Position numbers and translations under genes: made by a program. From assembly GCF_008831285.2 (NCBI RefSeq), contig NC_045148.1:20825002-20889001 (forward strand): a stretch of DNA of 64,000 bases, given 5' to 3'. Source of the DNA: Nymphaea colorata. Taxonomy: Eukaryota; Streptophyta; Magnoliopsida; Nymphaeales; Nymphaeaceae. Positions within the stretch are counted from its first letter, which is position 1, and every line of letters starts with the position of its first letter. Shown here one piece after another: positions 1 through 64,000 of this stretch. The notes under the pieces were generated by a model. It searched no databases and was not told the origin of the DNA. It saw only the letters and a list, made by a program, of their open reading frames with translations.

Positions 1-1549
1 GCGCCATGAAATGTCAAGCCTCTGTTAATTGGACGAGGGTATTGGTCACTAGCAGCACTCTTATTAACTCCACTTTTGCTGAAAGAAATGGCCCCAATCA
101 AGGCTTCTTCTACCCACGTGGATATGACGCTGAATCCAACACAAACATGTCCACTAGTATGCCCACTTTCTTCCGGATATTCATTACCCACTTTCTTCAG
201 ATATTTAATACGCTCTTGGCTGACCTCACAGCAAGTTAGCAACTATTAGTTCAGGCACACTAATCCACGTATACTATACATACTTGTATCTTATAAGAAT
301 GGAATGATACTCAATCCATGACTCAGGTGCAGAAGAGCTATAGATTTGTTGGGAACCGGATCTGCATTTTAGTCAGGAAGAACAAGGGTTGGACCAATCA
401 TCCTCCTCTGAAAACGCAGACACTATTCACCTGTGCAGCAAACCTTGGAGATGAATGTTGTTATAGCTTTGATCAAAAGGAAACTAGATAGTGTCAGGCC
501 TCTCTCTTGGACTTGGATAATGAATGTCACAAGAAATTTTTCAGACTGAAAGGAGTTAGCATTATTGGGCATGCCAAGGCCATCAAAGTCAGTTGAATTT
601 CACCAATGTTACTGACTGCAGAAGAACCAGCAACCATGTATACTACTCCTGAAGTTGGAGATGACCTGCAAGATTTTACTGCCACTCCCTTTCAGAGCTA
701 GGACCACGTTGAACGTTTTAACCTTTTCTCAAATGTGGTCGAAGATTATAAAAACCATGGTAGCAGATTCTCCAATCGCACCGCCGGAGAGAGAAAGATC
801 ATTATTTCAGAAGAAGACAATCCAGAGTTTGATGGTGACTCAACGGAGAATGTAGATCACAACTGGGCGGTTCAACATGCAAAACATAGAAAGACAAAGA
901 AAGGGTGTTTTCCATTCGACAAACAAGTGGATCAGATTTTGTCCCCAGATGCATGGTGCAGAGTGTACAAAATCCAGGTTTTTTAACTAAAAGAACGAAG
1001 TACAGAGGATAGATGCAAACTTTGGGGGTAACAATTGCAGCTTTATAATCTCTCTCATCCGTTTAGATACAAGAGTTGAAGTCTCTTTCATGCCTTCAAA
1101 AGGAGGGATGGCTACTGACATTGTCATAAAATTCATCAGCGGATGCAGCGGAAAATGCTCAATGAGGACCAGTCTCTGTTCCTCCAGTAAAGTGACCAAA
1201 CTGCCCTTTGTTCCCATTAGCTAACAGATATTGGCCAAATAACGTTGGTCCCGATCTCAAAATTCTGTAGATGCTTATCAGAAAAGACGACTCTGACCAC
1301 ACTTGCAAGAATTAGCTGGTTAGACAGTTCGAACCGAATCAGGCACGTCAAGCAGATGTTTGACAGATTGACCAAAATACCTTCACTAAAGACAAGCAAG
1401 TCTCCAATTATTGGTGCATTTTCCTGGTGATGGTGGTCTGATAAGCAGCAAAGTACTGATGACGAATAACCAAGCAAAATCAACACACCCAAAATTGAGC
1501 AGTTGATATACCGTTCTCAAGTGCCAGAGATTTGAGAAAGAAATTCCGT
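1..1549. other. 3' flank of the JmjC gene, no assigned gene
   Basis: I recognise no gene here. The plus strand has an open stretch from about 711 to a stop at 984-986. It follows a possible acceptor AG at 709-710 and encodes a charged sequence including GERKIIISEEDNPEFDGD. A separate 57-codon ATG frame begins near 319. Neither resembles a family I know and neither joins cleanly to other exons. The part next to 1550 is probably 3' UTR of the minus-strand JmjC gene. Confidence 0.3.
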
Positions 1550-4500
1550 TTAAGATGAAAATATTTTGAAATTTCTAATTGTACAGTCAATAACTCTGGC
1601 AAGGTCTTCAGGGCCCCATATGCTGAAGCTCACATCTTTATTGCAGTTCTGGTCACTGATAATATCCAAGTCTTTCCTGCTTTCTTTCTCTGCTAATTTT
1701 TCTGCACTGCATCCCAATACTTTTCCCATCTCATTATCTGGTCTCGCAGATGTAGCCAAGGTACCATATATTCTATTGACAGACATGCAAAGCTCATGGA
1801 ACTTGGGTTCCCTGAACAAACTTTTAATGTCCTGAAAGGCACTTTCATTCTTAGTCAATTCATGAGAATGCTCAGCTTTGAAGAAAACTGCTGATTTCAT
1901 CTCTTCTGCAACTTTATGTATAGATAATAAATTGCAATATAGATGACGTGCTTTGGCCAAATTTATACAAAGTCCCTTATCCTCAAGTTGATGGAGTTGG
2001 TTCATGTTCGCAATTGCGAATCTTCCAATGAAAGTGAAGAAGTCAGGGAAGTTCATGCCTGCAGTAAGAAAAATGTCAATGAGCTAGATGCGCAGGAATA
2101 CTGAAGGACAGAGACTAACAACCATTACCTGTATTTGCAGCAAGATTTCGTTGACAGAGGCCTTCAAAATCGTCACAGATATCTCGTATGTCTTCTATGT
2201 ATTCTTTTGCCTCATTATAATCTTTCACTAAGAGACTCCACTGAAAATTAAAAAGAAAAAATCAACAACTTATCCAACTATTCCTTGTATTGATATTCAT
2301 ACTGCTCAAGGAAAATACCACAAGCACCACTTTTACAGACAGATATCAACATCAAGTGGCACAGAAGAAATTCAAGAGTCAATTGACCAGGTTTGTGTGT
2401 GCCATTTGTTGCATGCTCATGGGCAACTAACAAAGTCATACTAGACAAGTTGGTTTCAGTCCAAAAGCTATTATAACACCTTAAAAGGCATTCTGATCCT
2501 CTTAATACAACCAAAATTCAGAAATACTCTTTCTTACCACCCAAAAAAGGTTGTGAGCGTTGAACCAATTGTGGTTAATGGAAATAGTGTCCTCCTGCAC
2601 CAAATCAGAGAGAGTGATATTAGAATCTCAAATCTAGCAAGCAATCCAGATGGTACTAAATGCCAACATAGAAGGACAAATACTACCAAATGTTTGACAA
2701 GCACACATCTACTATTTCAGAAACAGGATATCATGCACTGAACCATTCAAAAATAAGAAAACAAGGGGATTTACATAAAATGAGAAATATTCAGCTGAAC
2801 GGACTTCAACATATTTGAGCTGACAATCTAAATTGTTGAGAAACTACCTAATGGAACACACTCTGAGGTGGCACACATGAACATGGATGAGTATGAGATT
2901 CAGAGTACCAACACGCTTAGCCAAATAATAAGGGGTATTTTTTAGCATGGAAAAAGAAACAAATCCAGGAAATATCAACAATGATGGGGAATGAACTGCA
3001 CAGCCACGTAGTCAGGCTGTTTTGGGTCTGGTTTTCAGATTTGAAAGAAGCTCCTGTCTTATAGTGTCTTAGGCTACATGCAGCTACCACAGCCAAGGGT
3101 TCGTATGGGGATTTTTCATGAAGAGAAAAGAAAAGGAGAGAGAGATGGGATAGCTAGGCATGGGAAAAGCTGAGGTTTTATCAAAACAAAGACAAGGAGA
3201 GATGACCAATACTCCAGTAGAAGCATCATCACTTGCATTGAACCCACTGTGCATGACCCAGCGAGGATGCCTACATGTACATGGATATATCGGTATCTTC
3301 ATTAGGCTGATAAAAAGTTTGACAATGTTATCATAAGCTATTACTGAGTATCTGCACTTTTGATAGATTAAGGAGGTCCTTGCCATGTTTTTGTTCATCA
3401 TTCTCATGACCTTTAACTTGCAAATACTTTAAACCAAAATATCATTTCCCACCACGATAGCTTTTATCCCAGATACACCACCATGAAACTGGAGGATTTT
3501 TTCATTCAGGAAGAGACCCATGTTGACAACAACAAGAACAAACTGAGATCCGAATTCTTACATGCACAGTTTTTCACTTCCATTTTGGGATGGAGCCATG
3601 CCAGATTTATTAGATGGAAATGAGATTTATCATTTAAGGCATTCAAAAACAAGCTCACAGACTTGCAGAAGAATTAGAAATCAACAATAAGTTTTACACG
3701 GTCACAATTCACAAACAAGATCCAGGAAGAAGAAGATTATCAAATAGGTGAAGTCACCTAGAAGAAGTAATCATGCATAAGAAAATACATGCCTAAGAGG
3801 GAAAAATAAAAGAATTTAAGACTTGATATAAAGACAAACAGTTGCCTGAGAAAAATACCAGATTATGGACTTGATGATACCAGCCGCTAGGCACAAAAAT
3901 AACTTCATTTTTCTCTTGAGTACACCTCATCCAAACGGTCTGCAGAAACATATTATTTAGCATCTCTAGATTTAAAATCTACAAAAAGTAGAACATAAAA
4001 AAAAAAGAACCAAGATACCTTTCTAAAGCCTGGGAACTGTGTATCAGAAACATCATCAAAAATGTCGTATACAGAATTTTTCAAATTCCTAACAGTAAAT
4101 CACAGGCCCAAAAAAATGTAGGTTATAAGAAAAAGGCACATGACCAATGTTACTTGCATAAACTATCAGAAAAATGTTAAAAAGTGTGAAACTAGCTTAT
4201 AACATCTTCTGCAAAGTGTCTTTACTTGGATGTTTTCACAAATATTTTTCAACAATTAAAAAAATCACCTAATACGTCTTTGTTAAAAACTTTCATTTGT
4301 TATCCTTCACGATAATGTTAGGATATGCCATAAATATGTCATGAATGTGCATGTTATAGACATATCACATAATTGTGTATACCAATTCAGACCTCTGCAT
4401 GAAAAGCTGACTTAGCAAAGATCCATGGTCATCCCTCTTTAACCAAATTGATGTCATTTTCGTATTTCAACACAGGTAGAATGAAACAAACGGCAGCAAA

Positions 4501-7500
4501 GGAGTGTCTATGTGCATACTGACAAATCACATGCTATCATATTCAACAGGTGCTTTGTTATTTGATTAGATGTGCTTGTTGAGTAACAAGTGATGTAGGA
4601 TAAGAAGCGTACCTATCAAATATAAGGTGAGATTGTAATGGCGACAGAAAATGCCAGACTTTCTTTCCGCAAACATTTGCTGACCAGCTATAAGACCTGA
4701 ATACATCAGCATGCAAAGGAGTCCAAGTCCCTATGCAACAAAAGCAAATGTAGTTATCTGCACATTGGATTCTCCAGAAAATTCTAAAACTGTAGATAAG
4801 AAGCATTTTAGCAGATTGTAAAATAAAGCAAGCCGTGGACTAAAAAAAGAGGAACATGAACAACTAACTTTAAAAAATGCAAAAGCTCTCATCCAGCATA
4901 AAATAAATGTATAAAAACTCATTAAACTTGAGAACTGAGTAGATCTTATATGGTAAAATGCTTCCATGCCAAACCTGTTACAATATTATATAATAAGCCT
5001 TCATATGTTCCTTTGTATTAAATTTCCATAAAGTTCACATCAAGTTGCTATTAATGCCAATGCTTATTCTAAGTTTCTAACAAAAGTTACGTGGGAAAAA
5101 TAGTGATGGAAGATCCTTTGCAGATCTACATAATATACAACAAAAACCTCAGATGATTAATGTGAATTAACTCTATTCTCAGACATCAGGCACAGATTAG
5201 ATGCTTTTCCATAAGAAATTTTCTAGGGGACAGTTCCAGAAGTTTGATGTGATGTAACTGCATTCACATCCCAACATTTGACATGTTGGAGAAATGAGAA
5301 TCATCAACAACTCCCATTTCCCATAACCAAATTCATTTTGAGAGAGAGAGAAAGAGAGAGAGAGAGTAGGGAAAGCTCTCTCCTGATTTAAAAATTCTCA
5401 GAAAAGTTATTATCTTTTGCCCCAGGGATAATAGATAGTGATGATTTTTTACAGAAAAGTCTGAATATCCTAAGCAAGTAGAAAGCTGAATAATCAACAC
5501 AAATGTGAAAGTTCATATCATGGAAGGTGAAGATGTTCGAATTTTGAAATATGTAGTCAGTGACACTTGTGGCATTTTTACATCCATTCCCCCTATTGAC
5601 CTCAGTGAACACTGTTTAGGAATGACTAAAATCATATAGTGCTTGCAAAAGCACACATGAGCATGTGTGTGTACGCACAAGTTTCTATTATCATTATTTG
5701 TTATTTCAGAAAAAAAAAATAAAAAAGGAGTTAAAAATGACAAAAGCATATAAGGAGAACAACAGCAAAGAGTAAAAAATGATGTGAAGCAGCATACCTT
5801 TACAACCCATATACACAAAGCGGTAGTCAGAGCAGTTTAGTTCATAAGAAGCATCACTGTTTGTGTCTTCATGCATATGATAACTATCTAGGTACATGTT
5901 CAGCCAATCATCCAAGAAAAAATGTGGTGTAGCATATGCTACATAGGTAGGGTACTCCTGCAAACACAGCAATTATTAAAAAAATAAAAATGTAAGAGAC
6001 AGTAATTTTTTATCACATCAAAAGAAGGGGCTAAACGTATCCGGTTCTGTAAGCACATCTGAAGAATGGTCAATCATCACAAACAGAAAAAAGCAACATC
6101 CAGAACCCAAATGACATGTTCAAACGGCAAGATAAAATACCTTTTATGTTGACCAGTAGTTACATAATCTCATTCATATAATTTAAACAATTCGCAAGTG
6201 TAACAGGCTTAAAGAAGCTTTTTCTCACATATGGCATCCATTTTCTCGAAAAATAAAGTTATACAAATGATATCCTATAATCAGAAAGAAGAATAGATCC
6301 AAGTTATCTAACACAACTATAGCGGACTCTAAAATACCCTCTGTTTGCTCAAGGATTTACCATTTGTAATAAAAAATCACCAAACTAGTTGGCCTACATT
6401 TAGACTTTTCTGTCATAATTAGGCTCAGAAGCCAAGCTGATTCAGTTCTTTCTTTCATAGAAAAGTTAATTAGAACTGTCTCCTATTATTATGGAATGTT
6501 TATTAGAAATCAAATATCATGTACAATGTTTAGCTTAACATAACACCCTATGCCACCAAAGATAATTCAAATGACCCGCAAAACTTGTCAACTTAAAGTA
6601 TAAAACGCTACCTTAACAAAGTGCCAATCTTTCAAATATAGAAGTGATTCATTGCCATCTTGTTCAAGAAGTCTCTCCCAGTGGCCTATGAATTCTGAAA
6701 CAGACATTTCCTTCCTCTTCTGATCTGTGAACTCTCTTGTTCCACAATCCGCGACCTATACAAAGATAGCAGTTCATGCAAATAGTATCACTGACCTTCA
6801 ATAACTTTATATTGACAACCATATTATCATATATTCTCGTTCATTATCCAAGTTTGAATATTTATTGTATTTTTGAAGAGAAAAAGAATAAACTGCATTA
6901 TGTGAAATAGATCTTGGTAGTAAGAAAAGCGTTGCATATTCAGACCTCAGAGTAATGTTATATTCCATAACAGAGAGTTCCACCGTCTAATTAAGCAAGG
7001 GGGGTGGAAGAATTATCAATAGTCAATACATACAATCAAAGTCCGTAAATGTGGTGGGGTGAAAGAGTCATCAATAGTCAATACATATTATCGAAGTTCA
7101 TAAATGTCATCTTTCATCTAAAAAAGATGACAAAAGAAAGAAAGGGAAGCGTTTTCATTTAATAGATCGCATCACGCTCACATACTCATAAAAATTCTCA
7201 ACTAAAAGATGGCATCTTACCGGTTCTAGAAAACTATTCATGCATGAAAGAATAAGCATTTAAACCTCAGCAAGCAAAACTCAATGGAAATGTAGCTCAA
7301 CAGAAATTTAACCAGTAGTTGCACACGCCCGCAAGCATTTTAAAATGGAAGCCATGCTCGGAATCCTATCAATACTCTTTAAACAGAAAATGAAAAATCA
7401 CCACAGAATAGACATACCCACAACAAACTTTTCAGCACAGAATATAACCAAAAGGCTTACACCAGGATATTTCTTACCACTCTTCTGGAAGACTGGAAAT

Positions 7501-7807
7501 TACTCAGAAAGATTGCAAGGCGTAAATTAGTAACCAATCAAAAACATAATACATCAAGCTAAGGGCATGGAACACGGTGAAAGAAGAGAAAACTCACCTG
7601 GACTTTAGATTTCCCGAAGTGGGTAGAGAAGAAAGCAAGATTGGGCTCGCCATTTGGCTTTACCCAATCCTTGCAAGCCTGCCATCCATCCATCAAACCT
7701 GTCAGGAGCACTGGCTGATTTCTCTTCATATAGTTCTCGACGAAATCATGGTAACTCAGTTGCTTAGCGTCCAATCTCTCTATCTCCCCGACAATCTTGA
7801 CAACCAT
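1550..7807 (-). CDS. JMJ20: JmjC-domain 2-oxoglutarate/Fe(II) oxygenase, JMJ20/JMJD4 type
   Basis: Nine exons on the minus strand: 7807-7598, 6755-6612, 5957-5798, 4730-4613, 4088-4019, 3939-3859, 2594-2538, 2240-2129 and 2058-1550. All borders are GT-AG, phases close, and the product is 486 aa ending in TAA. The JmjC fold shows an HxD pair in TPLHADVFRSYSW (H178, D180) and the distal iron-binding His in VPSGWYHQVHNL (H256), followed by EDTISINHNWFN, a hallmark of the JMJD4 group. Known of the family: Arabidopsis JMJ20 is reported to remove histone H4R3 methylation during seed germination, and animal JMJD4 hydroxylates release factor eRF1; which activity applies here is not visible. The C-terminal 200 residues are helical and lack a known motif. 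ATG 7807 opens the conserved N-terminus. Confidence 0.93.
5341..5368. repeat. GA microsatellite
   Basis: A short impure (GA)n tract in a JmjC-gene intron, between the exons ending at 5798 and starting at 4730. Confidence 0.85.
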
Positions 7808-8081
7808 TTTTCTCCAATGTTTGGAAATTCACACATCAGAGATCGGCGGCCGAGTAAACGGTGTAGCCCTCCGGAACCATTTTATTGCGTCTGGGGCTGA
7901 CACCCGGTGGGACTTCTCGGCAGGCTGCGGACACCACGACTGGACCCAGACGTTGTCAACTGGTCGGACCAGCAGCGTCAGGCCCAAGCCGCAGGGGAAA
8001 AAAACACATTTATTTGAGAAACCACATCAATTCATTTTGAAACACACGTTTCTAATAATAATAATCCTAATGAAATGGAAC

Positions 8082-8580
8082 ACTTACGTTTGATAGCCTC
8101 AAATTATTTGAGATGACAGATTTGTCTGAATTTTTTTTTTTGTATAAGACACAAAATAAACAAACACCATACCTACCGCCAAAGATAGGATTTGAGATCT
8201 TGATTTGCTCGGAATCAATGGGATTTAAGAATTATTGTTCTCGTTCTTTGAAAATCGAAATTGTATTATCAAACAGATTTTTGGTTCAGGAATTATATGC
8301 TCATTTCAGAATCAAAATTTCATTATTATGATTCCACCTTGAAGGTTGAAATTATAATTCCAGATTGTAGAAATTTTTTGACCTTTCTTTAAAGTACAAG
8401 GCATAAAGATTTTAATTCACAAATTTTGGAATTTTAAGCCTTTTCTCATCAAGCAGGTCATTTTTAATTCTACAATCAAGAATTCCAAACTATCAAACAT
8501 AAATGGAAACGGGAACTGAAATATTCATTTCAGGTCTGAGATCCTATGGATCTCAAATCATTTTAGGTTTGAAACGTATG
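8082..8580. mobile_element. Inverted-repeat (MITE-like) element, about 500 bp
   Basis: The left edge reads CTTACGTTTGATAGCC and continues to ATTATTTGAGAT. The right edge, read in reverse complement, is CATACGTTTCAAACC continuing to ATGATTTGAGAT, giving imperfect terminal inverted repeats of about 30 bp. The interior is AT-rich and rich in AATTCCA/GGAATT words, like the element at 11310-11727. No transposase frame is present. No clear target-site duplication was found, so the ends are approximate. Confidence 0.5.
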
Positions 8581-8902
8581 CCGCCTTTGGTATTTCCACT
8601 ATGGTTTCTAATGTCCTTTCTTACGAGTGATCGAGGAAAATAAACGATCTTTTACTCATGTCCGTGTGCTCGTCAGCCTATGCATCGTGAAATCTGATTC
8701 TCCTTATGATCTCCAAGAAGAAACATCTAAAATTTACCATATTATCGCCTTTTGAAAATATCAAGATAACTTCATTCTATTTTCCCAAATTATGGAGAAT
8801 ACTTGTGGTGAAAATCAAACGCATGGTAGCTTGGAAGACCAGTTAGTTGTGGAGATAAGAACTTGAGACTCTTGGCAACATCTGCTAATTGAAACGGCTG
8901 GA

Positions 8903-9143
8903 TGGCTAGAATATTTGACCTGGTTGTCATAATTAAGAAGAGGCTTCAGGTTCGAATACGTAGAAGCTATCTCCCGACCTTGACAAGTCGAAACACATAC
9001 ATCTTCAAGATTGTGCTCAATCCGAATGGAATTTTCATGGCCCAGGGAAATTATCTGAGTTCTATGATCTATCCTGCATTATGGAAAAGAACAATTGATA
9101 CACTGCATAACCGGAAAACTGGGAAAGAATAAAAAAAAAAAAA
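8903..9143 (+). mobile_element. Possible tRNA-derived SINE with poly-A tail
   Basis: An A-box-like TGGCTAGAAT at 8903 is followed about 46 bp later by GGTTCGAATAC (8949-8959), close to the pol III B-box consensus. The unit ends in an A13 run at 9131-9143. The body has no coding frame of interest. I could not find flanking target duplications, so this is less certain than the copy at 14005-14257. Confidence 0.4.
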
Positions 9144-9277
9144 TCATCCCATGCCCTTTACTAAAGATCCTCCAAAATCGTCGTGTAATCGAGGAACAGA
9201 TTAAAAAGCCCAGATAAGTCGGAGGAACTGCCAATTGGTTTTATTGCAAAGTTACACAGGACTAATGTCACGAAAGG

Positions 9278-12200
9278 TCATTGACTACAAACTGTGTCAA
9301 GCAATTTCTCAGCTTCAGGAGCCACCTCTATGTTCTCCATCTTCAATCTTCGACGCATTGCTGGACTATTTTTCCCAGCAACAAAGTAAGTTCGAATCAA
9401 CGACTCGTAAACTGCACTGTCAACACATTCAACCTTCTTCAGAATCTCAAAGAAGTTTTCAGCCCCATCTACATCCTTCTGCTCTTCGAAATATGTCATA
9501 ACTGCCTCCACTGTTTCTTTGGTTGGCAACCATTTAACTTTTACACTCTTCCTTGATGCAGAAATTGCATTTTCAATGCACTTGACTACCTCATCGATTT
9601 GTTTAGTTCTTAAATAGTAATCAGCAAAAATCTCCCATGTTTTTGTGTTAGGTGCCGCACCTCGCTTTCTTGCTCTCTCGCGCATTGCCTCTGCCTTCCG
9701 TAGTCTATTGGCTTTTGCATATGCACCAATCAAGACATTAGGCAATCTAATATCATACGTTGAACAACCAGCTTCCCACTCCTTGAAGCAGTTCTCTGCA
9801 CCTGATATATCACCAAGCTTAACCAATACCTGTATCATGTTGAGATAGCTCAGATTGACTGTTTTCGGGAATGCCAACTTTAGAGATCGCCAGACACGGT
9901 ATACTTCCACTAAATTACCCGTTCTACCATAGAGTGTGATCAGATACTGGAATGCAGGAAGACAGTGAAGATCCATTCTATTCTCGAGTTCTTTCAGTGC
10001 CTTCTCTGCTTTATCATTCATACCTGCATCTACATATATGGAAGCAAGATTGCTGTAAGTAGTCCAATCAGCACCTACTCTGCCATCTCTCTTCATCTCA
10101 TCCAATACTCTCTCTACTCCAGGAATGTCACCAACAGCAGCAAGACTCCTCATCCACACGTTGTATGAGAATACATCTGGCATAACCTCATTGGCTTTCA
10201 TATCTTGAATTACTGCCGGAATCTTTTCAGGCTTCCCAGTCTCTGAGTAGAGGGTCATCAGGCTATTATACTCCATGGGGCTAGAAGCAAAATTAAGCTC
10301 CTTCATCTTCTCCAAGAGAGCTTCGGCATTTTCAGTCATTTTCTCCTTGCAATAACAGTTAAGAAGAGCTCCATATGAAAGATGGTTTTTTGATGGTTCA
10401 GGCAGATCCATAAAATATTTCTCAGCAGCAACAATCCCCTTGGTTTTGGATATAAGATCTAGATGAATTGCTTGATCACTCACAGTCAAATTCATACCCC
10501 TCCTGGTGGCTGTTTCCAGAAGCTGCACAATAATAGACAATGAGTATTAATATTTGAAGAAAGAAATGCTACGGAGAATAATTCTGTGTAATTGTAAGCT
10601 ATTGACGGAAGAACCAGACATCAGGGAAAATATTTGGTAACCTTTACATAAATGTCATCAGGTTGCAACAAGTTGCACAAAATATCACTAGATGCTTGTG
10701 GGACAATTACAGCATAAAAACGATAATCTATAAAAAAAACTGTGCTCACCATTCACCATCGTTGAAAGGAGGGAAATAATTTGAGCCAACAAATAAGCGA
10801 CTACTATTAAAAACACACACAAGGCAAGCATTTTTCATAAGAGGAAAACTCACACAAGATTTTGTCTGTTAGGTCAAACAAGAAATCAACCTTACCACAG
10901 GCTATCCACCACTAGAAGAAGATTATCAAGGAACCAACATTAACACACTTTTAAGTTGTATTAAAAAAATTACATGAAAATTTTTCACTTCACAGCATAT
11001 GCATAGTTAGTTTGAGAGGCAGAACAAATAAAAATTCCAAATCAGAAAAGAACAAGCATGCAATTTTCCCAGAAATAATAACCCACCTTCACAACAAACT
11101 ATTAGACTAAATGGCCAAGGCTAACAGTCATTTTATAATTCAGAGACCAGTTTAGTACATAGCATCACTAATCGCTGGGTTACTACTGGAATTTTAAAAC
11201 GTCCTTGTCCATGAGTCTTTTTTACAGATTGACAGATGTAAGTTCTATCCACTCAATATCACACTCGAACTTCACTAAAAGGCTTTACATTCACCATCCA
11301 ATGCCTTAAGGGGGTGTTTCCCTCGAATTTTGATTCTAGGATTAAAATTCTAGAAACAAAATTTCATCTCAAACTAGAATTGGAATGAAAATCCTTGTTC
11401 TAGTTTCCCTTTGTGTTTGATAGTCAGGAGTTTTGATTCCAAAATTGAAAATGATGTGTTTGATAAAACAGGAACTAAAATTTTAGAATTGATGAATTAA
11501 AACCACCATGACATATGCCTTAAAGAGAGATAAAAAAATTCTAAAATTCTGGAATCATAATTCCACCACCTAAGGTAGAATCATACTTCCAAAATTCTGA
11601 TTCAAGAATAAGTTTATAATTCCTGAATCAAAACTTTTGTTTGATACCGCAATTCCCATTTCATAAAAAATAATAATTTTAATTCTAGAAGTCTACAATT
11701 CCAGCCTCATCAGTCTTCAAACACCTCTTAATGAATTCATCTTCCATACACCTCGGTGTCAGTCAACAGGCTTGCAGTTCCATAATTCTCATCTGGCAAG
11801 CATAATAGTGATAAAGGAAACATTATTTCCTTTTGTTCAACAAGAAAAAATATCATTTTAACGCCAAGTTATCTTTTCAAGAGAGCTTCACGGTACGGTA
11901 GCTGTTTGTTATGTCTTGAGTCTCAGCACATCTAACAGTTGTCCAGATAGGGTTCTGTCCATCCTTATCCAGACAATCAAATAAATATGTGCATAACTGT
12001 GATAAATCTTAGCACTCGCTCAGGGCTTCAAGGTGCATGTGTACAGTTAGACAAAGACATTGACCTACTGATTTTTATGCTCACATGAGATGCATATTGG
12101 AGGCTTAATGTCTAAATGTGAAACAACCTCATTTATCCCATTTTCCTTTTTCCACATACTCTATCACCTAACCCTCAGTCCATTCTTACGTTTCCGTACC

Positions 12201-13052
12201 CATCGGTTTCTCCCTTGGGCTAGAATCCCCTTATGAGATTTTTTTCTTTTTCACTTCCTTTGTATCTCCAACATTATTCTACTTCCTTGTACCCTTTCAT
12301 AAGCATGATATTTTAAAAACATGCAAGTTTAAACTTTTTGACATAATGTATAATTCTCTTATATTTCCTTTTACATCACAAGTATTGCAGCTTCTGGCGC
12401 ACAATGTAGTGAGCAGGCTTATTACATTTTCTCGATCTCTGGTGTATCAGAACACCCAGTAGAAGTACTCGATAGACAAAGAAACGAAAAGAACAAAACT
12501 TCAACATAGCTCCTGATGGAAATGATTTTTTCTTTAAAAAAAATTACCAACCCCAAAGAAAAGAACAGCCTAATCATTCTTAAGAAAGAACGATAAACAA
12601 GATTAAAGGAGTACATCCATAGCAGATGAGCAAGCCCAAACAGACACCATCATTCCCGTTGACATTCCATAAAGCCTAAACAACCAGACAAATTCTAAAA
12701 AAAGTAATCAGCAACAGAAATGCAGCGTGTCGACCAAGATCTCTTAATGTATCATCTGAAGAACAGAACGAGAAAGAGAAAGAGGGAAACGGGAAAAAGA
12801 AAACCAAAGCAAAGAAAGTTATATAAGGCGATGCACCTTGAGGGCAGGGTTGAATAGTTTGCGTTTCCTGAGATCCTTCACGGATTTGCCGACGTCCCAT
12901 TTCTTGAAACGCCTGGAATCTTTCAGCCACTTGTTGATCTCCCCACCAACGCTCCTCTCAGAGGTCCCTCCCTTGAACAGCCTACGGTAGAGAGCCTCCC
13001 TCACCAGCCTCGCCGTTGGCCTCGCTAGCTTCTCTGTGGCCTGTGCCGCCAT
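9278..13052 (-). CDS. P-class pentatricopeptide repeat protein (At1g60770-like)
   Basis: Two exons, 13052-12837 and 10522-9278, joined in phase 0 by a 2.3-kb GT-AG intron, give 486 aa ending in TGA. The short first exon encodes an Arg- and Ala-rich N-terminus (MAAQATEKLARPTARL) that could be an organelle targeting peptide, then KRKLFNPALK running into LLETATRRGMNLTVSDQAIH. From about residue 110, 35-residue helical-hairpin repeats follow, with typical starts such as YGALLNCYCK, YNSLMTLYSE, YNVWMRSLAA, YSNLASIYVD, YLITLYGRTG and NVLIGAYAKA. There is no E or DYW tail, so this is a P-class RNA-binding protein, expected to act on mitochondrial or plastid transcripts. The RNA target cannot be read from the sequence. 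Similarity to the Arabidopsis At1g60770 type is by recall. Confidence 0.92.
11310..11727. mobile_element. Tourist-like MITE in the PPR-gene intron
   Basis: The left end is GGGGGTGTTT and the right end in reverse complement is GAGGTGTTT. Both are bordered by TTAA (11306-11309 and 11728-11731), matching the short TTA/TTAA target duplications of PIF/Harbinger-type MITEs. The 418-bp interior is AT-rich with repeated inverted words (ATTCTAG, GGAATT) and no open frame for a transposase. It lies wholly inside the intron between 10522 and 12837, in the gene's transcribed region. Confidence 0.6.
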
Positions 13053-13804
13053 CGCAAAGCTCTCCCTCTCCCTCCCACTTGGGGTTGCCCATTTAAACTT
13101 GCAATAAATCGTCCTTGTCGGGAAAATATCGGACGAAATTAACTAAATAAAGATTACTCGGAGAGTCAGAGTAATAATTTTCAGCCTTCTTTTTTTTTTC
13201 AGATATTCTGCTCTGGGCAAAGACGCCTCTACCAAATACACTATAATTTTCATACAGAGATACATTTGAAAATTCATCAAATTAATTGCACTATTTGTTG
13301 CATTGTGCTAAAAACACAAATATTTCGTTCCTTTTTCAGATTTTTGTACAGAGTGATCCAAGTCACCAAATACACTATGTATCATTCTTCAATTAGGTAT
13401 TTACTAGCCGTGTATATGTCAAAATCACTTGTTAGAATTTATCTCCAACCATAAGATTACCTTCATATGAAAAAGTAGGGATTACTTGAGTCATGAAAAT
13501 TTTATAAAAGAAGACACTCAACGCACTCGAACAAAAGGCAAAGCAAATTCAAGTTTCAAGGTTTCCTCTTTACATACTTGAACTGTGGAATACGTCCAAA
13601 AAAAATAAAATAATGGTTAACATATTTTCTGTCACTTACTCAAAACGCCATTTGAAAGTGACATCCAAACATGACCTAAATGTTCTCACATTTAACCACA
13701 CATTTATCTTTGAGAAGTCACTTGCTTCCATACATTGGACAACATTTTTTTTTGGACAACATTTAAAAAAATGTGTTGCAAAAACAAATTTTATGAGGTA
13801 ACTA

Positions 13805-13989
13805 AGATGCCTCAAATGGCATAGCGTAGCAGGTTATGCTAAGGGCTTGTATAAAGACAGGTCCCTAATTTGATTCTCATGAACACTATGTTCCTGTGTC
13901 TTAGTGTTTAAGGTGGTAGAACACGATTGCTTTCGTTGACACCAACTGCAGTAGAATTAATACCTCTTGCTCACCTGAAAGAGGTAACT
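13805..13989 (+). mobile_element. tRNA-derived SINE-like repeat (degenerate)
   Basis: An A-box-like TGGCATAGCGTAGCAGG (from about 13818) is followed by a degenerate B box in AATTTGATTCTCATGAACAC. The downstream part (TGTCTTAGTGTTTAAGGTGG) matches the layout of a second copy near 43495-43660. No poly-A tail or target duplication is visible, so the ends are approximate. The next SINE inserted just beside its 3' end. Confidence 0.45.
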
Positions 13990-14004
13990 AAGACAAGCTT
14001 AGTT
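13990..14004 (+). repeat. Target-site duplication, left copy
   Basis: The 15-mer AAGACAAGCTTAGTT recurs exactly at 14258-14272. The two copies bracket a poly-A-tailed SINE, as expected for L1-mediated retroposition. Confidence 0.85.
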
Positions 14005-14257
14005 ATGTCTTAAGGGGGGTTGTAAAACCAAGCGGTAAAGCGGGTCACACTCAAGGGGTCTAAGGTTCAAATCCTGTGTGCTACTTTTTTGGACCGCAAA
14101 AAATAAAGTGCAACATACAAGTTGAAGGATATAGGGTACGTCCACTTTGGCTCCTAAGTAACAGAAAACCTTAATTGTATAAAGGTTTACCACGAGAGCT
14201 TTATATAGAAAAGCAGCTTCCCTTAAGTAAACGTTAAGAAAAAAAAAAAAAAAACCC
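14005..14257 (+). mobile_element. tRNA-derived SINE with poly-A tail and target duplication
   Basis: The tRNA-like head contains ACCAAGCGGTAAAGCGGG (A-box region, about 14028-14045) and a near-perfect pol III B box, GGTTCAAATCC (14064-14074). A tRNA-unrelated body of about 160 bp follows, then an A-run ending near 14254. The exact 15-bp repeat AAGACAAGCTTAGTT flanks it at 13990-14004 and 14258-14272. This is an intact, fairly young non-autonomous retroposon, presumably mobilised by a LINE such as the type decayed at 45063-45720. Confidence 0.85.
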
Positions 14258-15365
14258 AAGACAAGCTTAGTTTAGCTTTTTTATTTTTGATTTCACAGGC
14301 TCCATCGATGCTGCCAGTATCAAAATCCATCTTGTTTCAGAAACCGGAAGAAATTATTCTAAATCAAAATTTAAACTAGTTTTCCTGTTATTTTGTTCAA
14401 ATATTCTGCTGATTTAGGGAAGGATCGGCTGATATTGCTTAAATCGATTTTATATCGTCCGATATTTGAAAAAGCCTTGTCTTCTGTGCTCTTACCTGCA
14501 TCTTTCATTTTGTTATTGTTATAATACATTGGTCTAGGCAAGCTTTTGTTGCAGTTGCAGATACAGTTCAATATGCACCAACATTGATAGCACTGGTCTT
14601 CAATACACTTGTGGTCAACAATTTTTTTAGTAACCACCAAAGATTGAGCATTTCCTTTTTCAGTTTTCATAAAGTATTATTTGCTACTGTGTACAAGTGA
14701 GAGTCTTACATGGCTTCATCTCACAAACCCCTAAAAGTCAAACTCAGAGGCCATTTGACAACGAAAGAATTGTGTTCCTGCAACAACTGTTTTTAAAATA
14801 CACGGTACACTTCGTTTGGTTCTAGAAAACGTTATGCAAGTAATTCAACAAGTAAACATTAAACATAACATATTATATTTTATAAAACAAGAATAAGGTG
14901 CTTTTTGAAACATACATTATAGGAATATGTACTTTAACGATATAAAATCTTCTTACCAAACATTCTCTCATAGCCTCCACACAAAAGCACATGGTAAAGA
15001 ACTTATCGACAAAGTGTGTGCATTTTTAATATAAGACAGGAGAGGAAAAAACGGGAAGAACAAGTCTGGTCACGCTGCTAAAACTGGGGGCTTGGTGGAG
15101 AGGAGCTATGGGGGAGGCGGCGAACCGGCAGTCAATCACAATTTCCCAAAGTACTAAGTGTAGTGTGGAGCACAAATCTCCATCAAGTTGCAGAGACTGT
15201 GGTGGAGCATGCACCGTCTCGTCAACTTGTGATTTCCCTGTTAAACTAATAGCTGAAAACATGAAAGCAGCCGGTGTCTCTGTATTATCCACGGAGACAT
15301 CGGATAAAATTGGAACGATAACAAGAAGATTAGAATCGCCCCTGCACAAGGATGACACACACATA

Positions 15366-15368
<3 letters not shown>

Positions 15369-15398
<30 letters not shown>
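15369..15398. repeat. CT microsatellite
   Basis: An uninterrupted CT tract of about 15 units between the PPR and AP1M2 genes. It creates Ser-Leu (plus) and Arg-Glu (minus) runs in the overlapping frames, which argues against coding. Confidence 0.9.
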
Positions 15399-15401
<3 letters not shown>

Positions 15402-16561
15402 CCAGTTACCCATGTGGTGTTCGACCAAGGTTTCCTGCCCCAAGCGCAATACAATTATACAGCAGACAGGAAAAGCACTGCGGGAAAGATATTAAAACTT
15501 AAAGAAACTTAAAGATGCAGGCGTTTTTTAAAAATATCTATGCGGTCCTTATAGAAAAGAATCCAGTACTTTAAATATGAAGCTTGTTTCAACACAACAA
15601 TGACATGGCCCAAACACCAATCTCAGGGGTACAGAACAACCAGAACATGGTGCGCTAAGCATGTGGGTTGGCAAGTCGGAAATGGATAGACAACTGGGCA
15701 CTTATGCTCATCATTAAGAGGGGAAGAAAGAAACAAAGAAAAGAACCATTAGCATCCTGATGAGGAAATGGCCAGATGCTTAAATAATATCTGACTGTGA
15801 GTCCAAGTCCCAGTTGTTAAAGCTCTTATCAGACTCATGAATTTGGTCATGGAAGACATACGTATCAGACAAAAAAATTAAGAACCTTCGTTTTGTCACT
15901 TGTGGTTGTTTACTAACTATTTCTTGGCAAACGTATCCTTTAGCATGGTTCACGGTTCAGAGACTGACAGCCGGAGCATGGGGTGGCCCCTAATGTCTCA
16001 CAAGTTATGGACCTTTTGCCCGACTATGGAAGGCCCTGAACGAAAAATCCAAAAACCACATATCCGTGCGAGGAATCCTATTACAGGCTTTATATCATAC
16101 TAAATATGCATCATGCAGATATAGTCATGGACGTAGTTTTGATAAATGAAGCAATAGCTTAAGAGGAAACTGACGGCCAACCCAGAACCTACAACTATCA
16201 ACCATTAAATCTAGGCCAAAACAGGCTTAAGGAGTAAGAAAAACTGTTAAATGGGTCATATCCCTCTCTCATTCACCATCTCCTCCCCAAAAGCCAGTTG
16301 GATCATGCTTCTGTAACATGTGCACAATGAAAAATCCAAAACTATGGGAACACGACTTATAGTTGTCATAAAACTTGGTGAAGCAGAATCCTTTTGGTGA
16401 CAAATGCATCCTTACAGCACTTGATGTTATCAACGGAGAAGAGAAAAACCAGAACACGATAAAAACCAAGCTAAAAGCCATGAATGAATTAGACAGCATG
16501 TTCAGATACAATTTGCAAAAGTTGGTAAATCAATAAAGCAATATAGGAGGAAGTAAAAATG

Positions 16562-18776
16562 TCACGCGAGCCTCAATTCATATTCACCAGCCATGGTTAT
16601 GTATCTCACCCAAGGAAGGGCTTGATATCCACTCTTTTCAATGATTTTAAGGTACCGAACCTACAACATCAACAACAGGAAAAAAAAAAGATTAAACCAT
16701 ATTTCAAACAGATGGACAAAGAATCAGAATCATTTTCCATGATTTTGAACAGATTAGCAGATCATTCAGCTCCATTATCACCAACTTTTTTCTCAGATTA
16801 TTAGTGGTGTTTATAATTTTACACTACTCCATGAACACTTAAAACTTTCATCAACCAGTTTGCTGGATGAGTCATGGCCAAACACCACTGATTACACACG
16901 AATACACAGAAACAAATATTCCTATATCAGTTCAGGAACATCCATGCACATGCACACATACAGAGGCATGAGAAGAGATACCTAGAAATAGAAACTATTG
17001 TGCTTCAAGCCATTTATATTTTCCCTATCTTCCTGGATGTGTGAGATGGGGATAAAAGAACCAATTTAAGAGAAATCAACACTTAGATGGATCATCACAA
17101 AGTCAAGACAAAAGAAATACAAGAATGTCAATATTTTGAATATATGGAAATATTTACTTGAGATATTCATAAAGTTGGGTTGCCAACAGAGGCCGTACTA
17201 TCAACAATACATGGTTATATCTGATTTTAAATTTGTTCAGGAGGTTGATGTTTAACTGTTATAAAAACGCAGCTGCTCTTTTAACCTTACTTCCTTTGAG
17301 AAGGTTCTGAGTATATCAAGCAATTATTTAACTGTACACTTCCCAAACATTGTTCTAGCCGGTTTGACGATCCTATAACTGTAGGACTACACACGATATT
17401 GAATCCAACTCTAACTGGCACACAATAAGTGCTTATCATGGCTCTGGGTGATTCTGCAAGCAGGAAATTGAACACTATCAATAACAATAATTTGCCAAAT
17501 TGTGAGAGTCATATGAATGGTTACTCCATGATTGGGATGAGCACATCTTTTTCCCTTATTCTGGTAAAGTTTTTCCTTCACTGATCATGTCCTTAGTAGA
17601 AAAATTAGTGAACTAGATGTGGCATTTTAACAAGGAACTAATAAATGCTTGTATGGAAATAATGAAACACAATTTACTGAGGTATGTCTTCTAAATAATG
17701 AATAATTTCTAACACCATGTTTGAGTAGTAATTGTCCTGCTATCTATATCTTTCCTGCCTGTTCAATATTTGCTATGTTATCATGCAGAAATAATCAGAG
17801 GAAATTCTATCTCCATTGAAAAAGTTGGAGTACCTGTGCCTTCAAGTCGGTGGAAGAAGATGTTGCTCTACATATACAACTATAACATACTCAATCTTGA
17901 GAAGCTAAGAACCTCGAGTCAATAGGCTCATGGAAACCAACTTAGTTCATTTCAGAATAATTATATAACCATTAAAAACATGAAATAAAATCCTCTCGAG
18001 ATGTATCCATGGATTATTGTCCACAATTCGTGAGGTCAATAAGATACCAACAAGAGGCAAAATCCACACAGGGACAAGAAAAAACCTGTATTCCTGAGAC
18101 TGTGAAGTATGGAATCTCAAACTTCACACGAATAGGAGCCTTTTTCTCTGGTGTTGCTTCTTCTGAAGTTATACTTGGCAAACTGAACTCTGCACGCAAC
18201 ATATACTCCTAGACGACCAAATAAAAGATCAATGTAAAACTAAAATGAGAACTTAATATTGCAGATGATTACATGGAAAAAAACCTCCAAACAGAGCCTA
18301 GAACAATGTGATTCAACCAAACATAACACACCTTTCCACCAGGAAATGACTTTATTTTCCATACAAATGCATCATTTTCAGGAGCATATGAAGCAGATCC
18401 CATAGAAGTCCGTACATTAGGGTTGGTGGCATCTGAGGGCACAGGAAGCTCAATTTCAACATTTGTTGCAGTGCTGCAGACAATCATTCCAGCAATACCA
18501 TGAAGCAATCAGGATTGAATACTAGAACCAAAAGAGAATGCAAGCAAGAACTATCAAAGAACCTACCTACGTTCCTTGAATTGACTCCTGGCCTTAACCA
18601 TGAATTCTATTCGGCTTCTTGAATGCCTCTCTACTTGAGCTTCCACCCATATCAAAGGTTTTACCTAGAACAGCTAACAGTTCAAGTTTCATGTGCAGGG
18701 GAAGGAAAGAGAGAGGGAGAGAGTGAGGGAGGGAGAGACAGAGGGAGAGAGGGAGAGAGAGAGAGAGAGAGAGGGA

Positions 18777-18824
<48 letters not shown>

Positions 18825-21800
18825 TGAGTGCTAAGCCTGTATGTCATCAGATCGAAAGATCCATCAGGAGGTATAAAGGATATTGTTCGGTCATTCTCAA
18901 AACGAGCCAAACGCACACATCTAGAAAAAAGACAAACTATGAGGTTAGAAATTTATGTTCCTTGTTATCTACTGAAACAAACATGCATGAGCCAAAATAG
19001 CTCTTAAGGAAAAGGAAAGGAGGGAAAAAAAAAATCTACATACTGGTGGAACTTTATGTCATCCAGATCAATTGCTTTGCCCTTTGTCGTTCGACCTTGA
19101 GCCTCCAAAAGTACACGATCATTCAGCCCTAGCTTACACTCTGGCATTCCACTGAGAAAATAAGGATACATTAGTTCTTGTTTAGACTTGCAAAGGATGG
19201 AGAGAAAAGTGGCACTTGTTATATGCTGACTATTCAATTAAAATTGAAAGTACTCTCAAATAAGCCACTGTCTATTCCTTTGTACAGCACAGATATATGC
19301 ATAGACATATATGCACCCTCTTCAGGATAACATATTTGACAGAGACACTATTCTGCAGAAACAATCTCACTCATTTCTTAAAGCAGCAACCAGATGACCT
19401 TCACTAAGATGCATAGTGATATGATATATCCTCCAACAACTGTAAGAGGATCTTCTCTAACTTGGCAGATAAAAGAAGTGCTATGAGAAATCCAAGCACC
19501 ACAGACAGCCCGACTGCTGCGACTCATTGGTAAGGGACATACATGGGTCTCTGCAATGTGCAGATTATGCATAAGTTTCCGCTCCAGCTCCCCCAGCACA
19601 TAAGAAAGAGTCATATGTGAAAAGGTATTGGTTTGCAGAGATACTTTGGGCTTGACTCGGATGTGTCTAATACAAAGTCACCAATGGCTAACTGGAAACA
19701 AATGGCTGGAAAGAGAAGGATAAAAGGCTTGATGCTTATGATCCAGGCTATGATCATCAAATGTCTCAAATCTCATCGAAAAGGAAAAATTATAATGTTT
19801 TCTTTTTCTCAGGTTACATGAAAAAGAAAAATCGTTACATTATCTATGAGGGAAAGATTGGAAGATGCCATGCACAAACCAAGAGAATGATATACCTCAA
19901 ATATGTTCTCATTTTCAAGGCACCAACAACATCAGATCGAATAATCTGGCCATTGCTATTTACAAGTATGTTGACACTTTCCACCACATCCAAAAACACC
20001 TGAAATGTGATAGGCTCTAAGAGCTTAAAATACAGTATCACTAATCAAATTTAAACAAATACTCATAGAGGAAATAGAAATTAGACCCACTTCATTTTTC
20101 TTGTATCTTATTCCCTCACTGCGCCATGATACAGCATTAGTGACAGCCATGGGAGGGCGTTGCATGACTTCCATCCTATAAGCATCCGTTTTGATAAACT
20201 CACTAAGAATCTTTGCCTCAGTATACTGAGGATAGCCAAAATCCATCATTTCATCAAGCAATTCATACTGCAAATAGGACCCAAATCAGTACATGCAAAG
20301 CAAGTGTGCTTCTGTAGGAAATGTGTGGAGCATCTATCATGTATTCATGTTTAATACTTCCAATTTTAGCTTGACTTGACATGGCAGAATTGCAGATACA
20401 GCTCAAGTTTCATGTATATATAAACAAGTTAACATTCCTAGTGAGAATGTACCTTTTTTGTATAGTTTTAGAGGATGATGAAGATAATAAAGAAAAGGGC
20501 TTACCACAACAACAAAATTATCTCTAAGAGATTCTTCTTCTAACTCCTCAAAGTAATGCTTGAAAACCTAGCACAGTGCAAACATGAACAGAAACGTCAA
20601 GGGATTGATCATAAATATTAAGCAAATACACTGTGAGATACAGAATACCAACTCATTTCAAGATGTTCTTGAACTACATTTTCTATATATGGTGTGTCCT
20701 TAAAACATTCTATTAAATGAAAGCAGAAAAAATGGAATACAAACTGTGAAATGCGAATGAAGGCTAATACCAAGAATCTAGAAAGAATTTGTATCAAGAA
20801 ACCTTACATCAACCAGCCTATGCAGAAACAGGAGAAGACTTGCTGCATTACAATTCTGTCTGGCAGCTGTCATGAGATAAACATTATTATGTTGAATGAA
20901 CATGTATGTAACACCATCATCATAAACAACTGGATTGTGAGAGTCAGGGTCCCCCTGTCATATGTAATAAAGAAAAAAAGAGTACATCACCATAAAGATG
21001 TAATTGAATTTGCCTTTTGGAGAGTGAACCTAGTAATCAGTTTAAATTTGTATAAAGAACCAAAGCAGCAAAGCAAATCCAAGAGAATAAAATGAAACAG
21101 GAACATAAAACTTTCTGAATGAGTTTGACATATTGTGCCAGAAAATGAAAGAGAACCATAACTACAAATAAGTAAACTAAAAGCAACAGTTACAGGTTAC
21201 AAGAGGAATGTGTACTTGTATCAAAATCGTTAACCATTCTTTTGCAAAAGTGGACCATGTTAACATGATTGACTAGTTGTTAATCATATCTGCACATCAA
21301 CATCACACCAGATCATAACCATGATGGGATTGTGTCTTCTACTTCTATGCTTGAGTGCTGAATATACATGTGCAGATAGCAAAATTTTGACACAGATGTC
21401 AGTTAGGGATTTTGACCATGATAAGCAGTTCACAGCATCACCTTAGAGACAAGATAATTGTGCACTTATTCATTGTATTTCAAAGTAATCATTATATAGT
21501 CAGTAGTAGAAAGGAAGCATAAATTTTTCTAGTATAGAAAATGTAATTCTGGGGAAAGGTAAAACGCCAGTAATGTGCAAGTTTTTTAATGTTTTCTTCT
21601 TTTACAATGAGCGGACCACTTAATGTCCCTGCTCCAGATAGGCAACCACGAGTAAGCAACGAGTCAACAACACCACGCGATACCACGACTTATGGGGGCA
21701 ACACCGTGGACAATGTCCGGGTTCAGAGAAGATTTTCAGAAACAGCAAATGCATGAAATCGACTTTCTTGAAGCAAACCACGCTGTTCTCCTTTTAGCAT

Positions 21801-22472
21801 GCGCTTCTACCGAGATGGTCTATCAGCTCTCAAAAAAGTTTCCTTCGCTATGGCGAAAACAAATATGTACATCATAAGCAAGATCTTAGAAATGAGTAGG
21901 ACAGAGGTGGTTATTGATTGAGGAATGTTCTCCTGATCAGCAGTAGAGATAAAATAGATCTGAATTCCAGGAAAGCCTCCGACAGCTGGCAAACAAGAGA
22001 AGTAAAGACGAAAGTAGAATACTCTAAATCAATATACAGTAGATCGAAAAATATTGAAGAACCAGGGATGCAAATCATGAAGAACAAAATTCAGCATCAG
22101 AATTGCAACCGGCGAATCTAGGTGCAGCAAAACAAAAGGAAACGGAACGGAGCACAATTTAGACCATGATGCATTAAAAGTTACCATAGTTTCAATTGCA
22201 AATGAGATCCCAATCACAAACCAACAACAAAGATCCAACATATCGAAAGAAACCACCTCAATCTCGCCACTGCCCATCAACTAATCAGCAAAAGAACCTA
22301 AATTTTAAGCCAAAAAAAATAACAGAATATCCGCAGAATTCACCTCCTTCTCGATGAGCTTCATGAAAAAACGCTCTGCCTGCGTCGCCGAGACATCTCC
22401 GCGGTAGTCGCGCCACACTAACACTCTTCCCTTGATGTCGAGAAGGAAGAGCGCTGAGGTGGCCCCAGCCAT
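16562..22472 (-). CDS. AP1M2: AP-1 adaptor complex medium (mu) subunit
   Basis: Eleven exons on the minus strand: 22472-22344, 20954-20808, 20567-20505, 20267-20091, 19999-19896, 19151-19044, 18920-18824, 18664-18567, 18473-18332, 18208-18086 and 16660-16562. Phases close to 428 aa, the usual mu1 length. The N-terminal longin-like domain starts MAGATSALFLLDIKGRVLVW. The C-terminal mu-homology domain contains SGMPECKLGLNDRVLLEAQG, GRTTKGKAIDLDDIKFHQC, YRLSTQVKPLIWVEAQVE and YFTVSGIQVRYLKIIEKSGY, ending RLA-stop where most plant copies end in RLI or RLM. The mu1 subunit of the heterotetrameric AP-1 complex reads YxxPhi sorting signals at the trans-Golgi network; in Arabidopsis HAP13/AP1M2 serves secretion, cytokinesis and vacuolar sorting. 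A long GA tract sits directly behind the exon-7 donor site. Confidence 0.97.
18705..18821. repeat. Long GA/CT microsatellite beside a splice donor
   Basis: About 115 bp of GA with a few GGA interruptions. In the AP1M2 transcript it reads as CU repeats beginning two bases after the exon-7 donor (CAG|GTGTCTCTC at 18824), filling most of the 159-bp intron between exons 7 and 8. Confidence 0.9.
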
Positions 22473-23471
22473 TGATCCTCAGAAATTCTTTTCTTTTCAC
22501 TTCCCTCTACCTCTCCTGCTCGATCAGATCGAAGGAGAAGGGTGTAAAGGAAAGCAACTGCTTTCGATGGCAAAATCCTGATAGACGGGCAGTTCAAGTG
22601 AAAGCACCCTCATTGGAACGCCTTCGATCACCCGTCAGTAGAGAAATGGAGCATTAGTAGACGCAGCAAAGAGAGGCAAGCAGCTTCAATCTACGCATGG
22701 CCAAACTGCAGAGAGAAAGAGAGAGAGAGAAAGAAGGGGGGGGGGGGGGGGGTCATGAGAGAGTATCTCGTATTTTTTTCACAGTGACTTTTCGTGTTTC
22801 TTCATTTGCGCAGAATAATTTAGAGAAGTTTCGTTTAACCGCAGAATGTTTTATCCCCATTCCATGACGGCCTTCTTTGTTCTAAATTTTTGACATAGCT
22901 CCTGCTCTCCTTTATAATTATTGCTGCTCGAAGGTGTCCGGAATTTCTTTCAACGACGACTCGACGAGTAGAATTAACAAGTAAAAACCAGACTACTCCA
23001 TTGTTTTTTAGCTCCATCATTCGCAAAAATATTTATTTACATTTATCTTTTTCATTTTCTTTAGTTTTTTAGTGTCTTAATAGCATTTGCTAAAGGAAAA
23101 TTTAATTTTAGTGGCCAATTTGGAAGTATTAATTTGTCACTCGCTATAACTAGGGCATGAAAATATAAATACTTCATAAGGTAGGTTTAATGTGAAAATT
23201 CCAAAATAAAAAACACGGCCGTCTCATTGTTTTCTTTTGCTTCCCGACGAGACGCTTGCAAGGGTGGAGAGCAGCCATCTTCCGGTGGCGGACGGCAGGC
23301 TTCCGGCGGCTCAACAATCTTGTTGTGTCCTACGAGAGGTAATCTCTCTTTCTGACTCTCTCTCTCTCTCTCTCTATCTATCTCTCTGACTCTCTCTCGC
23401 TCGCTCTCTTGAAAAGCGTATGGTGGTGACTTGTTTAACGTTGATTTCTTGTTAATGTGTAGACAAAGGGG
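22473..23471. promoter_or_regulatory. Divergent promoter region of AP1M2 and the WDR82-like gene
   Basis: Exactly 999 bp separate the two divergent start codons. The AP1M2 side has GA-rich 5' UTR sequence and a G17 run at 22736-22752. The WDR82-like side has a CT-rich leader at 23340-23410, typical of plant 5' UTRs. An in-frame TAG upstream of ATG 23472 fixes the WDR82-like start. I see no convincing TATA box for either gene. Confidence 0.6.
22736..22752. repeat. G17 homopolymer next to GA tract
   Basis: Seventeen G in a row, after a GA-rich stretch, about 265 bp upstream of the AP1M2 start codon. Confidence 0.9.
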
Positions 23472-26400
23472 ATGAGTATGGCTGTCATCGAATTGAATGA
23501 TGACATGGTCAGAAGCATGGCCGTGGGGGCGGTTTTCTCTGACTACGTGAGTTTTCCCTTTCTCTCTCTGCCTCCGCAAACTGCAATTTCTATGCAGTGG
23601 TAGTTTTCTTTTGATTCTCTGTGTTTTGGTACTGAAAGTATAATATACGGAATTCTAACGAAGAGCTGAAAGCTTCACTTAGTAAGAAGTAGAATCTTCC
23701 TTAGTGGAATATGCTTGCTGGATCTTTGCTGCGATTTCTCAACCGAGGATTACGCAAGGTTGGGTCTCTAAAAGAATAGAAGTCACACAGGGAGAAAATT
23801 TTCTTATTTCTTCTAGTGCTCTAAGGGAACAGAGGGCAAAAAAATGGGAAACTCGTTTTGGGAAGAAAATTTGCTATAACTAAGTTAATTGTCTAGGAAC
23901 AGCTAAGGTTCACAGCTTGGAAATGTGGAGATCAAATTCCACCTCCAGTTTTATTATGACTTCTTTTTTATTAATACTTTGAGGTGTATAACTGTTGTTC
24001 TTCAAGTATCCACGATATTAGGAGAATTCTTTAATGTTTATTTTTTGGGTGAAGGCGAAGTTCCTTCTGCGGGTAGATTTACTCCTTTGCTGTTTGGAAC
24101 AAATGGTCAGGATGGCAAATGGTGAGGGTGTTAGGAAAAGCAACCCGGACCTACACCAAGATAGGGACCAAAAAAGCAAAACGCCAAAGTGAAAGCACAC
24201 AAAATGACATGGGGATTTACTTGGTTGGAAACTTGGATGAAAGCCCTTCTACTTCCACTGTCTAGACCTTTTGCTGTTTTTTGGGATGATCCTACGTCTG
24301 CAGCTGTACTACATACTTCTTTTTCTTTTTTCTAACAAGATATGAACTCTTTTCCTTTTAATGTATGAAAATGCTAATTCAAAATCATATATATGTCCCT
24401 CAAAAATTTGCCATCGGAGATCCACCTTGACCCCTGAGCAGAGTGTGCTTCTCCCTACAAGACCTGCTAACTAACTGCAAAGTTGGGACCGTGCAAATTT
24501 AGGAAACATTCATGAAAAAGAATTATACTTCATATTTCAATGTCAACATATCTCCCTCACAAATTTTTCTTGTTAGTCACAAATTTGATCTCCCACGTAC
24601 TTCTTCCATTTAAGTATAGGCTTGCACCCACGTCTAGTTTTTACCATCTTTGCTTAATGAATTCATCTTGAGCTAAATAGCATGCATTCTCTTTTTTGGT
24701 TCTAAGAAAATGATTGTTTTTTTCTGTTTTTTTTTCTTCAGATAGGTTTCCTCCTGTACTTAATGGTTACTTTTCCTTTTTATTATCTCTTTTTCATGTT
24801 GTACAGGCTGGGAAAATTAGCTCAGTTGATTTTCATCGGAAAGAAGATCTATTGGTTACAGCTAGTGAGGATGATTCTGTGCGGCTCTATGATATTGCTA
24901 ATGCCACGTGAGTCATTCTCTCTGGCAAGGCTGTTTTTTCATCTGTGCTTCATGTATCTTACTTATTTCGTACATTGATAACATTAGGTTTTTCATTCGG
25001 AAATTTTCCTGTTTTAATTAATATTGCATTTTTATTGGTTGACTTTTTATTTTCACCACGTAATGCACCTAGTCCTGCCTAGGTTCGAGGACGTTAGTCT
25101 GTTAAAGAAAAAAGCCTAATCTGTTGAGTGCTTAGGTGAGCCTAGGCACCCTAAGTGATGGCTTATGCACTTTTAAGTGGCTGTGGCCTAGACATTCTCA
25201 AGTGGCAAGTTGCTTAGGGACAACCAACATAAGTGACCAAAAAAGCCTATGGGGGCCTATCACCTAGGTTTGTTTTTAACAAAATAGTATGTATATGTGT
25301 ATTTATGTGTCTATCATTTATCTGATATGTATTTCATTCTACTGTTAGAAATCTAGATATCCATTATCCTCTTGATAGAGGACTTGCTTCTCTTCATAGG
25401 ATTGTTGATCCCATATGCTTCTTATTGAAATCAGGCTGCTGAAAATGACATACAACAAAAAACATGGTGTTGATAGAATATGCTTCACACATCATCCAAG
25501 CTCGATTATATGCTCTTCAAGGTACAATTTTGCTGCAACAAATGGTAAGCTTCACAATGCCCAACTTTATGGTATAGAATCTATATACTTTCATGTTTTA
25601 TGGACAAATGACCATTTTTCTTCTTGGACTAGAATCACTGCGTTATCTTTCTCTGTATGACAATCGGTGTTTGCGTAACTTCAAAGGCCATAGAGAGAGG
25701 TATTATGCTGGAAAATCTTCATTTCTTTCTTTCCAATGCTGATTTTTTTTTTCTTATTCTCATTTCTCTTTTCTGGCTGCAGGGTGGTTTCTCTCTGCAT
25801 GTCACCTGTCAATGATAGCTTCATGTCAGGTTCAGTTGATCACACTGTGCGACTGTGGGATCTTCGGGTGAATGCTTGCCAGGTTAATGTTTTATTGCTA
25901 TATTTTTCCATTTTGCATTGCAGCTGCCTTGAGTTATCTTTATTTCCTGCCCATATTAACGTTCCCATAATTAAGGAAAGGGAAAATCGTGGGTCTTACA
26001 ATCTTTGCTGTTAAGAGTGACGAAAAGCATCATCTTCAGATTGGTCCTTCCAATATTTCGTATCACCTGATTGTTATTCATGGATTCTGCTATAGTGTGC
26101 AGGGACTTCTACGATTGCGTGGCCGGCCTACTGTTGCTTATGATCAGCAAGGACTTGTATTTGCAGTGGCCATGGAAGGAGGGGCTATTAAGTTATTTGA
26201 TTCACGGTCTTATGACAAGGTCTGTAACTAGATTGAATGGTGCACAACTCTTTTATAGTATTCCAGACTCATTGCTGCTATTTCACAAATCACAGGGCCC
26301 ATTTGATACTTTTCTTGTTGGTGGAGATAGAGCAGAGGTCTGTGACATCAAATTCAGTAATGATGGCAAGTCAATGCTCCTGACTACGACAAACAACCAC

Positions 26401-26915
26401 ATTTATGTTCTTGACGCATATGGTGGGGAGAAGGTCTGTCGTGCATCTGCTAAGTAGCCTTTGGGTGTAATGTCTAGCTGAAACTTATCTGTCTGCTATG
26501 GTATCTTACTTTTTATGTAGTTCCTGTGGACCTGATGCTTACACGTGCTCTAGTTTCATTTTTGCTCATATTTGTTATGTTTGTGACATGTGACTCTGAT
26601 GGTAATATTGGATTAAATGAATACAAGGTCTTCATAATAGGCAAGGATGGTGTCTGACATAACTTAGGTCTAATACATTCTATGATTGAGATACCTCTGT
26701 CAGTGTTAACTGTTAAGTACATTAGGTACATACGCATATGTGATTAGAAAGTAAGATCACCCTATAAAGTTTGATATGTTAAAAAATGTATGTAACAGGG
26801 ACTCTTCGAAACAGTTGCAGCACTTGGGTGCGGCAACATACAATTTTTTTTTCTTTTTCATTAGATCACTGATATAATCATAGGTTTCCAATTGTTTTTT
26901 TTTTTTTGGTTTGTG

Positions 26916-26995
<80 letters not shown>

Positions 26996-29605
26996 TCACG
27001 AAAAGCATGTATTTTTTCAGAAAAAGCACATTAAAAATGTGGAAAATAAGTTAACCGAAAAAGGCAAAAAACATGTTTTTTTTTTGTAAAAAAATGCCAA
27101 AACGAAAAGAACACATTTTTTTTTGTGTTTTTTCATTTTGGATGTTTTTATTTGTTTTTTCATGTATTCTTATCTTGTTCTATTTTTTTTTTGTATTTTT
27201 CACTTTTTTACATTTTCTACTACCACATCTTAATTCTTGCATTTTTCTTTTAAGATCTTCCTTTTTTATTGTTTAAAATTTATGCACATTTTCCCGAGAA
27301 AAATAACTCTGCCATATTATATCCGAGAAAACCCAAGTTTGTATCAACTGTATCTCGGGCTATAATTAGAAAAGAGGTAATGGTTAATGAAAGTTGAAAC
27401 ATGGTTCTCTTAGCTGTTGATAAACAGAAATAGATGGAAGGTAAAGTAAGATGTCAAAGCACTTGGCCATTCACAAACCAAAGCATTAAGGTTTTGCTCA
27501 TTGGGACATAACTATCCTTGTTTCGTAAACATAACAACACCTTTCCTCACTTCTAATGTTTCTGAGTCTTCTGATTCATACCCCATTTCTTGTGCATAAT
27601 GTCCTCTTCTAGTTACAAATGTAGATTGACTGATAGTTTCTTATTCCTCAAATGGTCCAAATTGCTAACCTTATTCATCAGTACCATCTGGATCTGCGAT
27701 CTGGCTGTCTTGATGTATATGTGTTGTCTGGATTCTGTCCTATGCTTCCATTGTATATCTTGTTTCAACAACTCTCATAATGTTATCACGTGGCAATTTG
27801 CTAGAACTTCATTTATGTATGCACTCTCTTTGTTCTGTTGTGTTACTTCTCAAATAAAAGGTTTGCTCGGTGTTGAAGTAATGTTGTTTCTTTTAACCCT
27901 TGTGATGGCTAAGGAAGCTTCTAATGTTTTGTTGTTTATGTCCAGAAATGTGGATTCAGCTTGGAATCATGTCGTGATTCCACAATAGAAGCAACTTTTA
28001 CTCCAGACGGACATTATGTTGTTTCAGGTAGCATATAATACTGGTTATGATTTGTCAGTTTCTCGCTGTTGATATTGGCTCTATGGCGTATTCTTATCCA
28101 TAATTTGTTCTCTTTAATTGTTCTCTGAGCAGCATCCTGTGATTTCCTGCAAAGTAAGTTTGATGAAGAATCAGAGCTAGATTGAGAAATACTAGTCTTA
28201 TGTCGTTTAAGTTTTATTTACATGCCCTGGTTATACTTTTTTCATGACATCTATGGACTGTTTGCTGCTTTCAGCAATTTTCTGTGGCGTACATTTTCTA
28301 TACTTTCAAATTACCAGAAACCTTTTCTTCTGTTTTTCTAGGGAGATCATCAATAAGATTGCATGAATATTAATGTGAACGTTATACAGTTTTCTTTACC
28401 TTATTTGCCATGACTGTTTTGTTCAAAAGCTTGTGAGTCGTACAACTGTAACTGGCAAAAACCCATGAGAAAATGAGAAATAGGACTGTTCATCTTCTGG
28501 TAGGTTTTTGATGTCAAAAGTTTGAAGGTTGCAGTAAACTTACGTTGAATCAGAAGCTTGTTGAGTTCGTAAGATATGAATGGAGCAATCAGTTTGGTCA
28601 TATCATTAGTGCTGTATTAATAGTGGGAAATTCTGTACATGATACTGTTTTCTTTTTTTTTTTGTTAAAGCTGCATGATTAGTAGTCCATTTCAGTTTCT
28701 TTAAGCCTGCTACGTTGCAGCTGCAATTTTAATTTGAGTAGCTAATCCTTCTTTGTAGAATCTAGGTTCTTGTGCTATGTTAAGATTTGCTTATCTTTGT
28801 GAAACTTACAACAATTGAAGGTCCCTGGAGATAATCTTGGACATAAAAAGTTACTTTTTGTACCTGATGCAGGATCTGGAGATGGAACACTTCATGCTTG
28901 GAGCATTGACACAAAAAATGAGGTAATGATGAACTAAATGTACCTGAAGCATGAAGTTCCATTAATATATTTGCACAAAGTTTATGGCCTAGGTCCCCAA
29001 CCCTCCTCCTCGTCCCCCACCACCCCAGCCCACCACCCACCCTCTCCTCTTTCTGCTTGCTTCCTAAATCCTAAACATGGGTGAGATGGAATTAAGTGCA
29101 TGGCTACATTTCTCTGCATCGGTACATTATCTGGGTTTGTGATTAATCAGGTCATTTGTGAACCAGTCCGAAACTGCTGGTCAAGGCCTTTAAACGCTAT
29201 AACAGCAGTCTGGTTGTTCGGTGGTTCAACTAAACGGATGCATGGTAAGGAAGGGTATCATCATATGCCTAAGCAAGATTTAGGATGTCATAGTTGGAGA
29301 TATGCTTCAATTGGATGACATTATAGTACTCTCTATGTCAGCCCATGCTGTGCAAGTGATCTCATCTTTGAGTTGGGTTTATATTTGACACTGATGACAT
29401 TTTGGAAAATTTTAATGATGCCACCGTGTTGTTTCTTTTGCAGGTGGCCTGCTGGAATAATCATATCGGTGTCACACCTTCTGTGAAGTGGGCACCACGT
29501 CGGGTTATGTTTGTCACTGCATCTACAATTTTAGCTTTCTGGATTCCTGATCACTCAAAGATGAATTCTGGATCGACTAGCAATGATGTGGACAGTAGAG
29601 TATGA
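23472..29605 (+). CDS. S2LB: WD40 protein of the WDR82/Swd2 family (APRF1/S2Lb type)
   Basis: Ten exons: 23472-23546, 24807-24907, 25435-25544, 25633-25699, 25783-25882, 26103-26219, 26296-26433, 27946-28027, 28873-28922 and 29444-29605. All junctions are GT-AG, phases close to 333 aa, and an in-frame TAG precedes the ATG. WD units include [53 protein letters not shown] and [11 protein letters not shown], forming a seven-bladed propeller typical of Swd2. Known of the family: Swd2/WDR82 is a subunit of COMPASS histone H3K4 methyltransferases; in Arabidopsis S2Lb (also called APRF1) supports H3K4 trimethylation and flowering. The gene acts in the nucleus. Its 1.5-kb intron 7 carries a TA microsatellite and a dispersed repeat. 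Confidence 0.95.
25060..25270. repeat. CCTAGG-rich internally repetitive block
   Basis: Within intron 2 of the WDR82-like gene, words such as CCTAGG, GCCTA, AAGTGGC and TTAGG recur every 15-30 bp over about 200 bp. This looks like a degenerate minisatellite or an old repeat copy; no element ends are visible. Confidence 0.4.
26918..26993. repeat. TA microsatellite
   Basis: About 38 TA units in intron 7 of the WDR82-like gene. It is followed by sequence similar to that after the TA tract at 62542-62618. Confidence 0.95.
26994..27066 (+). repeat. Dispersed repeat linked to the TA tract, copy 1
   Basis: CACGAAAAGC, ACATTAAAAATG and GGAAAATAAG occur in the same order and spacing as in 62634-62710, both directly downstream of a long TA microsatellite. 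No coding capacity is seen. Confidence 0.5.
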
Positions 29606-31734
29606 CTCTGGTTATTGTTTCCCATAACAAGTCACAGTCGCGTGCCCCTGTCAGAGGCAAAACACAACACTGGCAAGTGGAAGATTAGAAATTCACTCCA
29701 ACTGTCGGTTGTTTCCGTACATTCTGCTTGCTGAGGGATGGAATGAATAGCAAATAGTGCTATAAGAAAATCACAGAGCTCATGAAGCAAGCTCATCCCT
29801 CACCAAGAAGAAAAAAGAGAAGTAAAGGAACTCATGTTTATATGATTTGCCGTTTCTGTTTTTTGTTTTCCTTTTTCTCCAGCAGGCCCCCGTCAAAGAA
29901 TATGTGAGTATTTAGAGGAGACACCGGGGTATGGAATTTGATCAGGTGATTAATTTTTGCATTACATAGCGTTGCGTCTTATGTGCAGAGTTAATAGCAG
30001 AAGAGTTATTTGGGTGTGCCGACTGTAACTGTTGGCAGGAATGTTGATCTTATGGTGAATGATTCTGTGCATTTTTGTCTCCATCCCCTTTCTTTTCATG
30101 AAACTGTGCATCGTCCTTCGCGTTTCCGCATCTTGGCACAGTATCATCATCATTTCATTAAAATGCCTGTGGACAAAGATACCTTTATGCACACATCCTT
30201 ATTTTTATACTGGACAGTCGGAATAGTTCATCCAGGAGCTTGACCGTGTTTTTGCCTCTGCAGTTGTTCGTGCAGGTTGATTGAACCAACAGTACATGTT
30301 GGTTGAGATGTGTAAATAGACAAAAAAAAATTATCATATTTCCTTTGAAAAATCAATGAGACTAATAATAATGATAATAATAATAATAATAATGCCTGGA
30401 ACCGCTGTATGGATCACTGAACTGAATTGGTTTCTTACTGGTTCTTGCAGAAAGAAGTCACCTTAAATTCCCGTTTGATGATTTTGTTTCATTCTCCTGT
30501 CCACCTTCAGCACGAGTTGAAAGTTATGCCTTTGTCCTGTAGTTCCCGCTGCACGAGACCAGAAAACAGAGAAATATAGAGCATAAACTATATTTTGTTA
30601 GGATAAAAAATAAAAGTAAAAACTAACCGCTTTCTTGAGGGGAAAATCCCTCCTTTTGGAACATGGGTGTTTGTCTTGATTCATGCACTGAAAAGGTAGA
30701 CTCCAAATGGTTATTTTTCCTGTAAAAAATAGCCTTTTATACTTGAGGTTCATGCTTCAGGACTTTTTTATTTACAGTACAATACAAAAAAATAGTGCAT
30801 TAAATCATAACAACAACCACAGGTTTTATAACATTGACCCTCCTTTCGAAAGGACTGCATCACTGCCCTGTGTGCGCCACCCCTCGTCACTTCAATTGAT
30901 TACTCAAGTGACATGTCTGGTGTGCGCAGACAGGTGAGATCGGTAAGAAGCAAATGCTAGACAATAGGCAAGGCCTTAAACAGCCAACAGTTGCGAAACG
31001 CCATTCGTGGATCTGACCAGTTGGGTGTTCAGATCCATATTATAACACCCCACAAAGGGTCAAAGCCTGACATCAAGTATAGATCCTATGCATCCAAACA
31101 TAACAAGCCCTGCAGATCTTTGATTTTATTCGTATTCTTTGCCCATAAAGGTAGGGAGACCTCTCCCTCAAGCACGCTTTTGCAGAAGAAACCCACCGGA
31201 TCTACCCACGTTTCCCATCCCAATACAGCGTAATAGATTTTGGAGACATGAATTTGGATCCTGTCGTGTCCAACGAGATCAAAATCCATGAATGAGACCG
31301 TAGTTGGCATAGGACACTATGGTAACGGCAATCACTTGTCTTGGATAAGGACACAAATAAAAAACATTTGATAAAGAAAACAGACAGAGAGAATTGTCAT
31401 ATACCTTTCACTGAATTATATATAAGTTCCTTAGTTTATGTGTTCTTCAAATATGACGCCCAACGTGCTGTACGGCAACTTTAAGCTTTCTTTAACAAAT
31501 AAATTGCACCAAGATGGACCTAAAAAAATATAAAATTCTGGAAAGAATCATAAAAAATCTGTTGTGTAAACTGATCCTTATGAAGATTTGATGAGTTGAT
31601 ATGGCTAAGAGATTGATATGAAACTCCTAGAAAGTTCATGCATTTTGAAACTTAATGATTTTTGTTAGACCTTATATTTCTAAAAGTCTAAAACCCATCC
31701 TCGGTTAGATTCATCAAGGAGATATTTATATGTA

Positions 31735-32010
31735 TATAGTATCCGAATCAGATTTTTCAAATTCACAATCCGAATCTGGTATGAATCTGACTTTTAAATT
31801 CACACTGGAAGCCAATTTTTAAATACACAACCGAATTTGAACCACACTATGACATGTTAAGACTGAATTTTAAATTGAATTCAAATCCGAACCCAAATCC
31901 AATCAGATACTTATGTAAAACAAAATCTGAATCTGAATTCAACCAGATGTCATTACTTAAACCCAAATCCTATCCCATTTAACTTAAACCTTTTTTCCCT
32001 ACCGATTTTT
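31735..32010. repeat. Degenerate tandem field of AATCCGAATC-type words
   Basis: Words like ATCCGAATC, AAATCTGAATC and TTTAAATTCA recur at short irregular spacing over about 275 bp. This looks like an eroded minisatellite. No terminal repeats were found. Confidence 0.45.
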
Positions 32011-32076
32011 TAACGCAGTTTGATTGGAAATCTGATCCGAATTCAAGACATCCATTAACGCAACTCTTCTTCATTC

Positions 32077-32107
<31 letters not shown>

Positions 32108-33141
32108 CTTTTTTTTTTTCTGCCATTACTACGCCCTGTACTCATGGACCCACCTGCCATGGTGGCAACTTTCATTCATGAAAATTTGTCTGATCGCTCC
32201 CTGGTCATCCCAATACATCATTGATGAGTGGTTGTTGACAGGACCCACTTCACGAGTAAGTGTGGGATCCATTTCCTGCCCAATCTACTTCACTGTGGAT
32301 GACTCAGTGCGAGACCCCCACAAATCTTCTGGTCCTTTCCTCTATGATACATCATTTTACCTTCAGGCCTTGATTCAAATCTCATATGCGGACTGTCCAT
32401 TGATTAACATTCCTTCTGCTCATTCTGTAGGGTCGCTCCAACTACAGTGGCATCACCCAAAAACAAAATCGTAAGGGCCAGTTGCATAGATTTATGGGTG
32501 CCCTCCTCTGAAGGTGGTAACCCCACAAAACTTTGTCCATCATCAATTTGTTTTTTTGCTCTAATTTGTTATCTGGTTTGAGTTTCCATTGCGTGTTTCC
32601 TTCTTATGGGGATGCAGATGAGTGGACTTCATGTTGGGAAGACCGATCATGTGATCTTTCGAAATCATCTAGATATGAAGATCTAGCAGGCATCTAACAG
32701 AAATTACCATAATGTTCCTTCAATGGCACATTCTGCCTTTTCTCCCCCATGTGATTGATGGAACTGAAGGATTTGGAAGCTCCTTTCATCGTCCGTTCAT
32801 CATTTTAATGGCAGCATTCTTCTTTTCACTCCCTTTTGTCATTGATGAAACTGCAGGATTTGGAAGACCCTTTCGTCTACTTATGGAAGAAAGGGATCAT
32901 TCTGACATATTGGCACATCGGCAATAATTTGGAAATAAGACATTTTTTGAAAAAACCTGCTCTTCTTCCCCTTATCTGCTCCCCAAGACAACAACGTTCT
33001 TGGAAATAAAGATTGATAACCAAATGGCTTTTAGTAGAAATTTATTCCTTCCCTCCTGCCTGTAGCGCGTCATTCAATTGAAGTATTTGGTCGAGCTTGT
33101 TTTCGGAGAAACGACTACGTTTCATCTTCCTCTCTCCATTG

Positions 33142-33144
<3 letters not shown>

Positions 33145-33198
<54 letters not shown>
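33145..33198. repeat. GA microsatellite
   Basis: About 27 uninterrupted GA units in the WDR82-like/LOB-like intergenic interval. It accounts for the Arg-Glu runs of the frames crossing it. Confidence 0.95.
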
Positions 33199-33199
<1 letters not shown>

Positions 33200-34611
33200 C
33201 CAAGTTGGGTTCAAATCACAGGACAGAATTTCTGGGTTGGTATCATTTTGGCCCCGATTCCCACGTCCCTCCTCTCTCTGACTAGTTTCATTACTTCGTT
33301 ACAGTTCACGTACAGCAAGCAGAGGATGTCTCTCTTCCCTGAATCTCTAGTAATGTTGAAATAAAAATCCCTCTCTCTCTCTTTCTGTGCATGTGCATTT
33401 ATGATGTACTCTCATGAGCGACTTGAAGAATATTGATGCAATTCACCGCTCTCGTGAGTCATGCCGTAAGGGCATTTTTTATCATAAATGGACTGTACTG
33501 GCCGGCTCTGAAACGTTTGGTGTGGTAAGTGTGGATTATCTCACCACAAGATAAGAACAGAAGAGGCACAGGGTGAGGGTAAAGCAATCTCTAGAAGGTC
33601 GAATTGTGATTCCCACATGAATCAAGAAACTATGTGCCGTAGGATGACTTTCACATGGTGGGAATGCAACAAAAGCAAGTATAATAACTGCTGGTTGTTA
33701 CTGCTTGAGCAGAAAAGACAGTATCGCCCACTGCAGTTGCGGACAGGCTTGATCAGAAGATAAAAGACACAGTGCCACCATCACTTCCTTCTCCATTCGT
33801 TCTTGGAACCAGCAAAAGAAAATTGCAGTTTTAATTAGAAACTGGAGATCGCCTACGATTTTGTTTGGCTAGAGAATCACATGATGTTCAGTTTCGATCA
33901 GAATAGAAAAAGTCATCGTCTTTATAATAAAAAAGTGGAAAAGAAAAAAGGGGGTACGTGCAAACATCCAAAAGATGCGTTCCCTTCTTTTATGATAACT
34001 GGGACGCGACCTTTTTCCTATTCGACATTGAGAAAATAAGTGTAAATGATGGATCGACGATGGTTTGCATGATCTTTAGTTCTATTTATGCTTGACGAAG
34101 TGAAATCATCATTCATTTCTTACAAGCAGTCTGATGGTTCTAGATGGTTGGGGTGCTTTTTCTTAAATTAATTAAAACATTTTTGTGGGGAAATGTAGAA
34201 GTTGAAAGATTGCTGAGATGATAATGAAAATCTTCCAGTGTCTTGAAAGGTAGCAAATGGAATGATGCACAGTGCGATCTGCTAATAATTATTCTGCAGG
34301 AAAACAAAGAGCTCAGCCCGATTTTCTTTTAATGCCTCGAGACGGTCAGTAAAATGAAGCACATATATTTAATTAAGCACAACCATGTTTCAGATTTTGA
34401 TTCTTATGTAACGTTCATAATCAATCTCGTGACATACAGACACATATACACACACCAGACGACCAAATCTAAGTTCTTTTTGTCTCTGCATGTGTTATAT
34501 ACATATAGAAAGTGAGAGAGAGAGAGAGCAAGTGGAAATGGTTAAATCTATATATCATTAATCCTTAACAAAGACAAATGCATGGAAATTGAACTCATTT
34601 GTCGTTGTTGT

Positions 34612-34616
<5 letters not shown>

Positions 34617-34649
<33 letters not shown>
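34617..34649. repeat. T33 homopolymer
   Basis: Thirty-three T in a row. It could be the poly-A tail of a minus-strand retroposon, but I found neither a pol III head downstream nor target duplications. Confidence 0.85.
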
Positions 34650-34652
<3 letters not shown>

Positions 34653-35981
34653 GCAATGACGAAGTCACAAAACCGTTGCTGAAATTCTTTGCTTGGCTTT
34701 ATGCTTGCATGAAACAGGCAAGTAATGCATCTGGTGCCAATGAGAATAGAAACAGGAACAGACTAAATGCTGTGCTAAGTTCTAACACTTTAGCTTGCAA
34801 GAAAATGGAGGACCCAATTCAGTGCTTGCAAAAGTACTTGGATTAAGTGGAGCTTTAGAACCATACCATTTGGTGCAAGCGTTGGCGAAACCAGAAGAGA
34901 AAACCATAAAATTTTCTATATTGGCGCAAAACAAGTCTTCTGTTTCAGCAAAACTGGAAAAACACGAATCTATATAATACTAACAAATTGCCGTCTTGTT
35001 GGTGTCTGCTCAGGCCACTGATCGCACACAGAAGCGGCATAAAAAGCAATGACAAACAGAAAAGACGAATGTTTTCTACTATATTTACAGCTGCATGATA
35101 GTCCAAGATAAATGAAGGTGAAGATTCTTTTTGCACGAGTAAATCAAACTGGGGAGTCATGATTGTTGATATTTATGGAAACGGGCCAGCCACAGTTAAA
35201 TTACTGTAGCATATAAAGATGCAAGGACACTCGTGAAATAGCAATTTAAAAAAAAAAGAAGTAGCAACGATGGAAGTGATTGTCTGCAGATGTTACATAA
35301 ATACCATGACATTCAATAGAAAATGACCATGAAAGCAATAAGCTATTAATGGTGGCTATGTGCAAGCTTTACAAATATTTCGGGCATTTTCAGGCAACTG
35401 AATCTGTGCAGAGAAAATGGCAGACCTCCATAGGCTATCCCTCTCTTCATTGCTTCACAAGGTCCTGGTAACCACAAGTAGTAACACGAAAGTGGTTAAT
35501 TATACACAGTACAAAACTAATCTTAGAGAACACATTCCCGAGTTTGTATTAGTGATGTATCAGCTATAAGCAACGACGATTAAACCGTCTGAAGCATCAT
35601 GAAAGAGAATAGTAACGTCTGTGCTCTTTAAAGTTTAATCTGTTCATAAAGAATCATATATTTAATATATTTAGCAAAGTACTTTACAAGCTGTGGGTTA
35701 TTTTTGTGCTTAGGTGCGATAAAGAACAGTGGTGAATATCACACTGAAAAATGTTTGTGAAGAGAATCAACTTTCGGTCAAAAGTTTCAAGCCAAAACTT
35801 GAAGTTTATCTTACTAAATGCATGTAAAAGTTTCAGTGCAACGAGAAGATTACGGTGTCCTTTGAAGGTTGAAGTGTTTCACCTTCAAGAGATGAAATCT
35901 AGGAATAGCGAATTCTCAGATGCCTATGACTGCTTGCTGTGTAAGCGCGTGTAATGTACATGCCATGCCCTTTGGGTTGGG

Positions 35982-35983
<2 letters not shown>

Positions 35984-36035
<52 letters not shown>
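35984..36035. repeat. G22 plus (GA)15 compound tract abutting the LOB-like stop codon
   Basis: A G22 run passes directly into about 15 GA units. The tract ends one base from the LOB-like stop (36037-36039), so the transcript would carry CU repeats and then poly-C at the very start of its 3' UTR. Confidence 0.9.
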
Positions 36036-36036
<1 letters not shown>

Positions 36037-36038
<2 letters not shown>

Positions 36039-36799
36039 ACATGTCTCTTCCACTGCCATCTCTGGTGCTTCTCCAAGATGCATATGGCGGTGGATAATAA
36101 GAAGCTTGGTAATTGGGGCTCCCATTTGCAATCATCCTTGCAAGATCAGTGTGCCTACTCCTGGACTGTGCCATAGGAAGCGCGGCTGCCATGGATGGTG
36201 AAGGTATGGCTCTGGGGATTTCAGTTGGTATGCAAGCGTAGCGCATGAGGTCGGCGTTGGCTGCATCTAATTCCTTCTGCAACTGGTGAACTTGCCTGAT
36301 GAGAAGCATTAGATCATTGCTTAGCCTTTCAAAGTTTGATCTAGCTCTTTTTCCTGTAATTTGTCTCTTATTCGCACCTTTGATTAGGATTTAATGCATG
36401 AGCTCATAAATTAAGTGAAAAAGTTTGAGAAAAAAGGGAAGGAAGAAAGAGAGGCGCATGCCTTTGAAGCACGGAGATGGCACCAACGCAACCATAGACG
36501 GGATCCTTCATCCTCGCTTCAGCCTCATAGGCAAGAGAATTCACTGCATCTTCTCTTTGATGAGGCATCAATTCATTCAACAGCTTGCTTACGTTGCTTG
36601 CGCCGAAGATCTTGTGAACATTAGCAAACTTCTGGGGCTCTTCTGGAGGGAAGTACGGTGCAAAAGTGCATCCTTGGATGCATTTCCTCCTCAAGAATTT
36701 GCAAGCAGCACATGGGGAGTTAGGGTTTGATGATGAGGAAGAAGATGTCGTTGTTGTTGTTATTAAAGATGATGGTGATGATGAAGACGACGATGCCAT
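36037..36799 (-). CDS. LOB: LOB-domain (LBD) class I transcription factor, LOB type
   Basis: Two exons, 36799-36462 and 36295-36037, give 198 aa. After a Ser/Thr-rich N-terminus, the zinc-binding C block CAACKFLRRKCIQGC (C30, C33, C40, C44) is followed by the GAS block (FANVHKIFGASNVSKLLNEL onward to DPVYGCVGAI) and a leucine-zipper-like coil LQRQVHQLQKELDAANADLM. The DAANADL ending and overall match point to LOB/LBD25 rather than AS2. LOB limits brassinosteroid response at organ boundaries in Arabidopsis. The intron uses a GC donor: AG|GCATGC at 36461, needed to join L-Q-R to Q-V-H in the conserved coil. A possible 5' UTR acceptor (TTTGCAG, ending at 36806) lies six bases before the ATG. A TTG at 36811 would also be in frame but ATG 36799 fits the family. 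Confidence 0.93.
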
Positions 36800-39053
36800 T
36801 TGGTACTGCAAAAGTTTGTCAAATCTTAGAATACTGGTCTGGATTATCTTGGAAAAGTGTTGGAACTCAAGAGTGACTTAAGACTATCGCAACCTTTCTT
36901 CTGAAACAACAGCATGCCTTGTGGGATAGTTTGCTTATAGAGTAGTTGAAACTGCATATGTATAACAGATTATACTAGTTGTAGCATTCAAAATCCCCTC
37001 CCAAACCGCGAAAGAAAGCAAGAACCAGCTTCATTATTTTCTTTTCAAAGAAGTGATAAAGTACAGAAGATCAGCACAGTAGAAAAGCACAAAAGAGAAA
37101 CTCCATACCTCCCCTTGGTGCAGCCTGTGAACTCCCAAAATGGAATTTCCCCCACTCTCGCTATCTCTCTGTCTCTCTCATGCATACACACACACACAAA
37201 CTCACACAGAAAGAGATGGAGAAGAACTTATAACCAGGAGGGGTTTAGGTTCAGAAGAAGAGAACAAGACGCAGATGGGGACTGGGGTTTGTGGTCAATG
37301 GAGGAAAGAGTGGGGTCAAGGGTTAAGCAAAGGAATCTTAATTGGAAAGGAAGACCTGCAACTGAGGGACAAATGGGGAGGCAACACCAACCAAGAAGGC
37401 CAAACGCATTTCTTGTAGGGAGAGAACCGAAGGAGAGAGAAAGGACAAAGCCTAATAAATGGTGGGTACACTAAAAAGCAGGACTATGACACTGCACTCA
37501 TATCAGCAGCATAAAGACTCAACAGTCGCCATGCCCTCAGAGTTTTCATCGCACAACCCCCACCACTACCAACTACATCACAGAGTCTCCATCATCATCA
37601 ACAACAAAAGCCCAATAATTGAATTACTAATTGGCCATGATGGTATCTTATTACTTTTTCTTTTGATAAGCAGTTTTGGATTATGCAGACGCGTACGTCT
37701 GGGGGGTTCGGGAACGAAACCGTCCAGCCCCTGCAACAGTTTTGGATTAACTTGGAAGAGCCTGTTCGAAGTCATCAAGCAGTAGGGTTCGCAAGCTAAA
37801 CATTTATAGAGACCTACTGTTTCCTTTTATATAAGGATTGCAGTTGCACATACCGGGCTAGGTTCACGAGCTAGAAATCTTCCTGTTCGAGGATATCTTG
37901 GCGTTTCGGGTGTACGCTCTTCTCTGAGAAGTCAAAGCAACGAAATGACCTTTCTTGTAAGCAAAGTAAGGGTTTTTGTGTTTAAATTTACACTGAGGGA
38001 TGAACCACACACTGTGCAAATTGCCAATGAACTTATACATATATAATCTTTCAAACCTCCATCCAATGACAGGCATCTAATATCAAACGGGTATGATTAA
38101 ACATAATGTCTTATGCAATGCATTGGACAGTGTGTTGTGAAAGGTTGAAGGGTTTTTCTGTTCAAACTCAAGTGAAGAAATTGAAGGATTGTATATATGT
38201 ATATATACAGTTAAAGGCTTTGGCGCACCATGGTGAGTGATAACTTTGAAACCAAGATTTTTTACTTCCTACTGTTAGGACTTGCAGTAGGTAAACATAA
38301 AAAAGTCCACGTGTTTTTCAGTGAAAACCAAGTTCAAGGTCAGTTTATTATCGAGCATCATCATGAGTTCGGGTTATGAGCTCAGACAGATCATCCTGGA
38401 AGGTCGCTGTCTGGCCATTACTGGTAGCAGCTTATTTTTTACAGAATGACAAAAAGATGTCTTTATGTCAAGATCCAGACTTCCAGTACAAAGTCATTTT
38501 ACTTACAACATGAACATCGACCCTCGCTATCTTTGATATGATCTTTTTAATTGATCTATCTTCCTTTTTCAGGACAAGATATGCGAAGAAAAATTTGGCG
38601 GCCAACATGAAGTTGGTCAAAGCTGTAAACACCGGTCCCGCACGGCGATGAGTTCGAATACTCTGACCAAGCACCTGGAGTACCATCTTAATGCCTGATC
38701 AGGCTGTACTTGATGTGTTAGAATCCCATGCAACAGGTGGGCAACAAATATACACCAAAGAGGAATGCAGCCATTTTTGAAATTTTTTATAATAAAGGAG
38801 TAAACATTTTAGACATTTTCACTTTTTTACAATCATTTCTTACTATTTTTAAAAGTTTATTTTATTATTTTAATGAAGATATTTTAGTCATTTCCATCCC
38901 TGTGCACCAATTTTTCTGCACATGAAGTTTTTTATGGTAAAATTATTAATCTATGAAAGGAAAAAAATTTCGTGGAAAAAAGTGGACTTTTTTGTGTGGG
39001 AAGTTTTTTGGAATTCAATGAAAAACGCAAAATAAATTTCCTATGTTTAAAAA

Positions 39054-39190
39054 AAATCTATTGTGCATAGTATTTTTCTTGTGCATCAAACGAGGCTAAT
39101 TTCCGAATTTAATGAATATGTTCCGTACAAACTTAAAAAAAATTCTATTTTGCATAGTATTTTTTTTTTTTGTGCATCAAACGAGGCTGA
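39054..39190. repeat. Tandem duplication, 87-bp period
   Basis: AAAAATCTATTGTGCATAGT followed by GTGCATCAAACGAGGCT recurs 87 bp later with a longer T run (anchor GCATAGTATTTTT at 39065 and 39152). Two copies, the second partial. Confidence 0.7.
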
Positions 39191-39888
39191 GGCTATACAC
39201 ATTGTCGAAGTTTCAACGTCATAGCCTAGCATTAGCGAGGTGATAATCCAGAGTTGCTCCTAAAAAAAACGGAGTAGCACAAGGTGCGTGTTTTGGGATT
39301 GAACACAAGTGTTTCAATGCACCAAGTTGCCTTTGACTGAATAAAATGGAAAAACAATTTTATCTGTTCATTTTATTTTTGTGGAAAAGGGGGGGAGGTA
39401 GTCCGCCTTTCTTTTTCAAGGGCTATAATGTAATTTGAGGTACTGAACATGTTCGAAGTAAAATATTCAACCAGCGGAGATAATGCAGTTGGCCATTTGT
39501 AAGGGTGTTTGGCCGAAACTGGTTATATGCATCTTTCTGTGTACCAGAGCGTATAATAGCCATAGTACCTTTGATAAGTAAAAAGAGAAAGGTAATGAGG
39601 AATTAAAAGCTTAAAAATGACATTTCTTTTTTAAAAATCTCCAAAATATCTCAACTTCAACCTTTTTTCAGTGCATATCCATATCATGCGCCACCTTAGT
39701 GCATGCAACGGATTTACTAGCTCTAATAAAGAAAAATATGTTTAAATGTCAACTAAACCTACATTCCAAGGTGTGCTTTGGAAGGTCTTCAACTTAAGCA
39801 AACTAAGTTTCTCAATAACGTGAATCTTAAATCTATGTTACATGTAAAAGACTGTGAATTTAAGGTCGGGTTTGAGGGGGTGTTCACT

Positions 39889-39952
39889 ATTAAATTCATG
39901 GATCTCAAATCCTAGTGATCAATGTCTGCAGTGAAACAAACACACCATTAGA
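39889..39952. mobile_element. Short MITE-like fragment
   Basis: GGGGGTGTTCACT on the left faces CAGTGAAACAAACACACC on the right, an imperfect inverted pair around a roughly 30-bp interior containing GGATCTCAAATCC. The ends resemble those of 11310-11727 and 44509-44773, suggesting an internally deleted copy. Confidence 0.4.
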
Positions 39953-41576
39953 AAGGCCACAATTCAACTGCTCAATAACTAGCTTGGGTCGCCAATCTGT
40001 TGTTCCTGATAGGAAAAATCAAGTAGACCAGTGAGAACCTACGCCTAAGTGGAAATGGAGTAGGACAAGGGATCGAGGGTTAGGTTGTTTTCCTTGAGTC
40101 ACCGATCGTGTGGTTAAACTCTTAGAGGCCGAGTTCTATGCAGCTGTCCCTTTTCAACACACTGTAGCAACAACGCATGCATAATGAATATGGAATTGCT
40201 TCGTACCTTTACTTAATTAAGAGGTTGGCTTTTCCAAACCTACAAAGAACAGTTTTAAGTCATGCATCCACAGAATATGGCCTTTTCAACTTATAAATGA
40301 TAGGAATCTGACAAAAACTAAAAATCTCTTTCCCTCTCTGACACGCAAACAAAACTTTCATTCACCATCACTAAACGATGCTTTTATAGATAGGCGGGCT
40401 CACTAATCATGAAAAAGTAAACTTTTGATTAGGAGTAAAGGACAATGAATGGCTCTTCTCTCTCTCTCTTTTTAAATCCTCCTGTCCTGCCTCGATTGAT
40501 AATACGCAAGTTGAGAAGTCTGGCTTTCTCACAGACGTTCTCTACCACTTTGTTATTGGAGGATGCAGTAATGAAGGAATGAAAGTCTACGACCTAGCAG
40601 TATCTGAATCGCCCTAGGGCTAAAGCTACTTGCAAGGCATTACATACCACTTATAGGAATCGTTCCCATCTTTTCTTTACCAAATGATAATGCAGAATAT
40701 CTTTTGCTGCGTTCGTGTCCACCACCAAACACACCACATAAGCAGGACAAAGGGAAAACAAATATATCAAAAGGCAGATGGCGATAATGATTCTCCTTGC
40801 ATAAACCAGGTTCATGCCTAACATATTCATGCACCTTCTTCCCTTCCAATCAGCAATAAATAATCATGGGTTGATGCGGCTGAGATCTGCCTTCATCTCG
40901 ATCTTATTTAATAAACTAAGAACATTGTGGCGCGCAGGTTTTTGCTTTTCCTCAAGCAATGAACTTTGCGTGTATATTATGACAATTAGGTGGTAGGAAT
41001 CTAAGGCAGATTATGTTATATGCCATAAGCTGCATTATATGTCGACATCATCTTAAAAAGTCATGAGGACAGAGGATGTTATAGTTATCCTTGTGTGTGT
41101 GTGTGCGAGCGCACCCGTGTGTGTGAGAGAGCTAGATCCCCTTATCCTTGTCACCCTCCTCACCGTGCGTGATCATTTCCTACTGAAAACTCGTTCTTGT
41201 GCATCAAACATTTCAATGGAGTGCCACACAGATGGATTCAGACGATTCAAGTAATTGAACAACAAGAATCAATGTTAAACCCACGTGAACGCACATCTGC
41301 GTGCCAATTTTTTTGGTCGACTACAAGCAAAATCTGCTGTAATTTTTCTAAGGACTGTGTACTCGTATGATGCATCTTGACCCAAACAAGGTGCAAGGAG
41401 AATAGCCGGTTGACAGATCAGTGAGGATGACGTCGAAGATAAACTAAGTCACATGGTACTTTAGAAAGATTCCCTTCCCATACCGACACATACCAACACA
41501 GTAAAACAACACAGCAAAACAGATACACTTGGTTACTTTTTAGATCAAAACAAATTCAAACTGCTTACTTCAATTT

Positions 41577-41744
41577 ACTTGGTTTTGCTTGTTTTCAATT
41601 TAGCTTTCATTTGGATTATCTTTATTTATATTAATTCTTATTTAACTGTTGTTTTCATTTACTTGGTTTTGCTTGCTTTCAATTTAGCATTCATTTGGAT
41701 TATTTTTATTTATATTGCTTGTTATTTAGATGTTGCTTTTATTT
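41577..41744. repeat. Tandem duplication, 84-bp period
   Basis: ACTTGGTTTTGCTTG starts at 41577 and again at 41661, and the sequence that follows (CAATTTAGC, ATTTGGATTAT, TTTATTTATATT) is shared with few changes. The period is a multiple of three, so a hydrophobic frame stays open through both copies; I take this as chance. Confidence 0.75.
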
Positions 41745-41970
41745 TGGACTTTTTTATGGTATATATATGTATACACACACTCTCTGTGCTTTTGAACACA
41801 TATTTTTTAAAATTATCATGCTCGTACTTACATCTTTATAGCTATACTCAAAACCATACCTGCATCCATATAACTTAGACAATAAAGATCTCTCTCCTTC
41901 TCCATCTCTCTCCAATGCCAGCCCACGGGAGATAGAATGAGAGTACACAGGATGAACTTAGGATTTACAG

Positions 41971-42167
41971 AGGCAGGCTAATGGTTGGCCTCTACCTTGA
42001 AGAGATGGTAGTGATGGCAAGGCAGGCTAATGGTTGGCCTCTACCTTGAAGAGATGGTAGTGATGGCAAGGCAGGCTAATGGTTGGCCTCTACCTTGAAG
42101 AGATGGTAGTGATGGCAAGGCAGGCTAATGGTTGGCCTCTACCTTGAAGAGATGGTAGTGATGGCAA
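41971..42167. repeat. Minisatellite, 4 copies of a 49-bp unit
   Basis: Units begin AGGCAGGCTAATGG at 41971, 42020, 42069 and 42118 and read through GGTAGTGATGGCA with no differences that I can see between copies. Such uniformity implies very recent expansion. A GC-richer CAGCCTGATAAG/GGCCCAGCC block follows. Confidence 0.95.
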
Positions 42168-43477
42168 GGATGACATCAGACTGGCCCAGCCTGATAAGTC
42201 GGACTAGGGCAGGGCTGCAGCCCGTGTCCATGGCCTAAGCTCAGCTTTACAGTAGCTTAGATCCGGCCCAGCCTAGCCTGGTCATGGCGATGCTAGGACT
42301 GGGATCTGTCATACCATGTCCGTCTTTTCTAATAAGTGGATATCAAGAATAGATTTACTAAGGCCCTTTACATATGAGGAGACTTAAAAATAATTATCTC
42401 TTTAAATACAGACAAACATGGTACCAGCCTTTAAAATTTTGAACTGAAAGGGGCATGTGTCCGTCATCTAAAAAAGCAGACGTGAATTTGAAGGACACAA
42501 AAGAATCGCTGGTTTAGAAAAACTGCAATATCAAAGAAGAAAACAACACATGAAAAATTTATAGAGATGTTAGTGTCAAATCATCCCAGGTACACGTAAC
42601 ATGACCACAGGCCTTATCCCAGCAAAAGTAGCATGTGGTATGTCTGGAGAAGCACATTTATGCTACCTTTGATACCATTGCTTTGCCATCTCTATTTTGA
42701 AGCGACCACCTGGACTTTTTGTCTGATGTCATGATTTACCAAACACTATATTGGGTGTGTGTGTGTTGACAATGCAGCATTCTTTGATACCAACACTCAA
42801 ACCTTGATTTAAAGGATGAAATCACCTCAACTTTGATCTTCAAAGGCCGAATTATAGTTTCAAAATTTTGACAAGAGTCAAAATATCATTTTTCAAAATT
42901 TTTATGTAGAATAAATGATTTTATTTTAAATTTACATGTGAAATTTTGAACAAATATTTTTTGAACACCGCCCCCCTCTCCCCCCTGCTTAACATCATTA
43001 CGAGGCTAAAACTGCATGGTGAAAATTACACAAAATCATTGAAAAGCAAGAAAATTAGGTCATTAAACGGCAGGGGCAATAAAATGTTTCATCTACTCAT
43101 CACCATCGACCTGATGTTGATAACTTAGGAAGCTGGTAATAAGGTTCAAAGATGGGGTCGCAGGTGAACTCTAACTGCTTGGTGACTAAAAGAATTTTAA
43201 ATATGACACTGAAAACACCATAAATCATTGCTGCACCATAAACCGTCGCTAATGCCGCTTGTAGTGTCTGTCTTTTAGTGATCAATTTTTAACTTTTAAT
43301 CATCTCGTAGATTTGTTTAAAGTGGGTGCTGCATGCAGCGTTCTACCTAGTAGATGATAACTAGACTGCTAGGCCGAGTTGGCTACTACAATTCGAAAGA
43401 AAAGCACAAGCATCACTGTGGCTAGTTCTGCTAAGCTTGATTGGAAGATGAAGGTGAAAGTTGCTTCAAGTCAAGGG

Positions 43478-43660
43478 TTATACTGTAGCTAGTGGGGTTA
43501 GAGTTGCGTGAAAAGGTAGGTTTCTAGTACGATTTTCATGAGCGCTGTACCCCTATACCTTAAGTGGTGCAACATGGTTTTGCATAAAGGCAGTCAGGCA
43601 GGTGGTAATAATGAACATTGATGCCTTTACATAAAGGACCTCTAAAACTGTGACCTCATT
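43478..43660 (+). mobile_element. tRNA-derived SINE-like repeat (degenerate)
   Basis: TGTAGCTAGTGGGGTTAG resembles an A box and TAGTACGATTTTCATGAGCG a degraded B box. The order GATTTTCATGAGCGCTGT, CCTTAAGTGG then GCATAAAGG parallels the repeat at 13805-13989. No tail or target duplication is seen. Confidence 0.4.
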
Positions 43661-44508
43661 GGTTTCATATCATTAAGGTTGTAAGACATTTGATCATTAC
43701 GCTGGTGGGTGTTTCCTTTTAGAACCTCTCACAATTAGGTTGCACCTACCCTCGCCATCGATGGCATTGGAGCTTTAATTTTGCTCAATTTTAATTCCTT
43801 TATAATTTCAAATAATAAACATGCTGTTTTTTTTAGCAATAATTGTAATTTTTAACTATTGACATTGGAATTTTCTTATATATATATATTATCATGCTCT
43901 TAGATATGACTTCTCAGGGATGCAAACAGTGGCAAACACAACACTTGAATTAGAAGACATACAATAGGACTGCCTATGCTCTAAAATAAGTTAGAACCCT
44001 GGAGGCATAAGAATGTAATCTTTGAGGTTTTGCGATGAAGGCAGTTTATCTTAAGTAAACATTACTTCTCTTTCCTCAATCTCATCACTTCTTATGCTTC
44101 GAGAACAGGAAGCTGCTGAGCTCAAAAGAAAATCTACAAATTTTCCATTAATGTGAAATGAAAGAAACACGGAAAGGTGTTTGAGCTGGACACAAGTGGG
44201 ATTCACACTTATTTCACCTCCATCTCATGCTGGACGCAAGCATGAATCACACTTAAGCCTCATGCCTTTTCATATATTTTTATTATTTAAAAAAAAAATT
44301 TATTGGTTGTGAGAAACTGAGAGCCTCTTTATTCAACCTCAGATTCTTATTAGCCCCTTATTTTGATGTTTGTTTCATCCAATGGTGTGGAAAGTTCAAA
44401 TTTTCCTTCAATCACAGCATTTTCCTGACATTTCAGTTTGAAAAATGTGAACCCAAAAAAATGGCACTATCATTTAATTTTTTCTTGAGAAAAAAAAAAG
44501 ACATTTAG

Positions 44509-44773
44509 GCGGGGTGTTTATTTACATTGGATTTGAGATCAAATTAACGTGATTTGAAATCACTTTCATATGAGGATTTGAAGACAAACTTCTTGCAACC
44601 AAACATATATGAGGATCTGAGGTCAGACTATCTCATCCCTTTCAAATATGATATTTTGGCTACGTACGTTCAGATAATCGTGAAATCCGATACTGGTTTA
44701 CCATATGGGTCTTATATAAAAGGGATTTAAGATTAACTTTGCATCTAAGAAAGAAGGCAATTAACCACACCCT
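44509..44773. mobile_element. Tourist-like MITE candidate
   Basis: The left end GCGGGGTGTTTATTTAC and the right end GTTAAGGG-type sequence in reverse complement (AAGGGTGTGGTTAA) form a short imperfect inverted pair about 265 bp apart. The interior has GGATTTGAGATC and GAGGATTTGAAG words. No open frame. Confidence 0.45.
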
Positions 44774-45062
44774 TACTTTCAAGTGCCAATATAAAGTTAT
44801 AAACCCCATGGGAGGGGCGTCTTCAAATTTTTTCAATTGCTGGGCTCTTAGAGAAGGCTGTCTATATGTTGTTCGTTGCATGTGCTACTGACTTCTATGG
44901 TTGCCGAATGATTAAACTGATTATGAAACTTGAGACCACCGGAAAGTAGCTTGCGAAATGCAATTCCTCAGTGTTTGGCAACACCACACAACGCATTGCC
45001 AAGCGCCAAGCCAACATTGATTGGCATCCACAATAGCCCTCTTACTCTAAGATCTCCACACG

Positions 45063-45720
45063 GGAGAGGGAAATGCTAATTCTCAAAGAATTGCAACAAG
45101 TTTGGGAAGAAGACTATCTATTGTAGAAACAGAGAGCCAGAAAGGATTGGTTTCAGGATGGTGATAGGAATATCAGATTTTTCCAGATGCGTGCAAGTGC
45201 GCGGCAAAAAAGGAACATGACCACTTCCTAACCATTGGTAGCCATACAATACAATCAATTCTTCTGAGTAGTTACATCTTGCTTTTGCTGATTTTATCGA
45301 GGACTTCTATACTACAGATGACTCTGATGGTATCATGATGAATGTGTGCAGATGATGGTTTTGCTGTCGCTGTTCATGAGACCCAAATGCTGAATAATCC
45401 TGTAAGAGATGAGGAAATAAAAAAAAAGGCAGTATTGGAATCCAAGAGTGGCAAAGCCGCGGAGGCATACGGTTTTCCATCTGGCTTTTTCAAAACCTAC
45501 TAGGAGGTAATTGGGAAGGATGTACGTGATGCTGTCAAAGAATCTTTCAGGACAGGTAGGCTTGTGAAGAAGATTAACAGAACTAATCCAGTTCTCATAC
45601 CTAGATTCTCGAGTGTAGAGAACACCAATGAATTTAGACCGATTGCATTGCGTAATAGCATCTATAAGTTCATGGGCAAATCATGGTTAATCGTATGCGA
45701 AACATTGTTTCACTTCCTTA
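45063..45720 (+). pseudogene. Decayed L1-type LINE reverse-transcriptase ORF fragment
   Basis: Plus-strand reading across frames gives KQRARKDWFQDGDRNIRFFQ then RASARQKRN, matching the plant L1 linker before the RT domain (W-x-K-x-R-S-R-x-x-W-L-x-x-G-D-x-N-T-x-F-F). Further on come SKSGKAAEAYGFPSGFFKTY, GKDVRDAVKESFRTGRLVKK and NEFRPIALRNSIYKFMGK, matching RT block 1 and the FRPISLCNVIYK motif. Stops and frameshifts break the frame several times, and no catalytic FADD block is reached, so this is a short dead fragment. It shows that L1-type machinery able to move the SINEs existed in this lineage. Confidence 0.85.
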
Positions 45721-47165
45721 ACAATTATTGTTAGTCCTATCCAAAAAAGAAAATTAATTTATAAGCAGTTGCCAAAAGAAAAGGCTAAAAAATTGGTTTT
45801 ATGAAAACTAGTTTTCTAAAGATTGGTTTTTTAGTTGGCTTCCCAAGACTACTAGTTTGGGTAACATGACGAAAACCCAGTTTTATTTATTTTTTTTGCT
45901 GTTATTTAGTCCCTTTTGAAAAACAGTTTTTGTCAAAAACTCAGCACTCATTTTTGGTGTCATCCAAACAAGCTTGAAGTATATAGTGTATTGAAGGAAA
46001 CCCATTTTCTAAATCCAAAAAGTGACTTGGCGATGTCATTCAAGTTTTCCGGCAATTTTTCAGAACAAGAATTCCTTTAAAAGGGCAAACTGTGGTCTAC
46101 AGTTTAGGAGACAAAAAGCCATGCTCCTTCTCTTTAAAAAAAATTTACGATCCTCTGTGATTCTATGTAGCCTGAATGAAGCAAGAATACCTCCATGTTT
46201 TTCTTCCTGAAGCAGCTATGAAGGTCGATAGGCCGAGCTTAATTTTATGAGCTCGAATGGCGTGGAAGCCACATGCAGCTGGTCATTTCTTTGCCCACCA
46301 CATGCTGGCCCAGATTTGTCGGGTCAGAAAGGCCAGCACCACCTTTTGGTGGTTTCCTCTGCTAGACTGGTTCTTCCAGATCCCTTGTGGACCATGGCTG
46401 CCGGGTAGAAACATTCAAGACATGAACAATTCTTCAAAAAAAAAAAAAAACCCAACTTTGAGAGTAACCGGAAAGGGTGCTTAAATTTGGAGTTTTTTCA
46501 TCTGAATAACTCTTCTACTTGTTATTCACACCACAGACTAAATCAAAGAAACTGAAGATTAAGCGTCTTTTCAGTTAACCATTCTACCAACTTTCTTGCC
46601 TTTCCTTCTTGTTGCGTTTATGAAGATGATGTTACTCAAATACAAAGATCCATAGGTGTACTAATTCATAACGTGAAGGGTGGGTTGGGACTCAAAACAT
46701 CATATACAATCTCGTGATATTGGTCCTTTTTTTGCTGTGCCAAATTGGATTAAGTACTGAGATTGCCTAAATTTGAGTCTTCTACTAACAATAAGAGCTT
46801 TTGAAAAATGTTCCTCGGGCAATTAAATGTCTTCATGCTGTACACCACATCGACCAAATCTGATTTGAAGAGATTTGCACGAATGAAGTTGAATAATGCC
46901 AGGAAGTGGTTGATCGATAGAAAACAAGGCAAAAGAAAAGGGAAGTGGATAGTTCACAATATTGAAAAATCTAGATGCTTCCAGTGAATATCCTGAAAAG
47001 CGATGACCTTGTTATAAACAAAACTTTCCGAAACTGATTCTTGGGAGTTCATGCAAGCCACACAAAACCAATTACAAGCCAAGCCAACGGATCCATTGAA
47101 GCTGAACAAGAACAGCTAAGCCGAGCTAAAAAAAGGGGAAGGGCGGGTTCATGGTTGGGCCCATT

Positions 47166-47174
47166 ATAAATAAC
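47166..47174 (+). promoter_or_regulatory. Probable TATA box of the peroxidase gene
   Basis: TATAAATAA lies 125 bp upstream of the second base of ATG 47299, giving a leader of about 100 nt. The sequence around it changes from AT-rich to C-rich, as is common at plant core promoters. Confidence 0.65.
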
Positions 47175-47298
47175 CCTCCACCCCACCTCACAAATTTGAG
47201 GCGAAGCAGAGGTTCAGCCACATATCGGCTCAGCTGCTAGGGCTCAGCTGCTAGCCCCGTGTGGCTGAGCCATCGGTGGAGCCTTCTGCACCGGCTCC

Positions 47299-49630
47299 AT
47301 GTCTGCCGTACTGTTATTGTTCTCCATCGTGTTCGTGCTTCCGCTCGCCATCCATGGTGACCTACGTGTTGGGTTCTATCAAGAGACATGCCCTTTAGCT
47401 GAAGCTATCACTAGAGGAACCGTTTTTGCAGCAACCGTATTGAATCCCGGTATCGTTCCGGGTCTCGTCCGGCTTCATTTCCACGATTGCTTTGTCCGGG
47501 TAAGTAGTCGTTTTTATGATTCTGATTGCTATGGCAAGCGACCAGGTTTATGCGACCAGGTTTATGGGGAATCTAATGAGCCTCGAGAACGACCTGATGT
47601 ATCAGCTGCCGTTGGACCAGTGAACGGCTGAGGCCTGGATTGACCCACAAAGCAAGATACTAAAAATAGGCTTATGAACCGAATGGGAGGATTATCAACA
47701 AGATTGGTGCCTCGGGTGGGCTTAGCTGATAAGTAGCTAGTCTTTGTTTCAAATCTCCAAAAGGTGCAACGCGGATCTAACTGGCTAGAAATATTTAAAA
47801 TTTATTTTTTAAGAAAAATAAAAAAATCATTAAAGTATTTTTAAATATATCAAAAATTCGCTAAGACACATGGCATTACTAAAATGGCCACGAAAATAAA
47901 TTCGATTCAAATTAGCGATTCAGGACGATTCTAATAGCACTAGCACAAAGACCTCGCGCATTTGCATCTCTTACACTTACTTTGCGCATAAAAAAATTAT
48001 GCATTTGTTTCTTCTTACAAGTTAATGTCTCTTATGTTTGGGATATACATTTAAAAAATTTTTAACTAACCTTTTACATGAAGCAAATGTGCATGGACAC
48101 TTGTTCAGTGTTGCTTTCCCGTGATGCGTGTGAACAGTTCGTTTATTGTCCTACTATGGCGAGTAAAACCATTGAATTATAGAACCGGTCATATTGCCTG
48201 TTCTAGGTTATAGAATATCGGTTGGTATGAAACACCAACCTTCTTTCTGTTGCAGTATACAGGTCCACCATCTGGTTCAACAGCAAAGAATATGTATCCT
48301 GATTGTCAAACCTCACACCCCTTCCACCTTGAAGGCTTTACTAACCAATCCACCTAGCCAGGCGTGTGGAATCCCTGCAGACGATGGCAATTTACGAGAC
48401 AGTGATGATCACTATGACCACTCTAGGGTCATATGTTGGCAACCCATCTTTCATCCTGCCTATACCTGCATGTTCGCACCTCATCCTAAAAGCTCATGAT
48501 CACCTTCTTCTGGAAACTCATGATTATCAGTAGTTAGGATCAAATGAACGACGTAGATACATGCAGCATAGTCAAAACTTCAATTCTAGTTTTTCTCCAA
48601 AAGACTTGAATTTTTTGCTTTTCCAAAAGAGTGTCTTGCCGTTACAGCAGACTTTAACTTTTGATCAGAAGTTCGACACTTCTTATACTTGGCCTACAAC
48701 TGGATCACAACCATGGGAGAGGGGATCTTTCATCTTCTAGGATCGTATCGTCTCCTCAAATGCTTCCTAAGTCCACCTATCCCTAAAATGAACTGTACGC
48801 GATCACTACTGCTATTACCATGGAAATATTGACCTGCATTTGCACGACAGGGTTGCGATGGCTCAATTCTTCTGGACAGCCCTACCGAAGCGGAAGGGGA
48901 TACTGCGGAGAAGGATTCCCCATTAAATGGCGCCTCCCTCCGCGGCCTCGAAGTTCTGGACGACGTGAAGGCTCAGCTGGAAATAGCGTGTCCAGGAACC
49001 GTCTCCTGTGCAGACATCTTAGCTTTCGCTGCCCGTGATGCTGCCTCCTTCGCCGGCATACCGTACTACGAGGTACCATCGGGTCGGCTAGACGGCCGCA
49101 TATCACTGGCTGACGAAGTTCCGCACAACCTTCCCATGCCCTTCTACAACCTGTCCACCCTGGCCAACCTTTTCGCTTCGAAAGGCCTAAACCTGGAAGA
49201 CTTGGTTGTTCTTTCCGGTGCACACTCCATGGGACGAGCCCATTGCCCATCCTTCCACTATCGCCTCTACCATTTCTCACCAACACAACCGCAAGACCCT
49301 TCTCTCGACCCATCATACGCAAACTATCTCAAGTCGATCTGTCCGCCGACGGTAAAGCCACTTGGTGAAAGCTCGGCGGTGCCGCTGGATGCAATAAGTT
49401 CGAACATGATGACTAACACGTTCTACGTGGCGCTCACACAACACAAAGGGCTGCTAGGCACAGATCAGTTACTCATGAGCTCTTTGCCAACAAGAAAGAT
49501 GGTAAGAAGATTAGCGCACAGCCCACACCTTTGGCCGAAGATGTTTGCAGAGGCAATGGTAAAAGTGGGAAGACTGACAACCAATGAACCAGGGGAGGTG
49601 AGGAAATATTGCCGATCTATTAATGGCTGA
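47299..49630 (+). CDS. Class III secretory peroxidase
   Basis: Two exons, 47299-47499 and 48851-49630, join in phase 0 (FVR|GCDG) to give 326 aa. A signal peptide (about residues 1-20, MSAVLLLFSIVFVLPLAIHG) sends it to the apoplast or vacuole. The distal haem motif is LVRLHFHDCFVRGCDGS (Arg58, His62) and the proximal one LVVLSGAHSMGRAHC (His192). Eight Cys for four disulfides are present (31, 64, 69, 114, 120, 199 and two in SICPP and KYCR). It would oxidise phenolics with H2O2 in wall crosslinking or defence. Only the first of the usual three introns is present, so it belongs to an intron-poor branch. Codon use is GC-richer than in the surrounding genes. The particular subfamily is not certain. 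Confidence 0.95.
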
Positions 49631-49942
49631 CGCCTGCCGGGCAGTCTCCGGCTTCTCGGTCTCCAAGCTGGTGTAAGGGAAGATGCATATCAATTAAGCG
49701 GATATCCTCTTTTTTCTTTTTAGCTTCAGTACTTATTTTCGGTCATCAAGGTGTTCGTCCAGAAAGCAAAACTCGATGGTCATCTGTATTTTGTTGGAAT
49801 CATTTTGTCTTAGTATATATGCTATGACGGCAGAACTTCAAAGACCAATTTGTGTAAACACAATCTTGTTTTTCTATATGTACAACTCGTCTTTTAGCCA
49901 CCGTCTCTTACTAACAAAAAGCAGAAGACACCTCACCCAGGC
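49631..49942. other. Convergent intergenic gap, peroxidase and PHS1 3' ends
   Basis: Only 312 bp separate the two stop codons. The stretch is T-rich on the peroxidase side and has no coding signal. It should hold both 3' UTRs and may allow overlapping transcripts. Confidence 0.6.
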
Positions 49943-52900
49943 CTATGGCTTGTAGATGCCCCCCATTTCGTCCAGTGCTTGCTCCACGCTGTGCAGGACA
50001 TCTGATAAAACGCCACAAAAGAACTAGCTTCAGCACTGATAATTAGGCCCGTCAAAACACAAGGCAAGTTTTCATTTGATTCATATGGAACTGATTGGTA
50101 AACCAATTAATGCATACCTTGAAAAGAAGGATCCATCATGTAATCCTGCATATAAATATGACAAGGAAGATGCTTCACTGAACCTAGAAGTAAACCGAGA
50201 AGAAACAGGAGATGACATGAAACTGAGATCTCATGAATACCACAATCTTTGATTTGAGACCAGGCTTTTCAAGACATTTCATCTCCTCCATAACATTTTT
50301 TGCACTGTCAGCTGGAGTCAAACCTGCACCAGAAGATTCTATTTAGGGCATGATTGAGGGTAATCAATCATACCTCAGCGCCCGATGAGCAGCCAAAGTG
50401 GTTGGTTGGAAGCACTAGGATTGGTAAGCAAGCCTCCTCATGAACAACTAGAAGTGTTCATTTATTTCAACGGGATGAACGCATCTCATGATTACCACCA
50501 AAGCAATAAGTAATGCACCATCAGATTCTTGAGATCGCAACACAGTAGGGGAATAGAGGGCTCAGTCAAGGGTGGACGATACTGAAACTACCTCAGTGAA
50601 ATATGAGTGGGAAAATACAAACAAAAAAATTGAAAAAAGAGAGCAATTGGATAGGCCAACAAGCAACTACTCCGCCTTGTAACAATAACCTCGATCCCAT
50701 AAAAAATTTTTCTCATAGAAGTTGAGGAGAAACAGATAGAGTTATGTACCTGTAGGAGATCCACTACAGTAGCTGTTCAGCAAGGCAGCAAAACTAGGAG
50801 GCAAGGCTCCAAAGATCGATTCTAGGTCATCAACTGCATTCAGATTCCCAGGAGCAGAAACACATGGTGGTTTTTCTGTTGCTAAAGGTGATAAATGAGG
50901 ATGATAGGCATCAACATGGCTTCCAAAGCTGGGTTCCTCTTCTGCCCTGCAAAATTTATGATAGTAATGTTAGCAGTAGTTACATTGCAAAACATTGTTA
51001 ATTTTGGAATATGTTGTTGAAATTGCCAAGGAACTTACTAAATATAATTTAATCCTGAAGTTATCATGAACAAGTTCGACTTTGAACTGACAAACCTTCG
51101 GGCTTCAACTATGTAACGTTCTCAGGTTGTTGCACACCACAAGGTGAATGTTCACCCTGCCTATTGAATTGATAACATGGGCTTCACCAGGCCCAGATCC
51201 TTATTATACACAAGGGCATGAGAGAAGTTCCCATCGTTTTTAGTGACCAATAAGTGTATTTCCTTGCAACAATGTTAAACACCGACTTGATAATAGAGGA
51301 GAAAAGATACAATATTTAAAGAATCTTACCTATAACGTGGTCCAGTAGAAACAGAAAATTCAGTAGGACATGAATTTTCACATAGAAGACTGTTCCCTCC
51401 ATAATCATTTGAGACTTCGATACCAACTTTTAAGCACTCCTGAAATAATACAGAATTTTTACACTAAAGAAACCATATGAAATTCACTTACGCTACCTCA
51501 GATTCTTATACAAAAAACTAATCACAGAATAATGATCATCATAGACCAAGACTGGTTCAAGAGGGTTCTGACATTCTATATTGCTAGTAGAATTTACAAG
51601 AATTTGGACCAAAGCCAAACTTTCTCCACACAGTGCAAGTGTATCCATGGATTGGGACCTTTGTCCTTTATAGAAAGCTCCAGTTAGAAATAGAAGAAGA
51701 TCAAATACACCTTGTAAGGGATAAGGAGTAGATCAATTATAAGGAATTAAGGAATGACACTATATTTGGGTTCTTCAACGACTGAGAAAGAGTTCCAGAG
51801 TACGAGAGCTTTGCTATATTACGTTTCATAAGTTCATACAGAAAAGGAAATGTATCAATTACCTTCAAAGAGATCAAAAATGAGTGTGCATCGGAAGCTG
51901 TTGGGAATCTTAGTCCAAATTTTTGAACCTGCATAGTTCGTTGAAATTTCAAACAATATTAAATGCTTGGCTTGGAAATAAGAAATTTATCTAATAGCTT
52001 TGGTGGCATCTGATCCAACAGCTGACATGTCAAAATAAAAAGTGCTGTGATGGGTTAATCTCAGATTCTCCATAAAAGGGCTTCAATCAATTTCTCACTA
52101 GAAAATTTTTAGGTGCACGTTCATCTAAACATTGGTGGTAAATCAGAGTTTGTGTGGACTTGGTAAAGATGTAGATTCGCTCATCTCCTGTCATCTGAGT
52201 TGATGAGAGTGACAAACTTCTTTCATTCTTTTACATCTTCATGAATGTAATGGCACGCATTTTCAGAAAACATCTTGGTGCACGTTCATCTAAACATTGG
52301 TGGTAAATCAGAGTTTCTGTGGACTTGGTAAAGATGTAGATTCGCTCATCTCCTGTCATCTGAGTTGATGAGAGTGACAAACTTCTTTCATTCTTTTACA
52401 TCTTCATGAATGTAATGGCAAGCATTTTCAGAAAACATCTAGAGTGCCCATTATCTTTTCTACAATTTGGGTTTCTCAATGATTTGAATGCAGAGGCACC
52501 TCTGTACAAAACTAAGGAGAAGCAGAGGAAAGCACCTGCATGATCATGTATGACAAGAGTAGAGAATAAGGAGAAACATCCTTTAAACCCCTCCTCTCCC
52601 CCCCCACCCGGGTCTTCATACTTCCTCAAGAAAAATGAAAAATAAAAGCATTTATAGTTTGATGGTGTCTCACATGGATATAGTGAACTACTCTGCAAAA
52701 AATTCACATAAAGGGACTGATTTCTAAAACAGAAATTTTTTAGCCCAAATATAGAATGGGGAAATTTTTCTTAATTTGAAACAGAAAAGTATGGGTTTCA
52801 TATGATAGCTTGTGACATCCTTGAACCAAAAGTCACTTTCTTAATGGTTGATTTGAGGATAATAGCAGCCACCTTTCTTTGTGTAACTAAAAGTAGGTTC

Positions 52901-55141
52901 AATGAAATTGAAAACTTGCTTGGATCTGTTGAGTCAATTTGTTAAAGCCAAATGTAGACATGCATTAATCATGTGCTTCACCCTCAAAATTTTCACCTCT
53001 TATGGCAAAAGTTTCTATAGAAATTTCCATGCTCTTTTGAACATATTAAGATGGACAAAGAGATAAGAACTGATATTCTTAGTTGTCAAGGCCTAAAGTT
53101 TAATGATTTTGATCACATTCATGATCAAGAAATGTGTGCTTCACAAATAATCCTAACTTCATCATCACGAAACATAAACAACAGAAACAAGAAACTAAAA
53201 TAATCTTCAAAACTTGCCTCATCAGTATGGTCTCTGTAGCTTGCAAATACAAGTCTACTTCCTCGGCAACATGATATTTTCGGCCAGCAAAAGTGAAGAT
53301 TGGACACATAGTGTTCCTCCTGAACAAATAGATAAAAACAAGGAGATGAGATGATATTTCCGGCTTATCATAAAATTACAAGTAAGCTATATACTAATCC
53401 ACACAGTAGTTAACTTGCAAATACAAATAAATATTCCGAAAGAGCCCAACTAACATGTCATGTAACTCACGAAAGTGCTACATTGCTATTGAGCCAAAAT
53501 GAACATAAAGAATAAATTAAAAAACAATAAAAAAGATAATATTTAATGCAAAATATGTAAAAACTACAACGTTCCTTTTTCATCGTAAAATACATGCATA
53601 AACCTACTATTCCAAAAGCCAATGAGGACACTACCTACAGATGTGCCAGCAAATGTGGATGGATAAATCTGCTAAATTAGGATGTCCAACTGCACATAGA
53701 AATGGGACGAAATGCCAGTCATTTTACAAATGAAACGCAGAGAAAGAAACCGTCTTCTAATGGCTTGTTTAGTCCAAATAACAATAGAACAACTTCCCTG
53801 CCTCTTACGATCGACTAACCCAGTGCAAGTGCCGTAAAAAACTAAAGATGCGTTACAACAAAATCGATCCGTTTTCCCTACAGCATCCAAAAAAAGTTCA
53901 AATATACAAAGGTGCACACTGCTTCGAATTACATATTAGATAAGACAAGGTAACTATGGGATACAGAACCTGACCAACTGATAAAGACTGAAAAACAAAA
54001 AATAACTAACACAGCAACTTAAACCCTTTCAGGAGCAGCTGAAGAACGTGGAATTTATCTTAAAATCAAGAAACGAACAATAACTCGTTATGCATCGGAA
54101 ACAAGAAAAAGAAGCAAATAAGTATCTAACCTGTGGTTACTATGTTGGAAAAGACGGATAAAAGAAGCAAAGAAAAAAAAAAGTAAAAAGATTAGAGGCC
54201 GGAATGTCCTCCAGTAAGCAAAGAACAAGAAAAGTGAAAGGTGAATTGAGAAATATTTCTAGAAATGGCAAGACTATACCATGTTTTTTCTCTCAAAAGA
54301 AAATAAATGAAAAAATAGGAGTAAATACTTCATAGAGAAATCAATTATATCAGGAAACCACAAAAGACAAACAAGAATATGAAGTGAAACCAGTACAACG
54401 AACAGACGATGAAGAAGAAGTGTAATTCAACATTTCGACTGTACAGTAATTGAAAGCGGTACCTCATTTTTAGAGGAGAAAAAAAGAGGAAGACAGAGAG
54501 AAAAACAGAGGAAAGTAGAACCCGTCTCCATTCATTCTTCAATTCCAGGCAAGAAACCACCGGAGCTATTCGTCTAAAACAAAATTTCGTCAAGACAGAG
54601 ACTATAACGATACATAGCGAGCTTCGCACAAAAGCAAGAGATCAAACAAAAAGTCCATCAGTGAAAAATCTCTAGAAAGAATCCTCGAACTTTAAAGAAA
54701 AAGAAAAATTAAACAATTTCAATCAACGTTCGGAGCCAAAGTTCACCGAAAAAGAAGAACCAGAACAAAGAACTCGGAGAACCACGCGGATCATATCATG
54801 TAAGAAGAAGAGGAGGAAGGACGCCGGAGAAGTGAATCTCTATTTAAGGAGCTAATAAGAGAGCAAGTTCTTACGTGGATGTTTCCCTTGAGAGAGACAA
54901 CGAGTACGGCGCCGGCCTGCTGCTGCAAGAGGAGGAGAGTGGCGGAGGAGGAGGACGCCAGCCATGTCCTCCTCCCCGACCGTCGGTTCGTCGCTCTCAG
55001 GTGAGGCGAGACGGGAAGCGTCACGGGAACCACCGGAGGGACGGTGATGAGCTGCGCCAGCTGCGCATGCCACCGGTTTCCGTTCCCTAACTCGCGCGTG
55101 CGGAGATCGTCAGTCGGCACGAGAGCAAGCACCTGATTCAT
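49943..55141 (-). CDS. PHS1: PHS1 (poor homologous synapsis 1) homologue
   Basis: Eight exons on minus: 55141-54875, 53319-53218, 51928-51863, 51439-51330, 50946-50750, 50323-50241, 50145-50118 and 50001-49943, phases closing to 303 aa. The N-terminal half has RRSGRRTWLASSSSATLLLL, AGAVLVVSL, EEHYVSNLHFCWPKISC, RGSRLVFASYRD and VQKFGLRFPTASDAHSFL, the conserved PHS1 core (PH-like in character). The C-terminal end is DVLHSVEQALDEMGGIYKP. Known: maize PHS1 is needed for homologue pairing and RAD51 loading in meiosis, and Arabidopsis PHS1 promotes nuclear entry of RAD50. Intron 2 begins with GC (GAG|GCAAGT at 53217), the classic GC-AG consensus. A tandem duplication lies in that intron. Confidence 0.9.
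52112..52441. repeat. Tandem duplication, two 165-bp copies
   Basis: GGTGCACGTTCATCTAAAC begins at 52112 and again at 52277; each copy runs to TTTTCAGAAAACATCT. I see only a few substitutions (TTTGTG/TTTCTG, GGCACG/GGCAAG). It lies in PHS1 intron 2. Confidence 0.95.
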
Positions 55142-57454
55142 CTCCTCTCACCCTCTTCTGCCACTCTCGGCGCCCCTTCAATTTATACAGACCAAAGAAA
55201 CGCGCGGCATCAAGCAGCAGGTGTGAAATGGTGCGTGCGCATCCGTTGGGAGAAACCGCACGTCCTCCATGGGGACCACAATCCTACCTGGCATGTTTCT
55301 GCGGGGCCCACCCATCCGAATCGGTTGGGAGAAGCCGTCCTCAGGGGGGACCACAGTCCTAGCTGGCATGATTCGTGCCGGGGCCCACGTATGAAGCTAA
55401 AGAAAACGATTGAGGCCGAAGTTCGCGCCTTGCAAGCCTTTACAGGACCGAGACCGAGCTGTTGATCAGATTCTACGTATTATATTAAATTTCTTAGCAA
55501 TTATGCATTTATTAAGCTGTTGAAATATTTATTTTGCATATTAAGTTTTATATAAGCTTAGTAGGCCTAGGCTCTAAACTTTTACTACTTTTAATCTTTA
55601 AAACATTGTGGTTCATGTGAATGGAAGCTAGTTCAAGATCAGCACGCTTAGTTCAATTTTCTTAATGATCTTCCTTGCTGTGACTGGTGAAGATGAGTAA
55701 AGTTTGTTAAGCTCAGTTAGTTAGTTTATTGACCAGCGACGTACGTAGTTAATTGAATGGCAGGGACTGCTCTTGCATCTTGGCTCAACGCTTGAAAATA
55801 TCGCTTCGACAAGTAAAGCTAATTAACAGGTGTGCAGTCTCTGATGCTATTTCAAGTTAAAAAAAAAAAATTATTCAGAAACGATTTTGATTTGCTTAAG
55901 TGGTTATTTATAGCCGGAACTAATCTTCAACGAACACCTGTTTGCATGTTTTTTAACATTATCTATATATATATATATATGCTTGAATACGGAGAAATTA
56001 GGGTTCTTTCAGCCTCGATAGAACATACACGTAATGTGTTGTATACATTCATATTTTGGAGCTGCGATTCAATAGCAGTGCTACTTAAGCAAATTACATC
56101 CTCAAACAATTTTAGGAGCATTAAGAGCGATTGCATTTCAAATAGACCAAGTATCTTGTTAACATAAATTTCACTCCTGATAGGAAATTAATATTTGTTT
56201 CTCAAGGACACTAAAAAAGTATGAATGGTTGATCAGGATTTTAGGATACAAATTAAAGAAATGAAGTTGATCAGTTCAACTTCTCATCCAAGGTATCGAG
56301 GTGGCATAAAAGATTTTTTGGAAAATTTGTTGGAACTTGCACCACTGACTGAAATATATCGAGGGGCACATCTAGCTGGTCGGGCAAGCTTAGCCGTCAG
56401 AGCATTAACTTATTTATTAAACTGCAAACGTCAATCTAACCACCTGGAGAAATATATAAAGCTCCAAGGGACATAGTGTAGCTGGTTAGGTTTGCGGGTT
56501 GTGTGAGCCTATTCATCCAGCTCAATTCTCATAGGTGTTATTTCTCTCGACTGCAAATGAAGGGATTGCGACACTCTACTTAACAAGTATATCATACCCT
56601 AAAGCAGCGTTTGATCCAGAGAGCAAAGAGAAGAGAGGAGGACTTGGGTGCTTCTTAGGGCAGCTCGTGCTCACCCATGATGATATATAATACAATGGAA
56701 AAGCTGAAGCTGGAGAAGGACATGACTCGAATGAGGTCAATTATTTCTCAGCTCGTTACAACTCCCCCCTTACCATTTCTCTACCAGTAGGGACGATGTC
56801 GTGTTTTATTTTCGATTGAGAATATGTTCCTTTAGATCGTATTAAACGCTTGCATTTCATGGCCGTCGACTTTCTTGATGCTGTCAAAATCCTGAACTCA
56901 AGATTAATCTCAAGAGTTAGATGCCTATTGAAGCAACCATGTAATTCACATCGAGAAGACAAAACTTGACTAAAACAACTTGAAACCGTGAGACCTTAGG
57001 GGTGCTCTCACACATAACCTTGCGGATGGATTTTTGCCACATTTCACCTGTGAATTCTCCGGCATTTTATGTCTTTAATTCTATCAAAACTCCCTTATAC
57101 CTCATAAAAAACTGATTTCACAAGTACAAGTTGAGATTCGAAAGAAATTCAGAGGTATATTCCAAGATCATTTACACCCAATACAACACATCCTGTTGCC
57201 ATGTTCATTCTTGCTCCCAACATCAAAAAATATTCAACATATGAAAACAACCACTAATATCATGAGAAGAACAGGAATGTCTTTTCAAGATTTGCATACA
57301 TTGTTTTACCTGTTCTATTATTCTCCACTGTAACACCGCTCAACATTTTCGCTCTTCCAACTCTAATATCTGCAATGGCAGGAGACAAAACCTTTCATCG
57401 GATACCATCCTTTTCAATCGGACACATTGAGCTCAAGCAGAATTCCTTCTGCTC
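55142..57454. other. Intergenic: PHS1 promoter and repeats
   Basis: The PHS1 5' flank is GC-rich (55142-55460) and has a local duplication: CACGTCCTCCATGGGGACCA and GCCGTCCTCAGGGGGGACCA, each followed by CCTAGCTGGCAT-like or CCTACCTGGCAT sequence. The rest is AT-rich with SINE-like sequence near 56340-56560. No gene was recognised. Confidence 0.5.
56466..56560 (+). mobile_element. tRNA-derived SINE head (fragment)
   Basis: GGGACATAGTGTAGCTGGTT is a good tRNA-like A-box region, and CAGCTCAATTCTCATAGG about 50 bp on resembles a degraded B box. Another tRNA-like segment, GGGGCACATCTAGCTGGTC, lies upstream near 56365. The body past 56560 could not be delimited. Confidence 0.45.
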
Positions 57455-57580
57455 TTACTCCCTCTTGATCTTTGGCGGGTCTTCTTCGATCCTGGACCTG
57501 GCGGAACTTTCTCTGATTCCTTGGAGGACAACACCGACAAAGATGATGATGGCGATGATGAATCCTAAAAGCACCTCCAT
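57455..57580 (-). CDS. Possible 41-aa single-pass membrane microprotein
   Basis: An ATG frame encodes MEVLLGFIIAIIIFVGVVL, a strong hydrophobic helix, followed by a polar tail rich in Arg, Glu and Lys that ends PPKIKRE. The layout (N-terminal membrane segment, charged tail) is typical of plant small membrane proteins, but I recognise no family. The frame is too short to judge by codon use. Upstream sequence has a CT-rich leader-like stretch (about 57637-57670 read on minus). It could also be a last exon or chance. Confidence 0.35.
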   Translation of the reverse strand: MEVLLGFIIAIIIFVGVVLQGIRESSARSRIEEDPPKIKRE

Positions 57581-57771
57581 CAATTTTCTTTTGATGCCAC
57601 AGGAAAGGCAGTATACGAAACAATCACTTTCCGTCTGTCTCTCTCTCTCTGTGGCTAAGAGAAGAGAGAGCCCTGTTCTGACATCTGATTCACCAGTGCG
57701 TGGTATTGCAGAAGAGGCGGCTGATGAATGCGGGCGCTAAGAAAACAGCTGCTCGTTCGTCATTTGACGTG

Positions 57772-57976
57772 CTCCTTAGTTGAAGCCTCGTCAATTCCCG
57801 CTTCCTGCTCCCAACGTGCAGCCAAGTTCTTGATCTTCTCTTGAGAAGGAAGCCAAATTCTACGGCTACTTGTCCCTTAAAGGGGATGATCAATCATCTT
57901 GATCAGTTATACATGTCTGATGACTCTTGGCATGCTCCATATGTGGATGATTATTGGGTGTTCATAGAGAAACCCC

Positions 57977-58013
<37 letters not shown>

Positions 58014-58531
58014 CAGACTAATAAGCCAATAACAAAAATCAATATGATATGTAAAATGTCCTTTTTTACTTTAAGTTTATCAAGATGATGCTACAAAATA
58101 TATATTAAGTTGATTGTTTTTTAGATTTTTATAGTACTTTTATAATAAAATAAATAAATAACTTTCACAGCAGCGATATTTTGATAGAAAGAACTTGATT
58201 CAAGCTCATGTTTTATATCAAAATAGCTTTTATAAAATTATATTAAAATGTTTATATTTTATTTAAAATAAATTTGCAAAAAAATAAATATTGTATATAC
58301 ATATATATTTGTAAATTGGAGCGTTTTAACGAGTCACCCAATGAGCCAAAGAAACTTACGAAAGTTGAACTGACAAATAACACGGACAACTAAGAACGCG
58401 TTTTCCAGAATTACGACGGAAAAGTAGGGCTCAAAAGAAATTTCTGACGCAGTGAAGGCCGGGTAGCTCCCGGTGGCTGGAGCGGTAGTAGCAGCGGCCT
58501 TTCCGGGAGCGAAAGGGCAACCTTCCGTCAT
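57772..58531 (-). other. Unassigned minus-strand open segments, possible small gene
   Basis: An ATG at 58531 opens MTEGCPFAPGKAAATTAPAT and stays open to a good donor TTTC|GTAAGT at 58360. A second segment at 57860-57772 reads PSQEKIKNLAARWEQEAGID and ends HVK-stop, a plausible amphipathic helix. The phases of the two do not fit with the AG sites I see, so I cannot join them. A (TA)n tract (57978-58012) lies between. They may belong to a gene sharing the promoter with the gene at 58648. Confidence 0.2.
57978..58012. repeat. TA microsatellite
   Basis: About 16 TA units between the small minus-strand open segments. The sequence following it is not related to that after the two longer TA tracts. 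Confidence 0.85.
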
Positions 58532-58647
58532 CTTCGCGTGTGCGAGCGCGAGTTCACTAGTTCAGGCGTGAAACAGCCCCGTTTAAGAAGAAGAAGAAGA
58601 AGAAGGAGGAGGAGGGGCGGGAGTGTGTAGCAAAGTGGGACGACGCC
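58532..58647. promoter_or_regulatory. Leader and possible bidirectional promoter
   Basis: The 116 bp upstream of ATG 58648 contain a GAA/GGA triplet tract (58587-58617) that is probably 5' UTR of the plus-strand gene. If the minus ATG at 58531 is real, this is a very compact divergent promoter. No TATA box is visible. Confidence 0.4.
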
Positions 58648-61600
58648 ATGGCCTCTGCAATCTTTCGCTCCCCGTTTCTTTCCTCCTCTTCTTCTTTACG
58701 TTTTCTAAGTTCCGGCGCTGGAAGATCTGTCGACTACCGAAGCCCGTCCACTGTTCGCTTTTCAGCTAAGATTGGAGGCCCAGCTGTTGCCAGGAGACGG
58801 CCGGAGCGCATTGTCAAGGTTGCGTTCGATGAAGCCGCCACGGCAGACGAGTTGGGAATTCTCGAGGTCGGAGCTCTGAATCCAGCAGTATCTTCGTCTT
58901 ACCGGAACCCAGAGATCCCGAAGCCGAACCAGACAGTACTGGAGGCTCAGGCGAGGGTATGCACTGGGCCGACACAGACGAGGCCGCTATCGGAGGAGCA
59001 AGCTTTCCGCGTCCTCGATACGATCCTAAGATCAGGTCCTTGGAGTTCAGGGCTATAGATTTCTTCATTGTTCATCTTTGTTTCTCCTGCAATTAGTCAT
59101 CGTTTCTCAGATTAAGGATTTATGTTTTCGCTTCATGTTCCTCTTCTTACGGATAAAATGTCGCAGGACCTGAAGCACCGATTCTTAAATTATGAATTTG
59201 AATCTTTATGTAGTCAATGGGCTGCTAGAAACCCCTGGTTCACACAGAATTAGGTGGAGGTGATCTTTTATGTAAACCTTTCATGTACGCTTTTCTTCGT
59301 TACGACTTGCACTCGTAATGCTTTGCACTTCACTAACAAGATACCTAGTGATCTCTTTCTTCTTGCGACTTATGAATGTGTTGTTATGCCGATAATCATT
59401 TAGTCAGATTTGTGTGTTTATTGTTTTGGTGGGCCAGTTGACCTCCAATTCCTTGTATGGTCATTTTTCTGCAAGGTCAAACCAATGGGTTAGATTTTCC
59501 TAGTGCGCACGAGAAGCATCACCCAAGGTTTCACACTAAGAAACAACTGGGAACAATGCATGGTAAATGTGCTCCTACTGTACTTGGTCCAAAAGTCTCT
59601 GCGGTTCCCTCCATTCTAAAAAGAGCACAATAAAAGCAAAGAAAACCTAGCCAAGTTAAACTTTTCTATTCTCATCTTAGGCTTTGAAATTTGGATTTTA
59701 TGCACTAGGTTCCCATATAATTGTATATGGAAATATAGAAAAGAGAAAAGAGCAGAGTTGGTTGGCATCTTGAACAGCACACATTTAATTCTAAGTCGGA
59801 AGGTTCTGCGGTGAGTGGAACTGACCTAGCTCGTGTCTGCAGTAAGTGTGTACTGTGTTGATTAAGATATCAGCCTTTTGCTTTGATAAGTCAGTTTTTG
59901 GTAATGTGGAGAATAGAAAGTAAAGTTCATTGCGTGAAGTCATACTGCTTAATTAGCTTGATTTATTTTTTCCATTTTTATATTTTATATTTATTTATTA
60001 TTTTCTGATGTTATTTAAGCTAGAGGAGAACTGGGAGATGAAGAGGAAGTATCTAAAGCACAACTTGGAGCATTTTTTGCTGGGATGACAATACGTGCAA
60101 ATTCTTTTCCAGAGGCTACTCAATGGAGTGAAGGAGAAAGAAATGCTATGAATACTTTCTGGCCGCTTCTGGTGCAGTGTTTGCCACCAGATGTTCTTTT
60201 TATAGCAGATCCTGAAGGCACAATTATGGGGGGATCCAGTTCAGTTGGGCCTTTATATACTGGCCAAGGAACTACTGAGATGAGATTGGTAGGTGCCCTA
60301 CGAGAAGTCTTGGCAGGTGGTCACCTTGGTTATGAGGAGGTTCAGGGGGTACTTCGGGATACTCTTCCTTTAAGATCAGATGATGTGGACCTAAGAAGTG
60401 TCAAAGATTCATTGTTATCAGCATTTCTTATTGGTCAAAGAATGAATGGAGAAACAGACAGGGAAATAAAGGCTTATTGCCTGGCTTTCGATAATGAACA
60501 TGGTAATGCTTTTGTCCCTTTCCCGGTTTAGTATCTTTTACCCACGGAACAGGTGAAAAGATATTACATCATATGTTCAAGTTTGAGATTTTTTTTCTTT
60601 GACCAATTTGGAAGTTTCAGATTAGTATGTCACTACAGAAACGTCATAATGTGAATCTGTCAAAAATGTTTCTTGATCAGGTTTCCTTATGTTATATTGC
60701 AGACTTCTGTGTTCAGATTCTAGGTGTTCCCTTCAGTGGTCACAAAGTTATTAAAATAGTTCCTCTTTTTGTTTACATTCTTTTGTGATGGTTTATAGGC
60801 AGACTAAAAGATATAATTATAAAAGTAGTGTAAAGAGACATTCCATGCAGAACACAGTTTTCTGTTGCCTGTGTTTTTTGAGTTCTTATATATTGTTGTA
60901 TTATCAATAACTGGTTGCACAATTATTTAGCATGTCACACATGGATATCACTGCTTCATATTTTCAATTATAATGTCAATCCTACTTTGTGGAATGCATT
61001 CTTTTTTACGAGGGCTCGAGAGTTCTCTCTGAAGATGCATATTGGAATGTAGCACTTTTCACTTGTGGGCCAAGTGAATTGTCAAATGGTACAAGTGAAT
61101 TCAGTCTTGGGAAGCTATCCTGGGTGCATCTGTGGGTGCACAAGATTATATATATATATATATTTATTTATTTATATATTATGGGTACGTTTTAAGCCAA
61201 AATTGAACGAAAAAAAAAGTTATACTTACCAACACAAAAGAACAAGTTATTTAAAAGACTAACTAAACAACAAATTTATGACTGAACAACACCAAACCCT
61301 AGTCAATGGCAAGTTACTAATAAGCTTACACATGGTTGAACTTCTCATAATTGACAATTAAATTTAGTGGGTTGGAGCAGCACCAGCACTTGGTGCAGGT
61401 AAGACATGGATGCAGCTACCTCTTTTAATATTCTATGTTACTCAGAAAGTATCCTGAAAATTAATCTTTTTTATAGTAGAAACTTTTATATGGGGATATG
61501 CTGTAATTCTTGTTAGACCTATTTCATGTATTTAGGTTGAGTCTGGTGATTGAAGCTTTCTTCTGCGACCATTGCTTATGTTTCCAATTTTATCAGGTGC

Positions 61601-62539
61601 TTTACCAATGGCTGATGTTAGCTCTTTAACACACTATGGTGAACCCTATGATGGAAATACTAGATTCTTCAAAAGTACACTTTTTGTTGCTGCAGTTAGA
61701 TCCTGCTATGGAGAATGCTGCCTGCTTCATGGGGCAGAATGGATGCCACCTAAGGTCAGAAAGTACTTTGTTTGGTGACTGTTTCGAAACAAAAGTTAAT
61801 TTTGGTCTCTCATAAGACGTTTTACTTGAACTTCTTTAGTTTATCATGCCGTCTTGCCTTGGTATTTTCATAATTGTTCCCTGTATAATGCAAAAGTAAG
61901 CTTTGATATGCTAAAGGTTGTTTTGCTCCAAGGTTTCTAGGGGGGTGTCACTGATGAACAAATGCTTATGTTCATGGGAGCTAGTACTAGCTTGACCCCT
62001 ATTGAGGCTAGAATGCTTCTTGAGGTATGTTTATGGAATTAAAGGCGCTCCATCTTGAAGCATCATTTTTCTTGATTTTCAAATGTTGTGCTATTACATA
62101 AACACAGGCTTTTCTGTTTCAGGATGAGGATGTTGGTTTTGCGTACATAAGTCAACGTGAAGCTTGCCCATCCTTGTATGCATATCTAACCATAATTCTC
62201 TGTTGAATTGACTATTGATTTTTATATTTGTTGACTTAAAAATTTTACGCTTCTGACTTGAAAATTTGGAAAAAATTCGTAAAAGTGCCTTATGTTCGCG
62301 GGTTCTGTACCATATTCAATCGAAGCATATGTTTTGGGTATGATTGAGTTTATCTTGTTAGTAGGTTCTATCACTTCCAATGCATCTCAAAATCAAATTC
62401 TCTGATTGTGAAAAATGTGTCATGGTACATGAGCATGAAAGTGTTAACCATGTTGACTTCGCTTCACCGTTAACACAGGAAGCAGTAAGTAAATCTTACT
62501 GAAAATGACCAGAAGGTAATATCTCCTTTTTGTGGTTCA

Positions 62540-62623
<84 letters not shown>

Positions 62624-63227
62624 TGACACACACACACGGAAAAGCTTTTTCTGAAAGCAAACATTCAACGATGGGAAAATAAGGGAAAACGTGAAAAAAA
62701 GGAAAAAGTCATGATATTTTTAAGTTCGTTTTAACATGTTATTAAATATTTTAAATTTAATCAATGTTTTGTAGCATATTAGAAGAAAAATCAAATTTCA
62801 TGTTTTTCTATGTTTCAAAATATTGATGTTTTGAGTTCCGTAGATTTACCTTCAAAAACAAGCTTCTTGATTTACATTGAAAAAAAACCTTGCTGTTAAA
62901 AACCTGAGAACAACATTTTTTACATTGGTATTTGTAAAGTTACAAACTTGCAAATAATTTTCATGAGTGCAGAGAGAAAAAAAAAAGAGGCAAAGAGAGA
63001 ACCAATAAAGAAGGAGATTTAGCATAGTACAGAAAGAGCATGTCTTAACTATCTTATGCTTTAAAATATTAATGAGTTCAGATGGAGCTTCAACCTTTTC
63101 TTACTATGTAAAAGAAGATGTAAACTTTGTAAATGTACCTTGCAGATATTCACTTGTTGGATTGAGGGAGCATATAAAAAAGCGTCCACCAATTGCTACT
63201 TCTGAGAAAGTTCAGCAGTATGTGCGG
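58648..63227 (+). CDS. Anthranilate phosphoribosyltransferase-like protein (At1g70570 type), 3' part beyond window
   Basis: Six exons are visible: 58648-59035, 60020-60502, 61597-61754, 61941-62024, 62123-62175 and 63146-63227, in phase, 416 codons. The next exon lies beyond 64000. The N-terminus (MASAIFRSPFLSSSSSLRFL) is Ser-rich like a plastid transit peptide. A TrpD-like N-terminal helical domain follows (PLSEEQAFRVLDTILRSARG, AQLGAFFAGMTIRAN), then the glycosyltransferase-3 fold (SLTHYGEPYDGNTRFFKSTL, GGVTDEQMLMFMGAS, YSLVGLREHIKKRPP). Where true TrpD enzymes have GTGGD and KHGNR-SS-GSAD substrate motifs, this protein has HYGEPYDGN and LHGAEWMPPKGG, so anthranilate transfer is doubtful. 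The real substrate of this plant branch is unknown to me. Confidence 0.9.
62542..62618. repeat. TA microsatellite
   Basis: About 38 TA units in the intron between 62175 and 63146, followed by a short CA tract and by the repeat shared with 26994-27066. Confidence 0.95.
62619..62715 (+). repeat. Dispersed repeat linked to the TA tract, copy 2
   Basis: CACGGAAAAGC, ACATTCAACGATG, GGAAAATAAGG and AAAAAAAGG appear in the same order as after the TA tract at 26918-26993. Confidence 0.5.
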
Positions 63228-63414
63228 GTGAGCTGATATTCCTTTACATCGTTGTGTACAAATCAGGTGGATAACTAATAGTGATGCTATGACTGCACGT
63301 TGTTTGAGCCAATACTCTGACATTGGTAGGAAATTTATGTAGGATGATACAGGACGTTTACATGTGTTTTTTGGAAAAATATTTATAACGAAACTTGGAC
63401 ACTTCTAACTGTAT

Positions 63415-63765
63415 CTATTTCATGTTGGTTGGCTCATGGTTAAGAAAATTACCTTTAGTAGTATCAGAAGCATGAACTACAACATGCTTTGCCACCATAC
63501 TGGTTTGCTCATGGTTAAGAAAATTACACTTACTATTATCAGAAGCATGAACTACAATGTTCTTTGCAACCATACTAGTTTGCTCATGGCTAAGAAAATT
63601 ACGTTTAGTAGTATCAGAAGCATGAACTACAACATCATTTGCAACCATACTATGTTTCTTCTCGAGAGGTGCTCGCTGCATCTCAGTAGTTGCATTATTC
63701 CACGTGAGGCATGTCCCAGCCTTTTCTCTGGTATCCTTTTCACAAGCCTCATTCTCGTGCTTCAT
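63415..63765 (-). other. Antisense 116-codon ORF with three 25-residue repeats, inside an intron
   Basis: An ATG frame on the minus strand (stop at 63415) encodes a charged N-terminal part (MKHENEACEKDTREKAG) and then three repeats of the form MVANDVVVHASDTTK-R-NFL-S-HEQTS. It lies opposite the partial plus-strand gene, after its last visible exon. No family is recognised. It could be a lineage-specific gene, the exon of a mobile element or an expanded minisatellite that happens to stay open because the unit is 75 bp. Confidence 0.3.
63433..63657. repeat. 75-bp tandem repeat, 3 copies
   Basis: CTCATGGTTAAGAAAATTAC (C for T in the third copy) starts at 63433, 63508 and 63583. Copies differ at several positions, so the array is not brand new, yet no copy carries an indel. 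Confidence 0.9.
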
Positions 63766-63835
63766 CAAACATACAACTGTCTGTACTGGCACTTTGACTT
63801 ATCATGTTCAAAAGATAATCATACTACAAATTTAT

Positions 63836-63853
63836 GCACACACACACACACAC
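63836..63853. repeat. AC microsatellite
   Basis: A short CA run near the window end, in the same intron as the 75-bp repeat. Confidence 0.85.
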
Positions 63854-64000
63854 AGACATTTGTATATCTGTTTATTTATTAGCTGCATAGCCATTTTGGA
63901 AAATATGTACGGTTCAAAAGCAGATGATAAAGAATGTCACTTTTACATTTTGTATGAAGCATGAAGATATATGAAATGTGCATGTTGCCACGAAAAAAAT

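Follow-up and report, generated by a model that had tools for sequence, protein, structure and literature searches.

Does the stretch of Nymphaea colorata DNA analysed here (the window, 64,000 nucleotides) keep part of a gene neighbourhood that was inherited from the common ancestor of the water lily and other flowering plants? The sequence-only reading had placed homologues of JMJ20, a PPR protein, AP1M, LOB, and PHS1 within 55 kb of each other, and our searches confirmed all five at or near the places it gave. We consider it likely that the answer is yes.

Gene content and order of the window

The window lies on chromosome 11 (C11), as the published coordinates of the peroxidase gene Nycol.K01635 (chr11 20872205-20874787) coincide with window positions 47204-49786. 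Searches with a subset of the open reading frames (ORFs) recognised eight genes, in the order JMJ20, PPR, AP-1 mu, Swd2-type WD40, LOB, peroxidase, PHS1, and an anthranilate-phosphoribosyltransferase-like (AnPRT) gene. The five named homologues lie on the minus strand throughout, and the WD40, peroxidase, and AnPRT-like genes on the plus strand. Ten further ORFs of the window compared with Pfam gave only DUF3915, on an AG repeat, and searches for transposon hallmarks gave isolated motif matches only. Among papers naming Nymphaea identifiers K0162-K0164, only the peroxidase paper was found.

JMJ20, PHS1, LOB, PPR, and AP-1 mu were confirmed as homologues, JMJ20 and PPR through matches to their protein families. 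The JMJ20 homologue, a JmjC/cupin-8 protein (1553..7828, minus strand), was delimited by ORFs, Pfam, and PDB; its exon ORFs are 1553-2083, 4561-4839, and 7562-7828, with others probable. Its top PDB match was JMJD6 (E 1.6e-6), and its Cupin_8 and JmjC matches in Pfam were under the curated cut-offs. The name JMJ20 is that of the sequence-only reading. In a genome search in which the best candidates were scored, the three JMJ20 pieces tested, like those of PHS1 and the AnPRT-like gene, matched the window alone. The main text of a JmjC survey of 21 plants yielded no Nymphaea gene identifiers.

The PPR gene (9281..13142, minus strand) has a main exon at 9281-10546 (PF01535, E 9.3e-33; PF13041, E 3.2e-30) and a first exon that falls within the ORF 12819-13142; this ORF gave no Pfam match on its own and was matched at 12828-13064 in the genome search. 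The AP-1 complex mu subunit gene (AP1M; 16568..22472, minus strand) was assembled from 11 exon blocks totalling 428 codons, from which junction codons may be missing; it carries PF00928 and matched AP-1 mu-1 in PDB far better than AP-2 mu (E 6.8e-175 versus 3e-89). The WD40 gene (approximately 24800..29602, plus strand) had a Pfam WD40 match a little under the cut-off, and its top PDB match was "Uncharacterized WD repeat-containing protein C824.04" (E 2.4e-10), a Swd2 protein; a paralogue lies on C9 at 13.39 Mb.

The LOB gene, of the LATERAL ORGAN BOUNDARIES-type LBD class, has two exons (36040..36877, minus strand), with PF03195 at E 1.3e-38 and RAMOSA2.1 as its sole PDB match (E 1.8e-62). 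It is identical to RAMOSA2.1 at 91 of 105 residues, versus 82 and 81 of 105 for two other Nymphaea LBDs; a third, on C3 at 7.97 Mb, is 73% identical to the window LOB and stood outside the RAMOSA2.1 comparison. On either side of LOB (29.6-36.0 and 36.9-47.2 kb) no other gene was recognised, and six ORFs from these flanks gave no Pfam match apart from DUF3915 on the AG repeat.

Further along the window lie the class III peroxidase NcPOD67 (Nycol.K01635; 47269..49630, plus strand; PF00141, E 2.2e-66) and PHS1, encoding a Rec114-like meiotic protein (49958..53325, minus strand). The latter was found by tblastn with the Arabidopsis PHS1 sequence taken from PMC9957857; the piece at 53325-53218 was significant (E 2e-7), and those at 51931-51752, 50942-50775, 50142-50113, and 50002-49958 were collinear and weak (E 0.06 to 1.7). 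An additional N-terminal exon may reach about 55100, although 55075-54842 is only 25% identical to AtPHS1. The AnPRT-like gene (approximately 58649..62039, plus strand) was recognised by Glycos_trans_3N (E 4.3e-8) and gave no PDB match; later exon-like ORFs extend up to 62039, and we take it to be of the At1g70570 type. The sequence comparisons of AP-1 mu (PDB), LOB (RAMOSA2.1 plus the first two Nymphaea paralogues), and PHS1 (AtPHS1) were consistent with orthology.

Arabidopsis and grape neighbours

We then compared the window with Arabidopsis, where adjacency was deduced from locus numbers. The sequence-only reading had stated that JMJ20 neighbours LOB, that a PPR gene neighbours one AP1M gene, and that PHS1 lies two loci from the other. 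The published loci agree for JMJ20 (At5g63080), PHS1 (At1g10710), and the two AP-1 mu genes (At1g60780 and At1g10730); At5g63090 is published as an "AS2 (LOB) I" gene, which we take to be LOB itself. We likewise take At1g60770 to be the PPR neighbour of At1g60780; it turned up in no paper in the combinations searched. With the N. colorata total of 31,580 genes (PMC7015852), two given genes would fall within 4 ranks of each other at random with p = 2.5e-4 and be adjacent with p = 6e-5. Because of these values, the presence of both Arabidopsis neighbour pairs in the window is not due to chance, provided that the Arabidopsis order is right.

Grape provided an independent lineage with a linked pair. 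There, AtJMJ20 has VvJMJ21 (Vitvi17g00875) as its collinear partner, and LOB has Vitvi17g00890 (chr17 10,710,469) as its orthologue, so that the two are 15 locus numbers, or by interpolation about 0.19 Mb, apart; these distances depend on the locus numbers. A raffinose synthase gene (Vitvi17g00885) lies between them by number, and with genes in this interval a thinning in Arabidopsis fits. The linkage of JMJ20 and LOB, seen in the Nymphaea window, in grape, and, going by locus numbers, in Arabidopsis, is thus supported as old. Nymphaea had also been proposed as a comparison species but, being the window's own genus, provides no independent test. Melon was considered as another comparison: the melon JMJ paper gives positions, and in the text of the melon LBD paper MELO3C identifiers were not found.

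Two further neighbours of LOB were considered and rejected as shared ones. By number, HDA6 lies near LOB both in grape (Vitvi17g00894) and in Arabidopsis (At5g63110); coordinates from two papers put grape HDA6 about 80 kb away on LOB's other side, at variance with the locus numbers, perhaps because of different assemblies. In Nymphaea, the vicinity of the window had no HDA6 counterpart: the nearest Hist_deacetyl match on C11, at 10.37 Mb, is more than 10 Mb from the window LOB, and the remaining matches are on other chromosomes, on unplaced contigs, or farther along C11. The raffinose synthase genes of Nymphaea are on C1, C3, C5, and C12. With both genes elsewhere, neither the At5g63 nor the grape neighbourhood is intact in Nymphaea.

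These data bear on whether the five genes could have come together by chance, with paralogues mis-assigned and no synteny conserved. In its favour, LBDs, PPR proteins, and peroxidases form large families, the list of Arabidopsis neighbours is only partly taken from papers, the JMJ20 and PPR calls rest on matches other than their Arabidopsis namesakes, and the RAMOSA2.1 comparison covered two other Nymphaea LBDs and not the close one on C3. We nevertheless regard this explanation as extremely improbable, given the window-only matches of JMJ20, PHS1, and AnPRT among the best candidates scored, a LOB nearer to RAMOSA2.1 than the two LBDs compared, the unambiguous identity of AP-1 mu, the recurrence of JMJ20-LOB in grape, and the low random expectation for each near or adjacent pair.

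Could selection have held the genes together, as a functional cluster or a regulatory block, for example through LOB control elements in or beside JMJ20? Linkage of JMJ20 and LOB across three lineages and the position of LOB in a stretch without other recognised genes would suit such an explanation; the products, judged by family, belong to unrelated processes, however, and ordinary linkages often persist by descent, which makes it very improbable in our view. The narrower proposal that the pair stayed together in all three plants because regulatory elements of LOB lie in or around JMJ20, the demethylase gene being a bystander in a "genomic regulatory block", we also hold to be very improbable.

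The duplicate of AP1M on chromosome C2

A duplicate of AP1M with 96.7% amino acid identity was found on C2. Over the 428 codons, the dS between the C11 and C2 copies was 0.95 (NG86) or 0.82 (YN00), near the KS peak of the Nymphaealean duplication, which lies at about 0.9 (PMC7015852), and the pair thus has the divergence expected of the whole-genome duplication (WGD). Among the best candidates scored with the PPR first exon, four of the five non-window matches were on C2 at 2.56-2.76 Mb, 148-351 kb from the AP1M copy; they are 34-51% identical to the window PPR over the one exon tested. The WGD age of the AP1M pair and the proximity of these PPR relatives lend some support to a PPR-AP1M linkage.

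The 200 kb holding the AP1M copy (C2 2.81-3.01 Mb) gave no match to any further window gene: JMJ20 and LOB both went undetected, and none of 41 pieces matching LOB lay near the AP1M copy on C2. Conversely, six genes of the C2 segment, searched as a joined query of one ORF piece each, gave 26 matches, none of them near C11 20.8 Mb. The C11-C2 link consists, for the 64-kb window against 200 kb of C2, of one certain anchor pair (AP1M), which is under the usual minimum for a duplicated segment, set in the water lily paper at four consecutive anchor pairs (PMC7015852); additional pairs may lie beyond the window.

One ancestral block or two

All five genes together are demonstrated in the Nymphaea window only, and the papers searched yielded no positions in grape for PPR, AP1M, or PHS1. 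The association of these three with JMJ20-LOB, shown in Nymphaea alone, counts against a single block. It would suit an origin from two ancient groups (JMJ20-LOB and PPR-AP1M-PHS1), only the groups being ancient and a rearrangement in the water lily line having joined them, as would the C2 copy with AP1M and PPR relatives, where neither JMJ20 nor LOB was found, and the position of HDA6 away from LOB in Nymphaea. The absence of JMJ20 and LOB from C2 is, however, equally expected from fractionation. Moreover, the order JMJ20-[PPR-AP1M-WD40]-LOB-[peroxidase]-PHS1 interleaves the groups: with PPR and AP1M between JMJ20 and LOB, and PHS1 beyond LOB, a fusion would take at least an insertion inside one pair plus a separate move. 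This interleaving would favour one block over later fusion, and we consider the two-group origin possible but unlikely.

We therefore prefer inheritance of part of one neighbourhood, and infer that the five genes stood in a single block before Nymphaea and Arabidopsis diverged. Linkage would have been retained through descent rather than shared function. In the Arabidopsis line, whole-genome duplications would have multiplied the block and each copy would have shed its own set of genes, so that JMJ20 and LOB ended up as neighbours on one segment, with PPR, AP1M, and PHS1 on other segments. The same process in the water lily would have left AP1M, and probably PPR relatives, on the C2 duplicate, where the other window genes would have been lost or were never present and a different gene set is found. 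Of the earlier proposal of an ancestral block split and thinned in Arabidopsis, the grape linkage of JMJ20 and LOB upholds one part; a common block for At5g63 and At1g60/At1g10 is not established.

Significance and comparison with known systems

The window offers a concrete, checkable example of a gene neighbourhood of early flowering plants, in which water lily can be set against eudicots; it hints that genes were lost from the duplicate within the water lily genome, and it is of use in assigning orthologues of LOB, JMJ20, AP-1 mu, and PHS1. The case is an example of an ordinary, known process and leaves general views unchanged.

The grape chromosome 17 segment (Vitvi17g00875-00894) resembles the window in the linkage of JMJ20 and LOB with at least one gene between them by number, and differs in having HDA6 and raffinose synthase, which are absent from the Nymphaea neighbourhood. 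In Arabidopsis (At5g63080-63110, At1g60770-60780, and At1g10710-10730) the same homologues are adjacent or two loci apart by number, but are spread over at least three places, versus one in the Nymphaea window. A further known counterpart is conserved microsynteny with fractionation after WGD, as in angiosperm genomes and with the Nymphaealean WGD in N. colorata (PMC7015852). It has in common with the window that gene pairs are linked across deep lineages and that copies of a segment keep different genes; the difference is that between the C11 and C2 segments a single certain anchor pair (AP1M) could be shown.

Gene content of the window

The water lily lineage is among the earliest flowering-plant branches. 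Within the 64-kb window on chromosome 11 (C11 20,825,002-20,889,001), we recognized eight genes from stop-to-stop ORFs and Pfam and PDB sequence searches: putative counterparts of Arabidopsis JMJ20 (-; Cupin_8, JmjC, and JMJD6 matches) and of a PPR gene (-), AP-1 mu (-; PDB AP-1 mu-1), a WD40 gene of the Swd2 type (+), LOB (-; PDB RAMOSA2.1), a class III peroxidase (+), PHS1 (-; Arabidopsis PHS1 alignment), and an anthranilate-phosphoribosyltransferase-like gene (AnPRT; +), in that order. The sequence-only reading had proposed JMJ20, PPR, AP-1 mu, LOB, and PHS1 as one ancestral block, and homologues of all five were confirmed by ORFs, Pfam, and PDB, with the AtPHS1 alignment for PHS1. The peroxidase ORFs (47,269-49,630; genome 20,872,270-20,874,631) fall inside the span of NcPOD67 (Nycol.K01635, Nymphaea colorata chromosome 11, 20,872,205-20,874,787; PMC11788295 Table 1).

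The mu gene (exon blocks totaling 428 codons) matched PDB AP-1 mu-1 at E 7e-175 versus E 3e-89 for AP-2 and, judged by sequence, is certainly AP-1 mu. RAMOSA2.1, the sole PDB match of the LOB query, was identical to the window LOB at 91/105 positions and to two other Nymphaea LBDs at 82/105 and 81/105. BLAST gave these two paralogues 173 bits each versus 168 + 38 for the window LOB, whose alignment is intron-split. Outside this comparison lies a third paralogue, at C3 7.97 Mb, which shares 73% identity with the window LOB. The AtPHS1 protein (At1g10710; sequence from PMC9957857) gave one significant piece (E 2e-7) and four weak ones, collinear and on the same strand. The JMJ20 pieces matched weakly, with Cupin_8 and JmjC under the curated Pfam cut-off and JMJD6 as best PDB match (E 1.6e-6).

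A U6 snRNA-like copy at 15276-15386 (+; Rfam RF00026, 61 bits), whose 3' end merges into a CT repeat, is probably decayed. Repeats were seen at 41971-42169, between LOB and peroxidase (49-bp unit, 4.1 tandem copies, 100% match), at 52112-52440, between two PHS1 exon matches (165-bp unit duplicated, 98%), and at 63426-63651 (75-bp unit x3, 87%), where frames are open on both strands and one of them had no Pfam match.

The genome (407.8 Mb, 783 contigs) was searched with pieces of JMJ20, WD40, PHS1, and AnPRT and the first exon of PPR, concatenated into one query, which gave at least 19 matches. Among the best candidates scored, the window was the sole locus for the JMJ20, AnPRT, and PHS1 pieces, and the WD40 gene had a paralogue on C9. 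At least five matches to the PPR exon lay outside the window: one was on C5, and the other four, with 34-51% identity, clustered on C2 at 2.56-2.76 Mb. None of the 41 pieces matching the LOB query represented a LOB-like gene near C2 2.9 Mb.

Linkage in Arabidopsis and grape

In Arabidopsis, JMJ20 is At5g63080 (PMC9083068), At5g63090 is 'AS2 (LOB) I' (PMC3485569), HDA6 is At5g63110 in the literature, AP-1 mu is At1g60780 and At1g10730 (PMC9301471), and PHS1 is At1g10710 (PMC9957857). In a genome of 31,580 genes, the probability that any two chosen genes are at most four ranks apart is 2.5e-4, and that they are adjacent, 6e-5; if the Arabidopsis order is right, the neighbor pairs are not due to chance.

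Collinearity pairs AtJMJ20 with grape VvJMJ21 (Vitvi17g00875; PMC12465334), and the grape LOB orthologue VviLBDIc1 (Vitvi17g00890, 10.71 Mb; PMC5698300) lies about 0.19 Mb away, as interpolated between two LBD genes. By locus number, the raffinose synthase Vitvi17g00885 (PMC13389845) stands between the two and HDA6 (Vitvi17g00894; PMC7473812, PMC7397606) just past LOB; the printed HDA6 coordinate, 10.61 Mb, puts it on the opposite side of LOB, a clash that may reflect different assemblies in two papers. JMJ20, LOB, and HDA6 are thus clustered in grape, where one or more genes separate JMJ20 from LOB; this fits the prediction that an ancestral block was duplicated and then lost gene copies in the line to Arabidopsis. 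Two results in Nymphaea count against the ancestral block: the genome search found no HDA6 counterpart beside LOB (nearest C11 Hist_deacetyl match, 10.37 Mb) and no raffinose synthase near the window, its matches being located elsewhere. The proposal that the JMJ20-LOB linkage is ancestral is well supported, the two being linked in grape too, and we consider it very probably correct.

Four short unplaced contigs (C571, C768, C717, and C45) carry histone-deacetylase-like matches, nearly full length and in one frame on two of them; they are possibly contaminant DNA in the assembly.

A second AP-1 mu copy on C2

A second AP-1 mu (C2 2,908,491-2,914,906) has the same 11 exon blocks as the window copy, with 96.7% protein identity over 428 codons. 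The dS of the pair over these codons is 0.95 (NG86) or 0.82 (YN00), and the peak of the Nymphaealean whole-genome duplication is at KS ~0.9 (PMC7015852). When all window ORFs of at least 30 aa were compared with C2 2.81-3.01 Mb at E < 1e-4, no gene except AP-1 mu matched, and AtPHS1 gave nothing significant against this segment. The water lily paper requires four consecutive pairs for a duplicated segment (PMC7015852). One certain anchor pair and the nearby PPR array, within a 64-kb window comparison, are suggestive of such a segment, not proof. The proposed PPR-AP-1 mu linkage drew support from the dS near the duplication peak and the PPR relatives nearby on C2, and it is quite likely ancestral. 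In Arabidopsis, the PPR gene is presumably At1g60770; a literature search found no paper naming this locus alongside another gene of the neighborhood.

A single five-gene ancestral block is likely, although the five were seen together in this genome alone, which counts against it. Since by family the products act in unrelated processes, the simplest cause would be inheritance from a common ancestor, with the genes staying loosely linked and sharing no function.

A possible larger ancestral block

Six other genes were recognized on the C2 segment. A ZIP transporter and an oleosin matched at E 9e-26 and E 3e-42, respectively. An RRM gene (E 2e-7) is presumably C3H41-like, and a MAP kinase kinase, which matched MEK2 in PDB at E 6e-8, is presumably MKK3-like. 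A TAA/TAR-like gene matched Alliinase_C at E 5e-32, with L-tryptophan aminotransferase 3bwn as its best PDB match, and an RST1-like gene matched DUF3730 under the cut-off (E 0.008). In the genome search, none of the six had a match near C11 20.8 Mb. Tandem genes at C2 2.96-2.98 Mb (L022-L024) resemble SABATH methyltransferases, judged from ORFs. The C2 ZIP query also matched C3 6.2715-6.2776 Mb, with identities of 71% and 95%; the 95% copy may be a recent duplicate.

The second AP-1 mu sits among the RRM, TAA/TAR-like, RST1-like, oleosin, and MKK-like genes (C2 2.84-2.93 Mb), which resemble the Arabidopsis neighborhoods At3g27650-27700 and At5g40420-40440. In the literature, At3g27650 is an 'AS2 (LOB) I' gene, At3g27700 is 'RRM-containing', and At3g27660 is named with At5g40420 in papers several of which deal with oil bodies; RST1 is presumably At3g27670. 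A candidate reading, with about even chances, is that the C11 window and the C2 segment are complementary remnants of one larger block. If so, Arabidopsis scattered that block over at least five places, one of which (At3g27650) retained a LOB relative. By locus number, TAA1 (At1g70560) presumably adjoins the AnPRT gene (At1g70570) in Arabidopsis. In Nymphaea their counterparts are divided between the two segments, TAA/TAR-like on C2 and AnPRT in the window.
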